NCBI RefSeq assembly: GCF_001427985.1
Contig: NZ_LMSA01000006.1
Coordinates: forward strand, 1-64,000
Direction of reading: 5' to 3'
Length of the DNA stretch: 64,000 bases
Source of the DNA: Knoellia sp. Soil729
GTDB taxonomy: Bacteria; Actinomycetota; Actinomycetes; Actinomycetales; Dermatophilaceae
Shown: piece by piece, positions 1 through 64,000 of the stretch
Position numbering within the stretch: position 1 is the stretch's first letter
How the letters are laid out: each line of letters starts with the position of its first letter
Made by a program: the position numbers and the translations under genes
The notes under the pieces: generated by a model
Database searches by the model: none
Seen by the model: only the letters and a program-made list of their open reading frames with translations
What the model was told of the DNA's origin: nothing

Positions 1-1173
1 CCGGGTGAACAGGCGCGCGGCGCGTCCGACGTCGAGGACCTCGCCGGCGGTGCCCAGGACGACGGGGATGATGTCGGCGTCGCAGGCGAGGCGGCGGATC
101 TCGGCGGGGCCCAGCAGGGTGCCCGCAGCGGTGGACCCGAGAACCGTGCCCGCACCCGTGCTGCCGGTGAGGGTCTGACCGAACGCGTCGGTGTCGGTGG
201 TGCAGCTGTCGGGCGTGCGGTCCGGCAGGGCGAGCAGTCGCAGGAGGTCGGCCAGGGCGATGGTGACGTGCAGTGTGGCGGACGCGGCGGCGGGGCCCTG
301 GCTCTCGGCGTCGCGGGCGGCGTGGCCGGTGATGATCGCGGCCAGGGCCTCGGCGCGGCGTTGGCTGTTGGGGCGTTCGTCGAAGACTCCGGTGAGGGGG
401 TCGGGGATCGGCTTGGACAACGGCCCCAGGGCCGCTTCGAGGGCGGCGCACTGTTCGGGGGTCAGGCCCATCCGGTACTCGGTGATGTCACCGTCGCTGA
501 CCTGCGGCTGGGTCAGGTAGGCCGCGGTCCGCAGCCGCCGCTGCTGGTCCTGAAGCTCGCCGTCGAGCCCGTGCTCGGCGAGCAGGCGGGTGCGGATCCG
601 CTTGGCATCCCTGGCGCCCCACTGCACCCCGTGGTCGAGGATGGCGTCGGTCACGGTCGGGACGGCGTCCTGCTGGAGTCGGTCCTTCATGCGGGCGATC
701 TCGGACAGGGCGGTCAGGGCCAGCGCAAGGGCAACCTCGCCGCTGACGACGCGGTCCCACACCCTGCCCTCGGGGCGGGTGGAGTCCGCGAACGCGCCGG
801 CCTGTGGGCCCTTGGTGGACCACTGGCCCTCCGGTGTCGCGTGCGCGACCTCAACGGCGAACGAGGCCAGCTGGCCCGCACCTGCCTGCCGGAGCGAGGG
901 GGCGTGCTCACGCACCCACGCATGCGCTGACCCCTCACCGCGGCGGGCGGAGGTGAACTCGCCACGGTGCGCCGCCTCGACAGCGATCACGACCTGCGCA
1001 GCACCGGCCTGCGCCTTGACGTCGTCGACCAAGGTCAGGAACTCCGCGAGCTCTGCCCCACTCAGTCGGTGGAGAATCTCGCGCACACCAGTCACGGCGG
1101 ATCGCGCGACGCCGAGTGCGTCACGAACGCTCCCCGTGTCACTGACCTCCGCCATGCTGCCGTCCATCCCCAT
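1..1173 (-). CDS. DUF222 (HNH endonuclease family) protein, C-terminus outside window
   Basis: The first 391 codons of a gene that continues past the left edge. The frame is open from an ATG at 1173 to base 1. The visible protein begins MGMDGSMAEV and carries the DUF222 pattern, ending with DADIIPVVLG...GEVLDVGRAARLFTR, the stretch that in this family lies just before the HNH nuclease domain. The HNH domain itself is therefore expected off-window and cannot be verified. Family members are abundant, multi-copy actinobacterial proteins of poorly known function, often linked to mobile DNA. ATGs at 1167 and 1155 are alternatives. I prefer 1173 because a TTGACA-18-GACAAT promoter places the transcription start on it. 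Confidence 0.85.
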   Translation of the reverse strand, partial: MGMDGSMAEVSDTGSVRDALGVARSAVTGVREILHRLSGAELAEFLTLVDDVKAQAGAAQVVIAVEAAHRGEFTSARRGEGSAHAWVREHAPSLRQAGAGQLASFAVEVAHATPEGQWSTKGPQAGAFADSTRPEGRVWDRVVSGEVALALALTALSEIARMKDRLQQDAVPTVTDAILDHGVQWGARDAKRIRTRLLAEHGLDGELQDQQRRLRTAAYLTQPQVSDGDITEYRMGLTPEQCAALEAALGPLSKPIPDPLTGVFDERPNSQRRAEALAAIITGHAARDAESQGPAAASATLHVTIALADLLRLLALPDRTPDSCTTDTDAFGQTLTGSTGAGTVLGSTAAGTLLGPAEIRRLACDADIIPVVLGTAGEVLDVGRAARLFTR

Positions 1174-1209
1174 GGCCCCATTGTCGTCGAACTTGCGTTC
1201 GAGTGTCAA
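1174..1209 (-). promoter_or_regulatory. Leaderless promoter of the DUF222 gene
   Basis: Minus-strand TTGACA (1209-1204), an 18-bp spacer and GACAAT (1185-1180), followed by 6 nt and the ATG at 1173. The spacing puts the predicted transcription start on the start codon. No Shine-Dalgarno sequence is present. Confidence 0.6.
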
Positions 1210-1484
1210 GGCTTTACGTGAGAATCTTTGAACGAATTTCGCTGTGGCACAACGAAATTCGGAAGAAGGCTTGGGACCACATAGGCCGTCTCAACCACCC
1301 TAGCCAGAGCCACCGACAGCTGGACCGAATGCAGGAGCAGTGCCGCTTGGTCGTCGCGCTCAGAGCGCTGTGAGCGAGACGGCGCCTCATCCGCCGTGAA
1401 GAGGAAACGCTCGAGCTCGACGTCCAGACCGAACCGCGCATAGGACGCAGGATCCCGATGCTTCCCAGGTCCTTTCGGTGACAC
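1206..1484 (-). CDS. Possible small hypothetical protein
   Basis: A 92-residue reading frame from a GTG at 1484 that fills the gap between the DUF222 gene and the divergent YjbR-like gene. It contains an ordinary-looking amphipathic stretch (FGLDVELERFLFTADEAP) and a hydrophobic C-terminal half. I recognise no family. Codon third positions are less GC-rich than in neighbours, and no ribosome site or promoter is clear, so it may be a degenerate or non-coding stretch. If it is not a gene, 1183-1507 holds only the two flanking promoters. Confidence 0.25.
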   Translation of the reverse strand: MSPKGPGKHRDPASYARFGLDVELERFLFTADEAPSRSQRSERDDQAALLLHSVQLSVALARVVETAYVVPSLLPNFVVPQRNSFKDSHVKP

Positions 1485-1507
1485 CGGGCCGCCGCTACGT
1501 TGGGTCG

Positions 1508-1817
1508 ATGACGCTGGACGAGATCGACGCGTTCGCCACGTCGCTCCAGGGCTGCAAGCGCAAGGGGCATCCCGGTCGCGTGGCCTGGTACGTCGACGAT
1601 CGGCTCGTCGTGCGCCAGGACCAGCCCGGCACTGTCCTCGTCCGCGTCGGGTTCGACGACCGCGAAAGTATGCTCGCGGCATACCCGCAGACGTTTGGGG
1701 TGCCGCCGCGCTGGGAGGCGCACCTGAAGGTGCAGGCCGACCTCGACGGCGACGCGGAGGCGATCCGCGAGGCCATCCGTCTGGCCTGGGCCATGCAGCG
1801 GCGACCCCGCCACCTAG
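1508..1817 (+). CDS. MmcQ/YjbR-like DUF protein, stop codon apparently lost by a 1-base frameshift
   Basis: About 100 residues starting [20 protein letters not shown], with the compact YjbR/MmcQ-like pattern (a [17 protein letters not shown] strand region, later [28 protein letters not shown], then a C-terminal helix [12 protein letters not shown]). The family adopts a CyaY-like fold with a putative DNA-binding role; its function is unknown. The frame does not stop at the expected tail: it runs on antisense through three genes to 3952. Removing one C from the CCCC run at 1805-1808 gives ...QRRPAT followed by TAG at 1815, a tail-to-tail junction with the next gene. TACGTT lies 6 nt before the ATG, consistent with a leaderless start. 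Confidence 0.65.
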
Positions 1818-2830
1818 GCGTCGATCGTCGACATGTCGCCGTAGCGCGCACCGACCACCGACTCGCGCGGGACGGCTGCGACGAGGGCCGCCAAGTCCTC
1901 GGCGGTGAGCTCGACGGACGCCGCACCGACGTTCTCCTCGAGGTACTTCACACGCTTGGTGCCGGGGATCGGCGCGATGTCGTCGCCCTGCGCCAGCACC
2001 CACGCAAGCGCGAGCTGCCCGGGAGTGGCCCCCTTGGCCTCGGCGATCTCGCGAACCTTCGCGACGAGGGCAAGGTTGGCCTCCAAGGCATCACCGCGAA
2101 AACGCGGGAAGTATGCCGTGAGACGCGAGTCGTTCGACTCGAGGTCCGACTCGGCCGTGATCGCACCCGTGAGGATGCCGCGGCCGAGGGGCGAGTAGGG
2201 AACGAGGCCGATGCCGAGCTCACGGATCGTCGGCAGGATCTCGTCCTCGATGTCGCGGGTGAACAACGAGTACTCGGTCTGCAGGGCGGTGATCGGGTGA
2301 ACGGCGTGGGCCCGACGGATCGTCTCGGGAGAGGCCTCCGAGAGGCCGAGGTGGCGGACCTTGCCGGCCGCCACGAGCTCGGCCATGGCGCCGACGGTCT
2401 CCTCGATGGGCACGTTCTTGTCGACCCGGTGCTGGTAGTAGAGGTCGATGTGGTCGACGCCGAGCCGCTGGAGCGACGCGTCGGCTGCCTTGTGCACGTA
2501 GTCGGGACGTCCGTTGACGCCGAGCCTGCTGCCGTCCTCACCGCGCTCGTTGCCGAACTTCGTGGCCAGCACGGCCTCGTCACGGCGGCCGGCGATCGCC
2601 TTGCCGACGAGGCGCTCGTTGGTGAACGGCCCGTACATGTCGGCCGTGTCGAGGAAGGTCACTCCGAGCTCGAGCGCGCGGTGGATCGTGGCGATCCCGG
2701 TGGCCTCGTCTCCGGTGCCGTAGAACTCGGACATGCCCATGCAGCCCAAGCCGAGGGCCGAGACGTCGAGGGCCGCGGGACCGCTGCCGAGGGTGCGGTT
2801 GGGGAGGGACGCTGCGTGGTGGGTGGTCAT
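1814..2830 (-). CDS. Aldo/keto reductase
   Basis: A 338-residue NADPH-dependent aldo/keto reductase of the (alpha/beta)8 barrel family that reduces aldehydes or ketones in the cytoplasm. The family tetrad is readable: Asp61 and Tyr66 in DTADMYG, Lys91 in ATKFG, and His134 in YYQHRVD. The C-terminal NADP-binding pattern ([14 protein letters not shown]) is present. The protein resembles the YajO/IolS-like bacterial group; the substrate is unknown. A TTG at 2842 lies upstream, but the ATG at 2830 sits 6 nt after a -10 element in a MerR-type promoter. It lies just downstream of a merR gene whose operator is repeated here, so induction by an electrophile or aldehyde through that regulator is likely (inference). 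Confidence 0.92.
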
Positions 2831-2867
2831 GCCCCGAGTCAACGACTTCGAGTGCGCTCGAAGTCAA
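2831..2867 (-). promoter_or_regulatory. MerR-type promoter/operator of the aldo/keto reductase gene
   Basis: On the minus strand, TTGACT (2867-2862), a 19-bp spacer and TTGACT (2842-2837), then 6 nt to the ATG. The spacer region holds a perfect 9-4-9 inverted repeat, GACTTCGAG-TGCG-CTCGAAGTC (2844-2865). An over-long 19-bp spacer with a dyad between -35 and -10 is the hallmark of MerR-activated promoters. The dyad overlaps the stop codon of merR. Confidence 0.75.
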
Positions 2868-3268
2868 GACCCGCGGGTCGCACCGTCCGAGAGGCGGGCT
2901 TCGTAGATCCCGATCTTGTTGTCGATGGCCCCCAGGTGCTCGGTGACCTCGGCCAGCTGCGCGAGGACTCGGGCCCGGTGGGCCTGCAGGAGCTCCAGGC
3001 GTGCGGTCTCGTTGCCGTCGCCGGCCTGGCACAGCTGCGCATAGGCCTTGACCTCACGGATCGGCATTCCCGTGGCGCGCAACCGGGTGAGCATGGTGAC
3101 CCACCGCAGGTCGGCCTCGTCATAGAGCCGATGGCCCGAGCTCGACCGCGGAACCTCTCGCAGCATCAGTCCGTCGCGCTCGTAGTAGCGCAGCGTGTGG
3201 GTGGTGAGTCCGGAGCGTTCGGCCGCCTGCGCGATCGACAGACCGGTGGGCGGGGCGGTGATGGTCAC
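2864..3268 (-). CDS. MerR family transcriptional regulator
   Basis: A 134-residue regulator. The winged helix-turn-helix covers residues 10-77 (IAQAAERSGLTTHTLRYYERDGL, then SSSGHRLYDEADLRWV), followed by a long dimerisation helix rich in Leu/Ala/Glu. Only one cysteine is present (Cys80), so it is not a metal-type MerR; it resembles the AdhR/YfmP-like group that responds to aldehydes. I chose the GTG at 3268 because it lies 6 nt after the -10 of a second copy of the same promoter architecture. A GTG at 3295 would lie inside the operator. It probably controls itself and the downstream aldo/keto reductase. Confidence 0.88.
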   Translation of the reverse strand: MTITAPPTGLSIAQAAERSGLTTHTLRYYERDGLMLREVPRSSSGHRLYDEADLRWVTMLTRLRATGMPIREVKAYAQLCQAGDGNETARLELLQAHRARVLAQLAEVTEHLGAIDNKIGIYEARLSDGATRGS

Positions 3269-3305
3269 CGACCCATCGTGCGCCTTGGAGTGCACTCGAA
3301 GTCAA
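3269..3305 (-). promoter_or_regulatory. MerR-type autoregulatory promoter/operator
   Basis: On the minus strand, TTGACT (3305-3300), a 19-bp spacer and CACGAT (3280-3275), then 6 nt to the GTG start. The spacer carries the imperfect dyad GCCTTGGAG-TGCA-CTCGAAGTC (3282-3303), matching 7 of 9 pairs of the perfect dyad found before the aldo/keto reductase gene. Confidence 0.7.
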
Positions 3306-3325
3306 GAGACCGCGCGACCGTGCGC

Positions 3326-3817
3326 TCAGAGGCGCCGGTGCATGACGTGCAGGCCGACACGGCCGTGGGTGCGGCTCTCGAACGCCTCCGGGACGGTGCC
3401 GATGATGGTGAAGCCGAGGTCCTGCCACAGCTGCACGGCCACGGTGTTGGTCTCGACCACCGCATTGAACTGCACTGCGGCATAGCCGTTCTCGCGAGCC
3501 CAGTCCAGGACCCACTCGCCGAGTGCCCGTCCGACGCCGCGACCACGGGCCGAGCTCGACACCATGAACGACCCCGTGGCCACGTGCGACCCGCGACCCG
3601 GCCGGTTGGGTCCGGTCTTCGCGGAGCCGAGGACCTCGCCGCGCTCCTCGTCCACGGCCACCACCGTGACACCGGGCGCGGACTCCAGCCACCAGCCGCG
3701 CGCCTCGTCGACGGACTGTCCCGAGGGGAACGCGTAGGACTCACCCGACTCGACGACCTCGACGTAGGTCGGGAAGAAGGCGAGCCAGTCGTCCTGCGTC
3801 ATCTCGCGGATGATCAT
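3326..3817 (-). CDS. GNAT family N-acetyltransferase
   Basis: A 163-residue acetyltransferase starting MIIREMTQDDW. The acetyl-CoA pyrophosphate-binding loop is SSARGRGVGRALGEW around residue 90, followed by the QFNAVVETNTVAVQLWQDLGF motif and a short C-terminal strand. The closest resemblance is to the phosphinothricin/amino-acid acetyltransferase-like group; the substrate is unknown. The ATG at 3817 follows GAGGA at a normal spacing, so this gene has an ordinary ribosome site. It precedes merR on the same strand, but merR has its own promoter. Confidence 0.85.
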   Translation of the reverse strand: MIIREMTQDDWLAFFPTYVEVVESGESYAFPSGQSVDEARGWWLESAPGVTVVAVDEERGEVLGSAKTGPNRPGRGSHVATGSFMVSSSARGRGVGRALGEWVLDWARENGYAAVQFNAVVETNTVAVQLWQDLGFTIIGTVPEAFESRTHGRVGLHVMHRRL

Positions 3818-3869
3818 GCGGTCCTCACGACCCGTGCCCACGCCCACGACGCACGCTCACGACGCACGC

Positions 3870-5144
3870 TCACCTGCGGATGGTGCAGAACTCGAAGTCG
3901 AAGCCTTCGAGCCGGCCCACGAGCGCGTCGCCGAGCGCCACCGCAGGGGTGAGCACCCCGCCGCGTGGGTCCAGCTCGTCCTGCACGAGCGAGAGTCCCG
4001 CCTGCCCGAGCATGATCGCGGTGCCCGAGTAGCCCGGGTCGTAGGGAGCGGCCACCTTCGTGCGGTAGCGGGCGCCGGTCGTCGCGGTCGTCTCGACCTC
4101 CATGACGAAGCGTCCCTTGGCCTGCGTGTCCTCGGACGGTCCCTCGCCCGGCTTCGGAAGCACGCGGTCGAGCACGCTGCGCGTCGGAGCCGTCGACATC
4201 CCCGCAAAGAGCCCCCCGAGCACCGCCGACGTGAGGCCGGCCTTGACGGCACCCATGGAGCCACGGCCCGTGTCCATCACCTCGTCGTAGCGGAACTCGC
4301 GACCATAGGACCAGTGCGTGAGGGCGTTGCTGCGGCGGACGATCCGGGTGTTGAACGACGCCATGAAGAAGGGGGCGACCCACCGCTGCGTCACCTCGTC
4401 GAAACGGGTACCCGAGAGGGCCTGCGCCTTGCTCAGGGCGCCTGCGATCCCACTGGGCTTCGGCCCACTCGGCCGGTTGCGCGACGGCGGCTCGGCCTCG
4501 CGGTCGGGGGAGAGGCCGTAGGGGTCACTCACGGCCCGCCGCCGCGCCGGGTCGGCGCCGGACTCGATGGCCTGCTGGCGCATCGAGTCGATGGTGCCGC
4601 CGCTGACGCCACCCCGCAGGGTCCGGACGTGGAGGAGCGTCTCGCCGAGCGTGCCCTCGCCGTCGGCCGCCACCCGCTGGGCGGTCTTCCACACGCCGAG
4701 GTCGGAGGGGATGGAGTCGAAGCCGCAGGAGTGCACGATCTTGGCGCCCGTGCGCTCGGCCTCGGCGTGGTTGGCCTCGATGCTGTCCCGGACGAAGAGG
4801 ACCTCGCCCGTGAGGTCCGCGTAGTGGGTGCCAGCGGCAGCGCAGGCCGACGCGAGCGGCATACCCAGCTTGGCGTAGGGACCCACGGTGGTGACCACGA
4901 CGCGGGTGCGCGCCGCGAGGTCCGCCACCGCGGCCGAGTCCGTCGTGTCCACGACGAGGAGGGGCCAGTCCGCAGCGGCGTCGGGCAGGGATGACCGCAC
5001 GTCGGCCAGCCTGGACTCCGAACGACCGGCCAGGGCGATGCGCACCGACGTCGGCGCGTGCTCCGCGAGGTGGGCGGCGGTCAGGCGACCGACGAAGCCG
5101 GTCGCGCCGACGAGGACGAGGTCGAACTCACGGGTGGGGCTCAT
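3870..5144 (-). CDS. Saccharopine dehydrogenase-like NAD(P)-binding oxidoreductase
   Basis: A 424-residue protein with an N-terminal Rossmann fold (LVLVGATGFVGRLTAAHLAE, GxxGxxG near residues 12-18) and the family signature GPYAKLGMPLASACAAAGTHYADLTGE. The mid-region (HSCGFDSIPSDLGVW) is typical of the trans-acting enoyl reductase/saccharopine-dehydrogenase-like proteins such as mycobacterial Rv2449c. The in vivo substrate is unknown and a lipid or membrane role is inference only. Divergent from the GlgC-like gene. The ATG at 5144 is preceded by TACATT and 6 nt, which excludes the longer frame to 5297. A 13-bp tandem duplication (ACGACGCACGCTC twice) lies just past and across its 3' end. Confidence 0.88.
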   Translation of the reverse strand: MSPTREFDLVLVGATGFVGRLTAAHLAEHAPTSVRIALAGRSESRLADVRSSLPDAAADWPLLVVDTTDSAAVADLAARTRVVVTTVGPYAKLGMPLASACAAAGTHYADLTGEVLFVRDSIEANHAEAERTGAKIVHSCGFDSIPSDLGVWKTAQRVAADGEGTLGETLLHVRTLRGGVSGGTIDSMRQQAIESGADPARRRAVSDPYGLSPDREAEPPSRNRPSGPKPSGIAGALSKAQALSGTRFDEVTQRWVAPFFMASFNTRIVRRSNALTHWSYGREFRYDEVMDTGRGSMGAVKAGLTSAVLGGLFAGMSTAPTRSVLDRVLPKPGEGPSEDTQAKGRFVMEVETTATTGARYRTKVAAPYDPGYSGTAIMLGQAGLSLVQDELDPRGGVLTPAVALGDALVGRLEGFDFEFCTIRR

Positions 5145-5156
5145 TCCCCGAATGTA
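5145..5156 (-). promoter_or_regulatory. Leaderless -10 element of the saccharopine-dehydrogenase-like gene
   Basis: Minus-strand TACATT (5156-5151), then CGGGGA and the ATG at 5144, giving the 6-nt spacing of a leaderless start. No clear -35. Confidence 0.5.
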
Positions 5157-5211
5157 GGCGATGCCCGACGCTGTGCCGGGGTTCGGTGCGGCTGTGGGGC
5201 ACAGTGGGGCC

Positions 5212-6444
5212 ATGGTGCGACGACCGAAGGTGCTGGCCATCGTCCAGGCGGGCGGCAAGGGCTCCCGCATGGACGTCCTCACCCATGAGCGGGCCAAGCC
5301 GGCCCTGCCCTTCGCAGGTCAGTACCAGCTCGTCGACTTCGCCCTGTCGTCGCTCGCGCACAGCGGTGTCACCGACGTGTGGCTCTCGGTGCAGTACCTC
5401 GCGAACAGCCTGCACAAACACGTGGCGAACGGGCGCCCGTGGGACCTCGACCGCACCCGCGGCGGGCTGCAGTGGCTGCCGCCCCAGGAGGGAAGCGGTG
5501 CCGCCTCGCAGGACGGCTTCAGCGCCGGCAACGGCGACGACCTCTACCGGAACCTCGACGCCATCCGCGACTTCCGCCCCGACGTGGTGCTCGTGCTCAG
5601 CGCCGACTCCGTGTGCGCCGTCGACCTTCGTGATGTCGTCGACCAGCACCTCGACCGCGCCTCGTCGTGCACCATCGTCACGGCGGAGGTGACCCGCTCG
5701 CAGGCCAGTGACAAGGGCGTCGTGCAGCTTGGCCGCGACCAGTCGATCACCGCCTTCGACTACAAGCCCGAGGACCCGGCCACCACGACCGTCGCGGCCG
5801 AGATCTTCGCCTACGACCCGGCCCGGCTCATCTCGACGCTCGAAGACGTGCGCATCGAGCGCGTCGACGCCGCCGACGGCGAGGACTCCGGGATCGGGGA
5901 CTTCGGCGAGCACCTGATCCCTCGCCTCGTCGAGGCTGGAGCGGTGCATGCCTTCGAGCTGCCGGGCTACTGGCGCGACCTGGGGACACCCAGCGAGTAC
6001 GTCGCAGCCCACCGCGACCTGCTCGCCGGGCGCGTCGACGTCTTCGACGACCCGGAGCGACCCATCCTCACGCGGTGGCCCGAGCTGCCGTCGGCCGTCA
6101 TCCGCCGCGGCGCCGCCGTCGATGGCTCCGTGGTCAGCGCCGGTGCCGACGTCGCCGGGACGGTCGTCCGCAGCGTCCTCGGGCCAGGGGTGCGCGTGGC
6201 CAAGGGTGCTGTGGTCGAGGACTCGGTCATCTTCGCCGCGACGAGCATCGAGGCGGGTGCCGAGGTGCGCGCAAGCGTCGTGGACTCGCGCTGCACCATC
6301 GGCCGTGGAGCCCGGGTGGGCGCCACCCCACCGGGCACGCGCATCGGTGACGACCGCCTCGTCCTCGTCGGCCGCGACAGCACTGTCCGCCGCGGCTCCG
6401 TCATCCCTCCCGGGTCGCGGCTCGAGCCCGGCACAAGCGTCTGA
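5212..6444 (+). CDS. GlgC-like sugar-nucleotide adenylyltransferase (divergent paralogue)
   Basis: A 410-residue protein of the glucose-1-phosphate adenylyltransferase family, which makes ADP-glucose from glucose-1-phosphate and ATP. The nucleotidyltransferase signature GGKGSRM is followed by HERAKPALPFAGQYQLVDFALS and SADSVCAVDLRD, and the C-terminal quarter is a left-handed beta-helix with hexapeptide-like repeats (VVRSVLGPGVRVAKGAVVEDSV). Compared with canonical GlgC, the loop before the active site is divergent (RTRGGLQWLPPQEGSG), so a true GlgC elsewhere and another substrate here are possible. The ATG at 5212 follows CACAGT by 6 nt; a longer frame from 5161 would overlap the divergent promoter. 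Confidence 0.82.
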   Translation: MVRRPKVLAIVQAGGKGSRMDVLTHERAKPALPFAGQYQLVDFALSSLAHSGVTDVWLSVQYLANSLHKHVANGRPWDLDRTRGGLQWLPPQEGSGAASQDGFSAGNGDDLYRNLDAIRDFRPDVVLVLSADSVCAVDLRDVVDQHLDRASSCTIVTAEVTRSQASDKGVVQLGRDQSITAFDYKPEDPATTTVAAEIFAYDPARLISTLEDVRIERVDAADGEDSGIGDFGEHLIPRLVEAGAVHAFELPGYWRDLGTPSEYVAAHRDLLAGRVDVFDDPERPILTRWPELPSAVIRRGAAVDGSVVSAGADVAGTVVRSVLGPGVRVAKGAVVEDSVIFAATSIEAGAEVRASVVDSRCTIGRGARVGATPPGTRIGDDRLVLVGRDSTVRRGSVIPPGSRLEPGTSV

Positions 6445-6453
6445 CGTGCACAT

Positions 6454-6488
6454 CTCACCCCTGCGGGGGTGGCCAGTCCCGGGGTGAG
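6454..6488. terminator. Inverted repeat after the GlgC-like gene
   Basis: CTCACCCC (6454-6461) pairs with GGGGTGAG (6481-6488) around a GC-rich centre containing a smaller CCCC/GGGG stem. It lies 10 nt past the stop codon and has no U-run, as is common in high-GC actinobacteria. Confidence 0.5.
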
Positions 6489-6545
6489 CGAGTAGACATG
6501 GAGGACCGGCACCGCCCGGTGCTGGACGACACATGGGAGCACGCG

Positions 6546-6974
6546 ATGACGCAGAACCCAACCGGTGGACACGACCCGGAAGCAGATCTCAACATGGGCC
6601 AGGGGCCCGACGCGATTCCCGGCGGCGGCGGTGATGGGGCCGAGGGTCCTGCCGACAGCGGTGCCGGGGAGTCGGGCATGCCGGGCGAGCACGACGGTGG
6701 TGCCGACGGCGGTGCGAGCGGCGGCGCAGGCGGTGGAGCGGGAGGCTCCGAGGGCCCGGGCGGGCCCGAGGGTCCTGCTGACAGCGGTGCCGGGGAGTCC
6801 GGCATGACGGGCGAGCAGGACGGTGGCGCCGACGGCGGCGCAGACGGATCTGAAGGTGCCGGCGGGTCCGGGGGCGGCGGCTCCGAGGGTCCGGCCGACA
6901 GTGGCGGCGACGAGCCCGCTGTGCCCGGTGAGAACGACGGTGGCGCTGACGGCGGGGCCGACAGCTCCCGGTGA
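6546..6974 (+). CDS. Gly/Asp/Ala-rich low-complexity repeat protein
   Basis: 142 residues starting MTQNPTGGHDPEAD. After about 30 residues the protein is three diverged copies of a unit that begins EGPADSGAGESGM and continues with GE and DGGADGGA (near residues 33, 75 and 114), joined by Gly/Ser linkers. It is acidic, has no Cys, no signal peptide and no membrane segment, and is predicted to be disordered. I recognise no family. GGGAG at a normal distance supports the ATG at 6546; TAGACA at 6492 could be its -10. Its TGA overlaps the GTG of the downstream JmjC/cupin oxygenase gene (GTGA), so the two are translationally coupled. Confidence 0.6.
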   Translation: MTQNPTGGHDPEADLNMGQGPDAIPGGGGDGAEGPADSGAGESGMPGEHDGGADGGASGGAGGGAGGSEGPGGPEGPADSGAGESGMTGEQDGGADGGADGSEGAGGSGGGGSEGPADSGGDEPAVPGENDGGADGGADSSR

Positions 6975-8230
6975 CCGAGCTGCACGAGGAGCCGCGCCCC
7001 GAGACTTCAGTCCCGGGCGCGGCTCCTCGTGCGCTGTCGCGTCTGGTGGGTATGCCGGCCGCGGACTTCGCGTCCGACGTCTGGTCCCGTGCGCCCCTGC
7101 TCACCCGGTCCAGCGACCTGCCCCGGGACTTCACCGACCTCTTCAGCGAGGCAGCGGTCGACGAGCTCGTCGCCCACCGCGGTCTGCGCACGCCCTTTGC
7201 CCGCATGGCCAAGGACGGGCGCACACTCCCCGACCGCAGCTTCACGCTCGGTGGCGGCGTCGGGGCAGGCATCTCCGACCAGCTGAGCGATGATCGCGTC
7301 CTCCACGAGTTCGCCTCTGGCGCAACGCTGGTGCTCCAGGCGCTGCACCGCACGTGGGCGCCGATCCAGGAGTTCTCGGCCGAGGTTGCCGCCGCCCTCG
7401 GGCACCCGGTGCAGGTCAACGCCTACGTCACCCCGCCCCAGAGCCAGGGCTTCGCCGACCACTACGACGTGCACGACGTCTTCGTGCTTCAGATCGCGGG
7501 CGAGAAGCGGTGGCGCGTCCGCCCACCAGTTCTCGACGCGCCGCTGCGTGACCAGCCGTGGGAGCAGCACCGGGCAGCGGTGGAGCAGGCCGCCACCGCG
7601 GAGCCCCTCCTCGAGGCGACCCTGAGCCCGGGGGACTGCCTCTACCTCCCGCGTGGCTACCTCCACGCGGCGACCGCACTCGGCGGCACCAGCATCCACC
7701 TGACCTTCGGTGTCCACACCTGGACGCGTCGCCACTTGGTCGACGCCCTCCTGGCTCGGGTCGGTGACCGTCTCAAGGACGACGTCGAGGCCCGGCGGTC
7801 CCTGCCGCTGCGGCCGAGCACCAGCCCAGCGGCGCAGGTGTCGTTCGACGACGACGCCGAGGTGGTGCGCTCGCTCGTGGCCAAGGCGCTGCAGGACATC
7901 GGTGTCGACGAGCTCGTCGATGCCCTGCGACCCGGGGTGCGGGCGTCCGCACGTGCCGAGCCCCTGGCCGTCCTCGCCCAGGCACGTCGAGCCGACGACG
8001 ACGTGACCGTGTGGCGTGTGCGCCGCGGCCTCGCCGCCCACTGGGAGGACAACGGGGGTCGCGCGACCCTTGTGACGCGGGTGGGTCGTCTGCCGGTCCA
8101 GGGCGACGAACGCGACGCGGTCACGGACCTGCTGGCCGGCATACGCGATCCTGCTGGGCTCGACTCCGAGCTGAGGCGGCGGCTGGCCCTGGCCGGGATG
8201 ATCGTCCCCGCGGACGTCAACGGCGGCTGA
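6971..8230 (+). CDS. JmjC/cupin-fold Fe(II)- and 2-oxoglutarate-dependent oxygenase (ROXA/Cupin_4 type)
   Basis: A 419-residue protein of the family of ribosomal oxygenases such as E. coli RoxA (YcfD) and human NO66/MINA53, which hydroxylate protein side chains. The iron triad is readable as His164-x-Asp166 (FADHYDVHD) and His232 (PRGYLHAA), with the cupin core from about residue 110 to 260 and a C-terminal winged-helix-like region. The GTG at 6971 overlaps the stop of the Gly-rich gene. Codons 5-20 lie inside a 16-bp perfect inverted repeat, so the first about 20 residues may be regulatory or the start may be further in. The 3' end overlaps the convergent ABC-F gene by 14 bp. Confidence 0.85.
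   Translation: MTELHEEPRPETSVPGAAPRALSRLVGMPAADFASDVWSRAPLLTRSSDLPRDFTDLFSEAAVDELVAHRGLRTPFARMAKDGRTLPDRSFTLGGGVGAGISDQLSDDRVLHEFASGATLVLQALHRTWAPIQEFSAEVAAALGHPVQVNAYVTPPQSQGFADHYDVHDVFVLQIAGEKRWRVRPPVLDAPLRDQPWEQHRAAVEQAATAEPLLEATLSPGDCLYLPRGYLHAATALGGTSIHLTFGVHTWTRRHLVDALLARVGDRLKDDVEARRSLPLRPSTSPAAQVSFDDDAEVVRSLVAKALQDIGVDELVDALRPGVRASARAEPLAVLAQARRADDDVTVWRVRRGLAAHWEDNGGRATLVTRVGRLPVQGDERDAVTDLLAGIRDPAGLDSELRRRLALAGMIVPADVNGG
6984..7030 (+). other. Perfect 16-bp inverted repeat inside the 5' end of the oxygenase gene
   Basis: ACGAGGAGCCGCGCCC (6984-6999) pairs exactly with 7015-7030. The 15-nt loop contains a second small stem (GACT/AGTC). It looks like a transcription terminator for the preceding Gly-rich gene, yet lies within the first codons of the coupled oxygenase, so it may act as an attenuator or dampen its expression. 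Confidence 0.7.
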
Positions 8231-9854
8231 CCTGACCGCTTTCGACGTGCCAGCGCTGGTCGAGCTCGACGTTCTCGAGGAGCCGGCGGTCGTGCGAGAC
8301 GAGCAGCAGGGTGCCGTCGTAGGACGCGAGCGCCTCCTCGAGCTGCTCGATCGCGGGCAGGTCGAGGTGGTTGGTGGGCTCGTCGAGCACGAGGACGTTG
8401 ACGCCGCGGGCCTGGAGCAGGGCCATGGCCGCGCGCGTGCGCTCGCCGGGCGAGAGCCGTGACACCGGGCTCGTCACCTGGTCGGCGCGCAGCCCGAACT
8501 TGGCAAGCAGGGTCCGGCGCTCGGCGGGCACGAGGTCGGGAACCGCCTCACCGAACGCGTCCCCGAGGGGCAGGTCCTCACGCAGGCCGCTGCGCGCCTG
8601 GTCGATCTCGCCGATGGCGACGCTCGCACCGAGGGCGGCGCTCCCGCTGTCGGCCTCGACCTGCCCGAGGAGCAGCCGCAGCAACGTCGTCTTGCCGGCG
8701 CCGTTGGGCCCGGTGATGCCGATGCGGTCGCCGGCGTCGACCTGGAGCGAGACCGGGCCGAGCGTGAAGTCGCCTCGGTGCAGGGTCGCCTCGTTGAGCG
8801 TGGCGACGACCGAGCTCGACCGTGGCGCCTGCCCGATCGAGAACTGGAGCACCCACTCCTTGCGCGGCTCCTCGACCTCCTCGAGGCGGGCGATCCGCGA
8901 CTCCATCTGGCGCACCTTGCGGGCCTGCTTCTCGGCGGAGTCGATGCTTGCCGCGCGCCGGATCTTGTCGTTGTCCGGGCTCTTCTTCAGGGCGTTGCGC
9001 ACGCCCTTGCTGCTCCACTCGCGCTGCGTGCGCGCTCGCGACTGCAGGTCGGCCTTGGTCCCGGCGAACTCGTCGTAGGCCTCGCGCGCGTGGCGCCGGG
9101 CGATCTCGCGCTCCTCGAGGAAGGACTCGTAGCCGCCGTCGTGCACCGCGACGGAGTTCTGGGCGAGGTCGAGCTCGACGATCCGGGTGACGACGCGCGA
9201 GAGGAACTCGCGGTCGTGCGAGACGAGGACGACGCCGCCGCGCAGGCCGGTGACGAACGCCTCGAGTCGCTCGAGCCCGGCCAGGTCGAGGTCGTTGGTC
9301 GGCTCGTCGAGCAGGACGAGGTCGAAGCGACTGAGCAGCAGCGCCGCCAGCGCCGCGCGGGCCGCCTGCCCGCCGGACAGCGAGGTCATCAGGGCGTCGC
9401 CGCCGACGTCGAGCCCGAGCTCGCCGAGCATGGCGGGGATGCGGTCCTCGAGGTCCGGGGCACCGCTCGCGAGCCAATGGTCCAGGGCGATCCCGTATGC
9501 CGTGTCCGCACCCGGCGTGTCGTGCGCCAGTGCCTCGGCGGCAGCCTCCATGGCCTCGGTCGCGGCTGTGGCGCCGGTGCGGCGGGCGAGGTAGCCGGCG
9601 AGGGTCTCGCCCTCGAGGCGCTCGTGCTCCTGCGGCAGCCAGCCGACGAAGGCGTCGCTGGGAGCGGTGGCGACCGAGCCCGCCAAGGGGGTGGACTTCC
9701 CGGCGAGCAGACGCAACAACGTGGTCTTGCCGGCACCGTTCGCCCCGACGACCCCGACGACGTCACCCGGTGCGACCGTGAGGTCGAGGTGCTCGAAGAG
9801 GGTGCGGTGGGCGCGACCCCCGGACAGGTCCTTCGCCACGAGGGTTGCGCTCAC
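8217..9854 (-). CDS. ABC-F family ATP-binding protein
   Basis: A 545-residue soluble protein with two ABC domains in tandem and no membrane segments. Walker A motifs are GANGAGKTT near the N-terminus and GPNGAGKTT near residue 370; signatures are LSGGQAAR and LSPGERTR; Walker B regions are LLDEPTNDLDL and VLDEPTNHLDL. The charged linker between them (RARTQREWSSKGVRNALKKSP) is the region that in ABC-F proteins reaches the ribosomal P/E site. ABC-F proteins act as translation factors or protect ribosomes from antibiotics; which applies here is unknown. GTG 9854 lies 6 nt after TAGTCT; GTG 9860 is the alternative. It follows xylB by about 55 bp but probably has its own promoter. Confidence 0.9.
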   Translation of the reverse strand: MSATLVAKDLSGGRAHRTLFEHLDLTVAPGDVVGVVGANGAGKTTLLRLLAGKSTPLAGSVATAPSDAFVGWLPQEHERLEGETLAGYLARRTGATAATEAMEAAAEALAHDTPGADTAYGIALDHWLASGAPDLEDRIPAMLGELGLDVGGDALMTSLSGGQAARAALAALLLSRFDLVLLDEPTNDLDLAGLERLEAFVTGLRGGVVLVSHDREFLSRVVTRIVELDLAQNSVAVHDGGYESFLEEREIARRHAREAYDEFAGTKADLQSRARTQREWSSKGVRNALKKSPDNDKIRRAASIDSAEKQARKVRQMESRIARLEEVEEPRKEWVLQFSIGQAPRSSSVVATLNEATLHRGDFTLGPVSLQVDAGDRIGITGPNGAGKTTLLRLLLGQVEADSGSAALGASVAIGEIDQARSGLREDLPLGDAFGEAVPDLVPAERRTLLAKFGLRADQVTSPVSRLSPGERTRAAMALLQARGVNVLVLDEPTNHLDLPAIEQLEEALASYDGTLLLVSHDRRLLENVELDQRWHVESGQVSRR

Positions 9855-9866
9855 CCGCACAGACTA
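9855..9866 (-). promoter_or_regulatory. Leaderless -10 element of the ABC-F gene
   Basis: Minus-strand TAGTCT (9866-9861), then GTGCGG and the GTG at 9854. No convincing -35. Confidence 0.45.
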
Positions 9867-9910
9867 GGTGTCCTCAGCGGACGCGGCTCGCGCGGCTCGA
9901 TGTGGGCCCC

Positions 9911-11329
9911 TCAGCCGTGGAGGCGGCTCCGCAGGTCGGCGTAGCGGCCGCGCAGCTCAGCGGTCGCGTCCGTGGCAGCCGCGTCCGGTTCGACGACCGT
10001 CTCGGTGCGCACCTCCCACTGGGGCAGGTCGGACCCGGCCAGGGTCCCCGCCGCCTGTCGCGCAACACCGAGGGCGACGTACTCACCCAAGGCAGGCACG
10101 GCGACGGGCACCCCGAAGAGGTCGGCGGCCATCGAGCGGACCGCCGTCGATGCCGCCGCGCCACCGATGAGGAGCACCCGCTCGACCTGGACCCCCTGCC
10201 CCCGAAGTGCGTCGAGGGCCTCGGCGAGGTTGGCCACCATGCCCTCGACGACGGCCCGGGCAAGGTTCTCGGGGGTGCCGTTGGCCCGCGTCAGGCCTGA
10301 CAGGGTGCCGGTGGCGGTCGGCAGGTTGGGGGTGCGCTCCCCGTCGAGGTAGGGCAGGAGCGTCAGTCCGCCCGCGCCACGGGGCGCCGATGCTGCGAGC
10401 CGGTCGAGCTCGGCGAGGTCGAGGCCGAGCATCGTGGCGCCGGCCGTCATGACCCGCGCAGCGTTGAGGGTCGCGAGCAGCGGGAGGAAGTCACCGGTGG
10501 CGTCGGCGAACGAGGCCACCGCGCCCGACGCATCGGCGACGGCGGACTCGTGGCGGGCGAACGCGGTGCCGCTCGTACCCAAGGAGATGACGGCGTCGCC
10601 GGGGCGCAGTCCGAGCCCGAGGGCGGCGCCGGCGTTGTCCCCCGTACCGGGTCCGATCACCATGCCCGACTCGGTGCGGCCGGACGGTTCAGTGGGCCCG
10701 AGGACTCGCGGCACCTCGATCGGCCGGCCGATGGCGAGGTCGAGGAGCTCGGGGAGGTAGGCGTTCGAACCGGCCGACCAGTACCCCGTGCCCGACGCAT
10801 CACCGCGGTCGGTCGCCCAGCCCTCGAACCCCTTGCCCTGCTTGAGGATCCGCCCGGTCAACCAGTCGTGGGGCAGGACGCAGGCCCGGGTGCGGTCGAG
10901 CGACTCGGGCTCCGCGCGGCGCAGCCAGCGCAGCTTGGTGATGGTGAACGACGCGACTGGCACGACGCCGACCTCGGTGGCCCATCGCTGTGCTCCGCCG
11001 AACTCCTCGGTGAGGTCGGCGGCGTCCCGGGCTGAACGGGTGTCGTTCCAGAGCAGCGCCGGGCGCACGACCTCGTCGCTGTCGTCGAGAGTGACCATGC
11101 CGTGCTGCTGGCCACCGACGGCGAGCGCAGAGACGCCGTCGAGGAGCCCGCCCGCCGTGGCCGCCTCATAAGCCGTCCACCACTCGTGCGGGTGGACCTC
11201 GGTGCCGTCCGGATGTGGCGCCCGTCCCTGCCGCACGACTTCACCGGTCGCGGCGTCGCACACGACGACCTTGCAGGACTGGGTGGACGAGTCGACGCCC
11301 GCGACGAGCTGCTGGTGCTTCGTGGCCAT
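9911..11329 (-). CDS. xylB: Xylulokinase (FGGY family)
   Basis: A 472-residue FGGY carbohydrate kinase that phosphorylates D-xylulose to xylulose-5-phosphate. The N-terminal phosphate-binding loop is VAGVDSSTQSCK, followed by GGQQHGMVTLD and LLWNDTRS (substrate region); the second FGGY half carries VISLGTSGTAF and LIGGAAAS. The ATG at 11329 is chosen over the longer frame because MATKHQQLVAGVDSS is the normal N-terminus and AAGGATG precedes it. It is the last gene of the sugar-alcohol operon, converting the dehydrogenase product for entry into the pentose phosphate pathway. Its presence argues that at least one substrate is oxidised to xylulose (arabitol or xylitol). Confidence 0.93.
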   Translation of the reverse strand: MATKHQQLVAGVDSSTQSCKVVVCDAATGEVVRQGRAPHPDGTEVHPHEWWTAYEAATAGGLLDGVSALAVGGQQHGMVTLDDSDEVVRPALLWNDTRSARDAADLTEEFGGAQRWATEVGVVPVASFTITKLRWLRRAEPESLDRTRACVLPHDWLTGRILKQGKGFEGWATDRGDASGTGYWSAGSNAYLPELLDLAIGRPIEVPRVLGPTEPSGRTESGMVIGPGTGDNAGAALGLGLRPGDAVISLGTSGTAFARHESAVADASGAVASFADATGDFLPLLATLNAARVMTAGATMLGLDLAELDRLAASAPRGAGGLTLLPYLDGERTPNLPTATGTLSGLTRANGTPENLARAVVEGMVANLAEALDALRGQGVQVERVLLIGGAAASTAVRSMAADLFGVPVAVPALGEYVALGVARQAAGTLAGSDLPQWEVRTETVVEPDAAATDATAELRGRYADLRSRLHG

Positions 11330-11400
11330 GCCGTCATCCTTGCCCAACCGAGGTGGCGATGCACGGGTGCGCACCGGTCGGCCCGTCATGGCCCGACCCC

Positions 11401-12447
11401 TCAGTCCCAGGTGATGACGACCTTGCCGGAGGAACCCGCCGCCGCGACGGCATACGCCTCGCCTGCGTCGGCGAGCGGGAAGCGGTGGGTGACGGTCCGC
11501 TCGGGATGCTCGCCCCAGCGGGTGAGCAGGTCGAGCAGCTCGGCCATGTGACCGAGCGACGTCACCCACGACCCGTGCAGCGCCAGCTGCTTGTGGATGA
11601 GCAGGTCCGAGACCGCGAAGTCGATCCGGCCGCCCTCACCCACCATGACGCAGCGCCCGCGCGCGGCCGTGGAGGTCAGGGCCGCCAGGCGGGCCTGCTC
11701 ATTGCCGCTGCAGTCCAGGCTCACCTCGCACCCGCGGCCGCCGGTCGCGTCACCGACGGCGACGGCCAGCTCGTCCGGGTCGGTCACCACGACGTCCACG
11801 AGGCCGAGGTTGCGGGCCAGCTCGGCGCGCTCGGCATTGGGCTCGAGCCCGATGACGGTGGAGGCGCCGAGGTGCTTGCCGAGCATCGCGGCGGCAAGGC
11901 CGACCGGCCCGAGCCCGGTGACGAGGAGCCGGTCGCGACCACTCACCTCGGCGCGCAGCAGACCCTCGTATGCCGTCCCGAACCCGCACGTGACCAGCGC
12001 ACCGTCCACGTGGGTCAGGCCGTCGGGCAGGCGCAGGCAGGACACGGCCTCGGCCAGCATGAAGTCGGCATGGCCCCCGTCACGTTGCCAGCCATGCGCG
12101 GCGCGGGTGGGTGAGGTGCAGCCGATGGGGTAGCCGATCTGGCACTCGGCGCAGGAACCGCAGCCGGTGATGTGGTAGACCGCGACGCGCTCGCCGACCT
12201 CGAGCGTCGTCACGCCCGGCCCCAGCTCGACGACGTCACCGCAGGGCTCGTGCCCGGCGACCACGCCCTGGTAGGCCTCCGCCCCGTGGCCCAGGTGCTC
12301 GCGATAGATGGCGCGGATGTCGCTGCCGCACACCGACGATGCCCGCATCCGCAGCAGGACCTGGCCCGGCCCGGGAGCGGGCACGTCGACGGTGACGTGC
12401 TCGACCGTGCTGTCCCCCGGCAACCGCACGGCCTGCATCGTCGTCAT
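11401..12447 (-). CDS. Zinc-dependent medium-chain alcohol dehydrogenase
   Basis: A 348-residue NAD(P)-dependent dehydrogenase. The catalytic zinc region reads VCGSD and GHEP, and the structural zinc lobe is CGSCAECQIGYPIGC (four Cys in a 2-2-7 spacing). The Rossmann motif is VTGLGPVGLAAAMLG near residue 170. The start is fixed by the ATGA overlap with the stop of the upstream polyol dehydrogenase. Exact substrate unknown; a polyol or sugar is likely from its place between a sorbitol-type dehydrogenase and xylulokinase. The 71-bp gap to xylB holds no promoter I can support. Confidence 0.9.
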   Translation of the reverse strand: MTTMQAVRLPGDSTVEHVTVDVPAPGPGQVLLRMRASSVCGSDIRAIYREHLGHGAEAYQGVVAGHEPCGDVVELGPGVTTLEVGERVAVYHITGCGSCAECQIGYPIGCTSPTRAAHGWQRDGGHADFMLAEAVSCLRLPDGLTHVDGALVTCGFGTAYEGLLRAEVSGRDRLLVTGLGPVGLAAAMLGKHLGASTVIGLEPNAERAELARNLGLVDVVVTDPDELAVAVGDATGGRGCEVSLDCSGNEQARLAALTSTAARGRCVMVGEGGRIDFAVSDLLIHKQLALHGSWVTSLGHMAELLDLLTRWGEHPERTVTHRFPLADAGEAYAVAAAGSSGKVVITWD

Positions 12448-13514
12448 CGGTCGTCGGCCCGCTCGACACCCTGCGGATGGATGATCGACTTGATCGCGTG
12501 GGGGTCGGTGCGGGCGGCCGTGAGGGCGCCCTGCGTCCCGTCGAGGTCGAAGTGGCCGGTCGCCAGAGGAGCCAGCGACACCCGGCCCGACGCGACGAGG
12601 TCGATCGCCGTGGGCCACGTGTTGGCGTAGCGGAAGACACCGGTCACCTCCAGCTCCCGGTTCTGCACGTCGCCTAGCGGCAGCGCCAGGGTGTCGCCGC
12701 CCATGCCGATGAGGACGACCCGCCCGGCAGGGGCCGCCACGTGGATCGCTGCCCGGGTCGAACCCTCGTGACCCGAGCACTCGAGGACGACGTCGGGACC
12801 GGGGCGGCCGGCATACGCATCGCTCAGGGAGGTCGACGAGACGTCGACGACCTCGCTCGCACCCAAGGAGGAGGCGACGGACAGCCGGTGGGCGTTGACG
12901 TCGGCCACGACGACCTCGGATGCCCCGAAGGCGCTGGCGACCTGCGCCGCGAGCTGGCCCACCGGTCCCGCGCCCGTCACGAGCACCCGTACCCCGGGCG
13001 CGACACCGGCCCGGCGACAAGCCCAGATGCCCACCGACAGCGGCTCGAGCATCGCGCCCTCGTCCAGCGACACGGAGTCGGGCAGGGCGAAGGCGAAGGA
13101 CGACGGGTGGGTGACGTACTCGGCGAGCGTGCCGTCCACCGGTGGCGTCGCATGGAAGACCATGTCGGGGCAGAGGTTGTAGTGGCCGGTGAGGCACTGC
13201 TCGCACGAACGGCACGGCACGCCCGGCTCGATCGCCACCCGCTCGCCCACCCGCGCGGGGTCGACCCCGTCCCCGACCGCGACGATCACCCCGGCACTCT
13301 CGTGCCCCAGCACCAACGGCCCGGTGACGACATGGTCGCCGATGCGCCCGTGGTCGAAGTAGTGCGTGTCCGATCCACACACCCCGACCGAGCGCACCTC
13401 GATGAGCACCTCGGCCGCCGCAGGGCTGGGCAGCGGCCGTGTCTCCACGACGATCGACCCCGGCTCGGTGAGGACGGCCACCCGCATCGTGCCGGGCAGC
13501 GTCTTGGCCGTCAC
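12444..13514 (-). CDS. Sorbitol/xylitol dehydrogenase-type zinc dehydrogenase
   Basis: A 356-residue medium-chain dehydrogenase of the sorbitol/polyol subgroup, which oxidises polyols at C2. Visible are VCGSDTHYFDHGRIG, the GHE zinc motif, structural zinc lobe PCRSCEQCLTGHYNLC, the catalytic Glu in MLEPLSVG typical of sorbitol dehydrogenases, and the cofactor motif VTGAGPVGQLAAQVA. The start GTG at 13514 overlaps the stop of the upstream gene (GTGA), and the 3' end overlaps the next gene (ATGA). Together with xylulokinase it would convert xylitol to xylulose or sorbitol to fructose (inference). Confidence 0.9.
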   Translation of the reverse strand: MTAKTLPGTMRVAVLTEPGSIVVETRPLPSPAAAEVLIEVRSVGVCGSDTHYFDHGRIGDHVVTGPLVLGHESAGVIVAVGDGVDPARVGERVAIEPGVPCRSCEQCLTGHYNLCPDMVFHATPPVDGTLAEYVTHPSSFAFALPDSVSLDEGAMLEPLSVGIWACRRAGVAPGVRVLVTGAGPVGQLAAQVASAFGASEVVVADVNAHRLSVASSLGASEVVDVSSTSLSDAYAGRPGPDVVLECSGHEGSTRAAIHVAAPAGRVVLIGMGGDTLALPLGDVQNRELEVTGVFRYANTWPTAIDLVASGRVSLAPLATGHFDLDGTQGALTAARTDPHAIKSIIHPQGVERADDR

Positions 13515-14998
13515 CTGTTGGACTCCAGATCCTCGAGGGTGATGCGAGAACCGTTGTCGTGCAACGACTTCAGGAAGGCGATGTATGCCGTGGTGAAAGG
13601 CTCGCTGTCGACGAGGTTGCCGAAGAAGTCCCGGTCGCGCAGGAACGCGAGCTCGTCCTCCTCGTAGCGGCCGGCGGCAGCCATGACCTTGTCCTTGAAC
13701 CGGTCGACGACCTCGATGGGCTCGCCCTTCTCGTCCACCCCCTCCGCGTAGCGCGCCCACGAGGCGACGACCAGGGCCGACCGCTCGAAGGACCCGCCCG
13801 ACTCGAGGTTGGCCTGGATCACCGGAACGAGCCACTTGGGGATGCGGTCCGAGCTCTCGGCGCACAGCCGGGCCAGGGTGTCGCGCACCTCGGGGTTGGC
13901 GAAGCGCTCGATGAGCTGTCGCGCATAGACGCCCAGGTCGACGCCCGGCACCTCCGGCAGCGTCGGCATCCCCTCCTCCTTCATGTAGCCGAGGAGGAAC
14001 TCCGCGAAGAGGGGGTCCTGGGCCACCTCGTGCGCGTAGCGGTAGCCCGACAGGAAGCCGAGGTAGCACAGGGCCTGGTGGCTCGCGTTGAGCAGCCGGA
14101 GCTTCATCAGCTCGTAGGGCACGACGTCGTCGACGATCTGCACCCCGACGTCCTCGAAGGGCGGCCGCCCCGTGGGGAAGTGGTCCTCGAGGACCCACTG
14201 GGTGAACGGCTCGCAGACCACCGGCCACGCGTCCTCGAGCCCGAAGTTCTCCTTCAGCGCTGCGATGTCCTCAGGCGAGGTGACCGGGGTGATCCGGTCC
14301 ACCATGCAGTTGGGGAAGGCGACGTGCTCCTGCACCCAGTCGCCGAGCTCGGGGTCCTTGAGGCGGGCGAACGCGACGATCATCTTCTTCGCGACGTCGC
14401 CGTTGCCCGGCAGGTTGTCGCACGACATCACCGTGAACGGTTCGACGCCGGCTTCCCGGCGCCGCCGCGCGGCCTCGACGACGAAGCCGAACATGCTCCG
14501 CGGCATACCCACGTCTGCGAAGTCCGCGGACAGGTCCGCCTGCAGGACAGGGTCGTTCGCGTCGAACTCACCCGTCACCTGGTTGACGTGGTAGCCGCCC
14601 TCGGTCACCGTCAGCGACACGATCCGCGTCGCGGGGTCGACGAGCCGGTCCAGGACCGCGCCGGGGTCGTCCGGCGCGAACAGGTAGTCGACCATCGACC
14701 CGATGACGCGCGGCTCCAGCGTCCCGTCCGGGTGCTTGACCACGAGCGTGTAGAGGTTGTCCTGGGCGGCCAGCGCGTCGCGCATCCGCGCGTCGCCCGG
14801 CAGGAGTCCTACGCCGACGATGCCCCAGTCGAGCGCCTCGCCCTTGCCCATGAGTGCGTCGAGGTACATCGCCTGGTGGGCCCGGTGGAACCCACCGACA
14901 CCGAAGTGCACGATCCCGGGGGTGACGGCAGAGCGGTCGTATGCCGGCCGCTCCACCTCTGCGGGCAGCTCACCCAAGGTGGCTTGGCTGAGCCTCAC
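13511..14998 (-). CDS. Mannitol dehydrogenase family (long-chain) polyol dehydrogenase
   Basis: A 495-residue polyol-specific long-chain dehydrogenase, the family of mannitol 2-dehydrogenase, D-arabinitol 4-dehydrogenase and fructuronate reductase. The N-terminal cofactor motif is IVHFGVGGFHRAHQ, and the catalytic Lys299, Asn304 and His307 (MKLRLLNASH) match the K-x4-N-x2-H triad of Pseudomonas mannitol 2-dehydrogenase. GAGGAG followed by CGCGTC and the GTG at 14998 decides the start; the longer frame to 15022 would overlap the permease stop. With xylulokinase downstream, D-arabitol to D-xylulose or mannitol to fructose are the leading reactions; sequence alone cannot separate them. Confidence 0.92.
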   Translation of the reverse strand: MRLSQATLGELPAEVERPAYDRSAVTPGIVHFGVGGFHRAHQAMYLDALMGKGEALDWGIVGVGLLPGDARMRDALAAQDNLYTLVVKHPDGTLEPRVIGSMVDYLFAPDDPGAVLDRLVDPATRIVSLTVTEGGYHVNQVTGEFDANDPVLQADLSADFADVGMPRSMFGFVVEAARRRREAGVEPFTVMSCDNLPGNGDVAKKMIVAFARLKDPELGDWVQEHVAFPNCMVDRITPVTSPEDIAALKENFGLEDAWPVVCEPFTQWVLEDHFPTGRPPFEDVGVQIVDDVVPYELMKLRLLNASHQALCYLGFLSGYRYAHEVAQDPLFAEFLLGYMKEEGMPTLPEVPGVDLGVYARQLIERFANPEVRDTLARLCAESSDRIPKWLVPVIQANLESGGSFERSALVVASWARYAEGVDEKGEPIEVVDRFKDKVMAAAGRYEEDELAFLRDRDFFGNLVDSEPFTTAYIAFLKSLHDNGSRITLEDLESNR

Positions 14999-15008
14999 GA
15001 CGCGCTCC

Positions 15009-15908
15009 TCACTTGACTGCACCCATGGACAGGCCCTGGACGAGCTTGTCCTGCGCGGCGAACCCGGCGGCGAGCACCGGGAGCGAGACCACGAACGACG
15101 CCGCGCACACCTTCGCGAGGAACAGGCCCTGGCTGGTCACGAACCCAGTCAAGAACACCGGGGCCGTTCCCGCAACGGTGCCGGTGAGGACGCGCGCGAG
15201 GAGCAGCTCGTTCCAGCTGAAGATGAAGCAGATCAGCGCCGCGGCCGCGATGCCCGGCATGACGACCGGCGCGATGACCTTGCGCAGCGTCACCATGAGC
15301 GAGGCGCCGTCGACCTGCGCGGCCTCGAGCATCTCCAGCGGGACCTCGGCGAGGAAGGAGCGCAGCATCCACACGGCGATCGGCAGGTTCATCGACGTGT
15401 ACAGGATGATGAGCAGCCAGATGTTGTCGAGCAGGCGAACCTTCTGCGCGAAGAGGTAGATCGGCAGGATGCCGGCCACGATGGGCAGCATTTTGGTCGA
15501 GAGGAAGAAGAAGAGGACGTCGGTCCACCGCTTCACCGGCCGGATCGACAGCGCGTAGGCCGCGGGGAACGCGAGCAGCAGCACGAGGATCGTCGACAGC
15601 ACGCTCGCAGTGAGCGAGTTGAGCAGCGGCGGCCAGGGGCCGGCGTCGAAGAACGACCGGTAGCCGTCGAGGCTCAGTGGTGCGAACAGGCTCGGCGGGT
15701 TGGTCGCGGCGTCCTCCTCCTTGTGGAAGGAGGTGAGGATCATCCAGGCCACGGGCAGGGCGAAGAGCAGCCCGCACACCCAGGCGGCCACCGTGAGCAG
15801 GATGTGCGACTTGGGTGACTGGTGGTGGTTGATCGCCTGGGGCTCGCGTGTCGTGCTCGCCACCTCGGCGCCGTCCCGGAACTCTCGTTCGTGCGTTGCT
15901 GTGGACAT
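15009..15908 (-). CDS. Sugar-alcohol ABC transporter permease (MalG type)
   Basis: A 299-residue inner-membrane permease with six predicted helices. The cytoplasmic EAA loop that docks the ATPase is EAAQVDGASLMVTLRKVIAPVVMPGI. The polar N-terminal about 35 residues precede the first helix. Its ATG overlaps the stop of the partner permease (TGATG). No ABC ATPase is encoded in this operon, so a shared MsiK/UgpC-type ATPase elsewhere probably powers it, as is usual for actinobacterial CUT1 transporters. Confidence 0.92.
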   Translation of the reverse strand: MSTATHEREFRDGAEVASTTREPQAINHHQSPKSHILLTVAAWVCGLLFALPVAWMILTSFHKEEDAATNPPSLFAPLSLDGYRSFFDAGPWPPLLNSLTASVLSTILVLLLAFPAAYALSIRPVKRWTDVLFFFLSTKMLPIVAGILPIYLFAQKVRLLDNIWLLIILYTSMNLPIAVWMLRSFLAEVPLEMLEAAQVDGASLMVTLRKVIAPVVMPGIAAAALICFIFSWNELLLARVLTGTVAGTAPVFLTGFVTSQGLFLAKVCAASFVVSLPVLAAGFAAQDKLVQGLSMGAVK

Positions 15909-16870
15909 CAGTTCTCATCCTTGAAGAGGCTGAACGCGGTCCGCAACGCTGCGGTCGCGATGATGATGGTGCCGACCACGACGACCACGCCTGCGGCAGA
16001 GGCGCGTCCGTAGTCCTGCGCGGTGTAGAAGGTCTGGTAGATGAAGTACGGCAGGTTCGCCGTCCCGAGGCCACCGGAGGTGATCGTGAAGACGTGGTCG
16101 AAGTTCTGCACCACGTAGATCGCGCCGAGCAGACCGCTGAGCTCGATGTACTGCCTCATGTGCGGCAAGGTCATCGTGCGGAAGATCTGCCACGCGCTCG
16201 CACCGTCGATGCGGGCTGCCTCGACGACGTCGAGCGGGCGCGACTGCAGCCCCGCCAGCAGGATGAGCATCATGAACGGCGTCCACTGCCACACGAGCGC
16301 AGCGACGATGGCGAGCAACGGGTTGTTCGAGATCCACTCGGGCTGCGGTGCGTTGTCGCCGAAGACCGCCTTGAGCAGGCCGTTGAGCAGGCCGTACTCG
16401 GGGTTGTAGAGGGCGTGCTTCCACAGCAGGGCCGCGGCCACCGGGACGATGAGGAACGGCGTGATCATCAGGGTGCGCACGATGCCGCGCCCCAGGAACT
16501 TGCGGTCGAGGAGCAGTGCGATCGCCATGCCCAGCACGAGGCTGATGACGACGACGAGCACCGTGAGCAGGATCGTCACGACGACGGCGTTGCGCGTGTT
16601 GCTGTCGGTGAAGACCCGCGCGAAGTTGTCGAAGCCGGCGAACCCGCGCTCATCGGGGTAGTAGGCGTTCCAGTTCATGAACGACACGACGATCGTCGCG
16701 ACGAACGGCAGCTGGGTGAGGATGATGACGAAGATCAGGGCCGGCAGCAGGGGTGCCCGCCGGGACCAGTCACCTGCCTTGGCGAGCTTGCTCGCACGTG
16801 CCGCGTCCTCCTCCGCACTGAGGTTGCGCGGGTTCGGGGAGGTGTCGACGTGGGCGATGTCGGAAGCCAT
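15908..16870 (-). CDS. Sugar-alcohol ABC transporter permease (MalF type)
   Basis: A 320-residue permease, the first of the pair, with an N-terminal cytoplasmic tail and six predicted helices. The EAA loop is EAARIDGASAWQIFRTMTLP. It resembles SmoF/MalF-like polyol permeases. The ATG at 16870 overlaps the stop of the binding-protein gene (TGATG); a GTG three bases upstream is possible. Works with the adjacent permease and the lipoprotein receptor. Confidence 0.92.
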   Translation of the reverse strand: MASDIAHVDTSPNPRNLSAEEDAARASKLAKAGDWSRRAPLLPALIFVIILTQLPFVATIVVSFMNWNAYYPDERGFAGFDNFARVFTDSNTRNAVVVTILLTVLVVVISLVLGMAIALLLDRKFLGRGIVRTLMITPFLIVPVAAALLWKHALYNPEYGLLNGLLKAVFGDNAPQPEWISNNPLLAIVAALVWQWTPFMMLILLAGLQSRPLDVVEAARIDGASAWQIFRTMTLPHMRQYIELSGLLGAIYVVQNFDHVFTITSGGLGTANLPYFIYQTFYTAQDYGRASAAGVVVVVGTIIIATAALRTAFSLFKDEN

Positions 16871-18267
16871 CACTTGCTCCTCGTCTGGTAGCGCTCGGCG
16901 ACGTCCTCGGCGAGCTCCTGTCCTCGGTCGAGGGCCTCCTTGACCGTGGTCTGGCCGGCGATGGCCGAGCTCACGTCCTGGCTCACCTGCGTGCCGAGGT
17001 CGGGGAACTCCGGGATGTCGACGAACTGGATGCCGATCGCCGGTCGCGGCTGCACGCCCGGGTTCGTGGGGTCGGCAGCCTGGATCGCGGCCCTCGTCGG
17101 TTCCGCGAAGGCGGAGGCGACCTTGAGGTAGTCGGGGTTCTCGTAGGTCGAGGCCCGCTTGCCCGCGGGGACGCTGGTCCAGCCGACCTGCTCACCGACG
17201 AGCTGCTCGTACTTCTTGCCGGACGCCCAGGAGATGAACTTCCAGGCGTTGTCCTTCTTCGTGCTGGCCTGCTGGATGCTCCATGACCAGGCGTACAGCC
17301 AGCCCGCGGAGTCCGTCTTGACCACCGGCGCGGGGGCGTAGCCGAACTTGCCCTTGTTGGGGGAGTCGTCGGCCTCGAGCGAGCCGGCGGCCGACGTCGC
17401 GTCGTACCACATGGCGGAGTTGCCCTGGACGAGGTTGTTGAGGCACTCGGTGAACCCGGCTTGGGCAGCGCCGTTCTCGCCGTGCGCCCGGACGAGGTCG
17501 ACGTAGAACGTCACCGCCGCGGTGAACTCGGGGGCGTTGACCCTGGGTGTCCAGTCCTTCTCGAACCACGTGCCGCCGAAGGTGTTCACGACCGTCGTGA
17601 GCGGGGCGAAGATCTGCCCCCAGCCGGGTTGCCCACGCAGGCAGATGCCCTTCATGCCGGGGCGAGCGCCGTCGACCTTGGCGGCGATGTCCGCCACCTC
17701 CTGCCACGTGGGCTTGTCGGGCATCGTCACCCCCTTCTCCTTGAGGACGTCCTTGCGGTACATGAGGAAGGAGGACTCGCCGTAGAACGGCTCGCCGTAG
17801 ACCTTGCCCTCGCTCGAGAGCGACGTCGTCATCGGCTTGAGGATGTCGCCCTGGTCGAACTCCGGGTCCTTGGCGATGAAGTCGTCGAGCGGCGCGATCC
17901 ACTTGGCCTTGGCATAGATCGGGATCTCGAAGTTGGAGAGGGAGGCCACGTCGTACTGCCCGGCCTGGCTCGAGAACTCCTGGCTGATCTTGTCGCGCAC
18001 GTCGTTCTCGGGGAGCACCGTGAAGTTCACCCGGATGCCCGTGTCCTTGGTGAAGTGCTCGGCCGTGAGGTTCTGCAGGTCGACCATCTGCGGGTTGTTG
18101 ACCATGAGGACGTCGATCGAGTTCGCGCCTCCGCCGCCGATGCCGCCGCCTCCCCAGCCGGCGCAACCGGTGAGCGCCGCGGCCAGTGCCCCGCTCGTCC
18201 CGATGGCGACCCACCTCCCGCGACGTCTCCGCAAGGCCTTGGGGGTATGCCGTGTGCTCCCGGGCAT
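16870..18267 (-). CDS. Sugar-alcohol ABC transporter substrate-binding lipoprotein
   Basis: A 465-residue family 1 extracellular solute-binding protein. A basic N-terminus (ALRRRRGRW), a hydrophobic stretch and the lipobox ALTGC predict lipidation at Cys35 and anchoring to the outer face of the membrane. A Gly-rich linker (GWGGGGIGGGG) follows. Resembles SmoE/sorbitol-mannitol binding proteins (LPENDVRDKISQEFSSQAGQYDV). It is the first gene of the seven-gene operon; AGGAGG lies 6 nt before the ATG, so this operon has a real leader. Confidence 0.93.
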   Translation of the reverse strand: MPGSTRHTPKALRRRRGRWVAIGTSGALAAALTGCAGWGGGGIGGGGANSIDVLMVNNPQMVDLQNLTAEHFTKDTGIRVNFTVLPENDVRDKISQEFSSQAGQYDVASLSNFEIPIYAKAKWIAPLDDFIAKDPEFDQGDILKPMTTSLSSEGKVYGEPFYGESSFLMYRKDVLKEKGVTMPDKPTWQEVADIAAKVDGARPGMKGICLRGQPGWGQIFAPLTTVVNTFGGTWFEKDWTPRVNAPEFTAAVTFYVDLVRAHGENGAAQAGFTECLNNLVQGNSAMWYDATSAAGSLEADDSPNKGKFGYAPAPVVKTDSAGWLYAWSWSIQQASTKKDNAWKFISWASGKKYEQLVGEQVGWTSVPAGKRASTYENPDYLKVASAFAEPTRAAIQAADPTNPGVQPRPAIGIQFVDIPEFPDLGTQVSQDVSSAIAGQTTVKEALDRGQELAEDVAERYQTRSK

Positions 18268-18318
18268 CGTTGCCCTCCTGTCGCCGCGCTGGTCGAGTTC
18301 TCCTCGAACGCTGGTGTT

Positions 18319-18334
18319 GCGCTCAGATGAGCGC
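18319..18334. promoter_or_regulatory. Candidate operator for the sugar-alcohol operon
   Basis: A perfect 7-2-7 palindrome GCGCTCA-GA-TGAGCGC in the gap between the binding-protein gene and the divergent SorC-type regulator. Its position about 50 bp before the operon start codon suits control of the operon promoter. Assignment to the regulator is inference. Confidence 0.45.
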
Positions 18335-18335
18335 C

Positions 18336-18347
18336 TAGGCTGCGCAC
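18336..18347 (+). promoter_or_regulatory. Leaderless-type -10 in front of an upstream ATG
   Basis: TAGGCT (18336-18341) plus 6 nt (GCGCAC) leads exactly to an ATG at 18348, which opens a 62-codon frame overlapping the start of the SorC-type gene. It may drive the regulator through a leader peptide. Confidence 0.35.
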
Positions 18348-18410
18348 ATGAGCCTGTCGGAAGCCGGTCGCCCTGTCAACAGGTCGGCGCTGCCCAGCCC
18401 CGGTGCTGTT

Positions 18411-18485
18411 CGACTGATTGCCCGTTCGGCCAGTTCGTCGGGCCGGTTCCGGACACGCCAAGGTGGCCGAACGGGCAATCAGTCG
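18411..18485. repeat. Perfect 22-bp inverted repeat upstream of the SorC-type gene
   Basis: The arm 18411-18432 (starting CGACTGATTGCCCG) is the exact reverse complement of 18464-18485, with 31 bp between. It lies 35 bp before the regulator start. It could be a hairpin in the regulator's leader, a paired operator site, or a small palindromic repeat element. Confidence 0.7.
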
Positions 18486-18519
18486 GCTCGGGGCCGGGCG
18501 GCACCCCGGGCCGGGCAGG

Positions 18520-19467
18520 ATGGGGCTCGTGCCTGACGTCCTGGGTCCCTCCGAAGCCGTCCTGGCGGCTGCCGTCGCGCGCCGCCACCTCATCGAGGGC
18601 GAGTCCAAGGTCGACCTCGCGAGCTCGCTCGGCATCAGCCGCTTCAAGGTCGCCCGGCTCCTCGACGCCGCCCACGAGAGCGGGATGGTCAGGATCGAGA
18701 TCGTCTCGCCCCTCGGCATCGACACCGAGCGGTCCACGCGGCTGCGCGAAGCCCTGCAACTTCAGCACTGCGTCGTCGTGCCCGGCTCCGGAGCAGAGGC
18801 GGATCCCGGCGTCTCCGCCGCGGCCGCGGCCCTGCTCAGCGAGGTCGCCACCGACCGCGACGTGCTCGGGCTCCCGTGGAGCCGGTCGGTGAGCCGGATG
18901 GTCGACGTCCTGCAGAGCCTGCCCAAGATCCCGGTGGTCCAGCTCAGTGGTGCCATGGTCACTCCCGAGGAGGACAGCAGCTCCGTCGACGTCGTCCGCC
19001 GTGCCGGTCGCATCGCCGGGGGAGGACGCCACGTCTTCTACTCGCCGCTGCTGCTCGACGACGCGGCGAGCGCCGAGGTGATGCGGCGCCAGCCCCCGGT
19101 GCGCAAGGCCCTCGACCGGGTCGCGGACGTCACCCTGGCCGTCATCGGGCTGGGCGCGTGGGCGCCGCACGTCTCCACGATCCACGAGGTACTCAGCCCG
19201 GCCGAGCGCCGGGCCGTGACCAGGGCGGGAGCCGTGGGTGAAGCCGCGGGAGTCTTCTTCGACGCCGACGGTGTCGTCATCGATACTCCCCTCACCGCGC
19301 GGATCGTCGGTCTCACCGGAAGCCAGCTGCACGGCATACGCCATGTCATTGCCATCGCCCACGGCAGCGACAAGGTCGAGGCGATCGGTGCGGCAGTGCG
19401 CGGCGACCTCATCGACTCGCTCGTGACGACGGCCGAGACGGCCGACCTGCTCCTCGCGCGCGCCTGA
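18520..19467 (+). CDS. SorC/DeoR-type sugar-binding transcriptional regulator
   Basis: A 315-residue regulator: an N-terminal helix-turn-helix (KVDLASSLGISRFKVARLLDAA) followed by a SorC-type effector domain with a phosphosugar-isomerase-like fold (DVTLAVIGLGAWAP; later HVIAIAHGSDKVEAIGAAVRGDLIDSLVT). SorC members sense sugars or phosphosugars as tetramers. Divergent from the polyol operon, so it is the likely regulator of it. ATG 18520 is used; GTG 18529, 7 nt after CAGGAT, is equally plausible as a leaderless start. Confidence 0.88.
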   Translation: MGLVPDVLGPSEAVLAAAVARRHLIEGESKVDLASSLGISRFKVARLLDAAHESGMVRIEIVSPLGIDTERSTRLREALQLQHCVVVPGSGAEADPGVSAAAAALLSEVATDRDVLGLPWSRSVSRMVDVLQSLPKIPVVQLSGAMVTPEEDSSSVDVVRRAGRIAGGGRHVFYSPLLLDDAASAEVMRRQPPVRKALDRVADVTLAVIGLGAWAPHVSTIHEVLSPAERRAVTRAGAVGEAAGVFFDADGVVIDTPLTARIVGLTGSQLHGIRHVIAIAHGSDKVEAIGAAVRGDLIDSLVTTAETADLLLARA

Positions 19468-19479
19468 GCGCGTCCCCCG

Positions 19480-19492
19480 TAGCATCGAGGCC
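19480..19492 (+). promoter_or_regulatory. Leaderless -10 element
   Basis: TAGCAT (19480-19485), then 7 nt and the GTG at 19493. Confidence 0.5.
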
Positions 19493-20389
19493 GTGGCATC
19501 CGAATCCGTGCGCTGTTCCAACGCCTTCCGTCAGCGAGGCGAGCCCATGCTCGGCTCGGCGCCGGTCGCCCGGCGCTGGCTGCTTCTCGAGCACCCCGGC
19601 CCGTGGGCGCGCGAGCACCTCGACACACCACCGTTCGCCGGTCCCGTGGCGCGCGCCATCGAGGAGGCCTGCACGGAGTTCCAGGGCCGCTCACTGCTCA
19701 TGCGCCGCACCGGTCGCCGCGACGTCGGGCAGGCACCTGCCTGGTATGCCGTGGACACCCTGCACGGGACCTCCGTCACGGGGACGTGGCGCACCTCGGA
19801 CGACCTGCTCGCCGCGGCCGCCGCGCTCGGTGCGCCCCTCGCGCACAGCGAGACCTTCGCGGCGCCGATGCTGCTCGTCTGCACGCAGGGGACGCGCGAC
19901 GCCTGCTGTGCCCTGCGTGGCCGGCCGGTCACGGCGGCGCTGGCCAAGGTCTGGCCCGACGAGGTGTGGGAGTGCACGCACCTCAGCGGCCACCGGTTCG
20001 CGGGAACCTTCATCTCCATGCCCGACGGCACCTGCTACGGCACGGTCGACCTGCCCAACGCGGTCGACGTCGTGCGCGCCCACCGGGCCGGCAGGGTCGA
20101 CGCGTCACACCTGCGCGGGGTGGCCCGCTTCTCGCCGGCGGTCCAGGCGGCCACCGGCTCGGTACTCGCGGCCCACGGTGCGGCACCGATCACGGCCGTG
20201 CGCCCGGGCGCCGTGGACGTCATCTCCGAGACCGTGACGCAGGTCGAGGTCATCGGCGACGAGCCCCTGCCCTACGCGACCTGGGTCGAGGTGCGCGCCG
20301 AGGCGCTGCCCCCGGCGCCCCTGTCGTGCGGCAAGGGCCCCGGTGAGCACACGGCATACCGCACGACCATCATCCCCGGCCCCAGCTGA
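19493..20389 (+). CDS. Sucrase/ferredoxin-like protein (thioredoxin-like ferredoxin)
   Basis: A 298-residue protein of the Suc/Fer-like family (COG4759), a thioredoxin-fold [2Fe-2S] ferredoxin domain. Candidate cluster ligands are Cys in LVCTQGTRDACCALRGRPV and ECTHLSGHRFAGT, with YGTVDLPNAVDVVRAHRAG following. Its role is unknown in bacteria; electron transfer is the usual assumption. Starts at a GTG placed 7 nt after TAGCAT, with no ribosome site. Starts 23 bp after the SorC-type gene but appears to be transcribed separately. Confidence 0.82.
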   Translation: MASESVRCSNAFRQRGEPMLGSAPVARRWLLLEHPGPWAREHLDTPPFAGPVARAIEEACTEFQGRSLLMRRTGRRDVGQAPAWYAVDTLHGTSVTGTWRTSDDLLAAAAALGAPLAHSETFAAPMLLVCTQGTRDACCALRGRPVTAALAKVWPDEVWECTHLSGHRFAGTFISMPDGTCYGTVDLPNAVDVVRAHRAGRVDASHLRGVARFSPAVQAATGSVLAAHGAAPITAVRPGAVDVISETVTQVEVIGDEPLPYATWVEVRAEALPPAPLSCGKGPGEHTAYRTTIIPGPS

Positions 20390-20410
20390 CCCCCCCGCCG
20401 CCACACCTTG

Positions 20411-20427
20411 CCCACGCAGAGCGTGGG
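20411..20427. terminator. Short hairpin between convergent genes
   Basis: CCCACGC-AGA-GCGTGGG, a perfect 7-bp stem with a 3-nt loop, 21 bp after the sucrase/ferredoxin-like stop codon. Likely a terminator. Confidence 0.6.
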
Positions 20428-20498
20428 ACCCGCCGCCTGAAGTGGGTTTCTCTCACCTCGCCTGACCACCGCGGTCACGCGAGGTGAGAGAAACCCAC
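20428..20498. repeat. Palindromic intergenic repeat, copy 1
   Basis: GTGGGTTTCTCTCACCTCGC (20442-20461) pairs perfectly with 20479-20498. The 17-nt interior contains a second stem (TGACC/GGTCA). A related element with the same flank (CGCCTGAAGTGGGTT) and loop design lies at 32273-32329. Lies between convergent genes and could also terminate both. Confidence 0.8.
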
Positions 20499-20514
20499 CG
20501 CTCGCTCTCGACGC

Positions 20515-20910
20515 TCAGGCCAGAGCGGCCCGAACCTTGTCGAGGACGGCCTGCTCCTGGGCGCTCACCCCGTCGGAGGCGTCGGCCACGGCCTGGGTGG
20601 CCTCGAGGACGACCCCCTTGAAGGCCTGCGCCGAGCCATCGGCCTTGGCGTCGAGGACGGCGACGGCCTGGGTCAGGGCCGACAGGACCTCGGCCTCCTG
20701 GGCCGCCGCGTCTCCTTTGGGAGGACTGGGGAAGCCGCCCCCGCGCAGGATCTCGGTGATCTCCTTGGGGGCCGAGGCGAGCGCCTTGGACCCGGCCAGG
20801 CTCTCCTTGAAGGAAGACAGGAAGCCGGGGTCGGCCTTGCTCACGAGGGCGATCGCCCCGAAAGCAGCGTTGCGGACGGTGTCGCGTTCTGCGTCGGTGT
20901 ATTGAGCCAT
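20515..20910 (-). CDS. Small helical protein of unknown function
   Basis: 131 residues starting MAQYTDAERDTVRNAAFGAI; almost wholly helical and Ala-rich, with no Cys, signal peptide or membrane segment. The C-terminal ADASDGVSAQEQAVLDKVR resembles the D-G-x-S-x-x-E loop of TerB-like helical bundles, but I would not assign the family. The ATG at 20910 lies 7 nt after CAGACT. Its first 70 bp overlap the 3' end of the preceding same-strand phosphoesterase gene in another frame. Confidence 0.7.
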   Translation of the reverse strand: MAQYTDAERDTVRNAAFGAIALVSKADPGFLSSFKESLAGSKALASAPKEITEILRGGGFPSPPKGDAAAQEAEVLSALTQAVAVLDAKADGSAQAFKGVVLEATQAVADASDGVSAQEQAVLDKVRAALA

Positions 20911-23084
20911 GCCCGTGAGTCTGCCCCGGTCGGCGCCGCCGCGGGCGATTGGGCGCGGACCTCGCGCAGCGTGAGGGAGTCCAGCGGCCCCTCGCCCTTG
21001 GTCGGTCGGGTGCACGTGCGATCCGGGTCGGTCGCCGTGTCGATGCGGCTCCCGTTGACGAGGCTGACGTCGTCGTATGCCGGCCGCCCCTCGATGACGT
21101 TGCGGTAGCTGTAGCGGGTCACCGAGGTGAGCCGGCACGACTCCCCGAACGCGAGGACGTCGAACGCGTAGGGCTGGCCGACGAGCTCCTCGCCGTTGTC
21201 CTCGCCGACGAAGTGCGTGAGCGGGCCACCACCGGTGAACGTGCCCGCCTGGATGCGGTTGCCCTCCAGGTCGGGCGTGTGCATGTGGCCGTTGACCGCG
21301 ACGTCGGCTCGGGGCACGTCCTCCACCGCCCACGGCTCGTGCGAGACGAGGAGGTCCAGGCTCGGCTCCTGCGCGAAGGCCGCCTCGAACGCCTTCTTGG
21401 CCGGCTGCTGCTTGTCCTTGCTCCGCTTGCCGTCGTCGCCGAACCACCGGGGGTCGTTGAAGCCACCGATGCGCAGACCGCCTGCGTCGACGACGGTGTA
21501 GTCCTGGGCATCCGGTTGCAACAGGACGACGTTGGGCAGGGTGGCCATCCGGTCGAGGATGGCGTGGTCGGTTGCCGAGGTCGCGTCGTGGTTGCCGCGC
21601 GTGAAGAGGTAGGGCACGGGCAGGGACGCGATGCCGGCGAACATCCCCGAGGCCTCTCCCTCGGCGACCGTGCCGAAGTTCACGAGGTCGCCGGTGTCGA
21701 CGACGAGGTCGATGCCCTCCTGCTCGATGATCGTTCGCATGAGCGAGTACTGGTTGCCCGCATGGAGGTCGGAGACGAGGAGTACGCGCAGCGCGACGGG
21801 CTCGTTGAGCTCCGACGGCGAGTACTTGTCCTGCAACGCCGACGACAGGGCAATGAGGTTGCGCAGGTAGGGCGTGACCTGGGCGGTCCGGGCCTCCACG
21901 TCGGACAGGAGCGACTGGTTGCGCTGCACCGTGCCGAGGACGCCGGTGGAGGTGAACTCGTGCTGCCGGTCCGGCTGGTAGGTCTGCCAGATGCCCACCC
22001 CGGTGGCGCCACAGGCGATCACCCACGCGGCGGCCGCACCGGCCAGCGCGCCAGGACGCGGTCGACGACGGCGTGCCAGCGAGCTGGCTCCGAGTGCCAG
22101 CACTGCGACGGCCAGGGCGCCGGCCCCGAAGCGCAGACCCACGTCGCGAGCGGTGTGCCGGATCGCGGCGTTGAGCTCGAGCGGCCCCGGCTGGAGGTTG
22201 GACACCGTCACGCCGGGCCGGCTGAGGACGTCGGCGATGGAGGCCTTGACCTGGGGTGTGACCTCGATGCCGGGTGCCAGCCCGGTGAAGCCGACCTGGA
22301 TGTCGCCGAAGAGCGTTGTGGCGACGAGCCGGGTCGAGTGCTGGGGGTCCAGCGAGAGCTGCACCTGGGCCGAGTAGTGCAGCGTGTTCGCCGTCGCCGG
22401 AGCGATTCGCGTCGCAGCGACCCCACCCGCTGCGCACCCGACCGTGAGGGCAGCGACGGTGAGCAGTCCACGAACGGTGCGGCCGCCCACCCGGTGTCCC
22501 AAAGCCCACCACGCCGAGACGGCGGTGGCGAAGGGCCAGAACGCGAGCAACCCGGCGACGATGCGCTCGTGCGCGCCGAACGGCATACCGGCTCGGTTCC
22601 CCAGGGCGAGCGACGCAACGAGCAGGAGCAGGAAGACCGACACGGGGCGGGCGACGCGCGCTCGCAGGAGCGGGATCCGCGAAGCGCCTGCGGCGAACCA
22701 CGGCCAGGCCGCGAGCAGCACGAAGCTCAGCGTTGCGACGGCGACGTGCGCGACGGAGCCCTCCGAACGGGACGGCAGCGGCACGAGAGCGACACCGACA
22801 GTGGCCAGCCCGGCTCCTCCGAGGACCCAGCGGCCCCGGCGGCGCAGGCCGGGAAGCAGGAGCGCGGACCCGACGTGGGCCAGTCCCGTGAGCAGCAGGG
22901 CCGACGTCATGATCCAGCGGTGGGGGGTCTCGACCGCGGCGAGGGCACTGATCGACTCACGCACCGAGTCGAAGCCGGCGGGCTGCTGCATCGCCGCCCA
23001 TGTCCAACCGCCGACGATCGCGACGAAGGCGACGAACGCGCTCAGCAGTGCGCCGCGGGGACGTCCTGCAGCAAGCCGGTCCAT
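20841..23084 (-). CDS. Membrane protein: DUF998-like domain fused to a metallophosphoesterase
   Basis: 747 residues. The first about 230 form seven predicted membrane segments and resemble DUF998 (an N-terminal helix, then GFDSVRESISALAA and paired helices). A mostly extracytoplasmic stretch and two more helices (about 325-370) follow. From about residue 435 there is a calcineurin-like phosphoesterase: VLLVSDLHAGNQ, DLVVDTGDLVNFG, TRGNHDATS, LLVSHEPW and NGHMHTP, giving the full set of metal ligands. It is predicted to hydrolyse a phosphoester near the membrane; the substrate is unknown. The ATG at 23084 lies 6 nt after TAGGGT in a promoter shared with the divergent HAD gene. Confidence 0.85.
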   Translation of the reverse strand: MDRLAAGRPRGALLSAFVAFVAIVGGWTWAAMQQPAGFDSVRESISALAAVETPHRWIMTSALLLTGLAHVGSALLLPGLRRRGRWVLGGAGLATVGVALVPLPSRSEGSVAHVAVATLSFVLLAAWPWFAAGASRIPLLRARVARPVSVFLLLLVASLALGNRAGMPFGAHERIVAGLLAFWPFATAVSAWWALGHRVGGRTVRGLLTVAALTVGCAAGGVAATRIAPATANTLHYSAQVQLSLDPQHSTRLVATTLFGDIQVGFTGLAPGIEVTPQVKASIADVLSRPGVTVSNLQPGPLELNAAIRHTARDVGLRFGAGALAVAVLALGASSLARRRRPRPGALAGAAAAWVIACGATGVGIWQTYQPDRQHEFTSTGVLGTVQRNQSLLSDVEARTAQVTPYLRNLIALSSALQDKYSPSELNEPVALRVLLVSDLHAGNQYSLMRTIIEQEGIDLVVDTGDLVNFGTVAEGEASGMFAGIASLPVPYLFTRGNHDATSATDHAILDRMATLPNVVLLQPDAQDYTVVDAGGLRIGGFNDPRWFGDDGKRSKDKQQPAKKAFEAAFAQEPSLDLLVSHEPWAVEDVPRADVAVNGHMHTPDLEGNRIQAGTFTGGGPLTHFVGEDNGEELVGQPYAFDVLAFGESCRLTSVTRYSYRNVIEGRPAYDDVSLVNGSRIDTATDPDRTCTRPTKGEGPLDSLTLREVRAQSPAAAPTGADSRAWLNTPTQNATPSATLLSGRSPS

Positions 23085-23107
23085 GCACCCACCCTAGGCT
23101 GAGGCCC
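23085..23107. promoter_or_regulatory. Overlapping divergent leaderless promoters
   Basis: The 23-bp gap between two start codons holds two -10 elements that overlap: TAGGGT on the minus strand (23096-23091, 6 nt before ATG 23084) and TAGGCT on the plus strand (23095-23100, 7 nt before ATG 23108). The shared core is CCTAGGC. RNA polymerase should not be able to occupy both at once. Confidence 0.65.
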
Positions 23108-23788
23108 ATGGTGGCAAGCCTCGCCGGGCAGTTCCCGCAGCGCCGGTTCTCCGGTGTCCTCTTCGACATGGACGGCACCCTCATCGACTCGACCGGGGCA
23201 GTCCTGCGGTCGTGGATGCGATGGGCGGAGGAGTTCGACCTCGAGCCCGCGGCGCTCGCGGGCTCCCACGGACGCACGAGCATCAACACGATTGATGCGG
23301 TGATGTCCGAGCGCACCGACGCCGAGCGACTGGCCGCGCATGCCCGCATCCGTGAGATCGAGCTGGCCGACACCGACGGCATCGTCGCCCTGAGGGGTGC
23401 GCGGGAGGTGTTGGCCCGCCTCGACGAGCTGGCGGTGCCGCACGCGATCGTCACCTCCTGCGAACGTGAGCTGGCCGCTGTGCGCACCGCCGCGACGAGG
23501 CTGCCGAGGCCGACCGTCGTGGTCACGGCGAGCGATGTCTCGCACGGCAAGCCCGGGCCCGAGCCCTACCAGCTGGGTGCGTCGAGGCTGGGCCTGGACC
23601 CCTCGCAGTGCGTGGTCGTCGAGGACGCGACCGCTGGGCTGGTGTCCGGACGAGCCGCCGGGGCCGGGCTGGTGGTGGCCGTCCTCGGGACGACTCCGCT
23701 CGAGGTCCTGGCGCAGGATGCGGACGTCGTCGTCGAGTCGGTGGCCGACATCCCCTGGGACACGCTGGTCATGGCTCCCGTCGGCTGA
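23108..23788 (+). CDS. HAD superfamily phosphatase (sugar-phosphatase type)
   Basis: A 226-residue HAD hydrolase. Motif I is LFDMDGTLIDS (nucleophile Asp), motif II the Thr/Ser in IVTSCE, motif III Lys in HGKPGPEPY, motif IV VVVEDATAGLVSGRAAGAG. The small cap domain sits between motifs I and II, as in YfbT/YniC-type sugar phosphatases. The substrate is probably a hexose or glycerol phosphate but not determinable here. Leaderless start at 23108; divergent from the membrane phosphoesterase. Confidence 0.9.
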   Translation: MVASLAGQFPQRRFSGVLFDMDGTLIDSTGAVLRSWMRWAEEFDLEPAALAGSHGRTSINTIDAVMSERTDAERLAAHARIREIELADTDGIVALRGAREVLARLDELAVPHAIVTSCERELAAVRTAATRLPRPTVVVTASDVSHGKPGPEPYQLGASRLGLDPSQCVVVEDATAGLVSGRAAGAGLVVAVLGTTPLEVLAQDADVVVESVADIPWDTLVMAPVG

Positions 23789-23824
23789 GCCCGCGCAGTG
23801 CTGGGTCCGGGCGGTGGCGCCCAC

Positions 23825-23836
23825 TAGGGTCGCGAC
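23825..23836 (+). promoter_or_regulatory. Leaderless -10 element
   Basis: TAGGGT (23825-23830), CGCGAC, then the ATG at 23837. Confidence 0.55.
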
Positions 23837-25486
23837 ATGGATGCTGACGCCCTTGTCGTCGGGGCCGGGCTCGCCGGTCTCGTCGCTGCCCATGAGCTCG
23901 CCGACGCCGGGCGGTCGGTCGTGCTCCTCGACCAGGAGAGCGAGGCCAACCTCGGAGGCCAGGCGTGGTGGAGCTTCGGGGGCCTCTTCCTCGTCGACAC
24001 CCCGGAGCAGCGACGGCTGGGCATCAAGGACACCCTCGAGCTCGCCTGGCAGGACTGGCAGGGCAGTGCCGGCTGGGACCGCGAGGAGGACCACTGGGGG
24101 CGCCAGTGGGGCCGGGCGTACGTCGAGTGGGCGGCCGGTGAGAAGCGGGATTGGCTGCGGCAGTTCGGCATCAGCTTCTTCCCCGTGGTCGGCTGGGCGG
24201 AGCGGGGAGATGGCCGAGCCGGTGGCCACGGCAACTCGGTGCCGCGCTTCCACATCCCGTGGGGCACCGGCACCGGCGTGGTCTCACCGTTCATCGACCG
24301 CGTGCGCCAGCACATCTCCGGCGGCCGCATCATCTATCGCCCACGCCATCGGGTCGACGAGCTCGTCACCACAGGTGAGGTCGTCACCGGTGTCCGTGGA
24401 TCCGTCCTGGCGCAGGACGTCTCGCCACGCGGGGTGGCGTCCAACCGTGACGTCGTCGGCGACTTCGAGTTCGGCGCCCACGCGGTTCTGGTCACGAGTG
24501 GCGGCATCGGCGGCAACCACGATCTCGTCCGGGCCAACTGGCCCGACCGCCTCGGGACTGCGCCCGAGCACATGATCACCGGCGTCCCGGCATACGTCGA
24601 CGGACGCATGCTCGCCATCACGGAGAGCGCCGGCGGAACCGTGGTCAACCGCGACCGCATGTGGCACTACGTGGAGGGCATCAACAACTGGGATCCCGTG
24701 TGGCCCCACCACGCGATCCGCATCCTGCCCGGACCCTCGTCGCTGTGGTTCGACGGCAACGGGGACCGGCTCCCGCCGCCGAACTTCCCCGGCTACGACA
24801 CCCTCGGGACGCTCTCCCACCTGCGCACGACCGGCCACGACCACTCGTGGTTCATCACCAACCGCGCCCTGGTGGGGAAGGAGTTCGCCCTGTCGGGCAG
24901 CGAGCAGAACCTCGACCTCACCGACCGCAGCTATCGTGACGTCGCCAAGCGGCCGATCACCGCAGTGCCGCCGGCGGTCCAGGCCTTCCTCGACCATGGC
25001 GTCGACTTCGTCCAGGCCGGCACCCTGCGCGAGCTCGTCGACAGGATGAACGCCCTCACTCCGGACGCGCCCGTCGACTTCGCGCACATCGAGCGCCAGG
25101 TCCTCGAGCGCGACCGCCAGCTCGACAACTCCTTCGGCAAGGACGCCCAGATCGCGGCCATGCGCGTCGCCCGTCAGTACCGCGGGGACAGGCTCACCAA
25201 GCGTGCGTTCCCACCGCACCGGATCCTTGATCCCAAGCGAGGCCCACTCGTGGCGGTGCGTCTGAACATCCTCACCCGCAAGTCACTGGGCGGGCTGCAG
25301 ACCAACCTCGACAGCCAGGTGATCGGGACGAACGGCGAACCCGTGCCGGGCCTGTATGCCGCGGGTGAGGTTGCCGGGTTCGGCGGCGGTGGCGTCCACG
25401 GATACCGCTCTCTCGAGGGCACGTTCGTGGGTGGGTGCCTGTTCTCGGGTCGGGCCGCCGGACGCGCCGCAGCCCGCTCAGTCTGA
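23837..25486 (+). CDS. FAD-binding dehydrogenase (fumarate reductase/ketosteroid-dehydrogenase-like)
   Basis: A 549-residue flavoprotein. The dinucleotide-binding motif is DALVVGAGLAGLVAAHELADAG at the N-terminus; the C-terminal FAD-binding motif is GLYAAGEVAGFGGGGVHGYRSLEGTF. It matches the conserved FAD-binding dehydrogenase group COG3573 (mycobacterial Rv0785-like). No substrate is known. Leaderless start at 23837. Convergent with the desaturase gene 12 bp beyond its stop, with no room for a terminator. Confidence 0.88.
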   Translation: MDADALVVGAGLAGLVAAHELADAGRSVVLLDQESEANLGGQAWWSFGGLFLVDTPEQRRLGIKDTLELAWQDWQGSAGWDREEDHWGRQWGRAYVEWAAGEKRDWLRQFGISFFPVVGWAERGDGRAGGHGNSVPRFHIPWGTGTGVVSPFIDRVRQHISGGRIIYRPRHRVDELVTTGEVVTGVRGSVLAQDVSPRGVASNRDVVGDFEFGAHAVLVTSGGIGGNHDLVRANWPDRLGTAPEHMITGVPAYVDGRMLAITESAGGTVVNRDRMWHYVEGINNWDPVWPHHAIRILPGPSSLWFDGNGDRLPPPNFPGYDTLGTLSHLRTTGHDHSWFITNRALVGKEFALSGSEQNLDLTDRSYRDVAKRPITAVPPAVQAFLDHGVDFVQAGTLRELVDRMNALTPDAPVDFAHIERQVLERDRQLDNSFGKDAQIAAMRVARQYRGDRLTKRAFPPHRILDPKRGPLVAVRLNILTRKSLGGLQTNLDSQVIGTNGEPVPGLYAAGEVAGFGGGGVHGYRSLEGTFVGGCLFSGRAAGRAAARSV

Positions 25487-25498
25487 AAGCCGTCTGTT

Positions 25499-26434
25499 TC
25501 AGAGGTTCATGCGAGCGGCGAGGGTGTCGCGCTTGTCCTCGAACCGGGAGGCCTTGGTGTCGAGCCCGGACATGAAGTCGGCGAGCTCCATGCGAGCCTG
25601 CTCGCCCTCGGCGCTGAGGTTCTCGAGGTCCCAGACCTTCCAGAAGCGCAGCACCGGCGCCACGACGTCGTCGCGGTGCTGGCGCAGGTCGTAGATCCCG
25701 GCGACCGCCATCTCGACGGCCTTGCGCTGGAACCCCGGGATGTCGGTGCCCGGCATCGCGAAGTTGAGGACGACGTCACGGATCGCCTGCACCGACTGGC
25801 TCGGGTCGAGCTGGAGCGCTGCGCCCATGAGGTTGCGGTAGAAGATCATGTGGAGGTTCTCGTCAGCGGCGATGCGCTGCAGCAGCTGGTCGGCCATCGG
25901 GTCGGCGGTGAAGCGGCCGGTGTTGCGGTGCGACACCCGGGTCGCGAGCTCCTGGAACGACACATAGGCCAGCGAGTGGAGCAGCTCGCCGCTGTGTGCG
26001 GACTCGTAGCCTTGCGACATGTGCGTCATCCGGAAGTCCTCGAGGGCATTGGGGTCGACCATGCGCTTGACGAGCATGTAGTCGCGCATGGCGATGCCGT
26101 GCCGGCCCTCCTCTGCGGTCCACCGGTGCACCCACTCACCCCAGGCGTCGTCGCGCCCGAAGATCAGCGCGATCTCGTGGTGGTAGCTCGGGAGGTTGTC
26201 CTCGGTGAGGAGGTTGACGATGAGCGCCGACCGCGCGACCTCCGAGATCGGTGCGTCGTCAGGGCTCCAGGGGTCGCCGCCCATGAGCCCGTCGAAGTTG
26301 CGACCGTCGCTCCACGGGATGAAGTCGTGCGGGTACCACGTCTTGGCCACGCCGATGTGGCGGTTGAGGTTCTCCTCGACGACGGGGCTGAGCTCGCGCA
26401 GGAGGTCGGTCTGGCTCCACGTGGTGGCGGTCAT
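25499..26434 (-). CDS. Acyl-ACP desaturase (ferritin-like diiron, DesA type)
   Basis: A 311-residue soluble diiron protein of the stearoyl-ACP desaturase family, like mycobacterial DesA1/DesA2. Diiron ligands fit LLTEDNLPSYHHEI (Glu78), TAEEGRHGIAM (Glu109/His112) and AADENLHMIFYR. It would introduce a double bond into an ACP-bound acyl chain using O2 and ferredoxin. The ATG at 26434 follows TAGGTT by 7 nt; a longer frame to 26458 is rejected. Confidence 0.9.
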   Translation of the reverse strand: MTATTWSQTDLLRELSPVVEENLNRHIGVAKTWYPHDFIPWSDGRNFDGLMGGDPWSPDDAPISEVARSALIVNLLTEDNLPSYHHEIALIFGRDDAWGEWVHRWTAEEGRHGIAMRDYMLVKRMVDPNALEDFRMTHMSQGYESAHSGELLHSLAYVSFQELATRVSHRNTGRFTADPMADQLLQRIAADENLHMIFYRNLMGAALQLDPSQSVQAIRDVVLNFAMPGTDIPGFQRKAVEMAVAGIYDLRQHRDDVVAPVLRFWKVWDLENLSAEGEQARMELADFMSGLDTKASRFEDKRDTLAARMNL

Positions 26435-26447
26435 GCTCGCCAACCTA
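26435..26447 (-). promoter_or_regulatory. Leaderless -10 element of the desaturase
   Basis: Minus-strand TAGGTT (26447-26442), 7 nt, then the ATG at 26434. Confidence 0.5.
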
Positions 26448-26500
26448 CGCTTCCGCAAAATCGCGACGCCAGTTACTCGCCAGTTCGAATCTGGGCACCT

Positions 26501-26550
26501 GCCGTGTGTGCCTCACGCAGAGGTATGTGTCTGCATGAGGCACACACGGC
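26501..26550. terminator. Two-tier hairpin after bpa
   Basis: GCCGTGTGTGCCTCA (26501-26515) pairs perfectly with 26536-26550. The 20-nt loop contains a GCAGA/TCTGC stem. It lies 9 bp after the bpa stop (minus strand) and probably terminates it, upstream of the desaturase promoter. Confidence 0.7.
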
Positions 26551-26558
26551 GAGGGGTC

Positions 26559-27200
26559 TCAGAGGTACTGGCCGGTGCCCTCGGCCGGACCGGTGTTGCT
26601 CGACCCGCCGTGGCCACCCGGCAGGTTGGGCATGCCCATCGGCGAACCCGGCTGACCGGGTGCCGGGGCGTGACCGGGGGGCAGCTGCCGCATCTGCTGG
26701 AGCTGGGCCTGGGCCGCCATCTGCTGGGCGACGAGGGCGGTCTGGATGCCATGGAAGAGGCCCTCGAGCCAGCCGACGAGCTGGGCCTGGGCGATGCGGA
26801 GCTCCGCGTCGGACGGTGCTTCGTCGCTGAACGGCAACGAGATGCGCTCGAGCTCCTCGACGAGCTCGGGGGCGAGCCCGTCCTTGAGCTCCGAGAGCGA
26901 ACGCTCGTGGACGTCAGCGAGGCGAGCGCGACCGGCCTCGTCGAGGGGCGCGTTGCGCACCTCCTCGAGGAGCTGCTTGATCATCGAGCCGATCCGCATG
27001 ACCTTGGCCGGCTGCTCGACGAGGTCGGCAGGGTTCTGGTTGGGCTTGCCCTCGGGGTTGCGGTCGGCGACGCCCATGCCCTCGGGCGTCACCACGACCA
27101 CCTTGTCGTCATCGACAGTGGCCGTGCCGTGGACCTCACGGGTCTCCTGCTCGTCGGTCTCGCGGCTCGACTCCGGCTGCGTGGGCTGCTGGTCGCTCAT
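26559..27200 (-). CDS. bpa: Bacterial proteasome activator Bpa (PafE)
   Basis: 213 residues. The central helical domain (KVMRIGSMIKQLLEEVRNAPLDEAGRARL, later DAELRIAQAQLVGWLEGLFHGIQTALVAQQM) and the exact C-terminal GQYL tail identify the ATP-independent proteasome activator of mycobacteria (Rv3780). Bpa forms dodecameric rings and the GQYL tail docks on the 20S core to open its gate, allowing degradation of unfolded proteins such as HspR. The Pro/Gly/Gln-rich linker before the tail is long here. It implies that a proteasome exists in this organism. ATG 27200 lies 7 nt after CAGGAT; an in-frame ATG at 27209 overlaps that -10. Confidence 0.93.
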   Translation of the reverse strand: MSDQQPTQPESSRETDEQETREVHGTATVDDDKVVVVTPEGMGVADRNPEGKPNQNPADLVEQPAKVMRIGSMIKQLLEEVRNAPLDEAGRARLADVHERSLSELKDGLAPELVEELERISLPFSDEAPSDAELRIAQAQLVGWLEGLFHGIQTALVAQQMAAQAQLQQMRQLPPGHAPAPGQPGSPMGMPNLPGGHGGSSNTGPAEGTGQYL

Positions 27201-27213
27201 GTCGTCCATCCTG
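27201..27213 (-). promoter_or_regulatory. Leaderless -10 element of bpa
   Basis: Minus-strand CAGGAT (27213-27208), 7 nt, then the ATG at 27200. Confidence 0.45.
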
Positions 27214-27233
27214 CCCCACGTGCGGGTCGGGCC

Positions 27234-27809
27234 TCAGGTGGGCGGCGTCCAGGACGGGTCGCGGCCGACGAAACCCATGAGCTTGTCGGTGATGTCGGCC
27301 GACTCGGGCACGGGCACCCTCGGGCCGTACTGACCCGAGCTCCGCAGCATCTCGTCGAACTGCTCCATCCCGCTGAACATCTGGTTGGCGAACTCCGCGT
27401 CGAGCCGGTCCGGCTGGCCGGTCGCGCGGGCCAGGTCCCACGTGTGCATGAAGACGTCGCCCGTGTAGAACTGGTCGACCGCCTGGGGGAGCGGCACGTC
27501 GCCGGTGTGCGGGTTGCTCAGCACGTTGGTGGCGGTCTCGGGGTCGTCGAGCAGTGCCTGGACCGCGTCGGCATGTGAGGTCCACGCACCGACCGGGTCC
27601 TCATCCACCGTCGGCCCGTGGGGCAGGGTGATGCCGGTGCCGCCCTTGAGGAACGCCGGGAACCACTCGACCAGGTGCCGCACCACGTCGCGCGCCACCC
27701 AGCCGTCGACTGGCGCCGGGGCATCCCAGTCGCTCACCCCGCGGACGCGGTCGGTGAAGATGTCGGCGATCGCGTGGTGACGCCCGGCTGGGTCGTGGGG
27801 GAACGGCAT
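27234..27809 (-). CDS. TIGR03086-type mycothiol-dependent/DinB-like metal-binding protein
   Basis: A 191-residue protein of the maleylpyruvate-isomerase N-terminal/DinB-like four-helix family. Candidate metal-binding histidines are in DVVRHLVEWFPAF and FMHTWDLARATGQPD, the family signature. Actinobacterial members often use mycothiol as cofactor; the reaction here is unknown. The ATG at 27809 lies 6 nt after CAGACT and forms part of a CGGCATAC octamer. It ends 33 bp upstream of the bpa start on the same strand. Confidence 0.8.
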   Translation of the reverse strand: MPFPHDPAGRHHAIADIFTDRVRGVSDWDAPAPVDGWVARDVVRHLVEWFPAFLKGGTGITLPHGPTVDEDPVGAWTSHADAVQALLDDPETATNVLSNPHTGDVPLPQAVDQFYTGDVFMHTWDLARATGQPDRLDAEFANQMFSGMEQFDEMLRSSGQYGPRVPVPESADITDKLMGFVGRDPSWTPPT

Positions 27810-27821
27810 ACGCAGAGTCTG
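27810..27821 (-). promoter_or_regulatory. Leaderless -10 element
   Basis: Minus-strand CAGACT (27821-27816), CTGCGT, then the ATG at 27809. Confidence 0.4.
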
Positions 27822-27838
27822 TCAGTTCGGTCTGTCAG

Positions 27839-30721
27839 TCAGGCGGTTCTGTGGGTCGCGTCCGGAGCCTTGCGTATGCCGGCCGCGGCCAGGCCAGCCG
27901 ACACCGCCGGGACGGCGAGGGCGAACCCGAGCAGGACGAGCCAGGGGAAGACGAGGATCGGGTCGCCGTTGAGCTGCTCACCGGTGATGGGGTTCCACGA
28001 CTGCGCCGTCAGCGGATAGGCCAGGGCGATGCCGGGGACGATGCCGACGGCGACACCGAGTACGGCGCCGATGACGCAGAGCACGAACGCCTGGGCGGCA
28101 GCCATGACGCGACGGGTGCCGCGTCCTGAGCCGAGTGCCGCGAGCGTCGCCTGGTCGTTCTCCTGCTCGGCGAGGGTGAGTGCCGTCGACGTGAGTGTGA
28201 TGACGAGCAGCAGCAGGGAGAAGACGCCGATGAGGATGAGGACGACCCACTGCAGCGGCGACTGGAAGCCGCGTTCGGTCTCGATGTAGACGTCGTCGGA
28301 GGCCGTGGCACCAAGGCGTTCGGTGACATCCTGGGTGATCGGGCCCGCGGGGTCGTGCACCGTGAGCTGGTCGACGTAGGTCGGCCAGTCGTTGGCATGC
28401 GCGACCTCCGTCGGGACGAGCATGGCCCGCCCGAGCATCGTGCCGACCGACTCCTTGGTGAGCTCGACCTCGATGGCCGGCACGGTGACGGTCCTGATGT
28501 CGTGGACCTCGGAGGGACTGCCCCCACCCCCCGCACCCTCGGGGACCACCGTCTGGGTTCCGGTCATGAGGGTGACCTTGCCGTCGGTCAGGAGGGTCGC
28601 GCGTCCAGGTGCCCGCCCGACGACGGCGCCGCCGTCGGCGACCACCTTGGCGTCGGCCTCGCGTCCCATGAGGCCCAGACGCCGGAGGATCTCCTGCTTG
28701 GTCATGACAGCGATGGCTGCGACGTTGCCCTGCCCCTGGGTGCCGATGGCATGGCACGTCGGTGCCTCGAAGGTCTCGCCCTCCATGAGCATGTCGCTGA
28801 CTGACTGCTGCGGGGTGCATCCGGGAGGCACGACGTTGACCGCGGTCAGGTCGTAGGGGCTCGTCGGCGGTGCGGGGTTCATGGAGCGCATCCACGGGTC
28901 CCCGGTGTCGATGCTCGAGACCGGCACGACCTCGAGCCCGGCCCGCACCGTCGCGAACGAGGCGGTGATCGCGTCGACGTCGAACGCACCCGCTGCCGGG
29001 CTCGCGTTGTTGTAGACCTTGGCGTCACCGGGGATGTTCTGCGCGGTGTACTCCCGGCGGCTCTGCTCCTCGTCGCTGCCGCTGGCGATGAGGGTCATGG
29101 TAAGGACGGCGACGCCGGCGAGGATCGCGGCGATCGCGGGGACGCTGCGGGAGCGCTGCCGGCCGGCATCGCGCGTCGCCATGCGCAGGGACACCGGCAG
29201 GCGCGAGCTGAGGCGCGCGATGCCGACGAGGATCATCGGGGCCAGCATGATCGCGCCGACGACGAGGGCGATGGTTGCGGCGACGACCTTGACCTCGCCG
29301 CCGCCTCCCGAGGCGACCTGGGTGGCGGCCATGGAGATGACCGCGAACCCGCCGACGCCGGCCAGGACCGCACCGATGACGAAGACGGCCTTGCTGGGCC
29401 GTGGTGAGACGCTCTGCCCCTTCATGACACCGACGATGTCGAGACGGCCGAGCCGGCGCGCGGGGAGCAGCGCGGCGATGACGGCACTGGCCACAGCCGC
29501 CAGGGTGACGAGGCCGACAGCCGCCAACGGGACGTCGAAGGGACCGTTCATGCCGAGGAACCGATTGAGGGTGGAGCTGCGGGTAGACAGCCAGGCGACG
29601 CCGACCCCGAGGGCAGACCCCGCGAGGGCCGCGACGACGCCGAGCACCAGCGCCTGGGCGAGCACGGTGTGCCGCAGCTGCGCCGTGGTGGCGCCGTTGC
29701 TCGCCGAGAGGGCAAGGGTCCTGCGCTGGCGTGCGGCGCTGACGGCGAAGGCTGGTCCGACGAGCAGCGTGGTGATGATGAGCAGCAGGGCACCCCCGAT
29801 GGCCACGAACGTGCCCATGCGGCTGTCGCTGCTCTGCTGGATGGAGCGCTGCTCCATCGACAGCTCGCTGACCGGCGGCGGGTTCCTCAGGACGTCGGCC
29901 GACCAGACCGTGAGCCCAAAGGTGTTGAGGCGCGTGACCTCCGGCCATCTCACCGGTTCGGAGCCCAGGAGGACCCAGCCTCCGCCGGGCTGACCCGCGA
30001 CGAGTGGCTCCGGCACGACGACGTCGTAGGTACCGTTCCACGGGCCGATGGCGGTGGCGGTGCCGACCACCTCGAGCGTGACCTCCTTGCCCTGCGAGGT
30101 CGCGGTGAAGGTGCCGCTCGTGGGCAGGCCGCGGGCCTTGCCGGTGTCGGACACCAGTGCCTCACCCGGGCCTCGCGGCAGGCGCCCACTCGTGACCTCG
30201 ATCTTGTCCCTGAGCCCCGGGCGGGGGTCGATGGCCAGACCGCTGAGGCTCAGGCGCCGGTCGTCGATCCTCGTGACGAGGGACTCCTCGACGAAGGGCA
30301 CGGCGGTGGCCGCGGTCAGGGAGCCGATGGCCGTCGCGTTGTCGAACGCGCTGCCGCCGTCGACCCAGCCCGGGATGGGTTCGGCCGTGCCACTGCTGGC
30401 GCTGCCCGGGCCCGGGTCGAAGCCTTGGTCGACCCTGCCCGACTGGGGGTACTCGAGCATGGCCACCCCGTTGCCCATGCGGGCCGGGATCTGCTCCGGG
30501 CCCGTGACCTGGCTCGTGGCCGCGGACACGATGGCGAAGACGAGCAGCAGCGTCGGCAGCGCGACCATGACCATGATGAGCGCGCTGCGGCCCCGGTGGC
30601 GGCGGACGTCGCGCCGGGCCATGCGCAGGGCGATGCCCCAGCTGCCCACGAAGCGACCCCACGCCGAACGCCTTTCGGTGTCCGTGTCGGCGTCGGCGTC
30701 GGCGTTGGCGTCCGACGTCAT
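27839..30721 (-). CDS. FtsX-type ABC transporter permease (large)
   Basis: A 960-residue membrane protein. After a polar start with a DNADADADTDT-like repeat it has one helix (SALIMVMVALPTLLLVFAI), a large external domain (about 75-310), two FtsX domains with three helices each (around 320-440 and 840-945), a mid-protein helix pair and a second external domain (about 560-830). It pairs with the ATPase immediately upstream. Such MacB/YtrF-like exporters in PadR operons typically handle peptides or lipids and antibiotic stress; the substrate is unknown. The ATG overlaps the ATPase stop (ATGA). Confidence 0.9.
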   Translation of the reverse strand: MTSDANADADADTDTERRSAWGRFVGSWGIALRMARRDVRRHRGRSALIMVMVALPTLLLVFAIVSAATSQVTGPEQIPARMGNGVAMLEYPQSGRVDQGFDPGPGSASSGTAEPIPGWVDGGSAFDNATAIGSLTAATAVPFVEESLVTRIDDRRLSLSGLAIDPRPGLRDKIEVTSGRLPRGPGEALVSDTGKARGLPTSGTFTATSQGKEVTLEVVGTATAIGPWNGTYDVVVPEPLVAGQPGGGWVLLGSEPVRWPEVTRLNTFGLTVWSADVLRNPPPVSELSMEQRSIQQSSDSRMGTFVAIGGALLLIITTLLVGPAFAVSAARQRRTLALSASNGATTAQLRHTVLAQALVLGVVAALAGSALGVGVAWLSTRSSTLNRFLGMNGPFDVPLAAVGLVTLAAVASAVIAALLPARRLGRLDIVGVMKGQSVSPRPSKAVFVIGAVLAGVGGFAVISMAATQVASGGGGEVKVVAATIALVVGAIMLAPMILVGIARLSSRLPVSLRMATRDAGRQRSRSVPAIAAILAGVAVLTMTLIASGSDEEQSRREYTAQNIPGDAKVYNNASPAAGAFDVDAITASFATVRAGLEVVPVSSIDTGDPWMRSMNPAPPTSPYDLTAVNVVPPGCTPQQSVSDMLMEGETFEAPTCHAIGTQGQGNVAAIAVMTKQEILRRLGLMGREADAKVVADGGAVVGRAPGRATLLTDGKVTLMTGTQTVVPEGAGGGGSPSEVHDIRTVTVPAIEVELTKESVGTMLGRAMLVPTEVAHANDWPTYVDQLTVHDPAGPITQDVTERLGATASDDVYIETERGFQSPLQWVVLILIGVFSLLLLVITLTSTALTLAEQENDQATLAALGSGRGTRRVMAAAQAFVLCVIGAVLGVAVGIVPGIALAYPLTAQSWNPITGEQLNGDPILVFPWLVLLGFALAVPAVSAGLAAAGIRKAPDATHRTA

Positions 30722-31449
30722 CGCGCGGAGCTCGCGCTGTCGAGTAGGTCCTCGGCCGCGCTTGCGCGCCCCGTCGAGTCGACGACGACGCCGTCGCGCA
30801 GGAACACGACCCGGTCGGCCCAGGCGGCATGCCTGGCCTCGTGGGTCACGAGGAGCCCGGCGACACCTTCATCGCAGCGCTCGCGCAGCACCCGCAGCAC
30901 GTCCTCACCGGTGTGGCTGTCGAGGGCGCCGGTGGGTTCGTCGGCGAGGACGAGGCGGCGGCTGCCGACGAGCGCGCGGGCGATGGCCACCCGCTGCTGC
31001 TGGCCACCCGACAGCTGGTCGGGGAAGCGGTCCGACAGCTCGCGCAGGCCCATGAGCTCCAGGCTCTGGCGGGCGTGGCGCCTCGCCTGGCTCGCGCGCT
31101 CGCCGTCGAGCTCGAGGGGGAGAGCGACGTTCTCGGCGGCCGTGAGGCTGGGGATGAGGTTGTAGTCCTGGAAGACGAACCCGACCCTGCGGCGCCGCAG
31201 CTGGGCGATGCCCTTGGCGCCCAGGGTGGTGAGGTCCTCACCCTCGATCACGACGCGCCCGCTCGTGGCGTGGTCGAGGCCGCCGGCGAGGTTGAGGAGC
31301 GTCGACTTGCCCGAGCCGCTCGGGCCCATGACGGCCACGAGCTCACCGGGCAGGATCTCGAGGCTCACGCCGTCAAGGGCGTGCACCGCCGTGTCACCGG
31401 TGCCGTGGACCCGGCTGACGTTGTCGAGGAGCAGGCTGGGAGTGGTCAT
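30718..31449 (-). CDS. ABC transporter ATP-binding protein (MacB/LolD type)
   Basis: 243 residues with Walker A GPSGSGKST, Q-loop FVFQDYNLIPSL, signature LSGGQQQR, Walker B LVLADEPTGALD and the H-loop LVTHEARH. The LolD/MacB-type D-loop and TAAENVALPLEL support pairing with FtsX permeases. Coupled to both neighbours by ATGA overlaps, so padR-ATPase-permease form one tightly coupled operon. Confidence 0.94.
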   Translation of the reverse strand: MTTPSLLLDNVSRVHGTGDTAVHALDGVSLEILPGELVAVMGPSGSGKSTLLNLAGGLDHATSGRVVIEGEDLTTLGAKGIAQLRRRRVGFVFQDYNLIPSLTAAENVALPLELDGERASQARRHARQSLELMGLRELSDRFPDQLSGGQQQRVAIARALVGSRRLVLADEPTGALDSHTGEDVLRVLRERCDEGVAGLLVTHEARHAAWADRVVFLRDGVVVDSTGRASAAEDLLDSASSAR

Positions 31450-32102
31450 CGACGTGCCTCCGCCCGTGCGGCTGCGCGCTCGTCGGCGTCCTCAGGCCGG
31501 GACGTCGCCGGCGTGCTTCCGGAACGGTGAAAAGGGCGCAGCGACTCCCGGTGCAGGCGGGTCTCGACGTGGTCGAGCCAGCGCACCTCGGCCTCGGCGC
31601 TGAAGATGAGGTTCTCGAGGACCAGCAGCCAGGCGAGGTCGTGGTTGGCCACGCCCTCCTGTGGTTCGTGGCCCTCGGCGTCGCGCTGCTTGCGCATCAC
31701 CTGCTGCTTGAGGCGGGTGAGGTCGTGCAGGTGCCTGATGGTCGAGGTGCGCTGGGTCTGCGCCACGGACTGGACGTCGACGCCCGGGACGGTCACCGCG
31801 AGGGCCAGCTTGATGGTGAGCTCGTCACGCGGGGTGTTGTCGCGGTCGACCGGCGTCTGCCACCACGTGGTGACCTCGCTGGCCCCGGCCTCGGTGAGCC
31901 GGTAGGAGATGCGCCCCTCGCCGTCGGCCTCACCGGTCGGCTCGACGAGCCCGTCGCGCTCGAGCCGGTTCAGGGTCGTGTAGACCTGCCCGACGTTGAG
32001 CGGCCACGTGCCGCCCGTGCGCTCCTCGAACTCCACCCGCAGCTGGGCGCCGTACATCGGCCCTTCTGCGAGGAGGGCCAGAAGCCCCTGCTTGACCGAC
32101 AT
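31446..32102 (-). CDS. PadR family transcriptional regulator
   Basis: 218 residues. The N-terminal winged helix (LLALLAEGPMYGAQLRVEFEE, later VYTTLNRLERDGLVEP) is the PadR signature and the C-terminal part is the helical PadR_C dimerisation region (residues 95-185). It is the first gene of the ABC exporter operon and AGGAGG precedes the ATG at 32102. The region upstream carries three copies of TATACCGAGT, the likely operator, so the regulator probably represses its own operon until a drug or lipophilic ligand binds. Confidence 0.92.
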   Translation of the reverse strand: MSVKQGLLALLAEGPMYGAQLRVEFEERTGGTWPLNVGQVYTTLNRLERDGLVEPTGEADGEGRISYRLTEAGASEVTTWWQTPVDRDNTPRDELTIKLALAVTVPGVDVQSVAQTQRTSTIRHLHDLTRLKQQVMRKQRDAEGHEPQEGVANHDLAWLLVLENLIFSAEAEVRWLDHVETRLHRESLRPFHRSGSTPATSRPEDADERAAARAEARR

Positions 32103-32122
32103 CGGTGCCTCCTGGACGTTTG

Positions 32123-32148
32123 ACGCGAGAACCCCTGCGCTCTCGCGT
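32123..32148. promoter_or_regulatory. Hairpin in the padR leader
   Basis: ACGCGAGA (32123-32130) pairs with TCTCGCGT (32141-32148) about 25 bp before the padR start. It may shape translation or transcription of the leader. Confidence 0.35.
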
Positions 32149-32161
32149 GCGGTGCCGAGCC

Positions 32162-32244
32162 GGTATACCGAGTCGGGGCCGAACCCCTGAACAGCCTCAA
32201 TACTCGGTATGCCGTGCTCGAACAGGACATGTATACCGAGTATT
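32162..32244. promoter_or_regulatory. PadR operator cluster (three sites)
   Basis: TATACCGAGT occurs on the plus strand at 32164-32173, inverted at 32199-32210 (AATACTCGGTAT), and again on the plus strand in 32233-32244 (ATACCGAGTATT). The last two form a perfect 12-bp inverted repeat spaced by 22 bp. The AT content stands out in this GC-rich DNA. The sites lie 60-140 bp before padR, where its promoter must be. Confidence 0.7.
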
Positions 32245-32272
32245 CACCCGCATGGCAAGCCCCACCTTCCCC

Positions 32273-32329
32273 GCCTGAAGTGGGTTCCTCTCACCTCGCC
32301 TGATCGCGGCGGTCAAGCGAGGTGAGAGG
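32273..32329. repeat. Palindromic intergenic repeat, copy 2
   Basis: CCTCTCACCTCGC (32287-32299) pairs with GCGAGGTGAGAGG (32317-32329). Flank (CGCCTGAAGTGGGTT) and interior match the element at 20428-20498, but the outer part of the right arm has diverged. Lies between padR (upstream) and the end of the quinone oxidoreductase gene. Confidence 0.75.
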
Positions 32330-32397
32330 TTCCTGCCGGAGAAGCGCCGTGGGACGTCGCGGCGTCCCGGATCAGACCGAGACCTTGCGTATGCCGG

Positions 32398-33378
32398 TCA
32401 GTCGGTGAGCAGGAGAATCTTGCCGATGTGGGTGCTGGCCTCCATCTCGGCGTGCGCGTCGCTCGCGTTCGCCAATGGGTGGCGCGAGTGCACGACCGGG
32501 CGCACGCGGCCCTGCGCCACCATCGGCCAGACGTGCTCGCGCACGGCCGCGATGATCGTCGCCTTCTCGGCGACCGGGCGGGCCCGCAGGCTCGTCGCGA
32601 TGACGGCACCGCGCTTGCGCAGCAGCGTGTTGATGTCGAGCTCGCCCTTGGTGCCGCCCTGCATGCCGATGATGACGAGCCGTCCGGCGATGGCGAGTGC
32701 ATCGACGTTGCGGGAGAGGTACTTCGCGCCCATGTTGTCGAGGATGACGTCGGCCCCGTGGCCGTCGGTCGCCTTCTTGAGCTCCTCGACGAAGTCCTGC
32801 TCCTTGTAGTTGATGAGGATCTCGGCTCCGAGCTCGCGGCAGAAGTCGAGCTTCTCCTGGCTGCCGGCGGTGACGGCCACTCGCGCACCGACCTCACGGG
32901 CGAGCTGGATGGCGATGGTGCCGATGCCGGAGGACCCACCATGGACGAGCAGCGTCTCGCCGGGCTGGAGGTTCGCGGTGAGGAACACGTTGGACCAGAC
33001 CGTGGACGTCACCTCGGGCAGGGCCGCGGCCTCGACGAGGCCGACACCAGCGGGGACGGGCAGGACCTGGCCGGCCGGCACGGTGACCTGCTCGGCATAG
33101 CCGCCACCCACCAGCAGGGCGCACACCTCGTCGCCCACGACCCACTCGCTCACGCCCTCGCCGACCGCGTCGATGACGCCGGAGACCTCGAGGCCGGGGA
33201 TCTCGGTCTGGCCCTCGGGCGGGTTGTAGAACCCCTGCCGTTGCAGCGTGTCGGCGCGGTTGACGCCTGCCGCGCTGACCCTGATGCGCACCTCGCCGTC
33301 CTGCGGTTCGGGGGTGTCGACGTCGCTGAGCACGAGTGCCTCGGGGCCGCCTGCTTCGGGGATGGTGATCGCCTTCAT
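32398..33378 (-). CDS. NADPH:quinone oxidoreductase family protein (PIG3-like)
   Basis: A 326-residue zinc-independent medium-chain reductase. The catalytic-domain start is MKAITIPEAGGPEALVL, with AAGVNRADTLQRQGFYNPPEG and the NADPH motif VHGGSSGIGTIAIQLA. These match the PIG3/QOR branch that reduces quinones by one electron. The cysteine lobe of zinc dehydrogenases is absent. Its ATG overlaps the stop of mobA (ATGA), so it is co-translated with it, although TACGTT 6 nt upstream may be an internal leaderless promoter. Confidence 0.9.
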   Translation of the reverse strand: MKAITIPEAGGPEALVLSDVDTPEPQDGEVRIRVSAAGVNRADTLQRQGFYNPPEGQTEIPGLEVSGVIDAVGEGVSEWVVGDEVCALLVGGGYAEQVTVPAGQVLPVPAGVGLVEAAALPEVTSTVWSNVFLTANLQPGETLLVHGGSSGIGTIAIQLAREVGARVAVTAGSQEKLDFCRELGAEILINYKEQDFVEELKKATDGHGADVILDNMGAKYLSRNVDALAIAGRLVIIGMQGGTKGELDINTLLRKRGAVIATSLRARPVAEKATIIAAVREHVWPMVAQGRVRPVVHSRHPLANASDAHAEMEASTHIGKILLLTD

Positions 33379-33962
33379 GACCCCAACGTACGACGCAAGC
33401 TCGCCAGGTCCTCAGGGGTGTCGACGTCCCGGGCCTGGTCGCCGACCCGCAGGACGCTGTGCGCGAGGGAGAGCAAGGAGCGAGCGGGCCTGTTCTCGGG
33501 GGAGTCCAGGACTCCGCCGCGCAGTGTCTCGGTCCGGTAGGCCGCCAACAACGGGTTGGCCTGTCCGTCGCCCTCGCCGTCGCCGTCCCCCGCCACCACC
33601 GCGTCGACCGCGAGGTCGGCCTCCAGTGCCGACACGAGCAGCGGCAGCGCCTTCCCCGCCTGCGGTGTGTCACCCGCGACGACGCAGACGAGGTCCGTCG
33701 TCACTGCGGCCACACCCGCCGCGACTCCGGCCAGTGGGCCACTCCCGGCCGGCGACTCCCGCACGAACTGCACCCGGTCGGCCACCGACGACGGGACCAC
33801 CCGCGAAGGTCCGACGACGACCAGGGGCCAGCCGTCCGGCATACCCACGAGGCAGCGGTCGAGAACGGACTGGCCATCGGCCAGCAACGCGGCGAGCTTG
33901 TCGGAGCCGAAGCGGCGCGACGTCCCCCCGGCCAGCACGATGACACTTCCGGATGACGCCAT
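33375..33962 (-). CDS. mobA: MobA-like molybdenum cofactor guanylyltransferase
   Basis: 195 residues with the nucleotidyltransferase signature VIVLAGGTSRRFGSDKLAALL, then VRESPAGSGPLAGVAAG and VVAGDTPQAGKALPLLV. MobA attaches GMP to molybdopterin; the related MocA uses CTP and small sequence differences decide. The expected DMP of MobA reads DTP here, so substrate choice is open. The ATG at 33962 follows GACAAT by 6 nt. No other molybdenum genes are in the window. Confidence 0.75.
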   Translation of the reverse strand: MASSGSVIVLAGGTSRRFGSDKLAALLADGQSVLDRCLVGMPDGWPLVVVGPSRVVPSSVADRVQFVRESPAGSGPLAGVAAGVAAVTTDLVCVVAGDTPQAGKALPLLVSALEADLAVDAVVAGDGDGEGDGQANPLLAAYRTETLRGGVLDSPENRPARSLLSLAHSVLRVGDQARDVDTPEDLASLRRTLGS

Positions 33963-33974
33963 CCGGCCATTGTC
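33963..33974 (-). promoter_or_regulatory. Leaderless -10 element of mobA
   Basis: Minus-strand GACAAT (33974-33969), GGCCGG, then the ATG at 33962. Confidence 0.5.
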
Positions 33975-34107
33975 GCCGTCACCGGCCGGGCATGGGAGGG
34001 CGTCGCCCACCCCGCGAAATGGAGCGCTTCCTCGAGCCGCATCACTGCAGGTCAAACGGGGTCGTCCAAACCCCCATTGGTGCCATGTCCGGGCGTAACG
34101 TGCGGCG

Positions 34108-34132
34108 GTAGCCCCACGACCAGTCGGGCTAC
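34108..34132 (+). promoter_or_regulatory. Hairpin in the MFS gene leader
   Basis: GTAGCCC (34108-34114) pairs with GGGCTAC (34126-34132), 24 bp before the ATG and just before the GGGAG ribosome site. Function unknown. The rest of 33975-34156 shows no other structure I can support. Confidence 0.4.
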
Positions 34133-34156
34133 CCGCACCGTTCGAGGGGAGTACGG

Positions 34157-35629
34157 ATGTCCGCCGACGTCGCTGAAGACAAGCCGGTACGCAGTCTCAT
34201 TCCGGCACGAATGCATGACATGCCCTGGTCGAAGTTCCACTGGATGGTGATCTTCGGACTCGGGACCGCGTGGATCCTCGACGGCATCGAGATCCAGATC
34301 GTGGCGGCCGGTGGCTTCGAGAAGTCGCTGTCGATGAGCACCGCACAGGTTGGTCTCGCCGGTTCGGTCTACCTCGTCGGCGAGGTCGTGGGTGCGCTGT
34401 TCTTCGGACGACTCACGGACTCCCTGGGTCGCAAGAAGCTCTTCACCATGACGCTGGTGCTCTACCTCGTCGCCTCGGGGCTGGCCGCCTTCTCTCCCAA
34501 CATGTTCGTCTTCCTCGTCCTGCGCTTCATCGCGGGCATGGGTATCGGTGGCGAGTACTCCGCCGTCAACTCCGCGATCGACGAGCTCATCCCCGGCCGG
34601 TTCCGCGGGCGGGTCGACCTCGCCATCAACGGCACCTACTGGTTCGGCGCGGGCATCGGCGCCTTCGCGACCCTCTTCCTGCTCGACACCGACCGCTTCG
34701 GTGAGAACGTCGGCTGGCGGATTGCCTTCCTCATCGGACCCATCCTCGGTCTGGCGATCATCTACCTGCGTCGCCACATCCCCGAGAGCCCGCGCTGGAT
34801 GATTACCCACGGGCACCACGACGACGCCGAGCGGATCGTCTCGAACATCGAGAAGGAGGTCGTCGCGGCAGGCAAGAAGCTGCCGAAGCTCGACGAGGAG
34901 CGCGACAGCATGTGGGTCAAGCCCCGTGAGGGGCTCACGCCCAAGCAGCTGGCCTACGTCTTCTTCAAGCTCTACCCCAAGCGGACGGTGCTCGGCGCGA
35001 CGCTGATGATCACGCAGAGCTTCCTCTACAACGCCATCTTCTTCACCTACTCGCTCGTGCTCCAGAACTTCTACGGGCTGGACAAGTCGGGCGCGGCCGT
35101 CTACTTCTTTCCCTTCGCCATCGGCAACCTGCTCGGTCCGCTCCTGCTCGGCCACTTCTTCGACACCATCGGCCGGCGCAAGATGATCGGTGGCTGCTAC
35201 GCCTTCGCGGCCATCGTGCTGGCCGTCTCGGCGTTCTTCTTCCAGGCCGATGCACTCTCGGCGGCGACGCACACGGCGTTCTGGTGCGTGGCGTTCTTCT
35301 TCGCCTCCGCCGGTGCCTCCGCGGGCTACCTGACCGTGTCCGAGATCTTCCCCCTCGAGGCTCGTGGGCAGGCGATCTCGTACTTCTTCGCCGTGGCCCA
35401 GGTCTTCGGCGCCATCGGCCCGGTCTTCTACGGCTGGCTCATCGGTGACGGCAAGGACCGCACCCCGATGTTCTGGGGCTACCTCATCGCTGCGGGCATC
35501 ATGCTCATCGGTGCCGCGGTCGCGGCGGTCTGGGGTGTGGACGCCGAGGGCAAGTCCCTCGAGGAGATCGCACCTCCGCTGAGCAGCTACGACAAGGACG
35601 GCAACGAGACCGTCCACCTTCCGGTCTGA
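34157..35629 (+). CDS. MFS transporter, sugar porter-like
   Basis: 490 residues, 12 predicted membrane helices. Family motifs are FFGRLTDSLGRKKLF after helix 2 (D-x-x-G-R-K/R), RFIAGMGIGGEYSAVNSAIDELIP in helix 4, IPESPRWM before the central loop, and FFDTIGRRKMIGG after helix 8. This is the pattern of the metabolite:H+ symporter/sugar porter groups; the solute is unknown. GGGAG at proper spacing supports the ATG. Followed 10 bp later by a universal stress protein in the same operon. Confidence 0.9.
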   Translation: MSADVAEDKPVRSLIPARMHDMPWSKFHWMVIFGLGTAWILDGIEIQIVAAGGFEKSLSMSTAQVGLAGSVYLVGEVVGALFFGRLTDSLGRKKLFTMTLVLYLVASGLAAFSPNMFVFLVLRFIAGMGIGGEYSAVNSAIDELIPGRFRGRVDLAINGTYWFGAGIGAFATLFLLDTDRFGENVGWRIAFLIGPILGLAIIYLRRHIPESPRWMITHGHHDDAERIVSNIEKEVVAAGKKLPKLDEERDSMWVKPREGLTPKQLAYVFFKLYPKRTVLGATLMITQSFLYNAIFFTYSLVLQNFYGLDKSGAAVYFFPFAIGNLLGPLLLGHFFDTIGRRKMIGGCYAFAAIVLAVSAFFFQADALSAATHTAFWCVAFFFASAGASAGYLTVSEIFPLEARGQAISYFFAVAQVFGAIGPVFYGWLIGDGKDRTPMFWGYLIAAGIMLIGAAVAAVWGVDAEGKSLEEIAPPLSSYDKDGNETVHLPV

Positions 35630-35639
35630 GGAGTTCGTC

Positions 35640-36200
35640 GTGAGTGAGCACACCGAGGGCGCCCAGCCCTACACCGTCGTGGTCGGAGTCAGTGCCACGT
35701 CCAAGTCGCCGACCGCACTCAAGTGGGGCGCGGCCCAAGCGGCGCAGAACCGTGGTCGGCTGATCGCCGTGCGTTCGTGGCGCAGCACCAGTCCCCCCGG
35801 CACGACCTCGGGTGGGGTGGCGGCTCGCGTCACCGACGACCAGAGCACCCAGCGCAGCGAGCAGGCGGCCCTCGAGCAGGATGTCGCCGAGGTCCTGGGC
35901 GACGACCACTCGGCGGAGGTGCGGGTCGTGCGCGGGGGCAAGCGCAAGGTGCTCCTGCAGGCGGCTGAGGAGGCTGACCTCGTCGTCGTGGACGCTCCGA
36001 GGACCTTCACCGGCGCGCCGCTGTTCGCGCAGCGGATCGTCTATGCCGCCTCGTGCCCGGTCGTCATCATGCCGCCGAGGGTCTCGCAGCAGCCGGAGAG
36101 TGCGGTGGGTCGAGCCGGACGTGCCGTGGGTCGGGCAGCCGTGAAGTCGGCGGGGCTGGCCGGCCGTCCCGGATACCGACCACCGATCCTGCGCGACTGA
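35640..36200 (+). CDS. Universal stress protein (UspA-like)
   Basis: 186 residues with one Usp domain: YTVVVGVSATSKSPTALKWGAAQA at the N-terminal strand, VRVVRGGKRKVLLQAAEEADLVVVD, then SCPVVIMPP. The ATP-binding G-x2-G-x9-G loop is not intact, so it may belong to the non-ATP-binding type. A basic, Gly/Ala-rich tail of about 35 residues follows the domain. GAGGAG precedes the GTG start at 35640. Co-transcribed with the MFS gene; pairing of a carrier with a Usp recurs in the tct operon of this window. Confidence 0.85.
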   Translation: MSEHTEGAQPYTVVVGVSATSKSPTALKWGAAQAAQNRGRLIAVRSWRSTSPPGTTSGGVAARVTDDQSTQRSEQAALEQDVAEVLGDDHSAEVRVVRGGKRKVLLQAAEEADLVVVDAPRTFTGAPLFAQRIVYAASCPVVIMPPRVSQQPESAVGRAGRAVGRAAVKSAGLAGRPGYRPPILRD

Positions 36201-36226
36201 GGCTTCGGCCGGACGCCGCAAGGACC

Positions 36227-36268
36227 ACTGCACCGCAGGTGGGGCAACCGCCCCACCTGCGGTGCAGT
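36227..36268. terminator. Strong bidirectional terminator hairpin
   Basis: ACTGCACCGCAGGTGGGG (36227-36244) pairs with 36251-36268, extended by one C-G pair to leave an AACC loop, giving a 19-bp perfect stem. Lies between the convergent Usp and IclR genes. Confidence 0.85.
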
Positions 36269-36294
36269 CATGTGCGGAGTGGGTGGTGCGGGAC

Positions 36295-37071
36295 TCAGGT
36301 TCGGCCGCGCCGCGGCTGCCGGTGCAGCCGCGTGGACAGGTCGTCCGCTGCGTGGCGGACGGCGTTCACGAGCCGCTCCTGCTCCGCGTCGTCGACGCGC
36401 TCGGAGCGGAAGGTCACGGCCACCGAGGCGACCGGGTGGTCGCTGTGGTCCAGCACCGCCACGGCCACGGACCTCAGCCCGCTCGTGATGTGACCGTCCT
36501 CGACGGCATACCCGCGTTGTCGCACGGACTGCAGGAGCGAGCGCAGGGCGGTCGTGGTGCTCGGCCCGTGACCATCGCGCTGGACCAGGGTGGCGGCGTG
36601 CGGGAAGAGCGCCCGCACCTGTCCGGCCGGCAGGCTCGCCAGCAGGGCGAGCCCGGTCGCGGTGAGCGTCGCGGGCAGCCGGACACCGACGTCGGACACG
36701 AGCACGGGGCCCTGCGGCGCGCGCTGCTCGATGACATAGAGCACGTCGCGACCGTGCAGCACCGCGAGGTGGGCGTTGTGGCCGGTCACGTCAACGAGGC
36801 GGTCGAGGGTGCTCCGGGCGATCCGCTGGAGCGGGGCCTGCCGTTGGTAGGCCGAACCCAGCTCGTATGCCGCGACGCCCAGTCCGTACCTGCGCTCACC
36901 TTCGAGGTGGGAGACGTAACCGCGCTCGCGCAGCACCGAGAGCAGGTGGTAGGTGCTCGACCGGGGGAGTCCGAGCTCGCGCGCGACCGTCGCGGCGGGC
37001 AGCGGCTCACCTCTGCGGGCGAGCAGCTCGAGCACGTCGAGCGCGTGTGCGGCGCCGGGGGCGTTGGCCAT
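36295..37071 (-). CDS. IclR family transcriptional regulator
   Basis: 258 residues. N-terminal winged helix (HALDVLELLARRGEPLPAATVARELGLPRSSTYHLLSVLRERG), linker helix, then the IclR effector domain (HNAHLAVLHGRDVLYVIEQRAP, later RLPATLTATGLALLASLP and GLRSVAVAVLDHSDHPVASVAVT). IclR proteins sense small aromatic or carboxylic acids. Starts 10 bp after marR on the same strand, so probably co-transcribed with it. Its target is not evident from neighbours. Confidence 0.9.
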   Translation of the reverse strand: MANAPGAAHALDVLELLARRGEPLPAATVARELGLPRSSTYHLLSVLRERGYVSHLEGERRYGLGVAAYELGSAYQRQAPLQRIARSTLDRLVDVTGHNAHLAVLHGRDVLYVIEQRAPQGPVLVSDVGVRLPATLTATGLALLASLPAGQVRALFPHAATLVQRDGHGPSTTTALRSLLQSVRQRGYAVEDGHITSGLRSVAVAVLDHSDHPVASVAVTFRSERVDDAEQERLVNAVRHAADDLSTRLHRQPRRGRT

Positions 37072-37081
37072 CGGTCGGGCC

Positions 37082-37525
37082 TCAGTCCGACTCGAGCAGA
37101 CCCGTGAGGATGCGGGTCAGCGTGGCGCGGTCGCGGTCGGAGAGCGCGGCGAAGTAGCCCTCGTGGTCGGCCCGCCGGGCGGTGTCGAGCTCGCGGAGGA
37201 CCTGGCGCCCTGACGCGGTGAGGGACACCTGGGTCGCGCGGCGGTCGGTCGGGTCGGGCTCGCGCACGACGAAGCCGCGCTCCTCGAGCGAGTCGACGAC
37301 GTCGGTCACCGACCGGGGTGCGATGCGCAGGTGCTGGGCGACCACGCCGAGGCGCGTCGGCTCATGGCGGCCGATGACCCGCAGGGCTCGCGACTCGTGT
37401 GGCGTCACTCCCCAGGGTTCGAGCGTGGCGGCGAACCGTCGACGCAGGCCCCGGGCCACCTCCATGACGAGCTCCCCCAGCGCGGGTTCACCGTCACGGG
37501 GGGCAGGGACGGGAGCGGACGGCAT
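37082..37525 (-). CDS. MarR family transcriptional regulator
   Basis: 147 residues with the MarR winged helix: TPHESRALRVIGRHEPTRLGVVAQHLRIAPRSVTDVVDSLEERGFV, then REPDPTDRRATQVSLTASG (the wing with the conserved D-R). Divergent from an ABC exporter with a palindrome between them, the usual layout for a repressor of a drug exporter. The ATG at 37525 lies 6 nt after TATCAT, a leaderless start, and contains a CGGCATAC octamer. Confidence 0.92.
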   Translation of the reverse strand: MPSAPVPAPRDGEPALGELVMEVARGLRRRFAATLEPWGVTPHESRALRVIGRHEPTRLGVVAQHLRIAPRSVTDVVDSLEERGFVVREPDPTDRRATQVSLTASGRQVLRELDTARRADHEGYFAALSDRDRATLTRILTGLLESD

Positions 37526-37537
37526 ACGGGAATGATA
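37526..37537 (-). promoter_or_regulatory. Leaderless -10 element of marR
   Basis: Minus-strand TATCAT (37537-37532), TCCCGT, then the ATG at 37525. The operator palindrome lies where its -35 would be. Confidence 0.6.
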
Positions 37538-37553
37538 TCGGCAACAAGCCTGT

Positions 37554-37572
37554 TTGGCTCATTGTGAGCCAA
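37554..37572. promoter_or_regulatory. MarR-type operator palindrome
   Basis: TTGGCTCA-TTG-TGAGCCAA, a perfect 8-3-8 inverted repeat midway between the divergent marR and ABC exporter genes. Position and symmetry fit a MarR dimer controlling both. Confidence 0.7.
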
Positions 37573-37613
37573 CCTCACCAATAGGTTTCAGCACGACAGA
37601 AGGGAGGGCACTC

Positions 37614-39479
37614 ATGGCAGCAGGAACTCATGACGCTCCCAAGGACACCAGCGCGCGACTGCCCGGCGGTCGAGGCATGGGCGGCGGTCGCCCGATGCAG
37701 GTCGACCCCCGAGACCGCGCCCAGCTCGAGATCGCCCCCGTCCCACTCCGCCGGGTGACGAACCTCTTCCGTGGCTTCGGCCGGCCCATCGGGATCGTCA
37801 GCGCGATCATCGTTGCCACCTCGGTCATCTCGATGGCCCAGCCGTTCCTCGTGCGCGAGGTGGTCGACACGGCCATCCCGCAGCAGGACGTGCGACTGCT
37901 CCTCCTCGCCGTCGGCGCCATGGTCGCCGGGGCCGCGACCACCCAGCTCCTCGGAGTCGTGCAGACGTGGATGTCGACCGGCGTCGGCCAGCGCGTCATG
38001 CACCGCCTGCGGACCGACCTGTTCGCCCACCTGCAGCAGCAGTCGCTGGGCTTCTTCACGCGCACCCGCGCTGGTGAGGTCCAGTCGCGCCTGACCAACG
38101 ACATCAACGGCATGCAGGGCGTCGTGACCACGACCGCGACCTCCATCGCCTCCAACCTCACGACCGCGATCGCCACGTCCGTCGCGATGGTCGCCCTGTC
38201 CTGGCGCCTGAGCCTCCTCTCGCTCGTCGTCATCCCGCCGGCCGTGTGGATGACCCGCCGCGTCGCGCTCATCCGCCGGGAGGTCACCGCGCGCCAGCAG
38301 GCCCGTCGCGCCGACCTCAACGTCCAGATCGAGGAGGGGCTGTCCGTCTCCGGCGTGCGCGTGTCCAAGACGCTCGGTGCCGGTCGGCGTCACGCCGAGC
38401 GCTTCGCCACCACCTCCGAGGAGCTCGTCGACCTCGAGCTGCGGTCGCAGCTGGCCGGCCGCTGGCGCATGGCCACCATGCAGATCATCTTCTCGGCGAT
38501 CCCCGCGCTCATCTACCTCGTCGCCGGGCTGCCCGCGACCTCCGGCGGCATGACCATCGGGACCCTGATCGCCTTCACGACGCTGCAGGCGGGCATCTTC
38601 CGCCCGCTCATGGGCCTGCTCAACGTCGGCGCCCAGTGGGTCTCCTCGATGGCCCTGTTCTCACGGGTCTTCGAGTACCTCGACCTCATCCCCGACGTCG
38701 CCGCGCCGACCGCGCCCGTCGTGCTCGACCCCGAAAGCGTGCGCGGCGAGGTCCGCTTCGAGAACGTCTCCTTTGCGTATGCCGCTGACTCGCCCAACGC
38801 CGTCGACTCCATCAACGCTGTGGTCCCGCCCGGTGGCTCGCTGGCCCTCGTCGGTCACACCGGCTCGGGCAAGTCCACCCTCGCGTCCCTCGTGGCCCGG
38901 CTCCACGACCCGACGTCCGGTCGCGTGACGGTCGACGGTGTGGACCTGCGCGACCTCGACCCCGAGGTGCTCGCCCGCATCGTCGGTGTCGTGTCGCAGG
39001 AGACCTATCTGGTGCACGCCTCCATCCGCGAGAACCTCCTGCTGGCCGCACCTGACGCGACCGAGGCGCAGCTGTGGCAGGCGCTCGGCGCTGCGCAGGT
39101 CGCCGACCTCGTCGCCACGCTGCCCCAAGGCCTCGACACCGTGGTCGGCGCTCGCGGACACCGGTTCTCCGGTGGAGAGCAGCAGCGCATCGCCATCGCT
39201 CGCACCATCCTGCGCAACCCGAAGGTGCTCGTCCTCGACGAGGCCACCAGCGCCCTCGACAACGACACCGAGCGGGCCGTGCAGAAGGCGCTCGACGAGC
39301 TCGTCCGCGGCCGCACGACGATCACCATCGCCCACCGCCTCTCGACCATCGAGTCGGCCGACGAGATCGCCGTCCTCGACCACGGCCGTGTCATCGAGCG
39401 CGGTTCGCACCGTGAGCTGCTGGCGCTGGGAGGCCGCTACGCTGCACTCGCGGGAACGCCGGCATACGCCTCGGTCTGA
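37614..39479 (+). CDS. ABC exporter, fused permease and ATPase (multidrug type)
   Basis: 621 residues. Six membrane helices in residues about 50-350 (GIVSAIIVATSVISMAQPFLV first), then the ATPase with Walker A GHTGSGKST, signature FSGGEQQR, Walker B VLVLDEATSALD and the H-loop IAHRLST. A homodimeric half-transporter similar to LmrA/MsbA-like drug exporters. GGGAGG precedes the ATG at 37614. Regulated by the adjacent MarR operator (inference). Confidence 0.93.
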   Translation: MAAGTHDAPKDTSARLPGGRGMGGGRPMQVDPRDRAQLEIAPVPLRRVTNLFRGFGRPIGIVSAIIVATSVISMAQPFLVREVVDTAIPQQDVRLLLLAVGAMVAGAATTQLLGVVQTWMSTGVGQRVMHRLRTDLFAHLQQQSLGFFTRTRAGEVQSRLTNDINGMQGVVTTTATSIASNLTTAIATSVAMVALSWRLSLLSLVVIPPAVWMTRRVALIRREVTARQQARRADLNVQIEEGLSVSGVRVSKTLGAGRRHAERFATTSEELVDLELRSQLAGRWRMATMQIIFSAIPALIYLVAGLPATSGGMTIGTLIAFTTLQAGIFRPLMGLLNVGAQWVSSMALFSRVFEYLDLIPDVAAPTAPVVLDPESVRGEVRFENVSFAYAADSPNAVDSINAVVPPGGSLALVGHTGSGKSTLASLVARLHDPTSGRVTVDGVDLRDLDPEVLARIVGVVSQETYLVHASIRENLLLAAPDATEAQLWQALGAAQVADLVATLPQGLDTVVGARGHRFSGGEQQRIAIARTILRNPKVLVLDEATSALDNDTERAVQKALDELVRGRTTITIAHRLSTIESADEIAVLDHGRVIERGSHRELLALGGRYAALAGTPAYASV

Positions 39480-39483
39480 GTCG

Positions 39484-42099
39484 TCACCGGCCCCGTGAAC
39501 CGGCGCCCACGAGCGCCGGCCCGTTGGCCTCCGCCTCGTCGGATGCGGTGGGCGTCGTCGTGTCCGCCTCGCGCTCGAGGTGGGCGCGCAGCTTCGTGCC
39601 CTCCACGTCGAGGTCGGGGAGCAGGCGGTCGAGCCAGCGGGGGATCCACCACGCACGATCGCCGAGCAGCTGCAGCACCGCCGGGGTCAGTGTCATGCGC
39701 ACCAGGAAGGCGTCGACGGCCACGCCGAGCGCGAGCCCGAGACCCATCGGCCGGATCATCGTGAGGTGGGCGAAGACGAAGCCCGCGAACACCGACATCA
39801 TGATGAGCGCGGCGGCGACGACGACGCGGTAGCCGTTGCGGAAGCCCGTGCGGATGGCGCTGCGACTGTCCTCACCGTGCGCGTGCGCCTCGTGCATGCC
39901 GGAGACGAGGAACATCTGGTAGTCCATCGCGAGACCGAAGAGGACGCCGATGAGCAGCGTCGGCATGAAGGGCATGATCGGCCCGGGCCGGCTCACCTGC
40001 AGCAGGTCGCCCAGCCAGCCCCACTGGTAGACCGCGACGACCGCGCCGAAGCTGGCCCCGACGGACAGCAGGAACCCGGCCGTCGCCACGAGGGGCACGA
40101 GCACCGAGCGGAACACGGCCATGAGCAGGAGCAGGGAGAGGCCGACCACCAGGGCGACATAGAGCGGTAGCGCACCGGCCAGACGCTCCGAGATCTCGAT
40201 GTTGGCGACGGTCTGACCGGTGATGCCGAGCTTCGTGCCCTCGGGCATGTGGGCGCTGAGGTCATCCAGCTCGTGCACGAGCTCCGTGGTCGATTCGCTC
40301 GTCGGGCCCTCGAGCGGCACGACTTGAAAGGCCAGGGTGTCGCGGTCCGAGCTCACCCCGAACGGCACGACCCGCTCGCTGCCGACGAGGTTGAACATCT
40401 GCTGGCCGTAGCGCACCTGCATCGCGGGCACCTCGGCCTCCGTGAGGGGCTCGTCGAAGCTGACCACTGCGACGATCGGGCCGTTGGCGCCGGGCCCGAA
40501 GTCACGCTCGATGGTGGTGTAGGAGTGGAAGGCGCTGGAGTCCTTGGGTTCGCTGCTGCCGTCGGGCAGGCCCAGGCGCAGCGACACGGCAGGGACCGCC
40601 AGCAGACCGATGGCGACGATGGTGAGGACGATCGCGCGCCACGGGTGGTTGGTGACGAGGACCCCCCAGCGTCCGGAGCCCCGGCCCGAGGAGGCCTTGC
40701 GGCTCTCCTCCGAGGTGGTCTGCTCGGATGGGGTCTGTTCGGATGCGGTGAGGGCTGCCTCGTGCTTGCGCCAGGTGCGCCGGGAGATGACCCGTGCCCC
40801 GATGAGGCTCAGCACGGCAGGCGTGACCGTGAGGGAGACGAGGACGGTCACCGCCACGGTCGCGGCGGCGACGAGGCCCATCTGGGCGAGGATCGGCAGG
40901 CCGGAGACCGTCAGCGCCGACAGGGCGATCACCACGGTCGTCCCGGCCACGACCACGGCGTTGCCTGCGGTACCCGTGGCCAGGCCGATGGAGTGCTGCA
41001 CCGGCATGCCGTCGAGCAGCTGCTGGCGGTGGCGGTTGACGATGAAGAGGGCGTAGTCGATGCCCACGGCGAGGCCCAGCATCAGGGCCAATGCGGGCGT
41101 CATCGAGTTCATCTCGAAGAGGGCCGTCGCCGCCATGGCACCAAGAAGGCCTGCGCCGACGCCGACGAGGGCGACGAGCAGCGGCAGGCCGGAGGCGATG
41201 AGACTGCCGAGCATCACGAGCAGGACGGCCGCGGCGATGGCGAAACCGACCACCTCACCGATCCCGATGATGCTGCGGGTCTGGAGGATGTCGGCGTTGT
41301 AGTCGACGCGCAGCCCCTGCTGCTCGAGCTGCTGGCCGATCTCGGGGATCTGGGCACGGATCTCGGGAGGGAGCTGGGCGATCGCGGTGTCGAACTGGAT
41401 CTGGAGCATTGCCGCGCTGCCGTCCGCGCTGAGGAAGCGCAGGCCGTCGGTCAGGCCCAGCTGCCGCTTGCCCTGACCGATCTGGAGGCGCGCCTGCTCG
41501 ACCTTGGCATCACCGTCGTCGAGCTGCGCCTTGAGCTGGGCGTTGCCGCGCACACGAGCGTCGATCTCGTCGCGCAGCACGCGCGCCTTCTCGCCCTCGC
41601 CGTGCCCCGACTGCTCGAGGGTGGTGAGCTGGGCCCGCGCCTCGGCGAGGTCGCGCTGACCCTCGTCGTAGAGCCAGTGGCCTTGGTCGAGCTTGTAGGA
41701 CTGCGTCTCGAGCTCCTTCTCGCCGTCCTCGATTCTGGCGCGCGAGTCGTCCAGCGTCTGCTGCGTCTCGAAGGGGTTCATCACCGACTGCACGTGAGGC
41801 GCCTTCTTCCAGGCAGCCAGGGTGCGCTCGATCGCCGTGCGCTGGGCCGGGGTGATGGCACCCGACTCGTTCTCGATCGTGATGGTGCCTATTCCGCCTG
41901 CGGCAGAAGGGATCTCACGCCCAAGGGTGCTCAGGACGGACTGGAAGGCGGCTCCCGGGATGCTGATGGCCGAGGTCGGGGGAGAGGCGAAGGCTGCCAT
42001 GGTGCCACCGAGGCCGGTGAGCAGCAGGAGCCAGGCCGCGAGGGTGGCCCAGGCGTGGCGGGCGGTGAATCGCCCGAGGCGATAGAGGAGTAGTGCCAT
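39484..42099 (-). CDS. MMPL/RND family membrane transporter
   Basis: 871 residues. One N-terminal helix, a periplasm-side domain with a predicted coiled coil (residues 95-205, EDGEKELETQSYKLDQGHW and on), five helices at about 260-430, a second helix (VLTIVAIGLLAVPAVSLRLG), a second external domain, then the terminal helix block. The RND proton-relay motifs are visible as GIDYALFIVNRHRQQL and AMDYQMFLVSGMHE. MMPL proteins export lipids or drugs. Starts 1 nt after the stop of the tetR gene, which probably represses it. Confidence 0.92.
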   Translation of the reverse strand: MALLLYRLGRFTARHAWATLAAWLLLLTGLGGTMAAFASPPTSAISIPGAAFQSVLSTLGREIPSAAGGIGTITIENESGAITPAQRTAIERTLAAWKKAPHVQSVMNPFETQQTLDDSRARIEDGEKELETQSYKLDQGHWLYDEGQRDLAEARAQLTTLEQSGHGEGEKARVLRDEIDARVRGNAQLKAQLDDGDAKVEQARLQIGQGKRQLGLTDGLRFLSADGSAAMLQIQFDTAIAQLPPEIRAQIPEIGQQLEQQGLRVDYNADILQTRSIIGIGEVVGFAIAAAVLLVMLGSLIASGLPLLVALVGVGAGLLGAMAATALFEMNSMTPALALMLGLAVGIDYALFIVNRHRQQLLDGMPVQHSIGLATGTAGNAVVVAGTTVVIALSALTVSGLPILAQMGLVAAATVAVTVLVSLTVTPAVLSLIGARVISRRTWRKHEAALTASEQTPSEQTTSEESRKASSGRGSGRWGVLVTNHPWRAIVLTIVAIGLLAVPAVSLRLGLPDGSSEPKDSSAFHSYTTIERDFGPGANGPIVAVVSFDEPLTEAEVPAMQVRYGQQMFNLVGSERVVPFGVSSDRDTLAFQVVPLEGPTSESTTELVHELDDLSAHMPEGTKLGITGQTVANIEISERLAGALPLYVALVVGLSLLLLMAVFRSVLVPLVATAGFLLSVGASFGAVVAVYQWGWLGDLLQVSRPGPIMPFMPTLLIGVLFGLAMDYQMFLVSGMHEAHAHGEDSRSAIRTGFRNGYRVVVAAALIMMSVFAGFVFAHLTMIRPMGLGLALGVAVDAFLVRMTLTPAVLQLLGDRAWWIPRWLDRLLPDLDVEGTKLRAHLEREADTTTPTASDEAEANGPALVGAGSRGR

Positions 42100-42100
42100 G

Positions 42101-42748
42101 TCAGGCCTCCGGGGTCTGGCTTGCGGGGGCGGAGAAGGCGGTGAACAGGTGCGCGAAGGCCTGTCGCAGGAGCTCGAGGTGCTGCTGCCGACTGGCGTCG
42201 TCCACCGCGCCGGGCGACGTGTTGACCCAGGTCATCGTCGCCGCGTAGCCCGCGGTCAGCACGGCGCCCGCGACGACCTGGGCATAGAGGTCGTCGATCG
42301 AGGGGTCCCGGTTCCGGAGTGCCTGGGCGACCTGGGCCACCTCCGCGGCTTGGGCCTCCAGGACGAAGAACCTCGCGGCCGGCGAGTGCTCGACCTGACC
42401 GAAGCAGATGGCCGCCTTCTCGAGGAACTCTGCGTCGAGTGGCTCGGTCAGGACGGCGGCGAGCGAGTCGGCGACGTTCTCCTCGACGGGGCGCTCGACG
42501 AATCGCTCGACGAGGGCGCCGATCACCTGGCGCATCGGCTCCTGGAGCACGAGCTCGACTCGGGGGTAGTAGTTGAAGAACGTGCGGCGCGAGACCTGGG
42601 CGCGGTCGGCAACGGCGTCGGCCGTGACCGCGTCAAAACCCTTCTCGGCCACGAGGTCCCACGCTGCCTGCTCGAGGCGGCGCGCGGTCCGCTCGCGGTT
42701 GCGCGCCCGCAGTCCATCGCCAGCCGTGGAGTCAGGAGTTTCGCTCAT
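42101..42748 (-). CDS. TetR family transcriptional regulator
   Basis: 215 residues. N-terminal helix-turn-helix ARRLEQAAWDLVAEKGFDAVTADAVADRAQVSRRTFFNYY, followed by an all-helical ligand domain; the MftR-like pattern RRTFFNYYP is typical of regulators next to exporters. Directly upstream of the MMPL gene with 1-nt spacing, so it should autoregulate and repress the exporter. The ATG at 42748 is supported by the TTGCAC-17-TTAACC promoter just before it. Confidence 0.92.
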   Translation of the reverse strand: MSETPDSTAGDGLRARNRERTARRLEQAAWDLVAEKGFDAVTADAVADRAQVSRRTFFNYYPRVELVLQEPMRQVIGALVERFVERPVEENVADSLAAVLTEPLDAEFLEKAAICFGQVEHSPAARFFVLEAQAAEVAQVAQALRNRDPSIDDLYAQVVAGAVLTAGYAATMTWVNTSPGAVDDASRQQHLELLRQAFAHLFTAFSAPASQTPEA

Positions 42749-42785
42749 GTCCGGCAGGTTAACGCCAGTGTGCACTGCCGTGCAA
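42749..42785 (-). promoter_or_regulatory. Promoter and candidate operator of tetR-MMPL
   Basis: Minus-strand TTGCAC (42785-42780), a 17-bp spacer and TTAACC (42762-42757), 8 nt before the ATG. CAGTG-TG-CACTG (42766-42777) lies in the spacer and is the likely TetR site. Confidence 0.55.
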
Positions 42786-42909
42786 GTTTGCTCGACAGTG
42801 AATGAATTGACCCGGTGGGCGGTCATCGGCACCGCTCAGGACTGCGCCGGTGGAGCGACCGGTGCAGCGACTGGTGACCGGCGTCCGCATGCGAGTAGCG
42901 GTCGTCAGC

Positions 42910-42939
42910 CTGAGCGCCGGTGCCGCGACCGGCGCTCAG
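42910..42939. terminator. Terminator after the HTH regulator gene
   Basis: CTGAGCGCCGGT (42910-42921) pairs perfectly with ACCGGCGCTCAG (42928-42939) around a 6-nt loop, 15 bp past the stop of the minus-strand regulator gene. The rest of the 42786-42954 gap shows no gene. Confidence 0.75.
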
Positions 42940-42954
42940 ACTGGAGATCAGTAG

Positions 42955-43614
42955 TCAGGCGGTGCGCAGGTGGGCGACGCACCGTCGAGGTGTGGCGAAC
43001 GGCTCGAGGTCGGCGACCTCGAGCGGCGCACCCGTGCCTTCGAGCACGCCGGTCATGAGCCCACGGTGGACTCCACACACGATCTCGGGATGGCTGCGGG
43101 CGAGCTCGAGGAAGGGGCAGGGGGTGATGTCGATGCGACGCCCGGTGCGGCTCGAGACGGAGCGCGAGTCAAAGCCCAGGCGCGCGAGTCCGTCCACGAC
43201 CGCCTCGGTCGCGGGTTCCGGTGTCGGCGACGACGAGCGCAGCTCCGAGGCCAGGCGACGACCGCGGATGATCCCGGCCTGCTCCGCCACCGAACGGCCC
43301 TCGGGCAGTGCTCCCCCGGAGCCGGCCAGTGCCTCGACGAGCACCTCGGCAAGCTCCTTGTAGCCGTCCACCTCGGTGCCGGTGGCGGGCCGCGCCGTGT
43401 AGAGGACCTTGGGCCGACCCCTGGCGGACCGGTCCTCGGCCGAGCGCGTGGCCAGCCCGGCTTCGACGAGTGCCTCGAGGTGGAACCGCGCGCCATTGGG
43501 CTGCAACCCCACCGCGCTCGCAACCTCCACGGCGCCGGTGGCCGTGCCAGCGTCGCGCAAGCGGTCGAGGACCTGGCGCCGGGTGGCCCCGAGGCCGTCG
43601 ATGGCGTGCGCCAT
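42955..43614 (-). CDS. HTH regulator with C-terminal cysteine-containing domain (COG2345/SufR-like)
   Basis: 219 residues. N-terminal winged helix (LGATRRQVLDRLRDAG, later LQPNGARFHLEALVEAGLATR). The C-terminal part ends with CPFLELARSHPEIVCGVHRG and a further Cys 32 residues later (RRCVAHL), a pattern seen in SufR-like ArsR-fold regulators that can bind Fe-S or metal. Its ATG overlaps the stop of the DsbA-like gene (TGATG), so it is the second gene of an autoregulated pair. The conspicuous AT-rich palindrome before the operon is its probable operator. Confidence 0.8.
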   Translation of the reverse strand: MAHAIDGLGATRRQVLDRLRDAGTATGAVEVASAVGLQPNGARFHLEALVEAGLATRSAEDRSARGRPKVLYTARPATGTEVDGYKELAEVLVEALAGSGGALPEGRSVAEQAGIIRGRRLASELRSSSPTPEPATEAVVDGLARLGFDSRSVSSRTGRRIDITPCPFLELARSHPEIVCGVHRGLMTGVLEGTGAPLEVADLEPFATPRRCVAHLRTA

Positions 43615-44345
43615 CAGGCGGCGCCGAGGGGGTGGAGGATCTGGGTGCGCCCGTGGCCGTCCAGGGGTGGCCGCGTTCCGGGGTGCGGCCACACCGGCTG
43701 GGCGGACGGGTCGATGCCCCGCTCCTGCAGGAGCTGCCCCAGCTGGTCGACCGCGTCGACCCCGTAGCGGATGTCGCCGGTCTCGGGCAGGAGGACCGGC
43801 ACGACCTCCTTCTCGAGCTCGGTCCACTGGTGGCGCCAGGCGCGCACGAGGCGCCACGCCAGTGAGGTCATCGGGCCACCCGTCACGTCGACGCAGTACC
43901 CCCAGCGACGCAGCGGGTCGCTCGGGGACGTCCCCGCCATCACCGCCTCCGCGAGGAGGACCCGCACGACCGCGGGCTTGCCGAGGTCGACCCCATGGCG
44001 CCAGTAGGACTCGAAGAGGATCGGTGCCGCGATGTCGGCGACCCCGGCGCCGTAGGACTCGGCGTAGGCCCAGACCGCAGCCCTCGTGCTGGGCACGAAG
44101 CCTCGCAGCTTCATCGGCAGGGACTCACCTGGCAGGAGCGCCTGCTCGACACGCGCGACCTCCTCGCGCAGGCACTGGAAGTCGTCGTCACCGGCGAGGC
44201 CGAGGTGCGAGGGCTTGGGCTCGTGCTCGACCGCGCGGACCTCGACGTCCATGCCGTCTGCCGACAGCAGCGCGAGGCGCCGGTGGGCGAGGTAGCTCCA
44301 GGGGCAGGTGAAATCCACGTAGAGGATGGTGGGTGTGCGGGTCAT
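43614..44345 (-). CDS. DsbA/FrnE-like thioredoxin-fold protein
   Basis: 243 residues. The N-terminal strand and active-site region ILYVDFTCPWSYLAHRRL match the DsbA/2-hydroxychromene-2-carboxylate isomerase family; only one cysteine (Cys14, CPWS) stands at the active site, so it is not a two-cysteine oxidase. GKPAVVRVLLAEAVMAG resembles the helical insertion. No signal peptide, so cytoplasmic; perhaps a glutathione-S-transferase-like or isomerase activity. AAGGAG 6 nt before the ATG at 44345. Confidence 0.8.
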   Translation of the reverse strand: MTRTPTILYVDFTCPWSYLAHRRLALLSADGMDVEVRAVEHEPKPSHLGLAGDDDFQCLREEVARVEQALLPGESLPMKLRGFVPSTRAAVWAYAESYGAGVADIAAPILFESYWRHGVDLGKPAVVRVLLAEAVMAGTSPSDPLRRWGYCVDVTGGPMTSLAWRLVRAWRHQWTELEKEVVPVLLPETGDIRYGVDAVDQLGQLLQERGIDPSAQPVWPHPGTRPPLDGHGRTQILHPLGAA

Positions 44346-44349
44346 GGTC

Positions 44350-44398
44350 GGCTCCTTCCGCCGACTTCAATAGTTACAAACTATTTGTATAAAAACAA
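44350..44398 (-). promoter_or_regulatory. AT-rich operator/promoter of the DsbA-like operon
   Basis: AATAGTT-ACA-AACTATT (44369-44385) is a perfect 7-3-7 palindrome within an AT-rich patch that is exceptional here. On the minus strand TTGTTT-16-TAACTA can serve as -35/-10, with the palindrome covering the -10. Confidence 0.7.
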
Positions 44399-44437
44399 GA
44401 GGCGGCTACGATCTGCGTTGCGACCGAGACGACGCGG

Positions 44438-44473
44438 GTATGCCGGGTGCGCACACCGGGGCGGCCGGCATAC
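44438..44473. terminator. Terminator hairpin built from an inverted GTATGCCG pair
   Basis: GTATGCCGG (44438-44446) pairs with CCGGCATAC (44465-44473); an inner GGTG/CACC stem is present. Lies 13 bp past the response-regulator stop. Confidence 0.65.
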
Positions 44474-44486
44474 GTTCCTCGGGTTC

Positions 44487-45179
44487 TCAGGTCCGCGGGG
44501 TCACGGACGTGGGGCGGTAGCGGCGCTCCGGGCGACCGGTGTTGCCGTAGCGCAGGGCGACCTCGGCCTCGCCCTTGGTGGTGAAGTACTCGAGGTAGCG
44601 GCGGGCGCTCACCCGAGATACGCCGATCTGCTCGGCGGTCTCGGTCGCGGACACGCCGACGCTGCCGGCCGCGCGCAGCGTCCTCTCCACGAGCTGGGCA
44701 GTCTCGGGGCTGAGGCCCTTGGGCATGGCGACCGGGCTCGTGCGGGAGGCGGGTGAGCGCGCGAAGAGCCGGTCCACGCCGGCCTGGTCCTCGGGCGAGG
44801 CTTCGTGCAGGGCGCGTTGCGCCGCATACCCCTCGAGGCGCTCCCGGAGGTCGTCGAACGCAAAGGGCTTGAGGAGGTAGTCGGCCACGCCATGGCGCAC
44901 CGCCGCCTTGACTGCGTCGACCTCCTTGGCGGCGGAGATGACGATGACGTCACTGTGCGAACCTGCGTGCCGGAGCTCGGCAACGACGTCGAGGCCGAAG
45001 CGGTCGGGCAGGTACAGGTCGAGCAGGAGCAGGTCCGGCGCCAGGTCCTTGGCCATCGAGAGGGCGTCGGCACCCGAGTGCGCGACGCCGATGACCTCGA
45101 AGCCGTCGGTGCGCTCGACGAAGGCGCGGTGGACCCGCGCCACCATGAAGTCGTCGTCGACGATGAGGACCGAGATCAT
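44487..45179 (-). CDS. CitB/DctR-type response regulator
   Basis: 230 residues. Receiver domain with acidic pocket VDDDF (Asp8-10), phosphorylated Asp54 in LLLLDLYLPDRFG, and Lys in DYLLKPFAFDD. The C-terminal part is a helix-turn-helix (SATETAEQIGVSRVSARRYLEYF). This is the CitB/DcuR-like group, which controls uptake of di- and tricarboxylates. The ATG overlaps the stop of the kinase (ATGA). Regulates the divergent tct operon by inference. Confidence 0.92.
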   Translation of the reverse strand: MISVLIVDDDFMVARVHRAFVERTDGFEVIGVAHSGADALSMAKDLAPDLLLLDLYLPDRFGLDVVAELRHAGSHSDVIVISAAKEVDAVKAAVRHGVADYLLKPFAFDDLRERLEGYAAQRALHEASPEDQAGVDRLFARSPASRTSPVAMPKGLSPETAQLVERTLRAAGSVGVSATETAEQIGVSRVSARRYLEYFTTKGEAEVALRYGNTGRPERRYRPTSVTPRT

Positions 45180-46852
45180 GAGCGCAGCCCTTCACTGCGG
45201 GTGGAGGAGCCGGCTGCGAGGACGTCCTCGCTCGTGTCGATGCCCAGCCGGGCCGTGAAGTGCGCGCCGCTGTCGCTCGGGCTGACGAGGACCTCGCCAC
45301 CGCGTTGCTCGCACAGCATGCGCGTGAGGGCGAGGCCGATCCCTCGCGTGCCGTCGCCGTCGGACTTGGTGGAGAAGCCCTGCTCGAAGACCTCACCGAC
45401 GATCTCCTCCGGCACACCCGGCCCCGAGTCCGACACCACGATCTCGACACTGGAACGGTCCTGGGTGATGGCGACCTCCACCCACCCGGCCGCAGGACCC
45501 CCGCCCCCGGCGCCCACCGTGCTCACGGCGTCGAGCGCGTTGTCCACGAGGTTGCCCACGACCGTGCCGACATCGGCGGAGTCCTGCGGCTGCAACCGTT
45601 GCAACGACGTCGTGTCCGTGATCCGCAGGTCGATGCGCCGCTCGGCCGCCAGGCTGGCCTTGGCCATGAGCAGTGCAGCCACGGCCGGGTCACCGACCCG
45701 GCTGTTGATGCTCAGGTCGAGCGAGTTGCGGCGCTCACTCACGGCGTCGACATAGTGCACGACCTCGTCGTACTCACCGATCTGGATGAGTCCACTGATC
45801 GTGTGCAGCTGGTTGGCGAACTCGTGGGCCTGCGCCCGCAACAGCTGCGTGCTGCTGCGGAAGGTCCCCAGCTGGCGTTCGAGGTCGGCCAGGGCCGTCC
45901 GGTCGCGCAGCGTGGTCACGGTGCCCAAGGGCTGGCCGTCGCGTTCGACGTGCATCCGGTTCATGACGAGGACCCGGCCGCGGCGCACGACCACCCGGTC
46001 GCCGGCGTCGTCGTCGTCCGAGCCCGAGAGGACGTCGAGGAGGCGGCCACGCACCCGCAGGTCCGTGAGGGTCAGGCCCTCGGCGTGCTCGGGCAGGTCG
46101 AGCAGGTGGCGAGCCACGTCGTTGACCAGGGTCACCCGGTTCTGGGGGTCCAGCGCGATGACACCCTCGGCGATCCCGTGGAGGAGCGCCTCCCGGTGCT
46201 CGGCCAGCCCGGCGATCTCGCGCGGCTCCATGCCGAGGGTCTGGCGCTTGATGCGACGGGCGAGGAGCCACGACCCGAGCAGCCCGATGAGCAGCGCACC
46301 TCCGACATAGGTGAGGAGGTAGGACGACGCTCCTCGCGCCCTCGCCCACGCGGAGGGGAAGGGCTCGGTGATCATCACGGTGCCGAGGTGCTCACCGACC
46401 CGGCCGGTGCTCACCGAGAAGACCGGCACCTGGGCCACGAGCTGCCGCTGCCCGTCGAGCGACAGGGTGCCCGACCAGCTCGCGCCGTCGGCAACTGCCT
46501 CTCGTGGCAACGGAATGCGCTCGCCCTCGTAGGACGGGTTGGTCGACACGCGCACGTCCTCGTCGGCGTCCGCGAAGCTCACCGAGCCCACTGACGACTG
46601 CGCGACGAAGGACTGGGCCAGGGTGGCCAGGCCGGTGCGGGTCTCGGGGATCTCCAGGTTGCTGCGCACGAGCGGGTTGCCGCCGAGCTGCTCGGCGAGC
46701 GCGGTGACCCGGCGACCCTCCACCCGGGTGAAGGTCGCCTCCGACTGCGCGAGGGAGAGCGCACCGACGAGGACGAGCACGACGAGGATCACCGCGACCT
46801 GCAGCACGAGCAGCTGGCCGGCGAGGGTGCCGCGCCGAGCGAGTGTGACCAC
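45176..46852 (-). CDS. CitA/DctS-type sensor histidine kinase
   Basis: 558 residues. Helix 1 (LLVLQVAVILVVLVLVGALSL), an extracytoplasmic sensor domain (about 35-165) of the type that binds citrate or C4-acids, helix 2 (LLTYVGGALLIGLLGSWLLA), a cytoplasmic PAS domain, then the kinase with phospho-acceptor His in AQAHEFANQLHTISGL. The ATPase shows NLVDNALDAV, SDSGPGVP and GIGLALTR. GTG 46852 is used because it fits the start of helix 1; the longer frame runs into the divergent tctC region. Pairs with the adjacent response regulator. Confidence 0.9.
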   Translation of the reverse strand: MVTLARRGTLAGQLLVLQVAVILVVLVLVGALSLAQSEATFTRVEGRRVTALAEQLGGNPLVRSNLEIPETRTGLATLAQSFVAQSSVGSVSFADADEDVRVSTNPSYEGERIPLPREAVADGASWSGTLSLDGQRQLVAQVPVFSVSTGRVGEHLGTVMITEPFPSAWARARGASSYLLTYVGGALLIGLLGSWLLARRIKRQTLGMEPREIAGLAEHREALLHGIAEGVIALDPQNRVTLVNDVARHLLDLPEHAEGLTLTDLRVRGRLLDVLSGSDDDDAGDRVVVRRGRVLVMNRMHVERDGQPLGTVTTLRDRTALADLERQLGTFRSSTQLLRAQAHEFANQLHTISGLIQIGEYDEVVHYVDAVSERRNSLDLSINSRVGDPAVAALLMAKASLAAERRIDLRITDTTSLQRLQPQDSADVGTVVGNLVDNALDAVSTVGAGGGGPAAGWVEVAITQDRSSVEIVVSDSGPGVPEEIVGEVFEQGFSTKSDGDGTRGIGLALTRMLCEQRGGEVLVSPSDSGAHFTARLGIDTSEDVLAAGSSTRSEGLRS

Positions 46853-46930
46853 TATGTACTCAACCTTCACTGCGGACAGAAGCGGGACATTGGGGGCTGG
46901 ACCGGACAGCATCGTCGCGACCCCACCTGA

Positions 46931-46945
46931 GGGGACAGTGTCCCC
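46931..46945. promoter_or_regulatory. Candidate response-regulator site upstream of tctC
   Basis: GGGGACA-G-TGTCCCC, a perfect 7-1-7 palindrome 31 bp before the tctC start codon, in the gap between the kinase gene and the transporter operon. Confidence 0.5.
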
Positions 46946-46976
46946 CCTGATCCCCCTGACCCGAAAGGTCTCGACG

Positions 46977-47993
46977 ATGAGATCACGTCCGACCGCTCTC
47001 CTCGGCGCAGCACTCGCTGCCGCCGCCCTGACCCTGAGCGCCTGTGGCGCCACCGCGGACAAGGGCACCGACGCCGGTGCCAGCGCCACCTCGGAGGCCA
47101 AGCCTGCCACCGGCCTGCAGATCATGGTCCCCAACGCCCCCGGTGGTGGCTATGACACCACTGCCCGCACCGCTGCCAAGGTGCTCGAGACCGAGAAGAT
47201 CACCGGCTCCCTGCAGGTCTTCAACCTTCCCGGCGCGGGAGGCACCGTCGGCCTCCAGCGGGTCGTCAACGAGAAGGGCAACGGCAAGCTCGCGATGCAG
47301 ATGGGCCTGGGCGTCGTCGGTGCGGCATACACCCAGAAGTCCAAGGCGACGCTCGCCGAGACGACCCCGATCGCCAAGCTGATCGAGGAGGCCGGCGCGA
47401 TCGTCGTGCCCAAGGACTCGCCCTACAAGGACATCAACTCGCTCGTCGCCGCCTGGAAGGCCGACCCCAAGAAGTTCGCCGTCGGCGGTGGCTCCTCGCC
47501 GGGTGGCCCCGACCACCTGCTGCCCATGCAGCTGGCCAAGACCGTCGGCATCGCGCCCAAGGACGTCAACTACGTGACCTTCGACGGTGGTGGCGAGCTC
47601 CTCCCCGCCCTGCTCGGCAACAAGATCGCGTTCGGCGCCAGCGGCTTCGGTGAGTTCCTCGACCAGGTCAAGGCCGGGGCCGTGCGCGTCCTCGCCGTCA
47701 CCAGTGCGGAGCCCGTCGAGGTGCTCAAGGACGTGCCCACCCTCAAGGGGTCCAACATCGACCTGGTCTTCACGAACTGGCGCGGCATCGTCGCCCCTCC
47801 CGGCATCTCCGAGGACGACAAGAAGGTCTGGGTCGACGCCCTGACCAAGATGCACGACACCCAGGCCTGGAAGGACGAGGAGGCCAAGCGCGGCTGGACC
47901 GACGCGTTCGAGACCGGTGACGAGTTCGGCACCTTCCTCAAGGAGCAGGACACCGCCGTCGCCGACATCCTCAAGCAGCTCGGGTTGGCATGA
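46977..47993 (+). CDS. tctC: Tripartite tricarboxylate transporter substrate-binding lipoprotein
   Basis: 338 residues. Lipobox LSAC with lipidation predicted at Cys23. The mature protein matches the TctC/Bug family (IMVPNAPGGGYDTTARTAAK, later VFNLPGAGGTVGLQRV, then KFAVGGGSSPGGPDHLL). Captures citrate or a related carboxylate outside the cell for the TctAB membrane part. Start ATG 46977 follows AAAGG. First gene of an operon with tctB, tctA, usp and rraA. Confidence 0.93.
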   Translation: MRSRPTALLGAALAAAALTLSACGATADKGTDAGASATSEAKPATGLQIMVPNAPGGGYDTTARTAAKVLETEKITGSLQVFNLPGAGGTVGLQRVVNEKGNGKLAMQMGLGVVGAAYTQKSKATLAETTPIAKLIEEAGAIVVPKDSPYKDINSLVAAWKADPKKFAVGGGSSPGGPDHLLPMQLAKTVGIAPKDVNYVTFDGGGELLPALLGNKIAFGASGFGEFLDQVKAGAVRVLAVTSAEPVEVLKDVPTLKGSNIDLVFTNWRGIVAPPGISEDDKKVWVDALTKMHDTQAWKDEEAKRGWTDAFETGDEFGTFLKEQDTAVADILKQLGLA

Positions 47994-48517
47994 CCCACCC
48001 CACCACTGCGGCCTCGGCCGAGGTGTCGGGTGGGGCCAAGGACCGCGCACAGTACGGACTGTGCGCGGCCCTTGGCCTGCTCGGGGCCTATGTCCTCTTC
48101 GACGCCAGCCGGATCGGCGCCGCCGCCTCGAGCAACGACCCCATCGGCCCCAAGGCCGTGCCGGTCCTGCTGGGCATCGCCCTCATCGTCCTCGCGGCCT
48201 TCTATGCCGTTGACGTCTTCCGCGGCGGCCAGGGAGAGGCAGAGGAGGGCGAGGACGTCGACCTCGGGACGAGTTCGGACTGGCGCACGATCGGCCTGCT
48301 GATCGTGGCCTTCGGCATCAACGCGGTCCTCATCGAGCCTCTCGGCTGGGTCATCAGCGGCGCCCTCCTCTTCTGGGGAGCGTCCTTCGCGCTCGGCAAC
48401 CGGCACCACGTGCGCGGCCTGGCCATCGGCGTGACCCTCTCGCTCGTGACGTTCTATGCGTTCGCGGTCGGCCTCGGAGTCAACCTCCCGGCCGGCATCC
48501 TCCAAGGAATCCTCTGA
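47990..48517 (+). CDS. tctB: Tripartite tricarboxylate transporter small membrane subunit
   Basis: 175 residues, four predicted membrane helices ([17 protein letters not shown] first; a central acidic loop EAEEGEDVD), matching TctB. Start overlaps the tctC stop (ATGA). Its role in the complex is structural; the large subunit forms the path. Confidence 0.9.
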
Positions 48518-50109
48518 TGGACAACCTCAACAGCCTCATCGGCGGCTTCGGCGACATCCTGTCGCCCCTCAACCTGCTCTACGCCCTCATCGGGGTCACC
48601 GTCGGCACGGCCGTCGGTGTCCTGCCGGGCATCGGCCCGGCCATGACCGTGGCGCTGCTCCTGCCCATCACCTACGGCCTCGACCCCATCCAGGGCATGA
48701 TCCTGTTCGCCGGCATCTTCTACGGCGGCATGTACGGCGGGTCGACCACCTCGATCCTGCTCAACACCCCGGGGGAGTCCTCGTCGGTGGTCACCGCCAT
48801 CGAGGGCAACAAGATGGCCAAGGCCGGGCGAGCCGCGCAGGCGCTCGCGACCTCGGCCATCGGGTCCTTCATCGCCGGCACCATCGGCACCCTCGGCATC
48901 GTCTTCCTCATGCCCCAGGTCGTGAAATTCGCGATCAGCCTCGGCGCGCCCGAGTACTTCGCGATCATGCTGCTCACGTTCACCGGCGTCACGGCCGTGC
49001 TCGGTGCCTCACGCATCCGTGGGCTGGCGGCTCTCGCCCTCGGCCTCACCATCGGCGTCGTCGGCATCGACTCCGTCACGGGCCAGCAGCGCCTCACCGG
49101 TGGCATCCCGCAGCTCGCCGATGGCATCGACGTCGTCGTGGTCGCCGTCGGCATCTTCGCCGTCGGTGAGGGCCTCTGGGTCGCTGCCCACCTGCGTCGC
49201 AAGGCCGGTGAGGTCATCCCGGTCGGTCGCCCCTGGATGGGCAAGAGCGACTGGAAGCGCTCGTGGAAGCCCTGGCTTCGCGGAACCGCCCTGGGCTTCC
49301 CGTTCGGTGCCCTGCCCGCCGGTGGGGCGGAGATCCCGACCCTGCTCTCCTACACCGCGGAGAAGAAGCTCACCAAGCACCCCGAGGAGTTCGGTCGCGG
49401 CGCCATCGAGGGTGTCGCCGGTCCGGAGGCAGCCAACAACGCCTCCGCCGCTGGCACGCTCGTGCCCCTCCTCGCGCTCGGTCTCCCGACCAACGCGACC
49501 GCGGCGATCATGCTCGCGGCGCTGCAGGGTTGGGGCCTCGAGCCCGGGCCGCTGCTGCTCACCAAGGAGCCGGCACTCGTCTGGGGCCTCATCGCCAGCC
49601 TGTTCGTCGGCAACACGATGCTGCTCCTGCTCAACCTGCCGCTCGCTCCGGCCTGGGCGAAGCTGCTGCAGATCCCGCGTCCCTACCTGTATGCCGGCAT
49701 CCTGTTCTTCGCGTCCATGGGCGCGTATGCCGTGAACTCGCAGCCGTTCGACCTGTGGCTCCTCCTGGCGCTGGGTCTGCTCGGCTTCGCGATGCGACGG
49801 TTCGGGCTCCCGGTCCTGCCACTCATCGTGGGTGTCATCCTCGGGCCCCTCGCCGAGCGCAAGGGGCGGCAGTCGCTCCAGCTCACCGGAGGCGACATCA
49901 ACGGTCTCCTCGGTGGACCGGTGGCCTGGGTCTGCTACGCGCTCATCGTCATCGCCCTGGGGTGGCCGCTCGTGAGTGGCCTCCTCCGTCGCCGCAGGGG
50001 CGACAGCAACGGCGGCGGTGGCGACGATGGTGACGGTCCCGACGGGCACCTGATCGACCCCATGGCCCAGATGGGCCGTGGCGGAAACGCTCCCGGAGGA
50101 GGCTTCTGA
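48517..50109 (+). CDS. tctA: Tripartite tricarboxylate transporter large membrane subunit
   Basis: 530 residues with about 11-12 membrane helices. The TctA signatures are [41 protein letters not shown] and [27 protein letters not shown]. Uses the ion gradient to import the carboxylate delivered by TctC. Start overlaps tctB by one base (TGATG). A polar Gly/Asp-rich tail of about 35 residues follows the last helix. Confidence 0.94.
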
Positions 50110-50507
50110 TGACAGTTCTGGTGGGTTATGTGCCCAACGGCCACGGCGAGGCCGCCCTCACGGCGGCCGTGGACGAGGCGAGGCGCCGGCATGAGTCGCT
50201 CCTCGTGGTGAACATGTCGCGCGACGACGTCCTGGCCGATGCCAGGCGGGCCGACGAGGAGCAGCTGGCCCGGCTCCGGCGCGACCTCGACGAGCTCGGC
50301 CTCGATGCCGAGGTTCGCCGGATCGAAGAGGGCAACGACCCTGCCGAGGCGATCCTCGGGCTGGCCGCGGAGGTGCAGGCGAGCGTCCTCGTCATCGGGC
50401 TGCGCCACCGCACGCCGGTCGGCAAGCTCATCATGGGGTCGGTCGCGCAGCGGATCCTGCTCGACTCCCGGTGCCCTGTGCTTGCCGTCAAGGGTGACGC
50501 GTCATGA
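50109..50507 (+). CDS. Universal stress protein in the tct operon
   Basis: 132 residues, one Usp domain: TVLVGYVPNGHGEAALTAAVDEA, then LVIGLRHRTPVGKLIMGSVAQRILLDSRCPVLAV. The ATP-binding G-x2-G-x9-G-(S/T) pattern is well kept (GLRHRTPVGKLIMGSVAQ region). Overlaps tctA by one base (TGATG) and rraA by four (ATGA), so its synthesis is tied to the transporter. Usp partners of transporters often modulate uptake according to ATP status (inference). Confidence 0.88.
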   Translation: MTVLVGYVPNGHGEAALTAAVDEARRRHESLLVVNMSRDDVLADARRADEEQLARLRRDLDELGLDAEVRRIEEGNDPAEAILGLAAEVQASVLVIGLRHRTPVGKLIMGSVAQRILLDSRCPVLAVKGDAS

Positions 50508-50983
50508 GCGACCCGCGCGTCTCCACTGCCGACCTCTGGGACGAACGCGGTGACACCCTGCAGTCCTGTTCGGTGCAGCTGCGTCACTATGGCGGGCACA
50601 CGGCATACGCCGGGGTGATCAGCACCGTGCGCTGCCACCGCGACAACGCCCTCGTGAAGGCTGCCCTGGCCGAGCCCGGCGACGGGCGGGTGCTCGTGGT
50701 CGACGGTGGCGGCTCGCTCGAGTCGGCGCTCATGGGCGACCTCATCGCGGGCTCCGCGGTGGCCCAGGGCTGGGCCGGTGTCGTCATCCACGGCGTGGTG
50801 CGCGATGTCGTGGCCCTGCGTGAGCTGCCATTGGGCGCTGTGGCGCTGGGCTCCAACCCGCGCAAGAGCGCCAAGGACGGGGTGGGCGAGCGCGACGTGC
50901 CGGTGTCGTTCGGTGGCGTCGAGTTCGTGCCGGGACAGCAGGTCTGGGTCGACGAGGACGGTGTGGTCGCCTCCCGCGCCTGA
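50504..50983 (+). CDS. RraA-like lyase (HMG/CHA aldolase or oxaloacetate decarboxylase type)
   Basis: 159 residues of the RraA fold. Readable are VVDGGGSLESALMGDLIAGSAVAQGWAGVV and HGVVRDVVALRELPLGAVALG, which include the metal/substrate-binding residues of class II pyruvate aldolases (the R-D of VVRD). Family members cleave 4-hydroxy-4-methyl-2-oxoglutarate or related acids and decarboxylate oxaloacetate; E. coli RraA itself inhibits RNase E. Location at the end of a tricarboxylate-uptake operon favours the metabolic role. Confidence 0.85.
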   Translation: MSDPRVSTADLWDERGDTLQSCSVQLRHYGGHTAYAGVISTVRCHRDNALVKAALAEPGDGRVLVVDGGGSLESALMGDLIAGSAVAQGWAGVVIHGVVRDVVALRELPLGAVALGSNPRKSAKDGVGERDVPVSFGGVEFVPGQQVWVDEDGVVASRA

Positions 50984-51001
50984 CCTGCCTTCGAGGTCCA
51001 T

Positions 51002-51054
51002 GTCTCGCATCCGAGACGGTATGCCGTCCGCGCACCTCACGCGGGCGGCATACC
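51002..51054. terminator. Double hairpin after the tct operon
   Basis: GTCTCG-CATC-CGAGAC (51002-51017) followed at once by a 15-bp stem with one mismatch, 51018-51032 against 51040-51054, whose arms contain GTATGCCG and CGGCATAC. Ends 17 bp before hutH. Confidence 0.75.
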
Positions 51055-51071
51055 TGCGGTGTGCTTGACGC

Positions 51072-52637
51072 ATGACGGACACGACGACGCAGCAACACCC
51101 GGTGAGCCTCGGCGGTGACCGCCTCAGCATTGACGACGTCGTGCAGGTGGCACGTCATGGCGCCCCGGTCGAGCTGAGCCCCACTGCCCTCGACGCCGTG
51201 CGCGCGACGCGCGGCACGATCGAGGGGCTTGCCAACGACACGGTGGCGCACTACGGCGTCTCGACAGGGTTCGGCGCGCTCGCGACCCGGCACATCCCCG
51301 TCGAGCTGCGCGCCCAGCTGCAGCGCTCGCTCGTGCGCTCGCACGCTGCCGGTGCCGGCCCCGAGGTCGAGCGCGAGGTGGTGCGCGCGCTCATGCTCCT
51401 GCGTATCGCGACGCTCTCGACCGGTCGCACGGGCATCCGCGCCGAGACGCTCGAGACCTACATCGCCATCCTCAACGCCGGCATCACGCCGGTCGTCCAC
51501 GAGTTCGGTTCGCTCGGCTGTTCCGGCGACCTGGCGCCCCTCTCGCACTGCGCCCTGGCCCTCATGGGTGAGGGGCTGGTGCGCGACCTCGACGGTGAGG
51601 TGATGGAGGCCGGCGAAGCGTTGGCCGCGGCCGGCATCACGCCGGTGCAGCTCGCCGAGAAGGAGGGCCTGGCGCTCATCAACGGCACCGACGGCATGCT
51701 CGGGATGCTCTGCCTCGCGATCGCGGACCTGCGCCAGCTCGTGACCACTGCGGACATCTCTGCGGCCATGAGCGTCGAGGGCCTGCTCGGCACGGACGAC
51801 GTCTTCGCCGCCGACCTGCACGCCCTGCGTCCCCAGCCCGGGCAGGCGCGCTCGGCCGAGAACATGCGCAAGGTGCTGTCCGACAGTCCGATTCGTGAGT
51901 CGCACCGCGACCCCGCGGCGTGCACGCGCGTCCAGGACGCCTACTCGCTGCGCTGCGCACCGCAGGTCGCCGGGGGAGTGCGGGACACGATCGACCACGC
52001 CGCCCGCGTCGCCGAGTGGGAGCTCGCGTCGGCCATCGACAACCCCGTCGTGACCCTGGACGGGCGGGTCGAGTCCAACGGCAACTTCCACGGCGCTCCC
52101 GTCGCCTACGTCCTGGACTTCCTCTCGATCGTCGCGGCCGACCTCGCCTCGATCTCCGAGCGTCGCACCGACCGCTTCCTCGACAAGGCGCGCAACAACG
52201 GGCTGCCGCCGTTCCTCGCCGACGACCCCGGCGTCGACTCCGGACTGATGATCGCGCAGTACACCCAGGCCGCGATGGTCTCGGAGATGAAGCGGCTCGC
52301 CGTGCCCGCGTCCGTCGACTCCATCCCGAGCAGCGCGATGCAGGAGGACCATGTCTCGATGGGCTGGTCGGGGGCGCGCAAGCTGCGCCGCTCGGTCGAC
52401 GCCCTGACTCGGGTCCTCGCCATCGAGCTCGTCGCTGCGGCGCGCGGCATCCAGCTGCGGGCGCCCCTCGAGCCGGCCCCGGCCACGGCCGCCGTCATCG
52501 CTGCGCTGGGTGAGGGCGGCAACGTGGTTCCCGGCCCGGACCGGTTCCTCGCCCCGGACCTCGAAGCGGCCTATGAGGCAGTCCTCGACGGCACCGTCGT
52601 GAGGGCCGCCGAAACGGTGACCGGCCGACTCAACTGA
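51072..52637 (+). CDS. hutH: Histidine ammonia-lyase
   Basis: 521 residues. Converts L-histidine to urocanate and ammonia, first step of histidine degradation. The self-processing triad that forms the MIO cofactor lies in EFGSLGCSGDLAPLSH (Cys150-Ser151-Gly152); most bacterial enzymes have Ala-Ser-Gly, and I recall Cys-Ser-Gly as the actinobacterial variant. The catalytic Tyr is Tyr61 in YGVSTGFG. Later QDAYSLRCAPQ and SGNFHG-like ESNGNFHGAP motifs fit. Starts 17 bp after a terminator; its own promoter is not clear. Confidence 0.96.
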   Translation: MTDTTTQQHPVSLGGDRLSIDDVVQVARHGAPVELSPTALDAVRATRGTIEGLANDTVAHYGVSTGFGALATRHIPVELRAQLQRSLVRSHAAGAGPEVEREVVRALMLLRIATLSTGRTGIRAETLETYIAILNAGITPVVHEFGSLGCSGDLAPLSHCALALMGEGLVRDLDGEVMEAGEALAAAGITPVQLAEKEGLALINGTDGMLGMLCLAIADLRQLVTTADISAAMSVEGLLGTDDVFAADLHALRPQPGQARSAENMRKVLSDSPIRESHRDPAACTRVQDAYSLRCAPQVAGGVRDTIDHAARVAEWELASAIDNPVVTLDGRVESNGNFHGAPVAYVLDFLSIVAADLASISERRTDRFLDKARNNGLPPFLADDPGVDSGLMIAQYTQAAMVSEMKRLAVPASVDSIPSSAMQEDHVSMGWSGARKLRRSVDALTRVLAIELVAAARGIQLRAPLEPAPATAAVIAALGEGGNVVPGPDRFLAPDLEAAYEAVLDGTVVRAAETVTGRLN

Positions 52638-52655
52638 ACCGAACGAATCCCCCCC

Positions 52656-52732
52656 GTGCGTTTCTCACCCAATTCCCCCGAAATGCACGGACACGCCGTG
52701 TGCATATCGGGGGAATTGGGTGAGAAACGCAC
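52656..52732. repeat. Large perfect palindrome between hutH and hutU
   Basis: A 26-bp arm (52656-52681, beginning GTGCGTTTCTCACCC) is the exact reverse complement of 52707-52732; an inner ATGCAC/GTGCAT stem follows. Lies in the 123-bp gap within the hut operon. Likely an attenuating terminator or an mRNA-stabilising hairpin. Confidence 0.8.
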
Positions 52733-52760
52733 CACGAGCTGAACGAGATTGGAGAACGTC

Positions 52761-54419
52761 ATGGAAGGTGCTCGTCCTGTCCGCGCCCCGCGCGGCACGT
52801 CCCTGACGCACGCGACCCACTGGGGCGCCGAGGCGCCGCTGCGGATGCTCATGAACAACCTGGACCCCGAGGTGGCAGAGCGTCCCGACGACCTCGTCGT
52901 CTATGGCGGAACCGGCCGCGCGGCTCGCGACTGGAAGTCCTTCGACGCCATGGTCCGCACGCTGAGCACGCTCAAGCAGGACGAGACCATGCTCGTGCAG
53001 TCGGGCAGGCCCGTCGGCGTCATGCAGACGCACGAGTGGGCGCCGCGTGTGCTCATCGCGAACTCCAACCTCGTCGGCGACTGGGCGACCTGGTCCGAGT
53101 TCCGCCGGCTCGAGCACCTCGGCCTGACGATGTACGGCCAGATGACCGCCGGGTCGTGGATCTACATCGGGACCCAGGGCATCGTCCAGGGGACCTACGA
53201 GACGTTCGGGGCGATTGCCGAGAAGCGTTTCGGGGGAACGCTGGCCGGCACCCTGACCCTCACCGGCGGCTGTGGCGGCATGGGGGGCGCACAGCCGCTC
53301 GCGGTCACCATGAACGAGGGCGCCTGCCTCATCGTCGACGTCGACGAGGCGCGCCTGCGCCGCCGCGTGGAGCACCGCTACCTCGACGAGGTCGCCGAGA
53401 ACCTGGACCAGGCCGTCGAGAAGGCCCTCAAGGCCAAGGACGAGATGCGCGGCTGGTCCGTCGGTGTCGTCGGCAACGCGTCTTCGGTCTTTCCCGAGCT
53501 GCTGCGCCGGGGCGTGCCGATCGACATCGTCACCGACCAGACGTCGGCGCACGACCCGTTGTCCTACCTGCCCGAGGGCATCGGCCTCGAGGAGTGGCAC
53601 GAGTACGCCGACAAGAAGCCCGAGGAGTTCACCGACCGCGCGCGCGCCTCGATGGCCAAGCAGGTCCAGGCCATGGTCGAGTTCCAGGACGCCGGTGCGG
53701 AGGTCTTCGACTACGGCAACTCCATCCGTGACGAGGCCCGTCAGGGCGGTTACGACCGGGCGTTCGAGTTCCCCGGCTTCGTCCCGGCCTACATCCGGCC
53801 GCTGTTCTGCGAGGGCAAGGGCCCGTTCCGCTGGGCGGCGCTGTCCGGCGACCCCAAGGACATCGCCGCCACCGACCGCGCGGTGCTCGACCTCTTCCCC
53901 GACAACGAGCGTCTCCACACGTGGATCAAGGGCGCCCAGGAGCGCATCGCGTTCCAGGGCCTGCCCGCTCGCATCTGCTGGCTCGGTCAGGGCGAGCGCG
54001 ACAAGGCCGGGCTCGCGTTCAACGAGCTCGTGCGCACCGGTGAGGTCACCGCGCCACTGGTCATCGGCCGCGACCACCTCGACACCGGGTCCGTCGCTTC
54101 TCCGTACCGCGAGACCGAGTCGATGGCCGACGGTTCCGACGCGATCGCCGACTGGCCACTGCTCAATGCCCTGGTCAACACGTCGTCGGGCGCCTCATGG
54201 GTGTCGATCCACCACGGTGGCGGCGTCGGAATGGGTCGCTCGCTGCATGCTGGGCAGGTGTCACTCGCCGACGGCACACCCTTGGCTGCCGAGAAGCTCG
54301 CCCGGGTCCTGACGAACGACCCGGCCATGGGCGTCATCCGCCATGTCGACGCGGGCTACGACATCGCCGACCGGACCGCTGCAGAGCAGGGCATCCGCAT
54401 CCCGATGCGCGAGGGCTGA
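52761..54419 (+). CDS. hutU: Urocanate hydratase
   Basis: 552 residues. Hydrates urocanate to 4-imidazolone-5-propionate using tightly bound NAD+. Family signatures are [51 protein letters not shown] (NAD-binding Gly-rich region) and [13 protein letters not shown], then [19 protein letters not shown] 7 nt before the ATG at 52761 decides the start over the TTG at 52749. Follows hutH after the large palindrome. Confidence 0.96.
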
Positions 54420-54426
54420 CCCCGCC

Positions 54427-54446
54427 CAGCCTTCCTCGCCTGGGGG
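54427..54446. terminator. Small hairpin after hutU
   Basis: CCCAG (54427-54431) pairs with CTGGG (54442-54446), 8 bp past the hutU stop. Weak; the remaining 54447-54584 gap shows only one CGGCATAC octamer. Confidence 0.35.
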
Positions 54447-54584
54447 ACAGCCTTGCCGCTTTGGCCCCCCACCGGCGACCCTGTCCCGCAGCCGGATCGG
54501 GTCCCGTCGACAGCACGAGGGAAGCGGACGGCATACGGACCTTGGGCCTTGTGTCGTGAAGGCAACCGGGAGCAAGGTGTGGTC

Positions 54585-56648
54585 ATGAACCGCTCGTCAG
54601 GTGGCGAGGAGGCCCCTGCTCCCCGCAGCCCCCAGCAGATCCGCAACGTCGTGCTCGTCGGCCCACCTGGCGCCGGCAAGAGCACCCTCTTCGAGCACCT
54701 CGTGGCAGCCCGGGTCGAGGGCCGGCGTCCGAGCACCGACGGTGGGTCGTCCACCGGGCTCGACGTGGCGAGCTTCGCCAGCGGTGAGGTGGTGGTCAAC
54801 CTCGTCGACACCCCGGGCAACCCCGACTTCGTCGGCGAGGTGCGGGCAGGACTGAGGGCGGCGGATGCCGCCCTCTTCGTCGTCTCGGGCGCGGACGGAG
54901 TCGACGAGCCGACGAGGATGCTGTGGCGCGAGTGCGCAACGCTCGGTGTGCCGCGTGCCATCGTCGTCACCCGCCTCGAGCAGGCGCGTGCGGACTTCGG
55001 CGAGACGGTCGCGACCTGCAGGCGCGTCTTCGGGGACGCCCAGCCGCTGGCCCTGCCCGTCCAACCCGACGGGCCGGGGACGACGATGACCGGGCTGCTC
55101 GACCTCCTGTCCGCGAATGCGAGCATGCCCGAGGAGGTGCTGCAGCGTCGCAGCGAGGTCGTCGAGGCGATCATCGAGGAGTCGGAGGACGACACGCTGC
55201 TCGAGCGCTACCTCGACGGCGCGCAGGTCGACTCCACGACCCTGCGCGAGGACCTCCACGCGGCCGTGGCCACGGCCCGGTTCTTCCCCGTGCTGCCGAC
55301 GCACGCGACGAGCGGCATCGGTATCGAGGAGGTGCTCGACCTCGTCGAGCACGGTTTTCCCTCGCCCGGCGACGTGGCGCTGCCGACGGTCTGGAGGACC
55401 AACGGTGGGGACTTCGGCGCCGTCACCTGCGACCCGGACGGGCCGCTCGTCGCCGAGGTGGTGCGGACGAGGACCGACCCCTTCGTCGGAAGGCAGTCTC
55501 TCGTGCGGATCTTCTCGGGGACGCTGCGTCCGGACGACCCCGTGCACGTCTCGGGCCATCTGCAGCAGTTCGCGGGCGAGCGGGCCGGCGGCCATCGCGA
55601 GCACGACGACGATCTCGACCGGGTGGGTGCGCTCGCGTCCGCGCTTGGGGAGGAGGTGCGGCCCAAGGCCGCGGCCATCGCCGGGGACCTCGTCGTCGTC
55701 GCACGGCTCGCCGTCGCCGAGACCACCGACACCCTCTCGAGCCCGAACCGGCCGGCCCTCGTCGAACCGTGGGTGCTGCCGGAGCCGCTCCTCCCCGTGG
55801 CCATCCATGCCAGGAGCAAGGGCGACGAGGACAAGCTCGCCACGGTTCTCCAGTCGCTCGTCAGCGAAGACGTGACGATGCGCCTCGACCTCAACTCCGA
55901 GACGCACCAGGTGGTGATCTGGGCGATGGGCCCGGACCACGTCGCACTGCTCACGCAGTCCCTCGAGGACCGGCACCACATCGCCGTCGAGGCGGAGCCG
56001 TTGCGGACCGCCCTGCGCGAGACGTTCGTGCAGGCGTGCGACGCGCAGGGTCGGCAGGTCAAGCAGTCCGGTGGCCACGGCCAGTACGCCGTCTGCACCC
56101 TCAGGGTGGAGCCGCTTCCACGGGGGTCGGGCATCGAGTTCGTCGACAAGGTCGTCGGCGGGGCGGTCCCGCGCCAGTTCGTCGCGTCCGTCGAGAAGGG
56201 CGCCCGGGCCCAGCTCGAGAAGGGGGTGCTCGCGGGGTATCCGGCGGTGGACGTCCGGGTCACCCTCCTCGACGGGAAGGCGCACGCGGTCGACTCGTCC
56301 GACATGGCGTTCCAGATGGCCGCGGGCCTCGCGCTGCGCCAGGCCGCCAACGAGTCGACCGTTGCCATGCTCGAGCCGATCGACGCGGTCGACATCGACG
56401 TCGCCGACCCGTCAGTGGGGTCCGTCCTTGCCGACCTGCGGGGTCGCCGAGGCCAGGTCCACGGGACCGAGCCGTCGCAGCACGACGGGCGGACGGTCAT
56501 CCATGCCGAGGTGCCCGCGCTCGAGCTGTCGCGCTACCCGGTCGACCTGCGGTCGGTGTCGCACGGCACGGGGACCTTCACGCGACGGTTCGCGCGCTAC
56601 GACTACCTGCCGCCCCAGCTCGTCAAGGACGTCGTGGCGGCGCGCTAG
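54585..56648 (+). CDS. EF-G2-type elongation factor G-like protein with degenerate GTPase motifs
   Basis: 687 residues with the EF-G domain order: G domain, domain II (from about 280), III, IV (SGGHGQYAVCTLRVEP) and V. Walker A GPPGAGKS is intact (26-33), but the G3 motif reads DTPGNPDF, so the catalytic His of DxxGH is Asn; the expected NKxD of G4 reads TRLE; and the switch I RGIT is missing. It resembles the actinobacterial EF-G2 paralogue (Rv0120c-like), which does not replace EF-G in translocation. The ATG at 54585 is chosen from the motif distance; the 3' end overlaps the convergent ybaK-like gene by 26 bp. Sits inside the hut region without an obvious link. Confidence 0.87.
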   Translation: MNRSSGGEEAPAPRSPQQIRNVVLVGPPGAGKSTLFEHLVAARVEGRRPSTDGGSSTGLDVASFASGEVVVNLVDTPGNPDFVGEVRAGLRAADAALFVVSGADGVDEPTRMLWRECATLGVPRAIVVTRLEQARADFGETVATCRRVFGDAQPLALPVQPDGPGTTMTGLLDLLSANASMPEEVLQRRSEVVEAIIEESEDDTLLERYLDGAQVDSTTLREDLHAAVATARFFPVLPTHATSGIGIEEVLDLVEHGFPSPGDVALPTVWRTNGGDFGAVTCDPDGPLVAEVVRTRTDPFVGRQSLVRIFSGTLRPDDPVHVSGHLQQFAGERAGGHREHDDDLDRVGALASALGEEVRPKAAAIAGDLVVVARLAVAETTDTLSSPNRPALVEPWVLPEPLLPVAIHARSKGDEDKLATVLQSLVSEDVTMRLDLNSETHQVVIWAMGPDHVALLTQSLEDRHHIAVEAEPLRTALRETFVQACDAQGRQVKQSGGHGQYAVCTLRVEPLPRGSGIEFVDKVVGGAVPRQFVASVEKGARAQLEKGVLAGYPAVDVRVTLLDGKAHAVDSSDMAFQMAAGLALRQAANESTVAMLEPIDAVDIDVADPSVGSVLADLRGRRGQVHGTEPSQHDGRTVIHAEVPALELSRYPVDLRSVSHGTGTFTRRFARYDYLPPQLVKDVVAAR

Positions 56649-57147
56649 CCCCGGGCTGGGCCGGGTCGGTGACGTCGACGACCTCTGCGTCGAGCACGCG
56701 CACCAGGTCGTCTGCCTCCAGGGTCACCGACGTGCCGTGCGCGCCCGCCCCCAAGGAGATCGTGCGCCCCGCCGCCGTCGAGTCGAGGACCACCGGCCAC
56801 GCCGTCGTCGAACCGAAGGGGGTGATCGTCCCGCGCTCGTAGCCCGTGGCCTCGCGTGCCTTCTCGGCCGGTGGCATCGAGAGGCGGTTGACGCCGAGGT
56901 GGGTGCGCAGCTTGGGCCAGGAGATCTCGCGGTCGCCGGGCACGAGCACGAACACGTAGTCGCCCGACCCCCGCCGCACGACCAACGACTTGACGATGTC
57001 GCGGGGCTCGATCCCACGCTGCGCGGCCGCCTCCGCCAGCGACGACGCGCGCTCGGTCGAGACGAGGATCCGGTGGTCGATCCCGCTGTCCTCGAGCGCC
57101 TCCCGGGCCCGTCGCGCACCATCGGTCTCTGGCGTCTGCTCACTCAT
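56623..57147 (-). CDS. YbaK/ProX-type aminoacyl-tRNA deacylase
   Basis: 174 residues of the YbaK/EbsC fold, which clears mischarged tRNA such as Cys- or Ala-tRNAPro. Readable are DIVKSLVVRRGSGDYVFVLVPGDREISWPKL and the family Thr/Gly-rich loop TGYERGTITPFG. The conserved Lys is in the VKSLV strand. The ATG at 57147 lies 6 nt after TAGAGT. Separates the EF-G2 gene from the second half of the hut cluster. Confidence 0.9.
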   Translation of the reverse strand: MSEQTPETDGARRAREALEDSGIDHRILVSTERASSLAEAAAQRGIEPRDIVKSLVVRRGSGDYVFVLVPGDREISWPKLRTHLGVNRLSMPPAEKAREATGYERGTITPFGSTTAWPVVLDSTAAGRTISLGAGAHGTSVTLEADDLVRVLDAEVVDVTDPAQPGASAPPRRP

Positions 57148-57159
57148 GGCACGACTCTA
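57148..57159 (-). promoter_or_regulatory. Leaderless -10 element
   Basis: Minus-strand TAGAGT (57159-57154), CGTGCC, then the ATG at 57147. Confidence 0.55.
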
Positions 57160-57239
57160 GGGCCGCCCGTCGCGCACCTCCGTCTGGAATATCGGACAGG
57201 TATGCCGTGTGGTCCCGGCCCCGAAGCGCCTGCGGGGTG

Positions 57240-57251
57240 TGGAATGGGCCC
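57240..57251 (+). promoter_or_regulatory. Leaderless -10 element before the M20 amidohydrolase
   Basis: TGGAAT (57240-57245), GGGCCC, then the GTG at 57252. Confidence 0.4.
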
Positions 57252-58502
57252 GTGACCTCCAACGACGCGACCACGGCCGGTGCTGAGGCGACCTTTGCGG
57301 GCATGTGGCGAGACCTCGCCCCGGTCGGTCGCGACGGTCGCAGCGGCGGCTACCAGCGGTTCGCCTGGACCCGCGAGGACCATACCCTTCGTGAGTGGTT
57401 CGCCAGCGAGGCCGAGCGGCGTGGACTCGACCTGACGGTCGACCGCGTGGGCAACCAGTGGGCGTGGTGGGGCGACCCCGACGCCGCCCTGGCCGCCGGC
57501 CGGCCGGGCATCGCCACGGGATCGCACCTCGACTCGGTCCCCGACGGTGGAGCGTTCGACGGGCCCCTGGGTGTGGTGTCGGCCTTCGCCTCCGTGGACG
57601 CCCTGCGCGAACGTGGCTTCGAACCCGACCGGCCGATCGCCGTCGTGAACTTCGTCGACGAGGAGGGTGCCCGCTTCGGGGTCGCCTGCGCCGGCTCACG
57701 CGTCCTCACCGGCGCGATGACCGCGGACCGGGCGCGCTCGCTCACCGACGCCGACGGTGTCTCGATGGCCGAGGCACTGCGTGCGGCCGGCCGCGACCCG
57801 GAGGAGCTCGGCCCCGACGCGGACAACGTCCGGCGGGTCGGCACCTTCGTGGAGCTCCACGTGGAGCAGGGCCGCCACCTGTCGCTGCCGGAGGTCGACC
57901 AGCCGGTCGCTGTCGGCAGCGACATCTGGCCGCACGGACGGTGGCGCCTCCACACCCTGGGCGAGGCCAACCACGCGGGGACCACGCGTCTGGCCGACCG
58001 CGACGACGCCATGCTGGGCTTCGCGGCCGCCGTCATCGCTGCTCGTCGGGCGGCCGAGTCCCACGGCTGCGTCGCCACGATCGGCAAGGTCGTCGTCACG
58101 CCCGGCGGGGTCAACGCCATCGCCAGCGAGGTCACCGGCTGGCTCGACGCGCGGGGGAGTGACGAGTCCGCGGTCCGCCGGGTCGTCGCCGACGTGACCG
58201 AGGTGGTCGAGGAGTTCGGCGGCCTCGTCGTCGAGGACTCCTGGACGGGCACGACACCCTTCGACCCGGGACTGGCGCGGCGGATCGCGACGCGACTGGG
58301 CGGCATACCGGTTCTGGGGACCGGCGCGGGACACGACGCCGGCATCCTCGCCAACGCGGGCGTACCGACCGCGATGCTCTTCGTCCGCAACCCGACGGGC
58401 ATCTCCCACTCACCGGAGGAGTTCGCGACCTCCGAGGACTGCCTCGCCGGTGTCGCGGCGCTGACGACCGTCCTTCTCGACCTCGCAGGGGGAGCATCGT
58501 GA
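57252..58502 (+). CDS. M20 family amidohydrolase (allantoate amidohydrolase/carbamoylase-like) in the hut cluster
   Basis: 416 residues. Zinc ligands and surrounding motifs of the M20 AAH group are visible: GSHLDSVPDGGAFDGPLGV, NFVDEEGARFG, FVELHVEQG, EANHAGTT and GISHSPEE. Members hydrolyse allantoate, N-carbamoyl amino acids or similar C-N bonds. It overlaps hutF by four bases (GTGA). The cluster lacks a recognisable HutG, and the HutF product N-formylglutamate needs a deformylase, so this protein is the obvious candidate (inference). Start GTG 57252 lies 6 nt after TGGAAT. Confidence 0.88.
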   Translation: MTSNDATTAGAEATFAGMWRDLAPVGRDGRSGGYQRFAWTREDHTLREWFASEAERRGLDLTVDRVGNQWAWWGDPDAALAAGRPGIATGSHLDSVPDGGAFDGPLGVVSAFASVDALRERGFEPDRPIAVVNFVDEEGARFGVACAGSRVLTGAMTADRARSLTDADGVSMAEALRAAGRDPEELGPDADNVRRVGTFVELHVEQGRHLSLPEVDQPVAVGSDIWPHGRWRLHTLGEANHAGTTRLADRDDAMLGFAAAVIAARRAAESHGCVATIGKVVVTPGGVNAIASEVTGWLDARGSDESAVRRVVADVTEVVEEFGGLVVEDSWTGTTPFDPGLARRIATRLGGIPVLGTGAGHDAGILANAGVPTAMLFVRNPTGISHSPEEFATSEDCLAGVAALTTVLLDLAGGAS

Positions 58503-59821
58503 CGACCTACTGGTGCGAGCACGCCCAGCTGCCCGACAAGGTGCACCGAGGTGTGCGGCTCACCGTCGACTCCGGGCGCATCAGCGAGATCGCCACCGAC
58601 ACGAAGCCGGGCGACTCCGACATCCGGCTGCACGGCGTCGTCCTGCCGGGCCTGGCCAACGCCCACAGCCACGCCTTCCACCGCATGCTGCGAGGCCGCA
58701 CCCACGGCGACGGCGGCAACTTCTGGACGTGGCGCAAACAGATGTATGCCGTCACCGAGCGTCTCGACCCCGACACCTATTTCGCCCTCGCGAGAGCCGT
58801 TTTCGCCGAGATGGTGGTCTCGGGCTACACGGTGGTCGGGGAGTTCCACTACCTGCACCACCGCCCGGGTGGGCGGCCCTACGACGACCCCAACGCCATG
58901 GGGGAAGCCCTCATCGCAGCCGCAGAGGAGGCGGGGATCCGGCTCACGCTCCTCGACGCCTGCTACCTCTCGGGTGGGCTGGACTCCTCGGGCCACCTCC
59001 CCCTCGATGAGGTGCAGGTGCGCTTCTCCGACGGGTCGGTGCAGGCCTGGGCAGAGCGCGTGGCTGCACTGCGCGACAGCGAGCTGGTGCGCATCGGAGC
59101 AGCCGCGCACTCGGTCCGCGCCCTCACCGGCGACCAGCTGACGGAGTTCGCCGAGGTGGTTGGCGACCGCCCCGTCCACGCCCACGTGAGCGAGCAGATG
59201 GGCGAGAACCTCGCGACCCAGCTCGTCTATGGCGCGAGCCCGGTCGAGCACCTCGCCGACACCGGCCTGCTGGGCGAGGGCTTCACCGCTGTCCACGCCA
59301 CCCACCTGTCCGAGGTCGACCTCGACCTCATGGGCCACTCGGGTGCGGACGCCTGCTTCTGCCCGACGACCGAGCGCGACCTCGCCGACGGGATCGGCCC
59401 GGCCTGCGAGCTCGCCGAGCGTGGGGTGCCGATCAGCCTCGGGTCCGACCAGCACGCCGTCATCGACCCGTTCGAGGAGATCCGCGGCATCGAGATGCAC
59501 GAACGGCTCAAGAGCCATGAGCGTGGTCGCTTCGGCGTCGCGCAGCTGCTCGAGATGGGGACCTCGGCGGGCTACCGCAGCCTGGGCTGGGACGGTGGCC
59601 GCATCGCCGTCGGCGCCCTCGCCGACCTCGTCGCCGTCCGCCTCGACAGCCGGCGCACCGGTGGCGTCGCGCCGTCCCAGATCATCTTCGGTGCGACCGG
59701 AGCCGACGTCAGCGACGTCGTCGTCGGCGGACGCCACGTGGTCTCGGCGGGCCGGCATGCGATCGGCCCCATCGACGACCTCGTGACGGAGGCCATCGTC
59801 GCCGTGCGGAGCGCTCCATGA
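58499..59821 (+). CDS. hutF: Formimidoylglutamate deiminase
   Basis: 440 residues of the amidohydrolase superfamily. Converts N-formimidoyl-glutamate to N-formylglutamate and ammonia. Metal ligands lie in [26 protein letters not shown] (with GENL), and the Asp in [23 protein letters not shown] is typical of HutF. Coupled to the upstream amidohydrolase (GTGA) and to hutI (ATGA). Confidence 0.95.
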
Positions 59822-61056
59822 GCGACGATGACGCGTCTGGCGCCCCCCGCCCCTCGGCAACGTGTGCGGAAGCGGCTGCTGGAGCAACCACCTCCGCAGA
59901 CGCCACGGTGTTCACCGGCATCGGGGAGCTCGTCACCTGTGACGGCACCGGCGACGCCGGCCTGGGTGTGCGCCGCGACGCCGCGGTCGTCGTCGACAAG
60001 GGGCGCGTCGCGTGGATCGGCGACTCGGCAGCCGCCCCGGAGGCCGACCGCGGCGTCGACCTCGAGGGCCGCGCCGTCCTCCCCGGCTTCGTCGACAGCC
60101 ACAGCCACCTCGTCTTCGACGGGGACCGCTCCGCGGAGTTCGCCGCCCGGATGACGGGGGAGCGCTACGACGGAGGAGGTATCGGCGTGTCGGTCGCTGC
60201 CACCCGGGCCGCCTCCGACGTGCGGCTGCGCGAGCTCGTCGGGGCACGCGTCGCCGAGATGCGGGCCCAGGGCACCACCACCGTCGAGATCAAGAGCGGC
60301 TACGGTCTCACCGTCGAGGACGAGGCGCGCGCCCTGCGTCTGGCGAGTGAGTTCACCACGGAGACGACGTTCCTCGGTGCGCACGTGGTGCCACCGGAAG
60401 CGCGCGGTGAGCGGGCGGCATACCTCGAGCTCGTCCTCGGGCCCATGCTGCAGGCCTGTGCGCCCCATGCGAAGTGGGCCGACGTCTTCTGCGAGCCGAA
60501 CTCGCCTCACGCCTTCACTGAAGACGAGTCCCGGGCGGTGCTCCTGGCCGCCCGCGAGGCTGGGCTGGGCCTGCGCGTCCACGGCAACCAGCTCGGTCAC
60601 GGGCCAGGGGCGCAGCTGGCGGTGGAGCTCGGTGCCGCGAGCGTCGACCACTGCACCTTCCTCTCCGCAGCCGACGTCGACGCCCTCGTCGCAGCCGCGG
60701 ACACGACGGTGGCGACCCTGCTGCCGGGAGTCGAGTTCTCCACGCGCTCGCCCTACCCGGACGCGAGGGGCCTGCTCGACGCCGGGGTGTCCCTGGCGCT
60801 CGCGACCGACTGCAACCCGGGCACGTGCTACTCGAGCTCGATGCCGTTCGTCATCGCCCTCGCCGTGCGCGAGATGGGGATGACGCCCGGTGAGGCGGTG
60901 TGGGCAGCGACGGCCGGGTCGGCCAAGGCCCTGCGACGCACCGACGTCGGCCGGATCGCCGTCGGTGGGCCAGCCGACCTGGCCGTGCTCGACGCACCGA
61001 GCCACCTGCACCTCGCCTACCGGGCCGGTGTCCCGATCGCCCGCGCCCTGACCTGA
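59818..61056 (+). CDS. hutI: Imidazolonepropionase
   Basis: 412 residues. Hydrolyses 4-imidazolone-5-propionate to N-formimidoylglutamate, linking HutU and HutF. Metal-binding [20 protein letters not shown], family [25 protein letters not shown], and the catalytic Asp in [15 protein letters not shown]. The N-terminal about 30 residues ([18 protein letters not shown]) are a low-complexity extension beyond the usual start. Last gene of this hut block. Confidence 0.95.
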
Positions 61057-61082
61057 GGTCCTCGGCGCAGCAGGCGAACGCG

Positions 61083-61361
61083 TCACATGTCGCGGTCGAG
61101 GATCTCCTTGGGCTTGTGACCCGCGGACTTCGCATAGAACTGGGCGGCCTTGCGGGTCGTCAGCGTGCGGGCGACGCCGGCGGCGAGACCCGTGAGGGCG
61201 GCATACGCGAGCGCCGTGACGAACGGCGAGTCCGGGTCCTTGGGGTCGAACTTGGCGTCCTGCCCCGCCTTCTGCCAGATCTGGTCGGCCACCTTGGTCG
61301 CGGCGATGCCCGCGACGATCGCCGAGCCGGTCCCGAGGATCTTCCACACCATGCTGCCCAT
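61083..61361 (-). CDS. DUF4235 family small membrane protein
   Basis: 92 residues. An N-terminal amphipathic or membrane helix (VWKILGTGSAIVAGIAATKVAD), a short loop and a second hydrophobic helix (VTALAYAALTGLAAGVARTL), then a basic C-terminus. Typical of DUF4235, an actinobacterial family of unknown function. AAGGAG 5 nt before the ATG at 61361 decides the start. Convergent with hutI, divergent from the riboswitch-controlled thiamine operon. Confidence 0.85.
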   Translation of the reverse strand: MGSMVWKILGTGSAIVAGIAATKVADQIWQKAGQDAKFDPKDPDSPFVTALAYAALTGLAAGVARTLTTRKAAQFYAKSAGHKPKEILDRDM

Positions 61362-61453
61362 GGTCACTCCTTCAACGTCGTCGGCGCCCGCACACGCAGG
61401 CCCTCTCCTTCTCCACCCTGCCACACAGGGAGTAGGGTGACGAGCGTCAAACG

Positions 61454-61537
61454 ACAGGGGAGCGCACCAGCGCTGAGAGTGCGGGAAACCGCTGACCCTC
61501 ACACCTGATCCGGTTCGCACCGGCGTAGGGAGTCGAG
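61454..61537 (+). ncRNA. TPP riboswitch (THI box)
   Basis: The conserved thi-box parts are in order: ACAGGGGAGC, GCTGAGAGTGCG, GACCCTCACACCTGATCCGG, then CACCGGCGTAGGGAGTC. It lies about 100 nt upstream of the ykoE start. When bound to thiamine pyrophosphate it should reduce expression of the ECF transporter operon, probably by hiding the ribosome site. Confidence 0.95.
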
Positions 61538-61633
61538 TCTCAGGTGAACCCACGGCCTGCACCGCGTAGGCCGTCGGGCCACCTCCCCGAGGTATCCAAC
61601 GGCCCTGTGCCGGAGACCACGGGAGAAGAGTTC

Positions 61634-62305
61634 ATGGACACACACACCACGGAGCCGGCCACCGACGCCGGCACCTCGGGCGGCTTCCCGCGCGCCCGGA
61701 GCATCCTCGCGACCCGCCCCCTCACGGGGTGGCGGACCGTCGACATCCTCACGATCACCTTCCTCGGCGCGGCCCTCGGCGTCGCGTTCTGGGGCTGGGG
61801 CGTGTTCTACAACGGTCCCCTGAGCGCGCTCACCTTCGGGTTCGCCCCGCTGGGTGGCCTCTTCGTCGGACCCTGGTTCCTTGCGGGGGTCGTCGGCGGC
61901 CTCGTCGTGCGTCGCCCGGGCGCTGCCCTGTTCTGCGAGGTCGTCGCCGCGCTCGTCTCGATGGTCCCGGGCACGGAGTGGGGCGCCACGACCCTCGTCT
62001 CCGGCATCGTCCAGGGGCTCGGCACCGAGATCGCGTTCGCGCTCCTGGGCTACCGCGCGTTCGGCATCGCTGCGGCCGTGCTCGCCGGCGCGCTCGCCGG
62101 GCCGTTCGAGGCGGTCTACGAGTCGTTCACCTGGTTCCCGGACTGGTCCTTCGCGTGGAAGCTCGCCTACGCCGGAATCCTCGCCCTCTCGGGCGCGGTC
62201 GTCGCCGGTGCGGGTGGGTGGCTGCTCATCCGGGCCCTGGCTGCGGCAGGTGCCCTCAACGCGTTTCCGCCCGGCCAGGAGCATCGGGAGACGCGCGCTG
62301 TCTGA
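61634..62305 (+). CDS. ykoE: ECF transporter substrate-binding (S) component, YkoE-type
   Basis: 223 residues with about six membrane helices (DILTITFLGAALGVAFWGWGV first; FGFAPLGGLFVGPWFLAGVVGG next). The sequence matches YkoE, the S component for thiamine or its hydroxymethylpyrimidine precursor. The TPP riboswitch upstream supports this. GGGAGAAGAG precedes the ATG at 61634. The ATPase/permease partner follows 7 bp after the stop. Confidence 0.9.
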   Translation: MDTHTTEPATDAGTSGGFPRARSILATRPLTGWRTVDILTITFLGAALGVAFWGWGVFYNGPLSALTFGFAPLGGLFVGPWFLAGVVGGLVVRRPGAALFCEVVAALVSMVPGTEWGATTLVSGIVQGLGTEIAFALLGYRAFGIAAAVLAGALAGPFEAVYESFTWFPDWSFAWKLAYAGILALSGAVVAGAGGWLLIRALAAAGALNAFPPGQEHRETRAV

Positions 62306-62312
62306 GCAGGCG

Positions 62313-64000
62313 GTGAGCCCTGCCACGCCGGCCACGGGTGGCCACGTCACGCTCGACGGCGTGACATGGCGCCCCTACGGCCGGCGCGAACCCGTCCTGC
62401 GCGACATCTCGCTGTCCCTCGCGCCCGGCGAGCGGGTGCTCCTCGCCGGTCCGAGCGGGTCGGGCAAGTCGACCCTGCTGCGCGCCATCGCCGGGCTGCT
62501 CGAGACCGCCGACGCCGGCGAGCTGACGGGTTCGGTCCTCATTGACGGGCACGCACCGGGTGCGCGCGCCGGCGAGGTCGGGCTCGTCCTGCAGGAGCCG
62601 GGTGCCGGGGTGGTCGCCTCCTCGATCGGCCGAGACGTCGCGTTCGGTCTCGAGAACGTCGGTATGCCGCGTGCGGACATGCCGGCCGTCGTCCGTTCCG
62701 CAGTGGGCGCGGTGGGACTGCCCCTGCCCCTCGACACCCCCACCGGTGCGCTGTCCGGAGGTGAGACGCAGCGGCTGGCACTTGCGGGCGCCTTGGCGCT
62801 GGCCCCCACTGTCCTGCTGCTCGACGAGCCCACCGCCATGCTCGACCCCGGCCACGCCGCCCAGGTGAGGACGAGCGTGGGACGCGCGCTCGCGGCATAC
62901 CCGATCACGACCGTCGTCGTCGAGCACGTCCTCGGACCATGGGTCGACCTCGTCGACCGCCTGCTCGTCCTCGACGCGCAGGGCGCACTCGTCGCCGACG
63001 GACCGGTGCGCGACGTGCTGGCTGGCGAGCGGGAGCGGCTGCTCGACATGGGCATCTGGGTCCCGGACGCGCCGCCGCCCACCCCACTCGTGTCCGGAGC
63101 CCTGTCGGCTGCCCCGGCATCCGCGCGAGGGCAGGAGGTCACAGCGACGCCGCTCACGATCGAGCGCACCGTTCGTCTCCTCGACGGCTCGACCCGCACC
63201 TCCACCGCTGCTCGTCTCGAGGCCGAGCTCGCGCCCGCGCCGGGCACGGCCACCGCGCTCGTGGGGCCGAGCGGCTCGGGCAAGTCGACGGTCCTGCTCG
63301 CATTCGCCGGGGCGCTTGCACCGTCGGACGGTGCGGTCACCGCCGGCGACGAGCCGGTCTCCGAGCTGTCGACGCACGCGCTCGCCGGTCGACTCGGCTG
63401 GGTGCCGCAGTGGTCGAGCTCCACGATTCTCGGACGCACCGTCCTCGACGAGGTCCTGGTCACGAGCCGGGCGCTGGGGGAGGAGACCCCCGAGCGAGTC
63501 GTCGAGGCGCACGCCCTGCTCAGCAGCCTCGGACTGGGTCACCTCGAGACCGCCGACCCACGCGAGCTCTCCGGCGGCGAGCAGCGGCGCCTCGCCATCG
63601 CCTCCGCGATCCTGCACCAGCCGCCCTTGCTCCTCGCCGACGAGCCCACGGTCGGCCAGGACCGGCACACCTGGGCCGCGGTCGTCGGGCTGCTCGACTC
63701 CTATCGACGCGCCGGGGGTGCCGTGCTCGTCTCGACCCACGATGCGGCAGTGGTCGAACGCTCCGACGGAGTGGTCGAGCTGACCCCGCCGCCGAAGGAA
63801 CCGCCGCCTCCCCAGCCGCGCCGCGTCCTCGCCGCCCACGCCGGACCCTTGGCGCTGCTGGTGTCGGCGATCGTCGCCATCCCGGCCGGAATCCTCCCGG
63901 GCCACTGGCACACCTCGCTCGTCGTCCTTGCCGTCCAGGTGGCCTTGGCCTGCCTGGCCCTGTCGGCTCCCGGGGTGGGAGCTCGGCCCAGTGGCCGGCT
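62313..64000 (+). CDS. ECF transporter double ATPase fused to T component (YkoD-YkoC type), C-terminus outside window
   Basis: At least 562 residues, open at the right edge. Two ABC domains: Walker A GPSGSGKST near residue 46 with signature LSGGETQR and LLLDEPTAMLD; second Walker A GPSGSGKST near 318 with LSGGEQRR and LLADEPTVGQD. From about residue 505 (RRVLAAHAGPLALLVSAIVA) hydrophobic helices begin that look like the T component (YkoC), so energising and transmembrane parts are joined in one chain. The GTG at 62313 is used. Together with YkoE it forms a thiamine-precursor importer under TPP control. Confidence 0.88.
   Translation, partial: MSPATPATGGHVTLDGVTWRPYGRREPVLRDISLSLAPGERVLLAGPSGSGKSTLLRAIAGLLETADAGELTGSVLIDGHAPGARAGEVGLVLQEPGAGVVASSIGRDVAFGLENVGMPRADMPAVVRSAVGAVGLPLPLDTPTGALSGGETQRLALAGALALAPTVLLLDEPTAMLDPGHAAQVRTSVGRALAAYPITTVVVEHVLGPWVDLVDRLLVLDAQGALVADGPVRDVLAGERERLLDMGIWVPDAPPPTPLVSGALSAAPASARGQEVTATPLTIERTVRLLDGSTRTSTAARLEAELAPAPGTATALVGPSGSGKSTVLLAFAGALAPSDGAVTAGDEPVSELSTHALAGRLGWVPQWSSSTILGRTVLDEVLVTSRALGEETPERVVEAHALLSSLGLGHLETADPRELSGGEQRRLAIASAILHQPPLLLADEPTVGQDRHTWAAVVGLLDSYRRAGGAVLVSTHDAAVVERSDGVVELTPPPKEPPPPQPRRVLAAHAGPLALLVSAIVAIPAGILPGHWHTSLVVLAVQVALACLALSAPGVGARPSGR

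Follow-up and report, generated by a model that had tools for sequence, protein, structure and literature searches.

Genomes that carry DUS, the DNA uptake sequences of the Neisseriaceae, display strand balance and even spacing of their repeats, while the Neisseria pilus that serves uptake is of type IV and the USS of Pasteurellaceae displays preferences in its flanks. Neisseriaceae DUS occur in thousands of copies per genome, with dialects within the family (PMC3630211), and in Neisseria close inverted pairs act as terminators, intergenic DNA is favoured, the sites are more conserved than their surroundings and tracts of recombination are reported to be rich in the motif (PMC2397512), with ComP taking part in DNA uptake (PMC3868556). 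The USS of Pasteurellaceae uses the reading frames unevenly (PMC2346458), and a minor pilin of the type IV kind has been predicted to be its receptor (PMC12616744). Transformation of Micrococcus luteus requires comEA/comEC and the tad clusters, with a Flp/Tad pilus, in a paper whose main text does not contain the term 'uptake sequence' (PMC4322843).

The window analysed here, a stretch of 64,000 nt from the genome of a Knoellia-like soil bacterium, contains 46 exact copies of GTATGCCG, a short non-palindromic word that differs from its reverse complement. The 22 plus-strand and 24 minus-strand copies match exactly those counted by eye in the earlier note, except that the copy placed there at 47333 sits at 47323. 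The copies, two pairs of which form hairpins, are distributed as follows.

1677-1684, minus strand, exact GTATGCCG copy
2111-2118, plus strand, exact GTATGCCG copy
4857-4864, minus strand, exact GTATGCCG copy
7050-7057, plus strand, exact GTATGCCG copy
8137-8144, minus strand, exact GTATGCCG copy
9495-9502, plus strand, exact GTATGCCG copy
11448-11455, minus strand, exact GTATGCCG copy
11968-11975, plus strand, exact GTATGCCG copy
12809-12816, minus strand, exact GTATGCCG copy
13583-13590, plus strand, exact GTATGCCG copy
14501-14508, minus strand, exact GTATGCCG copy
14939-14946, plus strand, exact GTATGCCG copy
18245-18252, plus strand, exact GTATGCCG copy
19332-19339, minus strand, exact GTATGCCG copy
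19744-19751, plus strand, exact GTATGCCG copy
20352-20359, minus strand, exact GTATGCCG copy
21075-21082, plus strand, exact GTATGCCG copy
22581-22588, minus strand, exact GTATGCCG copy
24588-24595, minus strand, exact GTATGCCG copy
25354-25361, plus strand, exact GTATGCCG copy
27804-27811, minus strand, exact GTATGCCG copy
27874-27881, plus strand, exact GTATGCCG copy
32207-32214, plus strand, exact GTATGCCG copy
32389-32396, plus strand, exact GTATGCCG copy
33837-33844, minus strand, exact GTATGCCG copy
36504-36511, minus strand, exact GTATGCCG copy
36865-36872, plus strand, exact GTATGCCG copy
37520-37527, minus strand, exact GTATGCCG copy
38777-38784, plus strand, exact GTATGCCG copy
39460-39467, minus strand, exact GTATGCCG copy
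44438-44473, both strands (copies at 44438 plus and 44466 minus), convergent pair GTATGCCG...CGGCATAC, 36-nt hairpin of -23.5 kcal/mol, intergenic, centre 31 nt beyond the stop codon
47323-47330, minus strand, exact GTATGCCG copy
49689-49696, plus strand, exact GTATGCCG copy
49725-49732, plus strand, exact GTATGCCG copy
50601-50608, minus strand, exact GTATGCCG copy
51019-51053, both strands (copies at 51019 plus and 51046 minus), convergent GTATGCCG pair, 35-nt hairpin of -26.4 kcal/mol, intergenic, centre 52 nt beyond the stop codon
54529-54536, minus strand, exact GTATGCCG copy
57200-57207, plus strand, exact GTATGCCG copy
58301-58308, minus strand, exact GTATGCCG copy
58744-58751, plus strand, exact GTATGCCG copy
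60416-60423, minus strand, exact GTATGCCG copy
61199-61206, minus strand, exact GTATGCCG copy
62662-62669, plus strand, exact GTATGCCG copy
62893-62900, minus strand, exact GTATGCCG copy

The over-representation of GTATGCCG is confirmed as real. One hundred dinucleotide shuffles of the window yield a mean of 0.72 copies and a maximum of 3, and under a trinucleotide model (1.3 copies expected) GTATGCCG has the top z-score among all 8-mers of the window. It ranks first by z-score as well when 456 kb of the genome are sampled, with 271 copies against 8.4 expected, an enrichment of about 32-fold. The whole genome of 3.6 Mb contains 2138 copies (1055 plus, 1083 minus) against 89 of the reversed control, or 24-fold; the roughly 20-fold enrichment claimed earlier was too low. 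The 7-mer GTATGCC also occurs 46 times in the window and is followed by G in all 46 cases, in agreement with the octamer being the unit. As an abundant, short and asymmetric core GTATGCCG resembles the USS of Pasteurellaceae, from which it differs in sequence and host phylum, and it shares with the DUS of Neisseriaceae its abundance, dialects, inverted pairs at gene ends, intergenic bias and conserved sites, while its sequence, its phylum and the Gram-positive envelope of its host are different. In our view GTATGCCG probably forms the core of a DNA uptake sequence that Knoellia shares with much of its Gram-positive family.

The octamer is maintained at the DNA level. In the 456-kb sample, in which all coding and intergenic figures rest on gene calls made within the present analysis, 203 copies are intragenic, against 19.0 +/- 3.4 (maximum 26 of 100 shuffles) after synonymous shuffling within genes, which bears out the earlier claim of selection on DNA. 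Every frame is used, as had been claimed, although unevenly and in this respect as in the USS: two frames encoding Tyr-Ala or Ala-Tyr account for 94 and 68 copies, the Gly-Ile(ATA) frame for 19, the Met-Pro frame for 18 and the other two frames for 4. Codon choice follows the motif, TAT being used in 94 of 112 motif contexts against 272 of 2284 elsewhere and GCA in 68 of 116 against 1268 of 17238 elsewhere. ATA codons had been expected to fall mostly inside the octamer; 19 of the 27 in the sample do, so that the observation survives the test proposed for its refutation.

The placement of GTATGCCG is even, with a coefficient of variation of spacing of 0.85 against 1.00 simulated (p 0.003) and a variance/mean of 0.57 per 10 kb. 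Density in the 456-kb sample reaches 1.93 per kb in co-directional and 1.86 per kb in convergent intergenic DNA against 0.51 per kb in coding DNA, co-directional intergenic DNA thus being 3.8-fold denser than genes. Convergent pairs spanning 18-40 nt number 11 in this sample, and every one of them is intergenic, has its centre 31-76 nt beyond a stop codon and folds with -9 to -34 kcal/mol. These hairpins and the intergenic enrichment are what would be expected if GTATGCCG bound a nucleoid-associated or terminator-associated factor, as an architectural or transcription-ending element. Such a role is highly unlikely, since the 11 close pairs hold only 22 of the 271 sampled copies, 203 copies lie within genes, in both orientations, where a terminator would do harm, and the octamer is missing at equivalent positions in the Phycicoccus jejuensis group (0 of 44); an architectural role alone does not account for the oriented hairpins in combination with the clade-wise absence. 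Two features of placement count against an uptake sequence as well: none of the 11 hairpins carries a U-run, and an AT-richer stretch at positions -13 to -4, evident in Knoellia (z 6.9 and 4.1), is weak in five of nine groups (z 1.1-2.5) and absent in two.

Richness in GTATGCCG is confined to the family among the genomes searched. Counts of 600 or more are found in 81 of 149 family genomes; none of the 273 genomes that represent the order's other families reaches this number, nor does any of the 392 genomes outside the family in a phylum-wide draw. M. luteus belongs to this order, in which GTATGCCG is not enriched in families other than that of Knoellia. Comparison with relatives, proposed as a check of the motif, also reveals several family clades with background counts only. 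The motif state clusters on a ComEC tree (8 changes against 26 when shuffled) built from the best 80 loci among the matches listed of the ComEC scan; L140 (4 copies in 22 kb) was left out because the gene caller gave no ComEC of sufficient length. Across motif-rich relatives the sites are more conserved than the flanking DNA: another Knoellia, at 81% identity, retains 12 of 16 sites against 30% of matched 8-mers, and other motif-rich genera, at 73% identity, retain 34 of 68 site-genome pairs against 17%. In contrast, the P. jejuensis group, which is motif-poor and aligns at 74% identity, retains 0 of 44 against 17% of matched 8-mers. Close pairs that differ in the motif are Knoellia and the P. 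jejuensis group, G032 or G101 and G075, and G104 and G128. Variants are found at the level of genera. In five of five genomes of g27 GTATGACG is 0.7-1.1 times as frequent as GTATGCCG, and elsewhere it stays near background; flank variants are CGTATGCCG in one g35 genome and GTATGCCGCTGRGC in one g16 genome. No trusted substitute motif emerged from the 20-140 kb scanned in each motif-poor genome; CGTAGACC in G128 (39 copies against 4.1 expected in 140 kb) probably reflects a Val-Tyr codon effect.

Any strongly selected, sequence-specific chromosomal function could produce much of the same pattern. Among octamers, HIP1 is hugely over-represented in cyanobacteria, with an unclear role, and is a perfect palindrome. 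A chromosome-maintenance or recombination signal of the Chi or HIP1 kind, with an intracellular reader protein and spacing under selection, would account for the even spacing, for maintenance at the DNA level and for an occurrence across many genera that leaves out whole clades, and has HIP1 as a precedent. We nevertheless regard it as rather unlikely. Unlike Chi and KOPS, and as the earlier note had stated, GTATGCCG displays no skew in counts by assembly strand, with 1055 to 1083 genome-wide; of the 12 bins sampled, none longer than 40 kb, the one furthest from parity has a ratio of 6:11. Unlike HIP1 it is no palindrome and forms oriented pairs, folding as hairpins, at gene ends. Genus-level variants, and background counts in several clades despite a similar comEC neighbourhood, also argue against a chromosomal signal.

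Competence genes, whose presence the earlier note had suggested checking, were found. In the present genome ComEA (SLBB, HHH_3) adjoins ComEC (Competence, Lactamase_B), as confirmed by Pfam, and Tad-type genes are found with T2SSE, T2SSF and a TadE match below the cut-off (Pfam). Relatives display the order known from M. luteus, TadA-B-C and a small Flp-like gene followed by TadE-, TadE/F- and Tad-domain proteins, and it is in these relatives that this second, M. luteus-like locus was read. However, ComEC, ComEA and Tad loci occur in motif-poor genomes too, which counts against an uptake sequence, and the machinery therefore does not predict GTATGCCG. ComEC is present in 145 of 149 family genomes; where loci were compared, the gene caller recognised it in all 9 that are motif-rich and in 10 of the 12 that are motif-poor, failing at two of low GC content, a kind of locus that it handles poorly; secretion ATPases (PF00437) occur in 78 of 78 family genomes. 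These genes, like the comEA-comEC and Tad gene orders, are common to motif-rich and motif-poor genomes and were rejected as discriminators. The type IV pilus gene pilM was likewise rejected; known users of uptake sequences have a type IV pilus, and the fact that no more than 3 of the 78 family genomes carry pilM counts against an uptake sequence. Unlike in Neisseria, pilM is thus missing in 75 of 78 genomes and Tad loci are found. Among the loci read, none of the Tad minor pilins, considered as a discriminating receptor, tracks the motif: the full set is present in 15 of 16 motif-rich loci, G057 being the exception, and in the intermediate genome G108. Of the 9 motif-poor loci 6 have it as well, while G090 has part of it and it was not seen in G075 and G094. 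G109 was dropped from this comparison because TadA was not found.

On another reading GTATGCCG would be the target of a DNA modification or restriction enzyme, its abundance arising because self DNA is recognised by its modified sites. Asymmetric, contiguous sites are typical of Type III, BREX and Eco57I-type enzymes, and GTATGCCG is of this form; a single weak match to the Eco57I family (E 2.1e-8) occurs in the present genome, and some match in 18 of the 27 motif-rich genomes. Yet 9 of these 27 lack Eco57I-type enzymes (PF07669), which 22 of 31 other genomes have, while N6_N4_Mtase (PF01555) is found in 15 of the 31 but is missing in the present genome and in 18 of the 27. Neither of these two families, the only ones searched, tracks GTATGCCG, and both were rejected as cognate methyltransferases. 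Restriction tends to deplete sites. With these two families searched, a modification target is very improbable. Both alternatives offered in the earlier note, modification target and architectural site, fare worse than an uptake sequence.

There are no more than hints that accessory DNA is depleted of GTATGCCG. One 14-kb polysaccharide-type locus has a single site, one WXG100/subtilase locus has none and genes of 64-68% GC have 0.13 per kb; a long GTATGCCG-free stretch also carries the core gene recA. In 49 kb of one phage whose host is motif-rich, 2 copies are seen, near background with 0.94 expected. The portal protein PF04860 gave no matches across 45 motif-rich genomes, with a model that may miss many actinophages. 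In IMG/VR at least 120 stretches hold the paired motif and, among the matches listed, 2 of 80 loci examined carry at least 5 copies, which says nothing about their hosts.

The uptake-like reading of the earlier note is supported: it fits the maintenance of the motif at the DNA level, the balance between strands, the regular spacing, the hairpins at gene ends, the conserved positions, the variants among genera and the absence from whole clades. Uptake of tagged DNA, its receptor and the drive are what we infer, and the reading is therefore supported rather than proven. Preferential binding of GTATGCCG would be due to a surface protein, such as a minor pilin, on a competence pilus that probably belongs to the Flp/Tad type, as in Micrococcus luteus; bound DNA would cross via ComEA and ComEC and recombine by homology. 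Because tagged fragments would enter more often, the tag would spread and be kept by biased gene conversion (molecular drive), which may also maintain the hairpin copies at gene ends, and in a lineage losing specificity the tag would decay. In the open-access literature no competence or uptake experiment for the Knoellia family was found, which counts against this proposal, and neither was any prior report of GTATGCCG.

GTATGCCG resembles the labels of 'self' for which Neisseria and Haemophilus search during DNA uptake and is possibly a third such label. In this actinobacterial family DNA uptake sequences have probably arisen independently for a third time, and for the first time in Gram-positives, with a Flp/Tad competence pilus, dialects of their own and repeated losses. 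If true, a third family of uptake sequences, in another phylum and with another pilus type, would mean that sequence-specific uptake evolves repeatedly. The question of why uptake sequences exist, by selection or molecular drive, would become testable in a clade whose related species have, lack or vary the motif, and addition of the octamer to DNA would be a practical means to raise the transformation of many environmental actinobacteria.

Exact counting of the octamer GTATGCCG, a candidate DNA uptake sequence, gave 46 copies in the window, 22 on the plus strand and 24 on the minus strand, as the earlier note had claimed; the copy positions listed there are also correct except for 47333, which should read 47323. 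Dinucleotide-preserving shuffles of the window (n=100) yielded a mean of 0.72 copies and a maximum of 3. GTATGCCG displays the top z-score among all window 8-mers (46 versus 1.3 expected) and again in a 456-kb sample of the Soil729 genome (271 versus 8.4 expected). The entire 3.6-Mb genome carries 1055 forward and 1083 reverse copies, compared with 38 and 51 for a control consisting of the octamer letters read backwards. The strands are thus balanced, as previously proposed, with 6:11 the most uneven ratio among 12 bins of at most 40 kb. Chi and KOPS are skewed toward one strand and HIP1 is a palindrome; the lack of strand skew argues against a Chi/KOPS-type signal, and the non-palindromic nature of GTATGCCG against a HIP1-type one.

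Genes of the 456-kb sample were called by an in-house simple codon-score caller, coding sequence occupying 85–94% of three sampled pieces with approximate class boundaries. Genes contain 203 copies of GTATGCCG versus 19.0 ± 3.4 (maximum 26, n=100) after synonymous codons were shuffled within each gene, leaving every protein and the codon usage unchanged. The Tyr codon is TAT in 94 of 112 octamer-completing contexts and in 272 of 2284 others, while GCA is used in 68/116 octamer-matching contexts versus 1268/17238 elsewhere. The suspected concentration of ATA codons in the octamer was also found, 19 of 27 in the 456-kb sample lying inside it. The pressure on GTATGCCG acts on DNA, not on protein. 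In-gene copies occupy mostly the two frames spelling Tyr-Ala or Ala-Tyr (94 and 68), and an orientation-biased use of reading frames is likewise described for known uptake sequences (PMC2346458).

Positions of GTATGCCG are conserved between species. The octamer is exact at 12 of 16 sites in Knoellia G007 (81% identity; versus 30% of composition-matched 8-mers), at 6/8 sites in K. subterranea (27%) and at 4/6 in K. remsis (31%). In other motif-rich genera (73% identity), 34 of 68 site-genome pairs are kept versus 17% of matched 8-mers, and in the motif-poor Phycicoccus jejuensis group (74% identity) 0 of 44, also versus 17%; in both comparisons a single site may count against several genomes. 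In the P. jejuensis group, 10 of the 14 listed replaced sites are one or two bases away from GTATGCCG.

By the approximate gene calls, GTATGCCG occurs at 0.51 copies/kb within genes, as against 1.93 in co-directional, 1.86 in convergent and 0.79 in divergent gaps. Spacing is evener than random (CV 0.85 versus 1.00 simulated, p 0.003), with a variance/mean of 0.57 for counts per 10 kb. Neighbouring copies less than 80 bp apart are convergent in 13 cases, divergent in 7 and tandem in 4. Every GTATGCCG...CGGCATAC pair with a gap of at most 40 nt (n=11) lies between genes, its centre 31 to 76 nt downstream of a stop codon, and the predicted hairpins have energies of -9.3 to -34.1 kcal/mol. Two convergent hairpin pairs lie in the window:

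44438-44473, convergent hairpin pair
51019-51053, convergent hairpin pair

Because a U-run is absent from the hairpins of the 11 pairs, we go no further than to infer a terminator role for them. In Neisseria, paired uptake sequences are described as serving as terminators (PMC2397512).

Other repeats were also observed. GCAATMAGT, with a conserved upstream flank AACGSG, forms a dispersed repeat of ~25 bp, mostly in inverted pairs ~50-60 bp apart (30 matches over the 456-kb sample, with one window pair at 18413-18483), and looks like a REP-type element. The 58-nt copies at 20433-20490 and 32271-32328, 91% identical and each with the inverted repeat CTCTCACCTCGC...GCGAGGTGAGAG, are possibly another dispersed palindromic element. 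Four degenerate direct repeats of 80 nt occupy 6636-6958.

The genus of strain Soil729 carries 1,971 to 3,277 copies of GTATGCCG in 9/9 genomes searched. Across the family (NCBI Intrasporangiaceae; 149 genomes, 53 genera), 81 genomes have at least 600 copies, 18 have 100-599 and 50 fewer than 100, and 30 of the 53 genera include a genome with at least 600. Counting the exact octamer only, such that unrelated tags of other families would escape, none of 273 genomes from 19 other families of the order reaches 600 copies (top 177, control 135), nor does any of 392 genomes outside the family in a phylum-wide draw, a set overlapping the former by a few genomes. The maximum of this draw is 386 copies in a 7.5-Mb genome (control 176), and one 1.8-Mb genome has 161 (control 30). 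Among named comEC loci, surveyed over 3-22 kb each, the motif is present in Knoellia, Pedococcus, Phycicoccus elongatus, Phycicoccus sp. Soil802, Terrabacter, Humibacillus xanthopallidus, Intrasporangium oryzae, Intrasporangium chromatireducens, Arsenicicoccus, Nostocoides jenkinsii, Ornithinimicrobium and Flexivirga. Loci with 0-2 copies are those of Janibacter, the P. jejuensis group (including Nostocoides sp. Soil756), Nostocoides sp. F2B08, Intrasporangium flavum, one Humibacillus MAG, Kytococcus and Dermacoccus. At loci from outside the family the count runs from 0 to 3, the 3 belonging to a Kribbella. In Flexivirga (Dermacoccaceae in the tree output), position 6 of the motif is any of the four bases.

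Among the best 80 matches, the nearest named relatives of the Soil729 ComEC are those of K. subterranea (80%) and K. remsis (74%), with which it clusters in a tree of 79 named loci plus the Soil729 protein, placing the host in Knoellia or very close to it. A motif-rich label, here at least ~4 copies in 20 kb, needs 8 changes on this tree versus a mean of 26 when shuffled, and starred branches force 5; deep forks have weak support. We read this as a motif that may have been present early in the family and then lost several times.

Dialects of the octamer were recognised within the family. Among 69 genomes, the variant GTATGACG reaches 1622-1966 copies in 5/5 genomes of group g27, 0.7 to 1.1x the number of GTATGCCG, and is also common in g4 (1557), g5 (834), g12 (597), g34 (563), g35 (319 and 423), g6 (347) and g18 (344), with near-background counts in Knoellia (26 and 44), g32, g53, g39, g22 and g25. 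C precedes 33/43 copies of the octamer in a g35 genome and CTG follows 17/18 in a g16 genome. In Knoellia, positions -13 to -4 are richer in AT (z 6.9 for the Soil729 genome and 4.1 for congeners; -0.8 to 2.5 in seven other groups). Neisserial uptake sequences are described as one tag with family-level variants (PMC3630211). In genome G023 the octamer is lengthened to ~17 bp, GCCGTATGCCGCTGRGC, with 12 of 18 copies intergenic, suggesting a longer dialect in that genus. In G128, a motif-poor member of a motif-rich genus, CGTAGACC occurs 39 times versus 4.1 expected in 140 kb, an excess taken as a codon effect.

A modification-enzyme target was considered through two methyltransferase families whose members can recognise asymmetric sites. 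The Soil729 genome lacks N6_N4_Mtase, which is present in 9/27 motif-rich versus 15/31 other genomes, and the Eco57I-type occurs in 18/27 versus 22/31; this argues against the reading for these two families. Of the transformation machinery, ComEC is found in 145 of 149 family genomes; that of Soil729 (792 residues, Pfam Competence and Lactamase_B) adjoins ComEA (SLBB, HHH_3). The genome contains two Tad-type loci, in one of which Pfam confirmed T2SSE and T2SSF, with a TadE match below cut-off and a small pilin-like protein assigned to DUF4244; remaining Tad names were assigned by position and sequence look. A second locus type, read in relatives, comprises TadA-B-C and then TadE-like and Tad-domain proteins, a gene order matching that described for one M. 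luteus tad cluster. Both M. luteus tad clusters are reported to be required for transformation (PMC4322843). PilM, of type IV pili, occurs in only 3/78 genomes. None of the ComEC, ComEA, Tad or PilM genes divides motif-rich from motif-poor genomes among those examined, which is the main weakness of the uptake case. Motif-poor genomes may have retained competence without specificity, or a putative fast-evolving minor pilin may have altered its binding.

Depletion in variable DNA is hinted at by genes of 64-68% GC, with 0.13 copies/kb versus 0.45-0.61 at 68-76%, and by a 14-kb stretch of the Soil729 genome with a single copy (L023:5557-19589; C1, 205.6-219.6 kb). This stretch encodes glycosyl transferases, a sugar transferase, an acyltransferase and a UDP-sugar dehydrogenase, and is likely a variable surface-polysaccharide locus. 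Against such depletion, another site-free stretch, of 6.3 kb, contains recA, and the most codon-typical genes have 0.33 copies/kb, fewer than genes of average codon use. The single phage examined, from a motif-rich host, has 2 copies versus 0.94 expected. The phage-portal model PF04860 matched in 0/45 motif-rich genomes; prophages of this type may be rare, or else the model overlooks them.

Judged on sequence, the testable features of a DNA uptake sequence are all seen in GTATGCCG except accessory-DNA depletion, which is suggested only, and a receptor that tracks the motif. GTATGCCG stands apart from the Neisseria and Pasteurellaceae uptake systems and is not classed as a member of either. It is probably an uptake sequence, and its host, Gram-positive and with Tad-type machinery, would be of a kind new to such systems.
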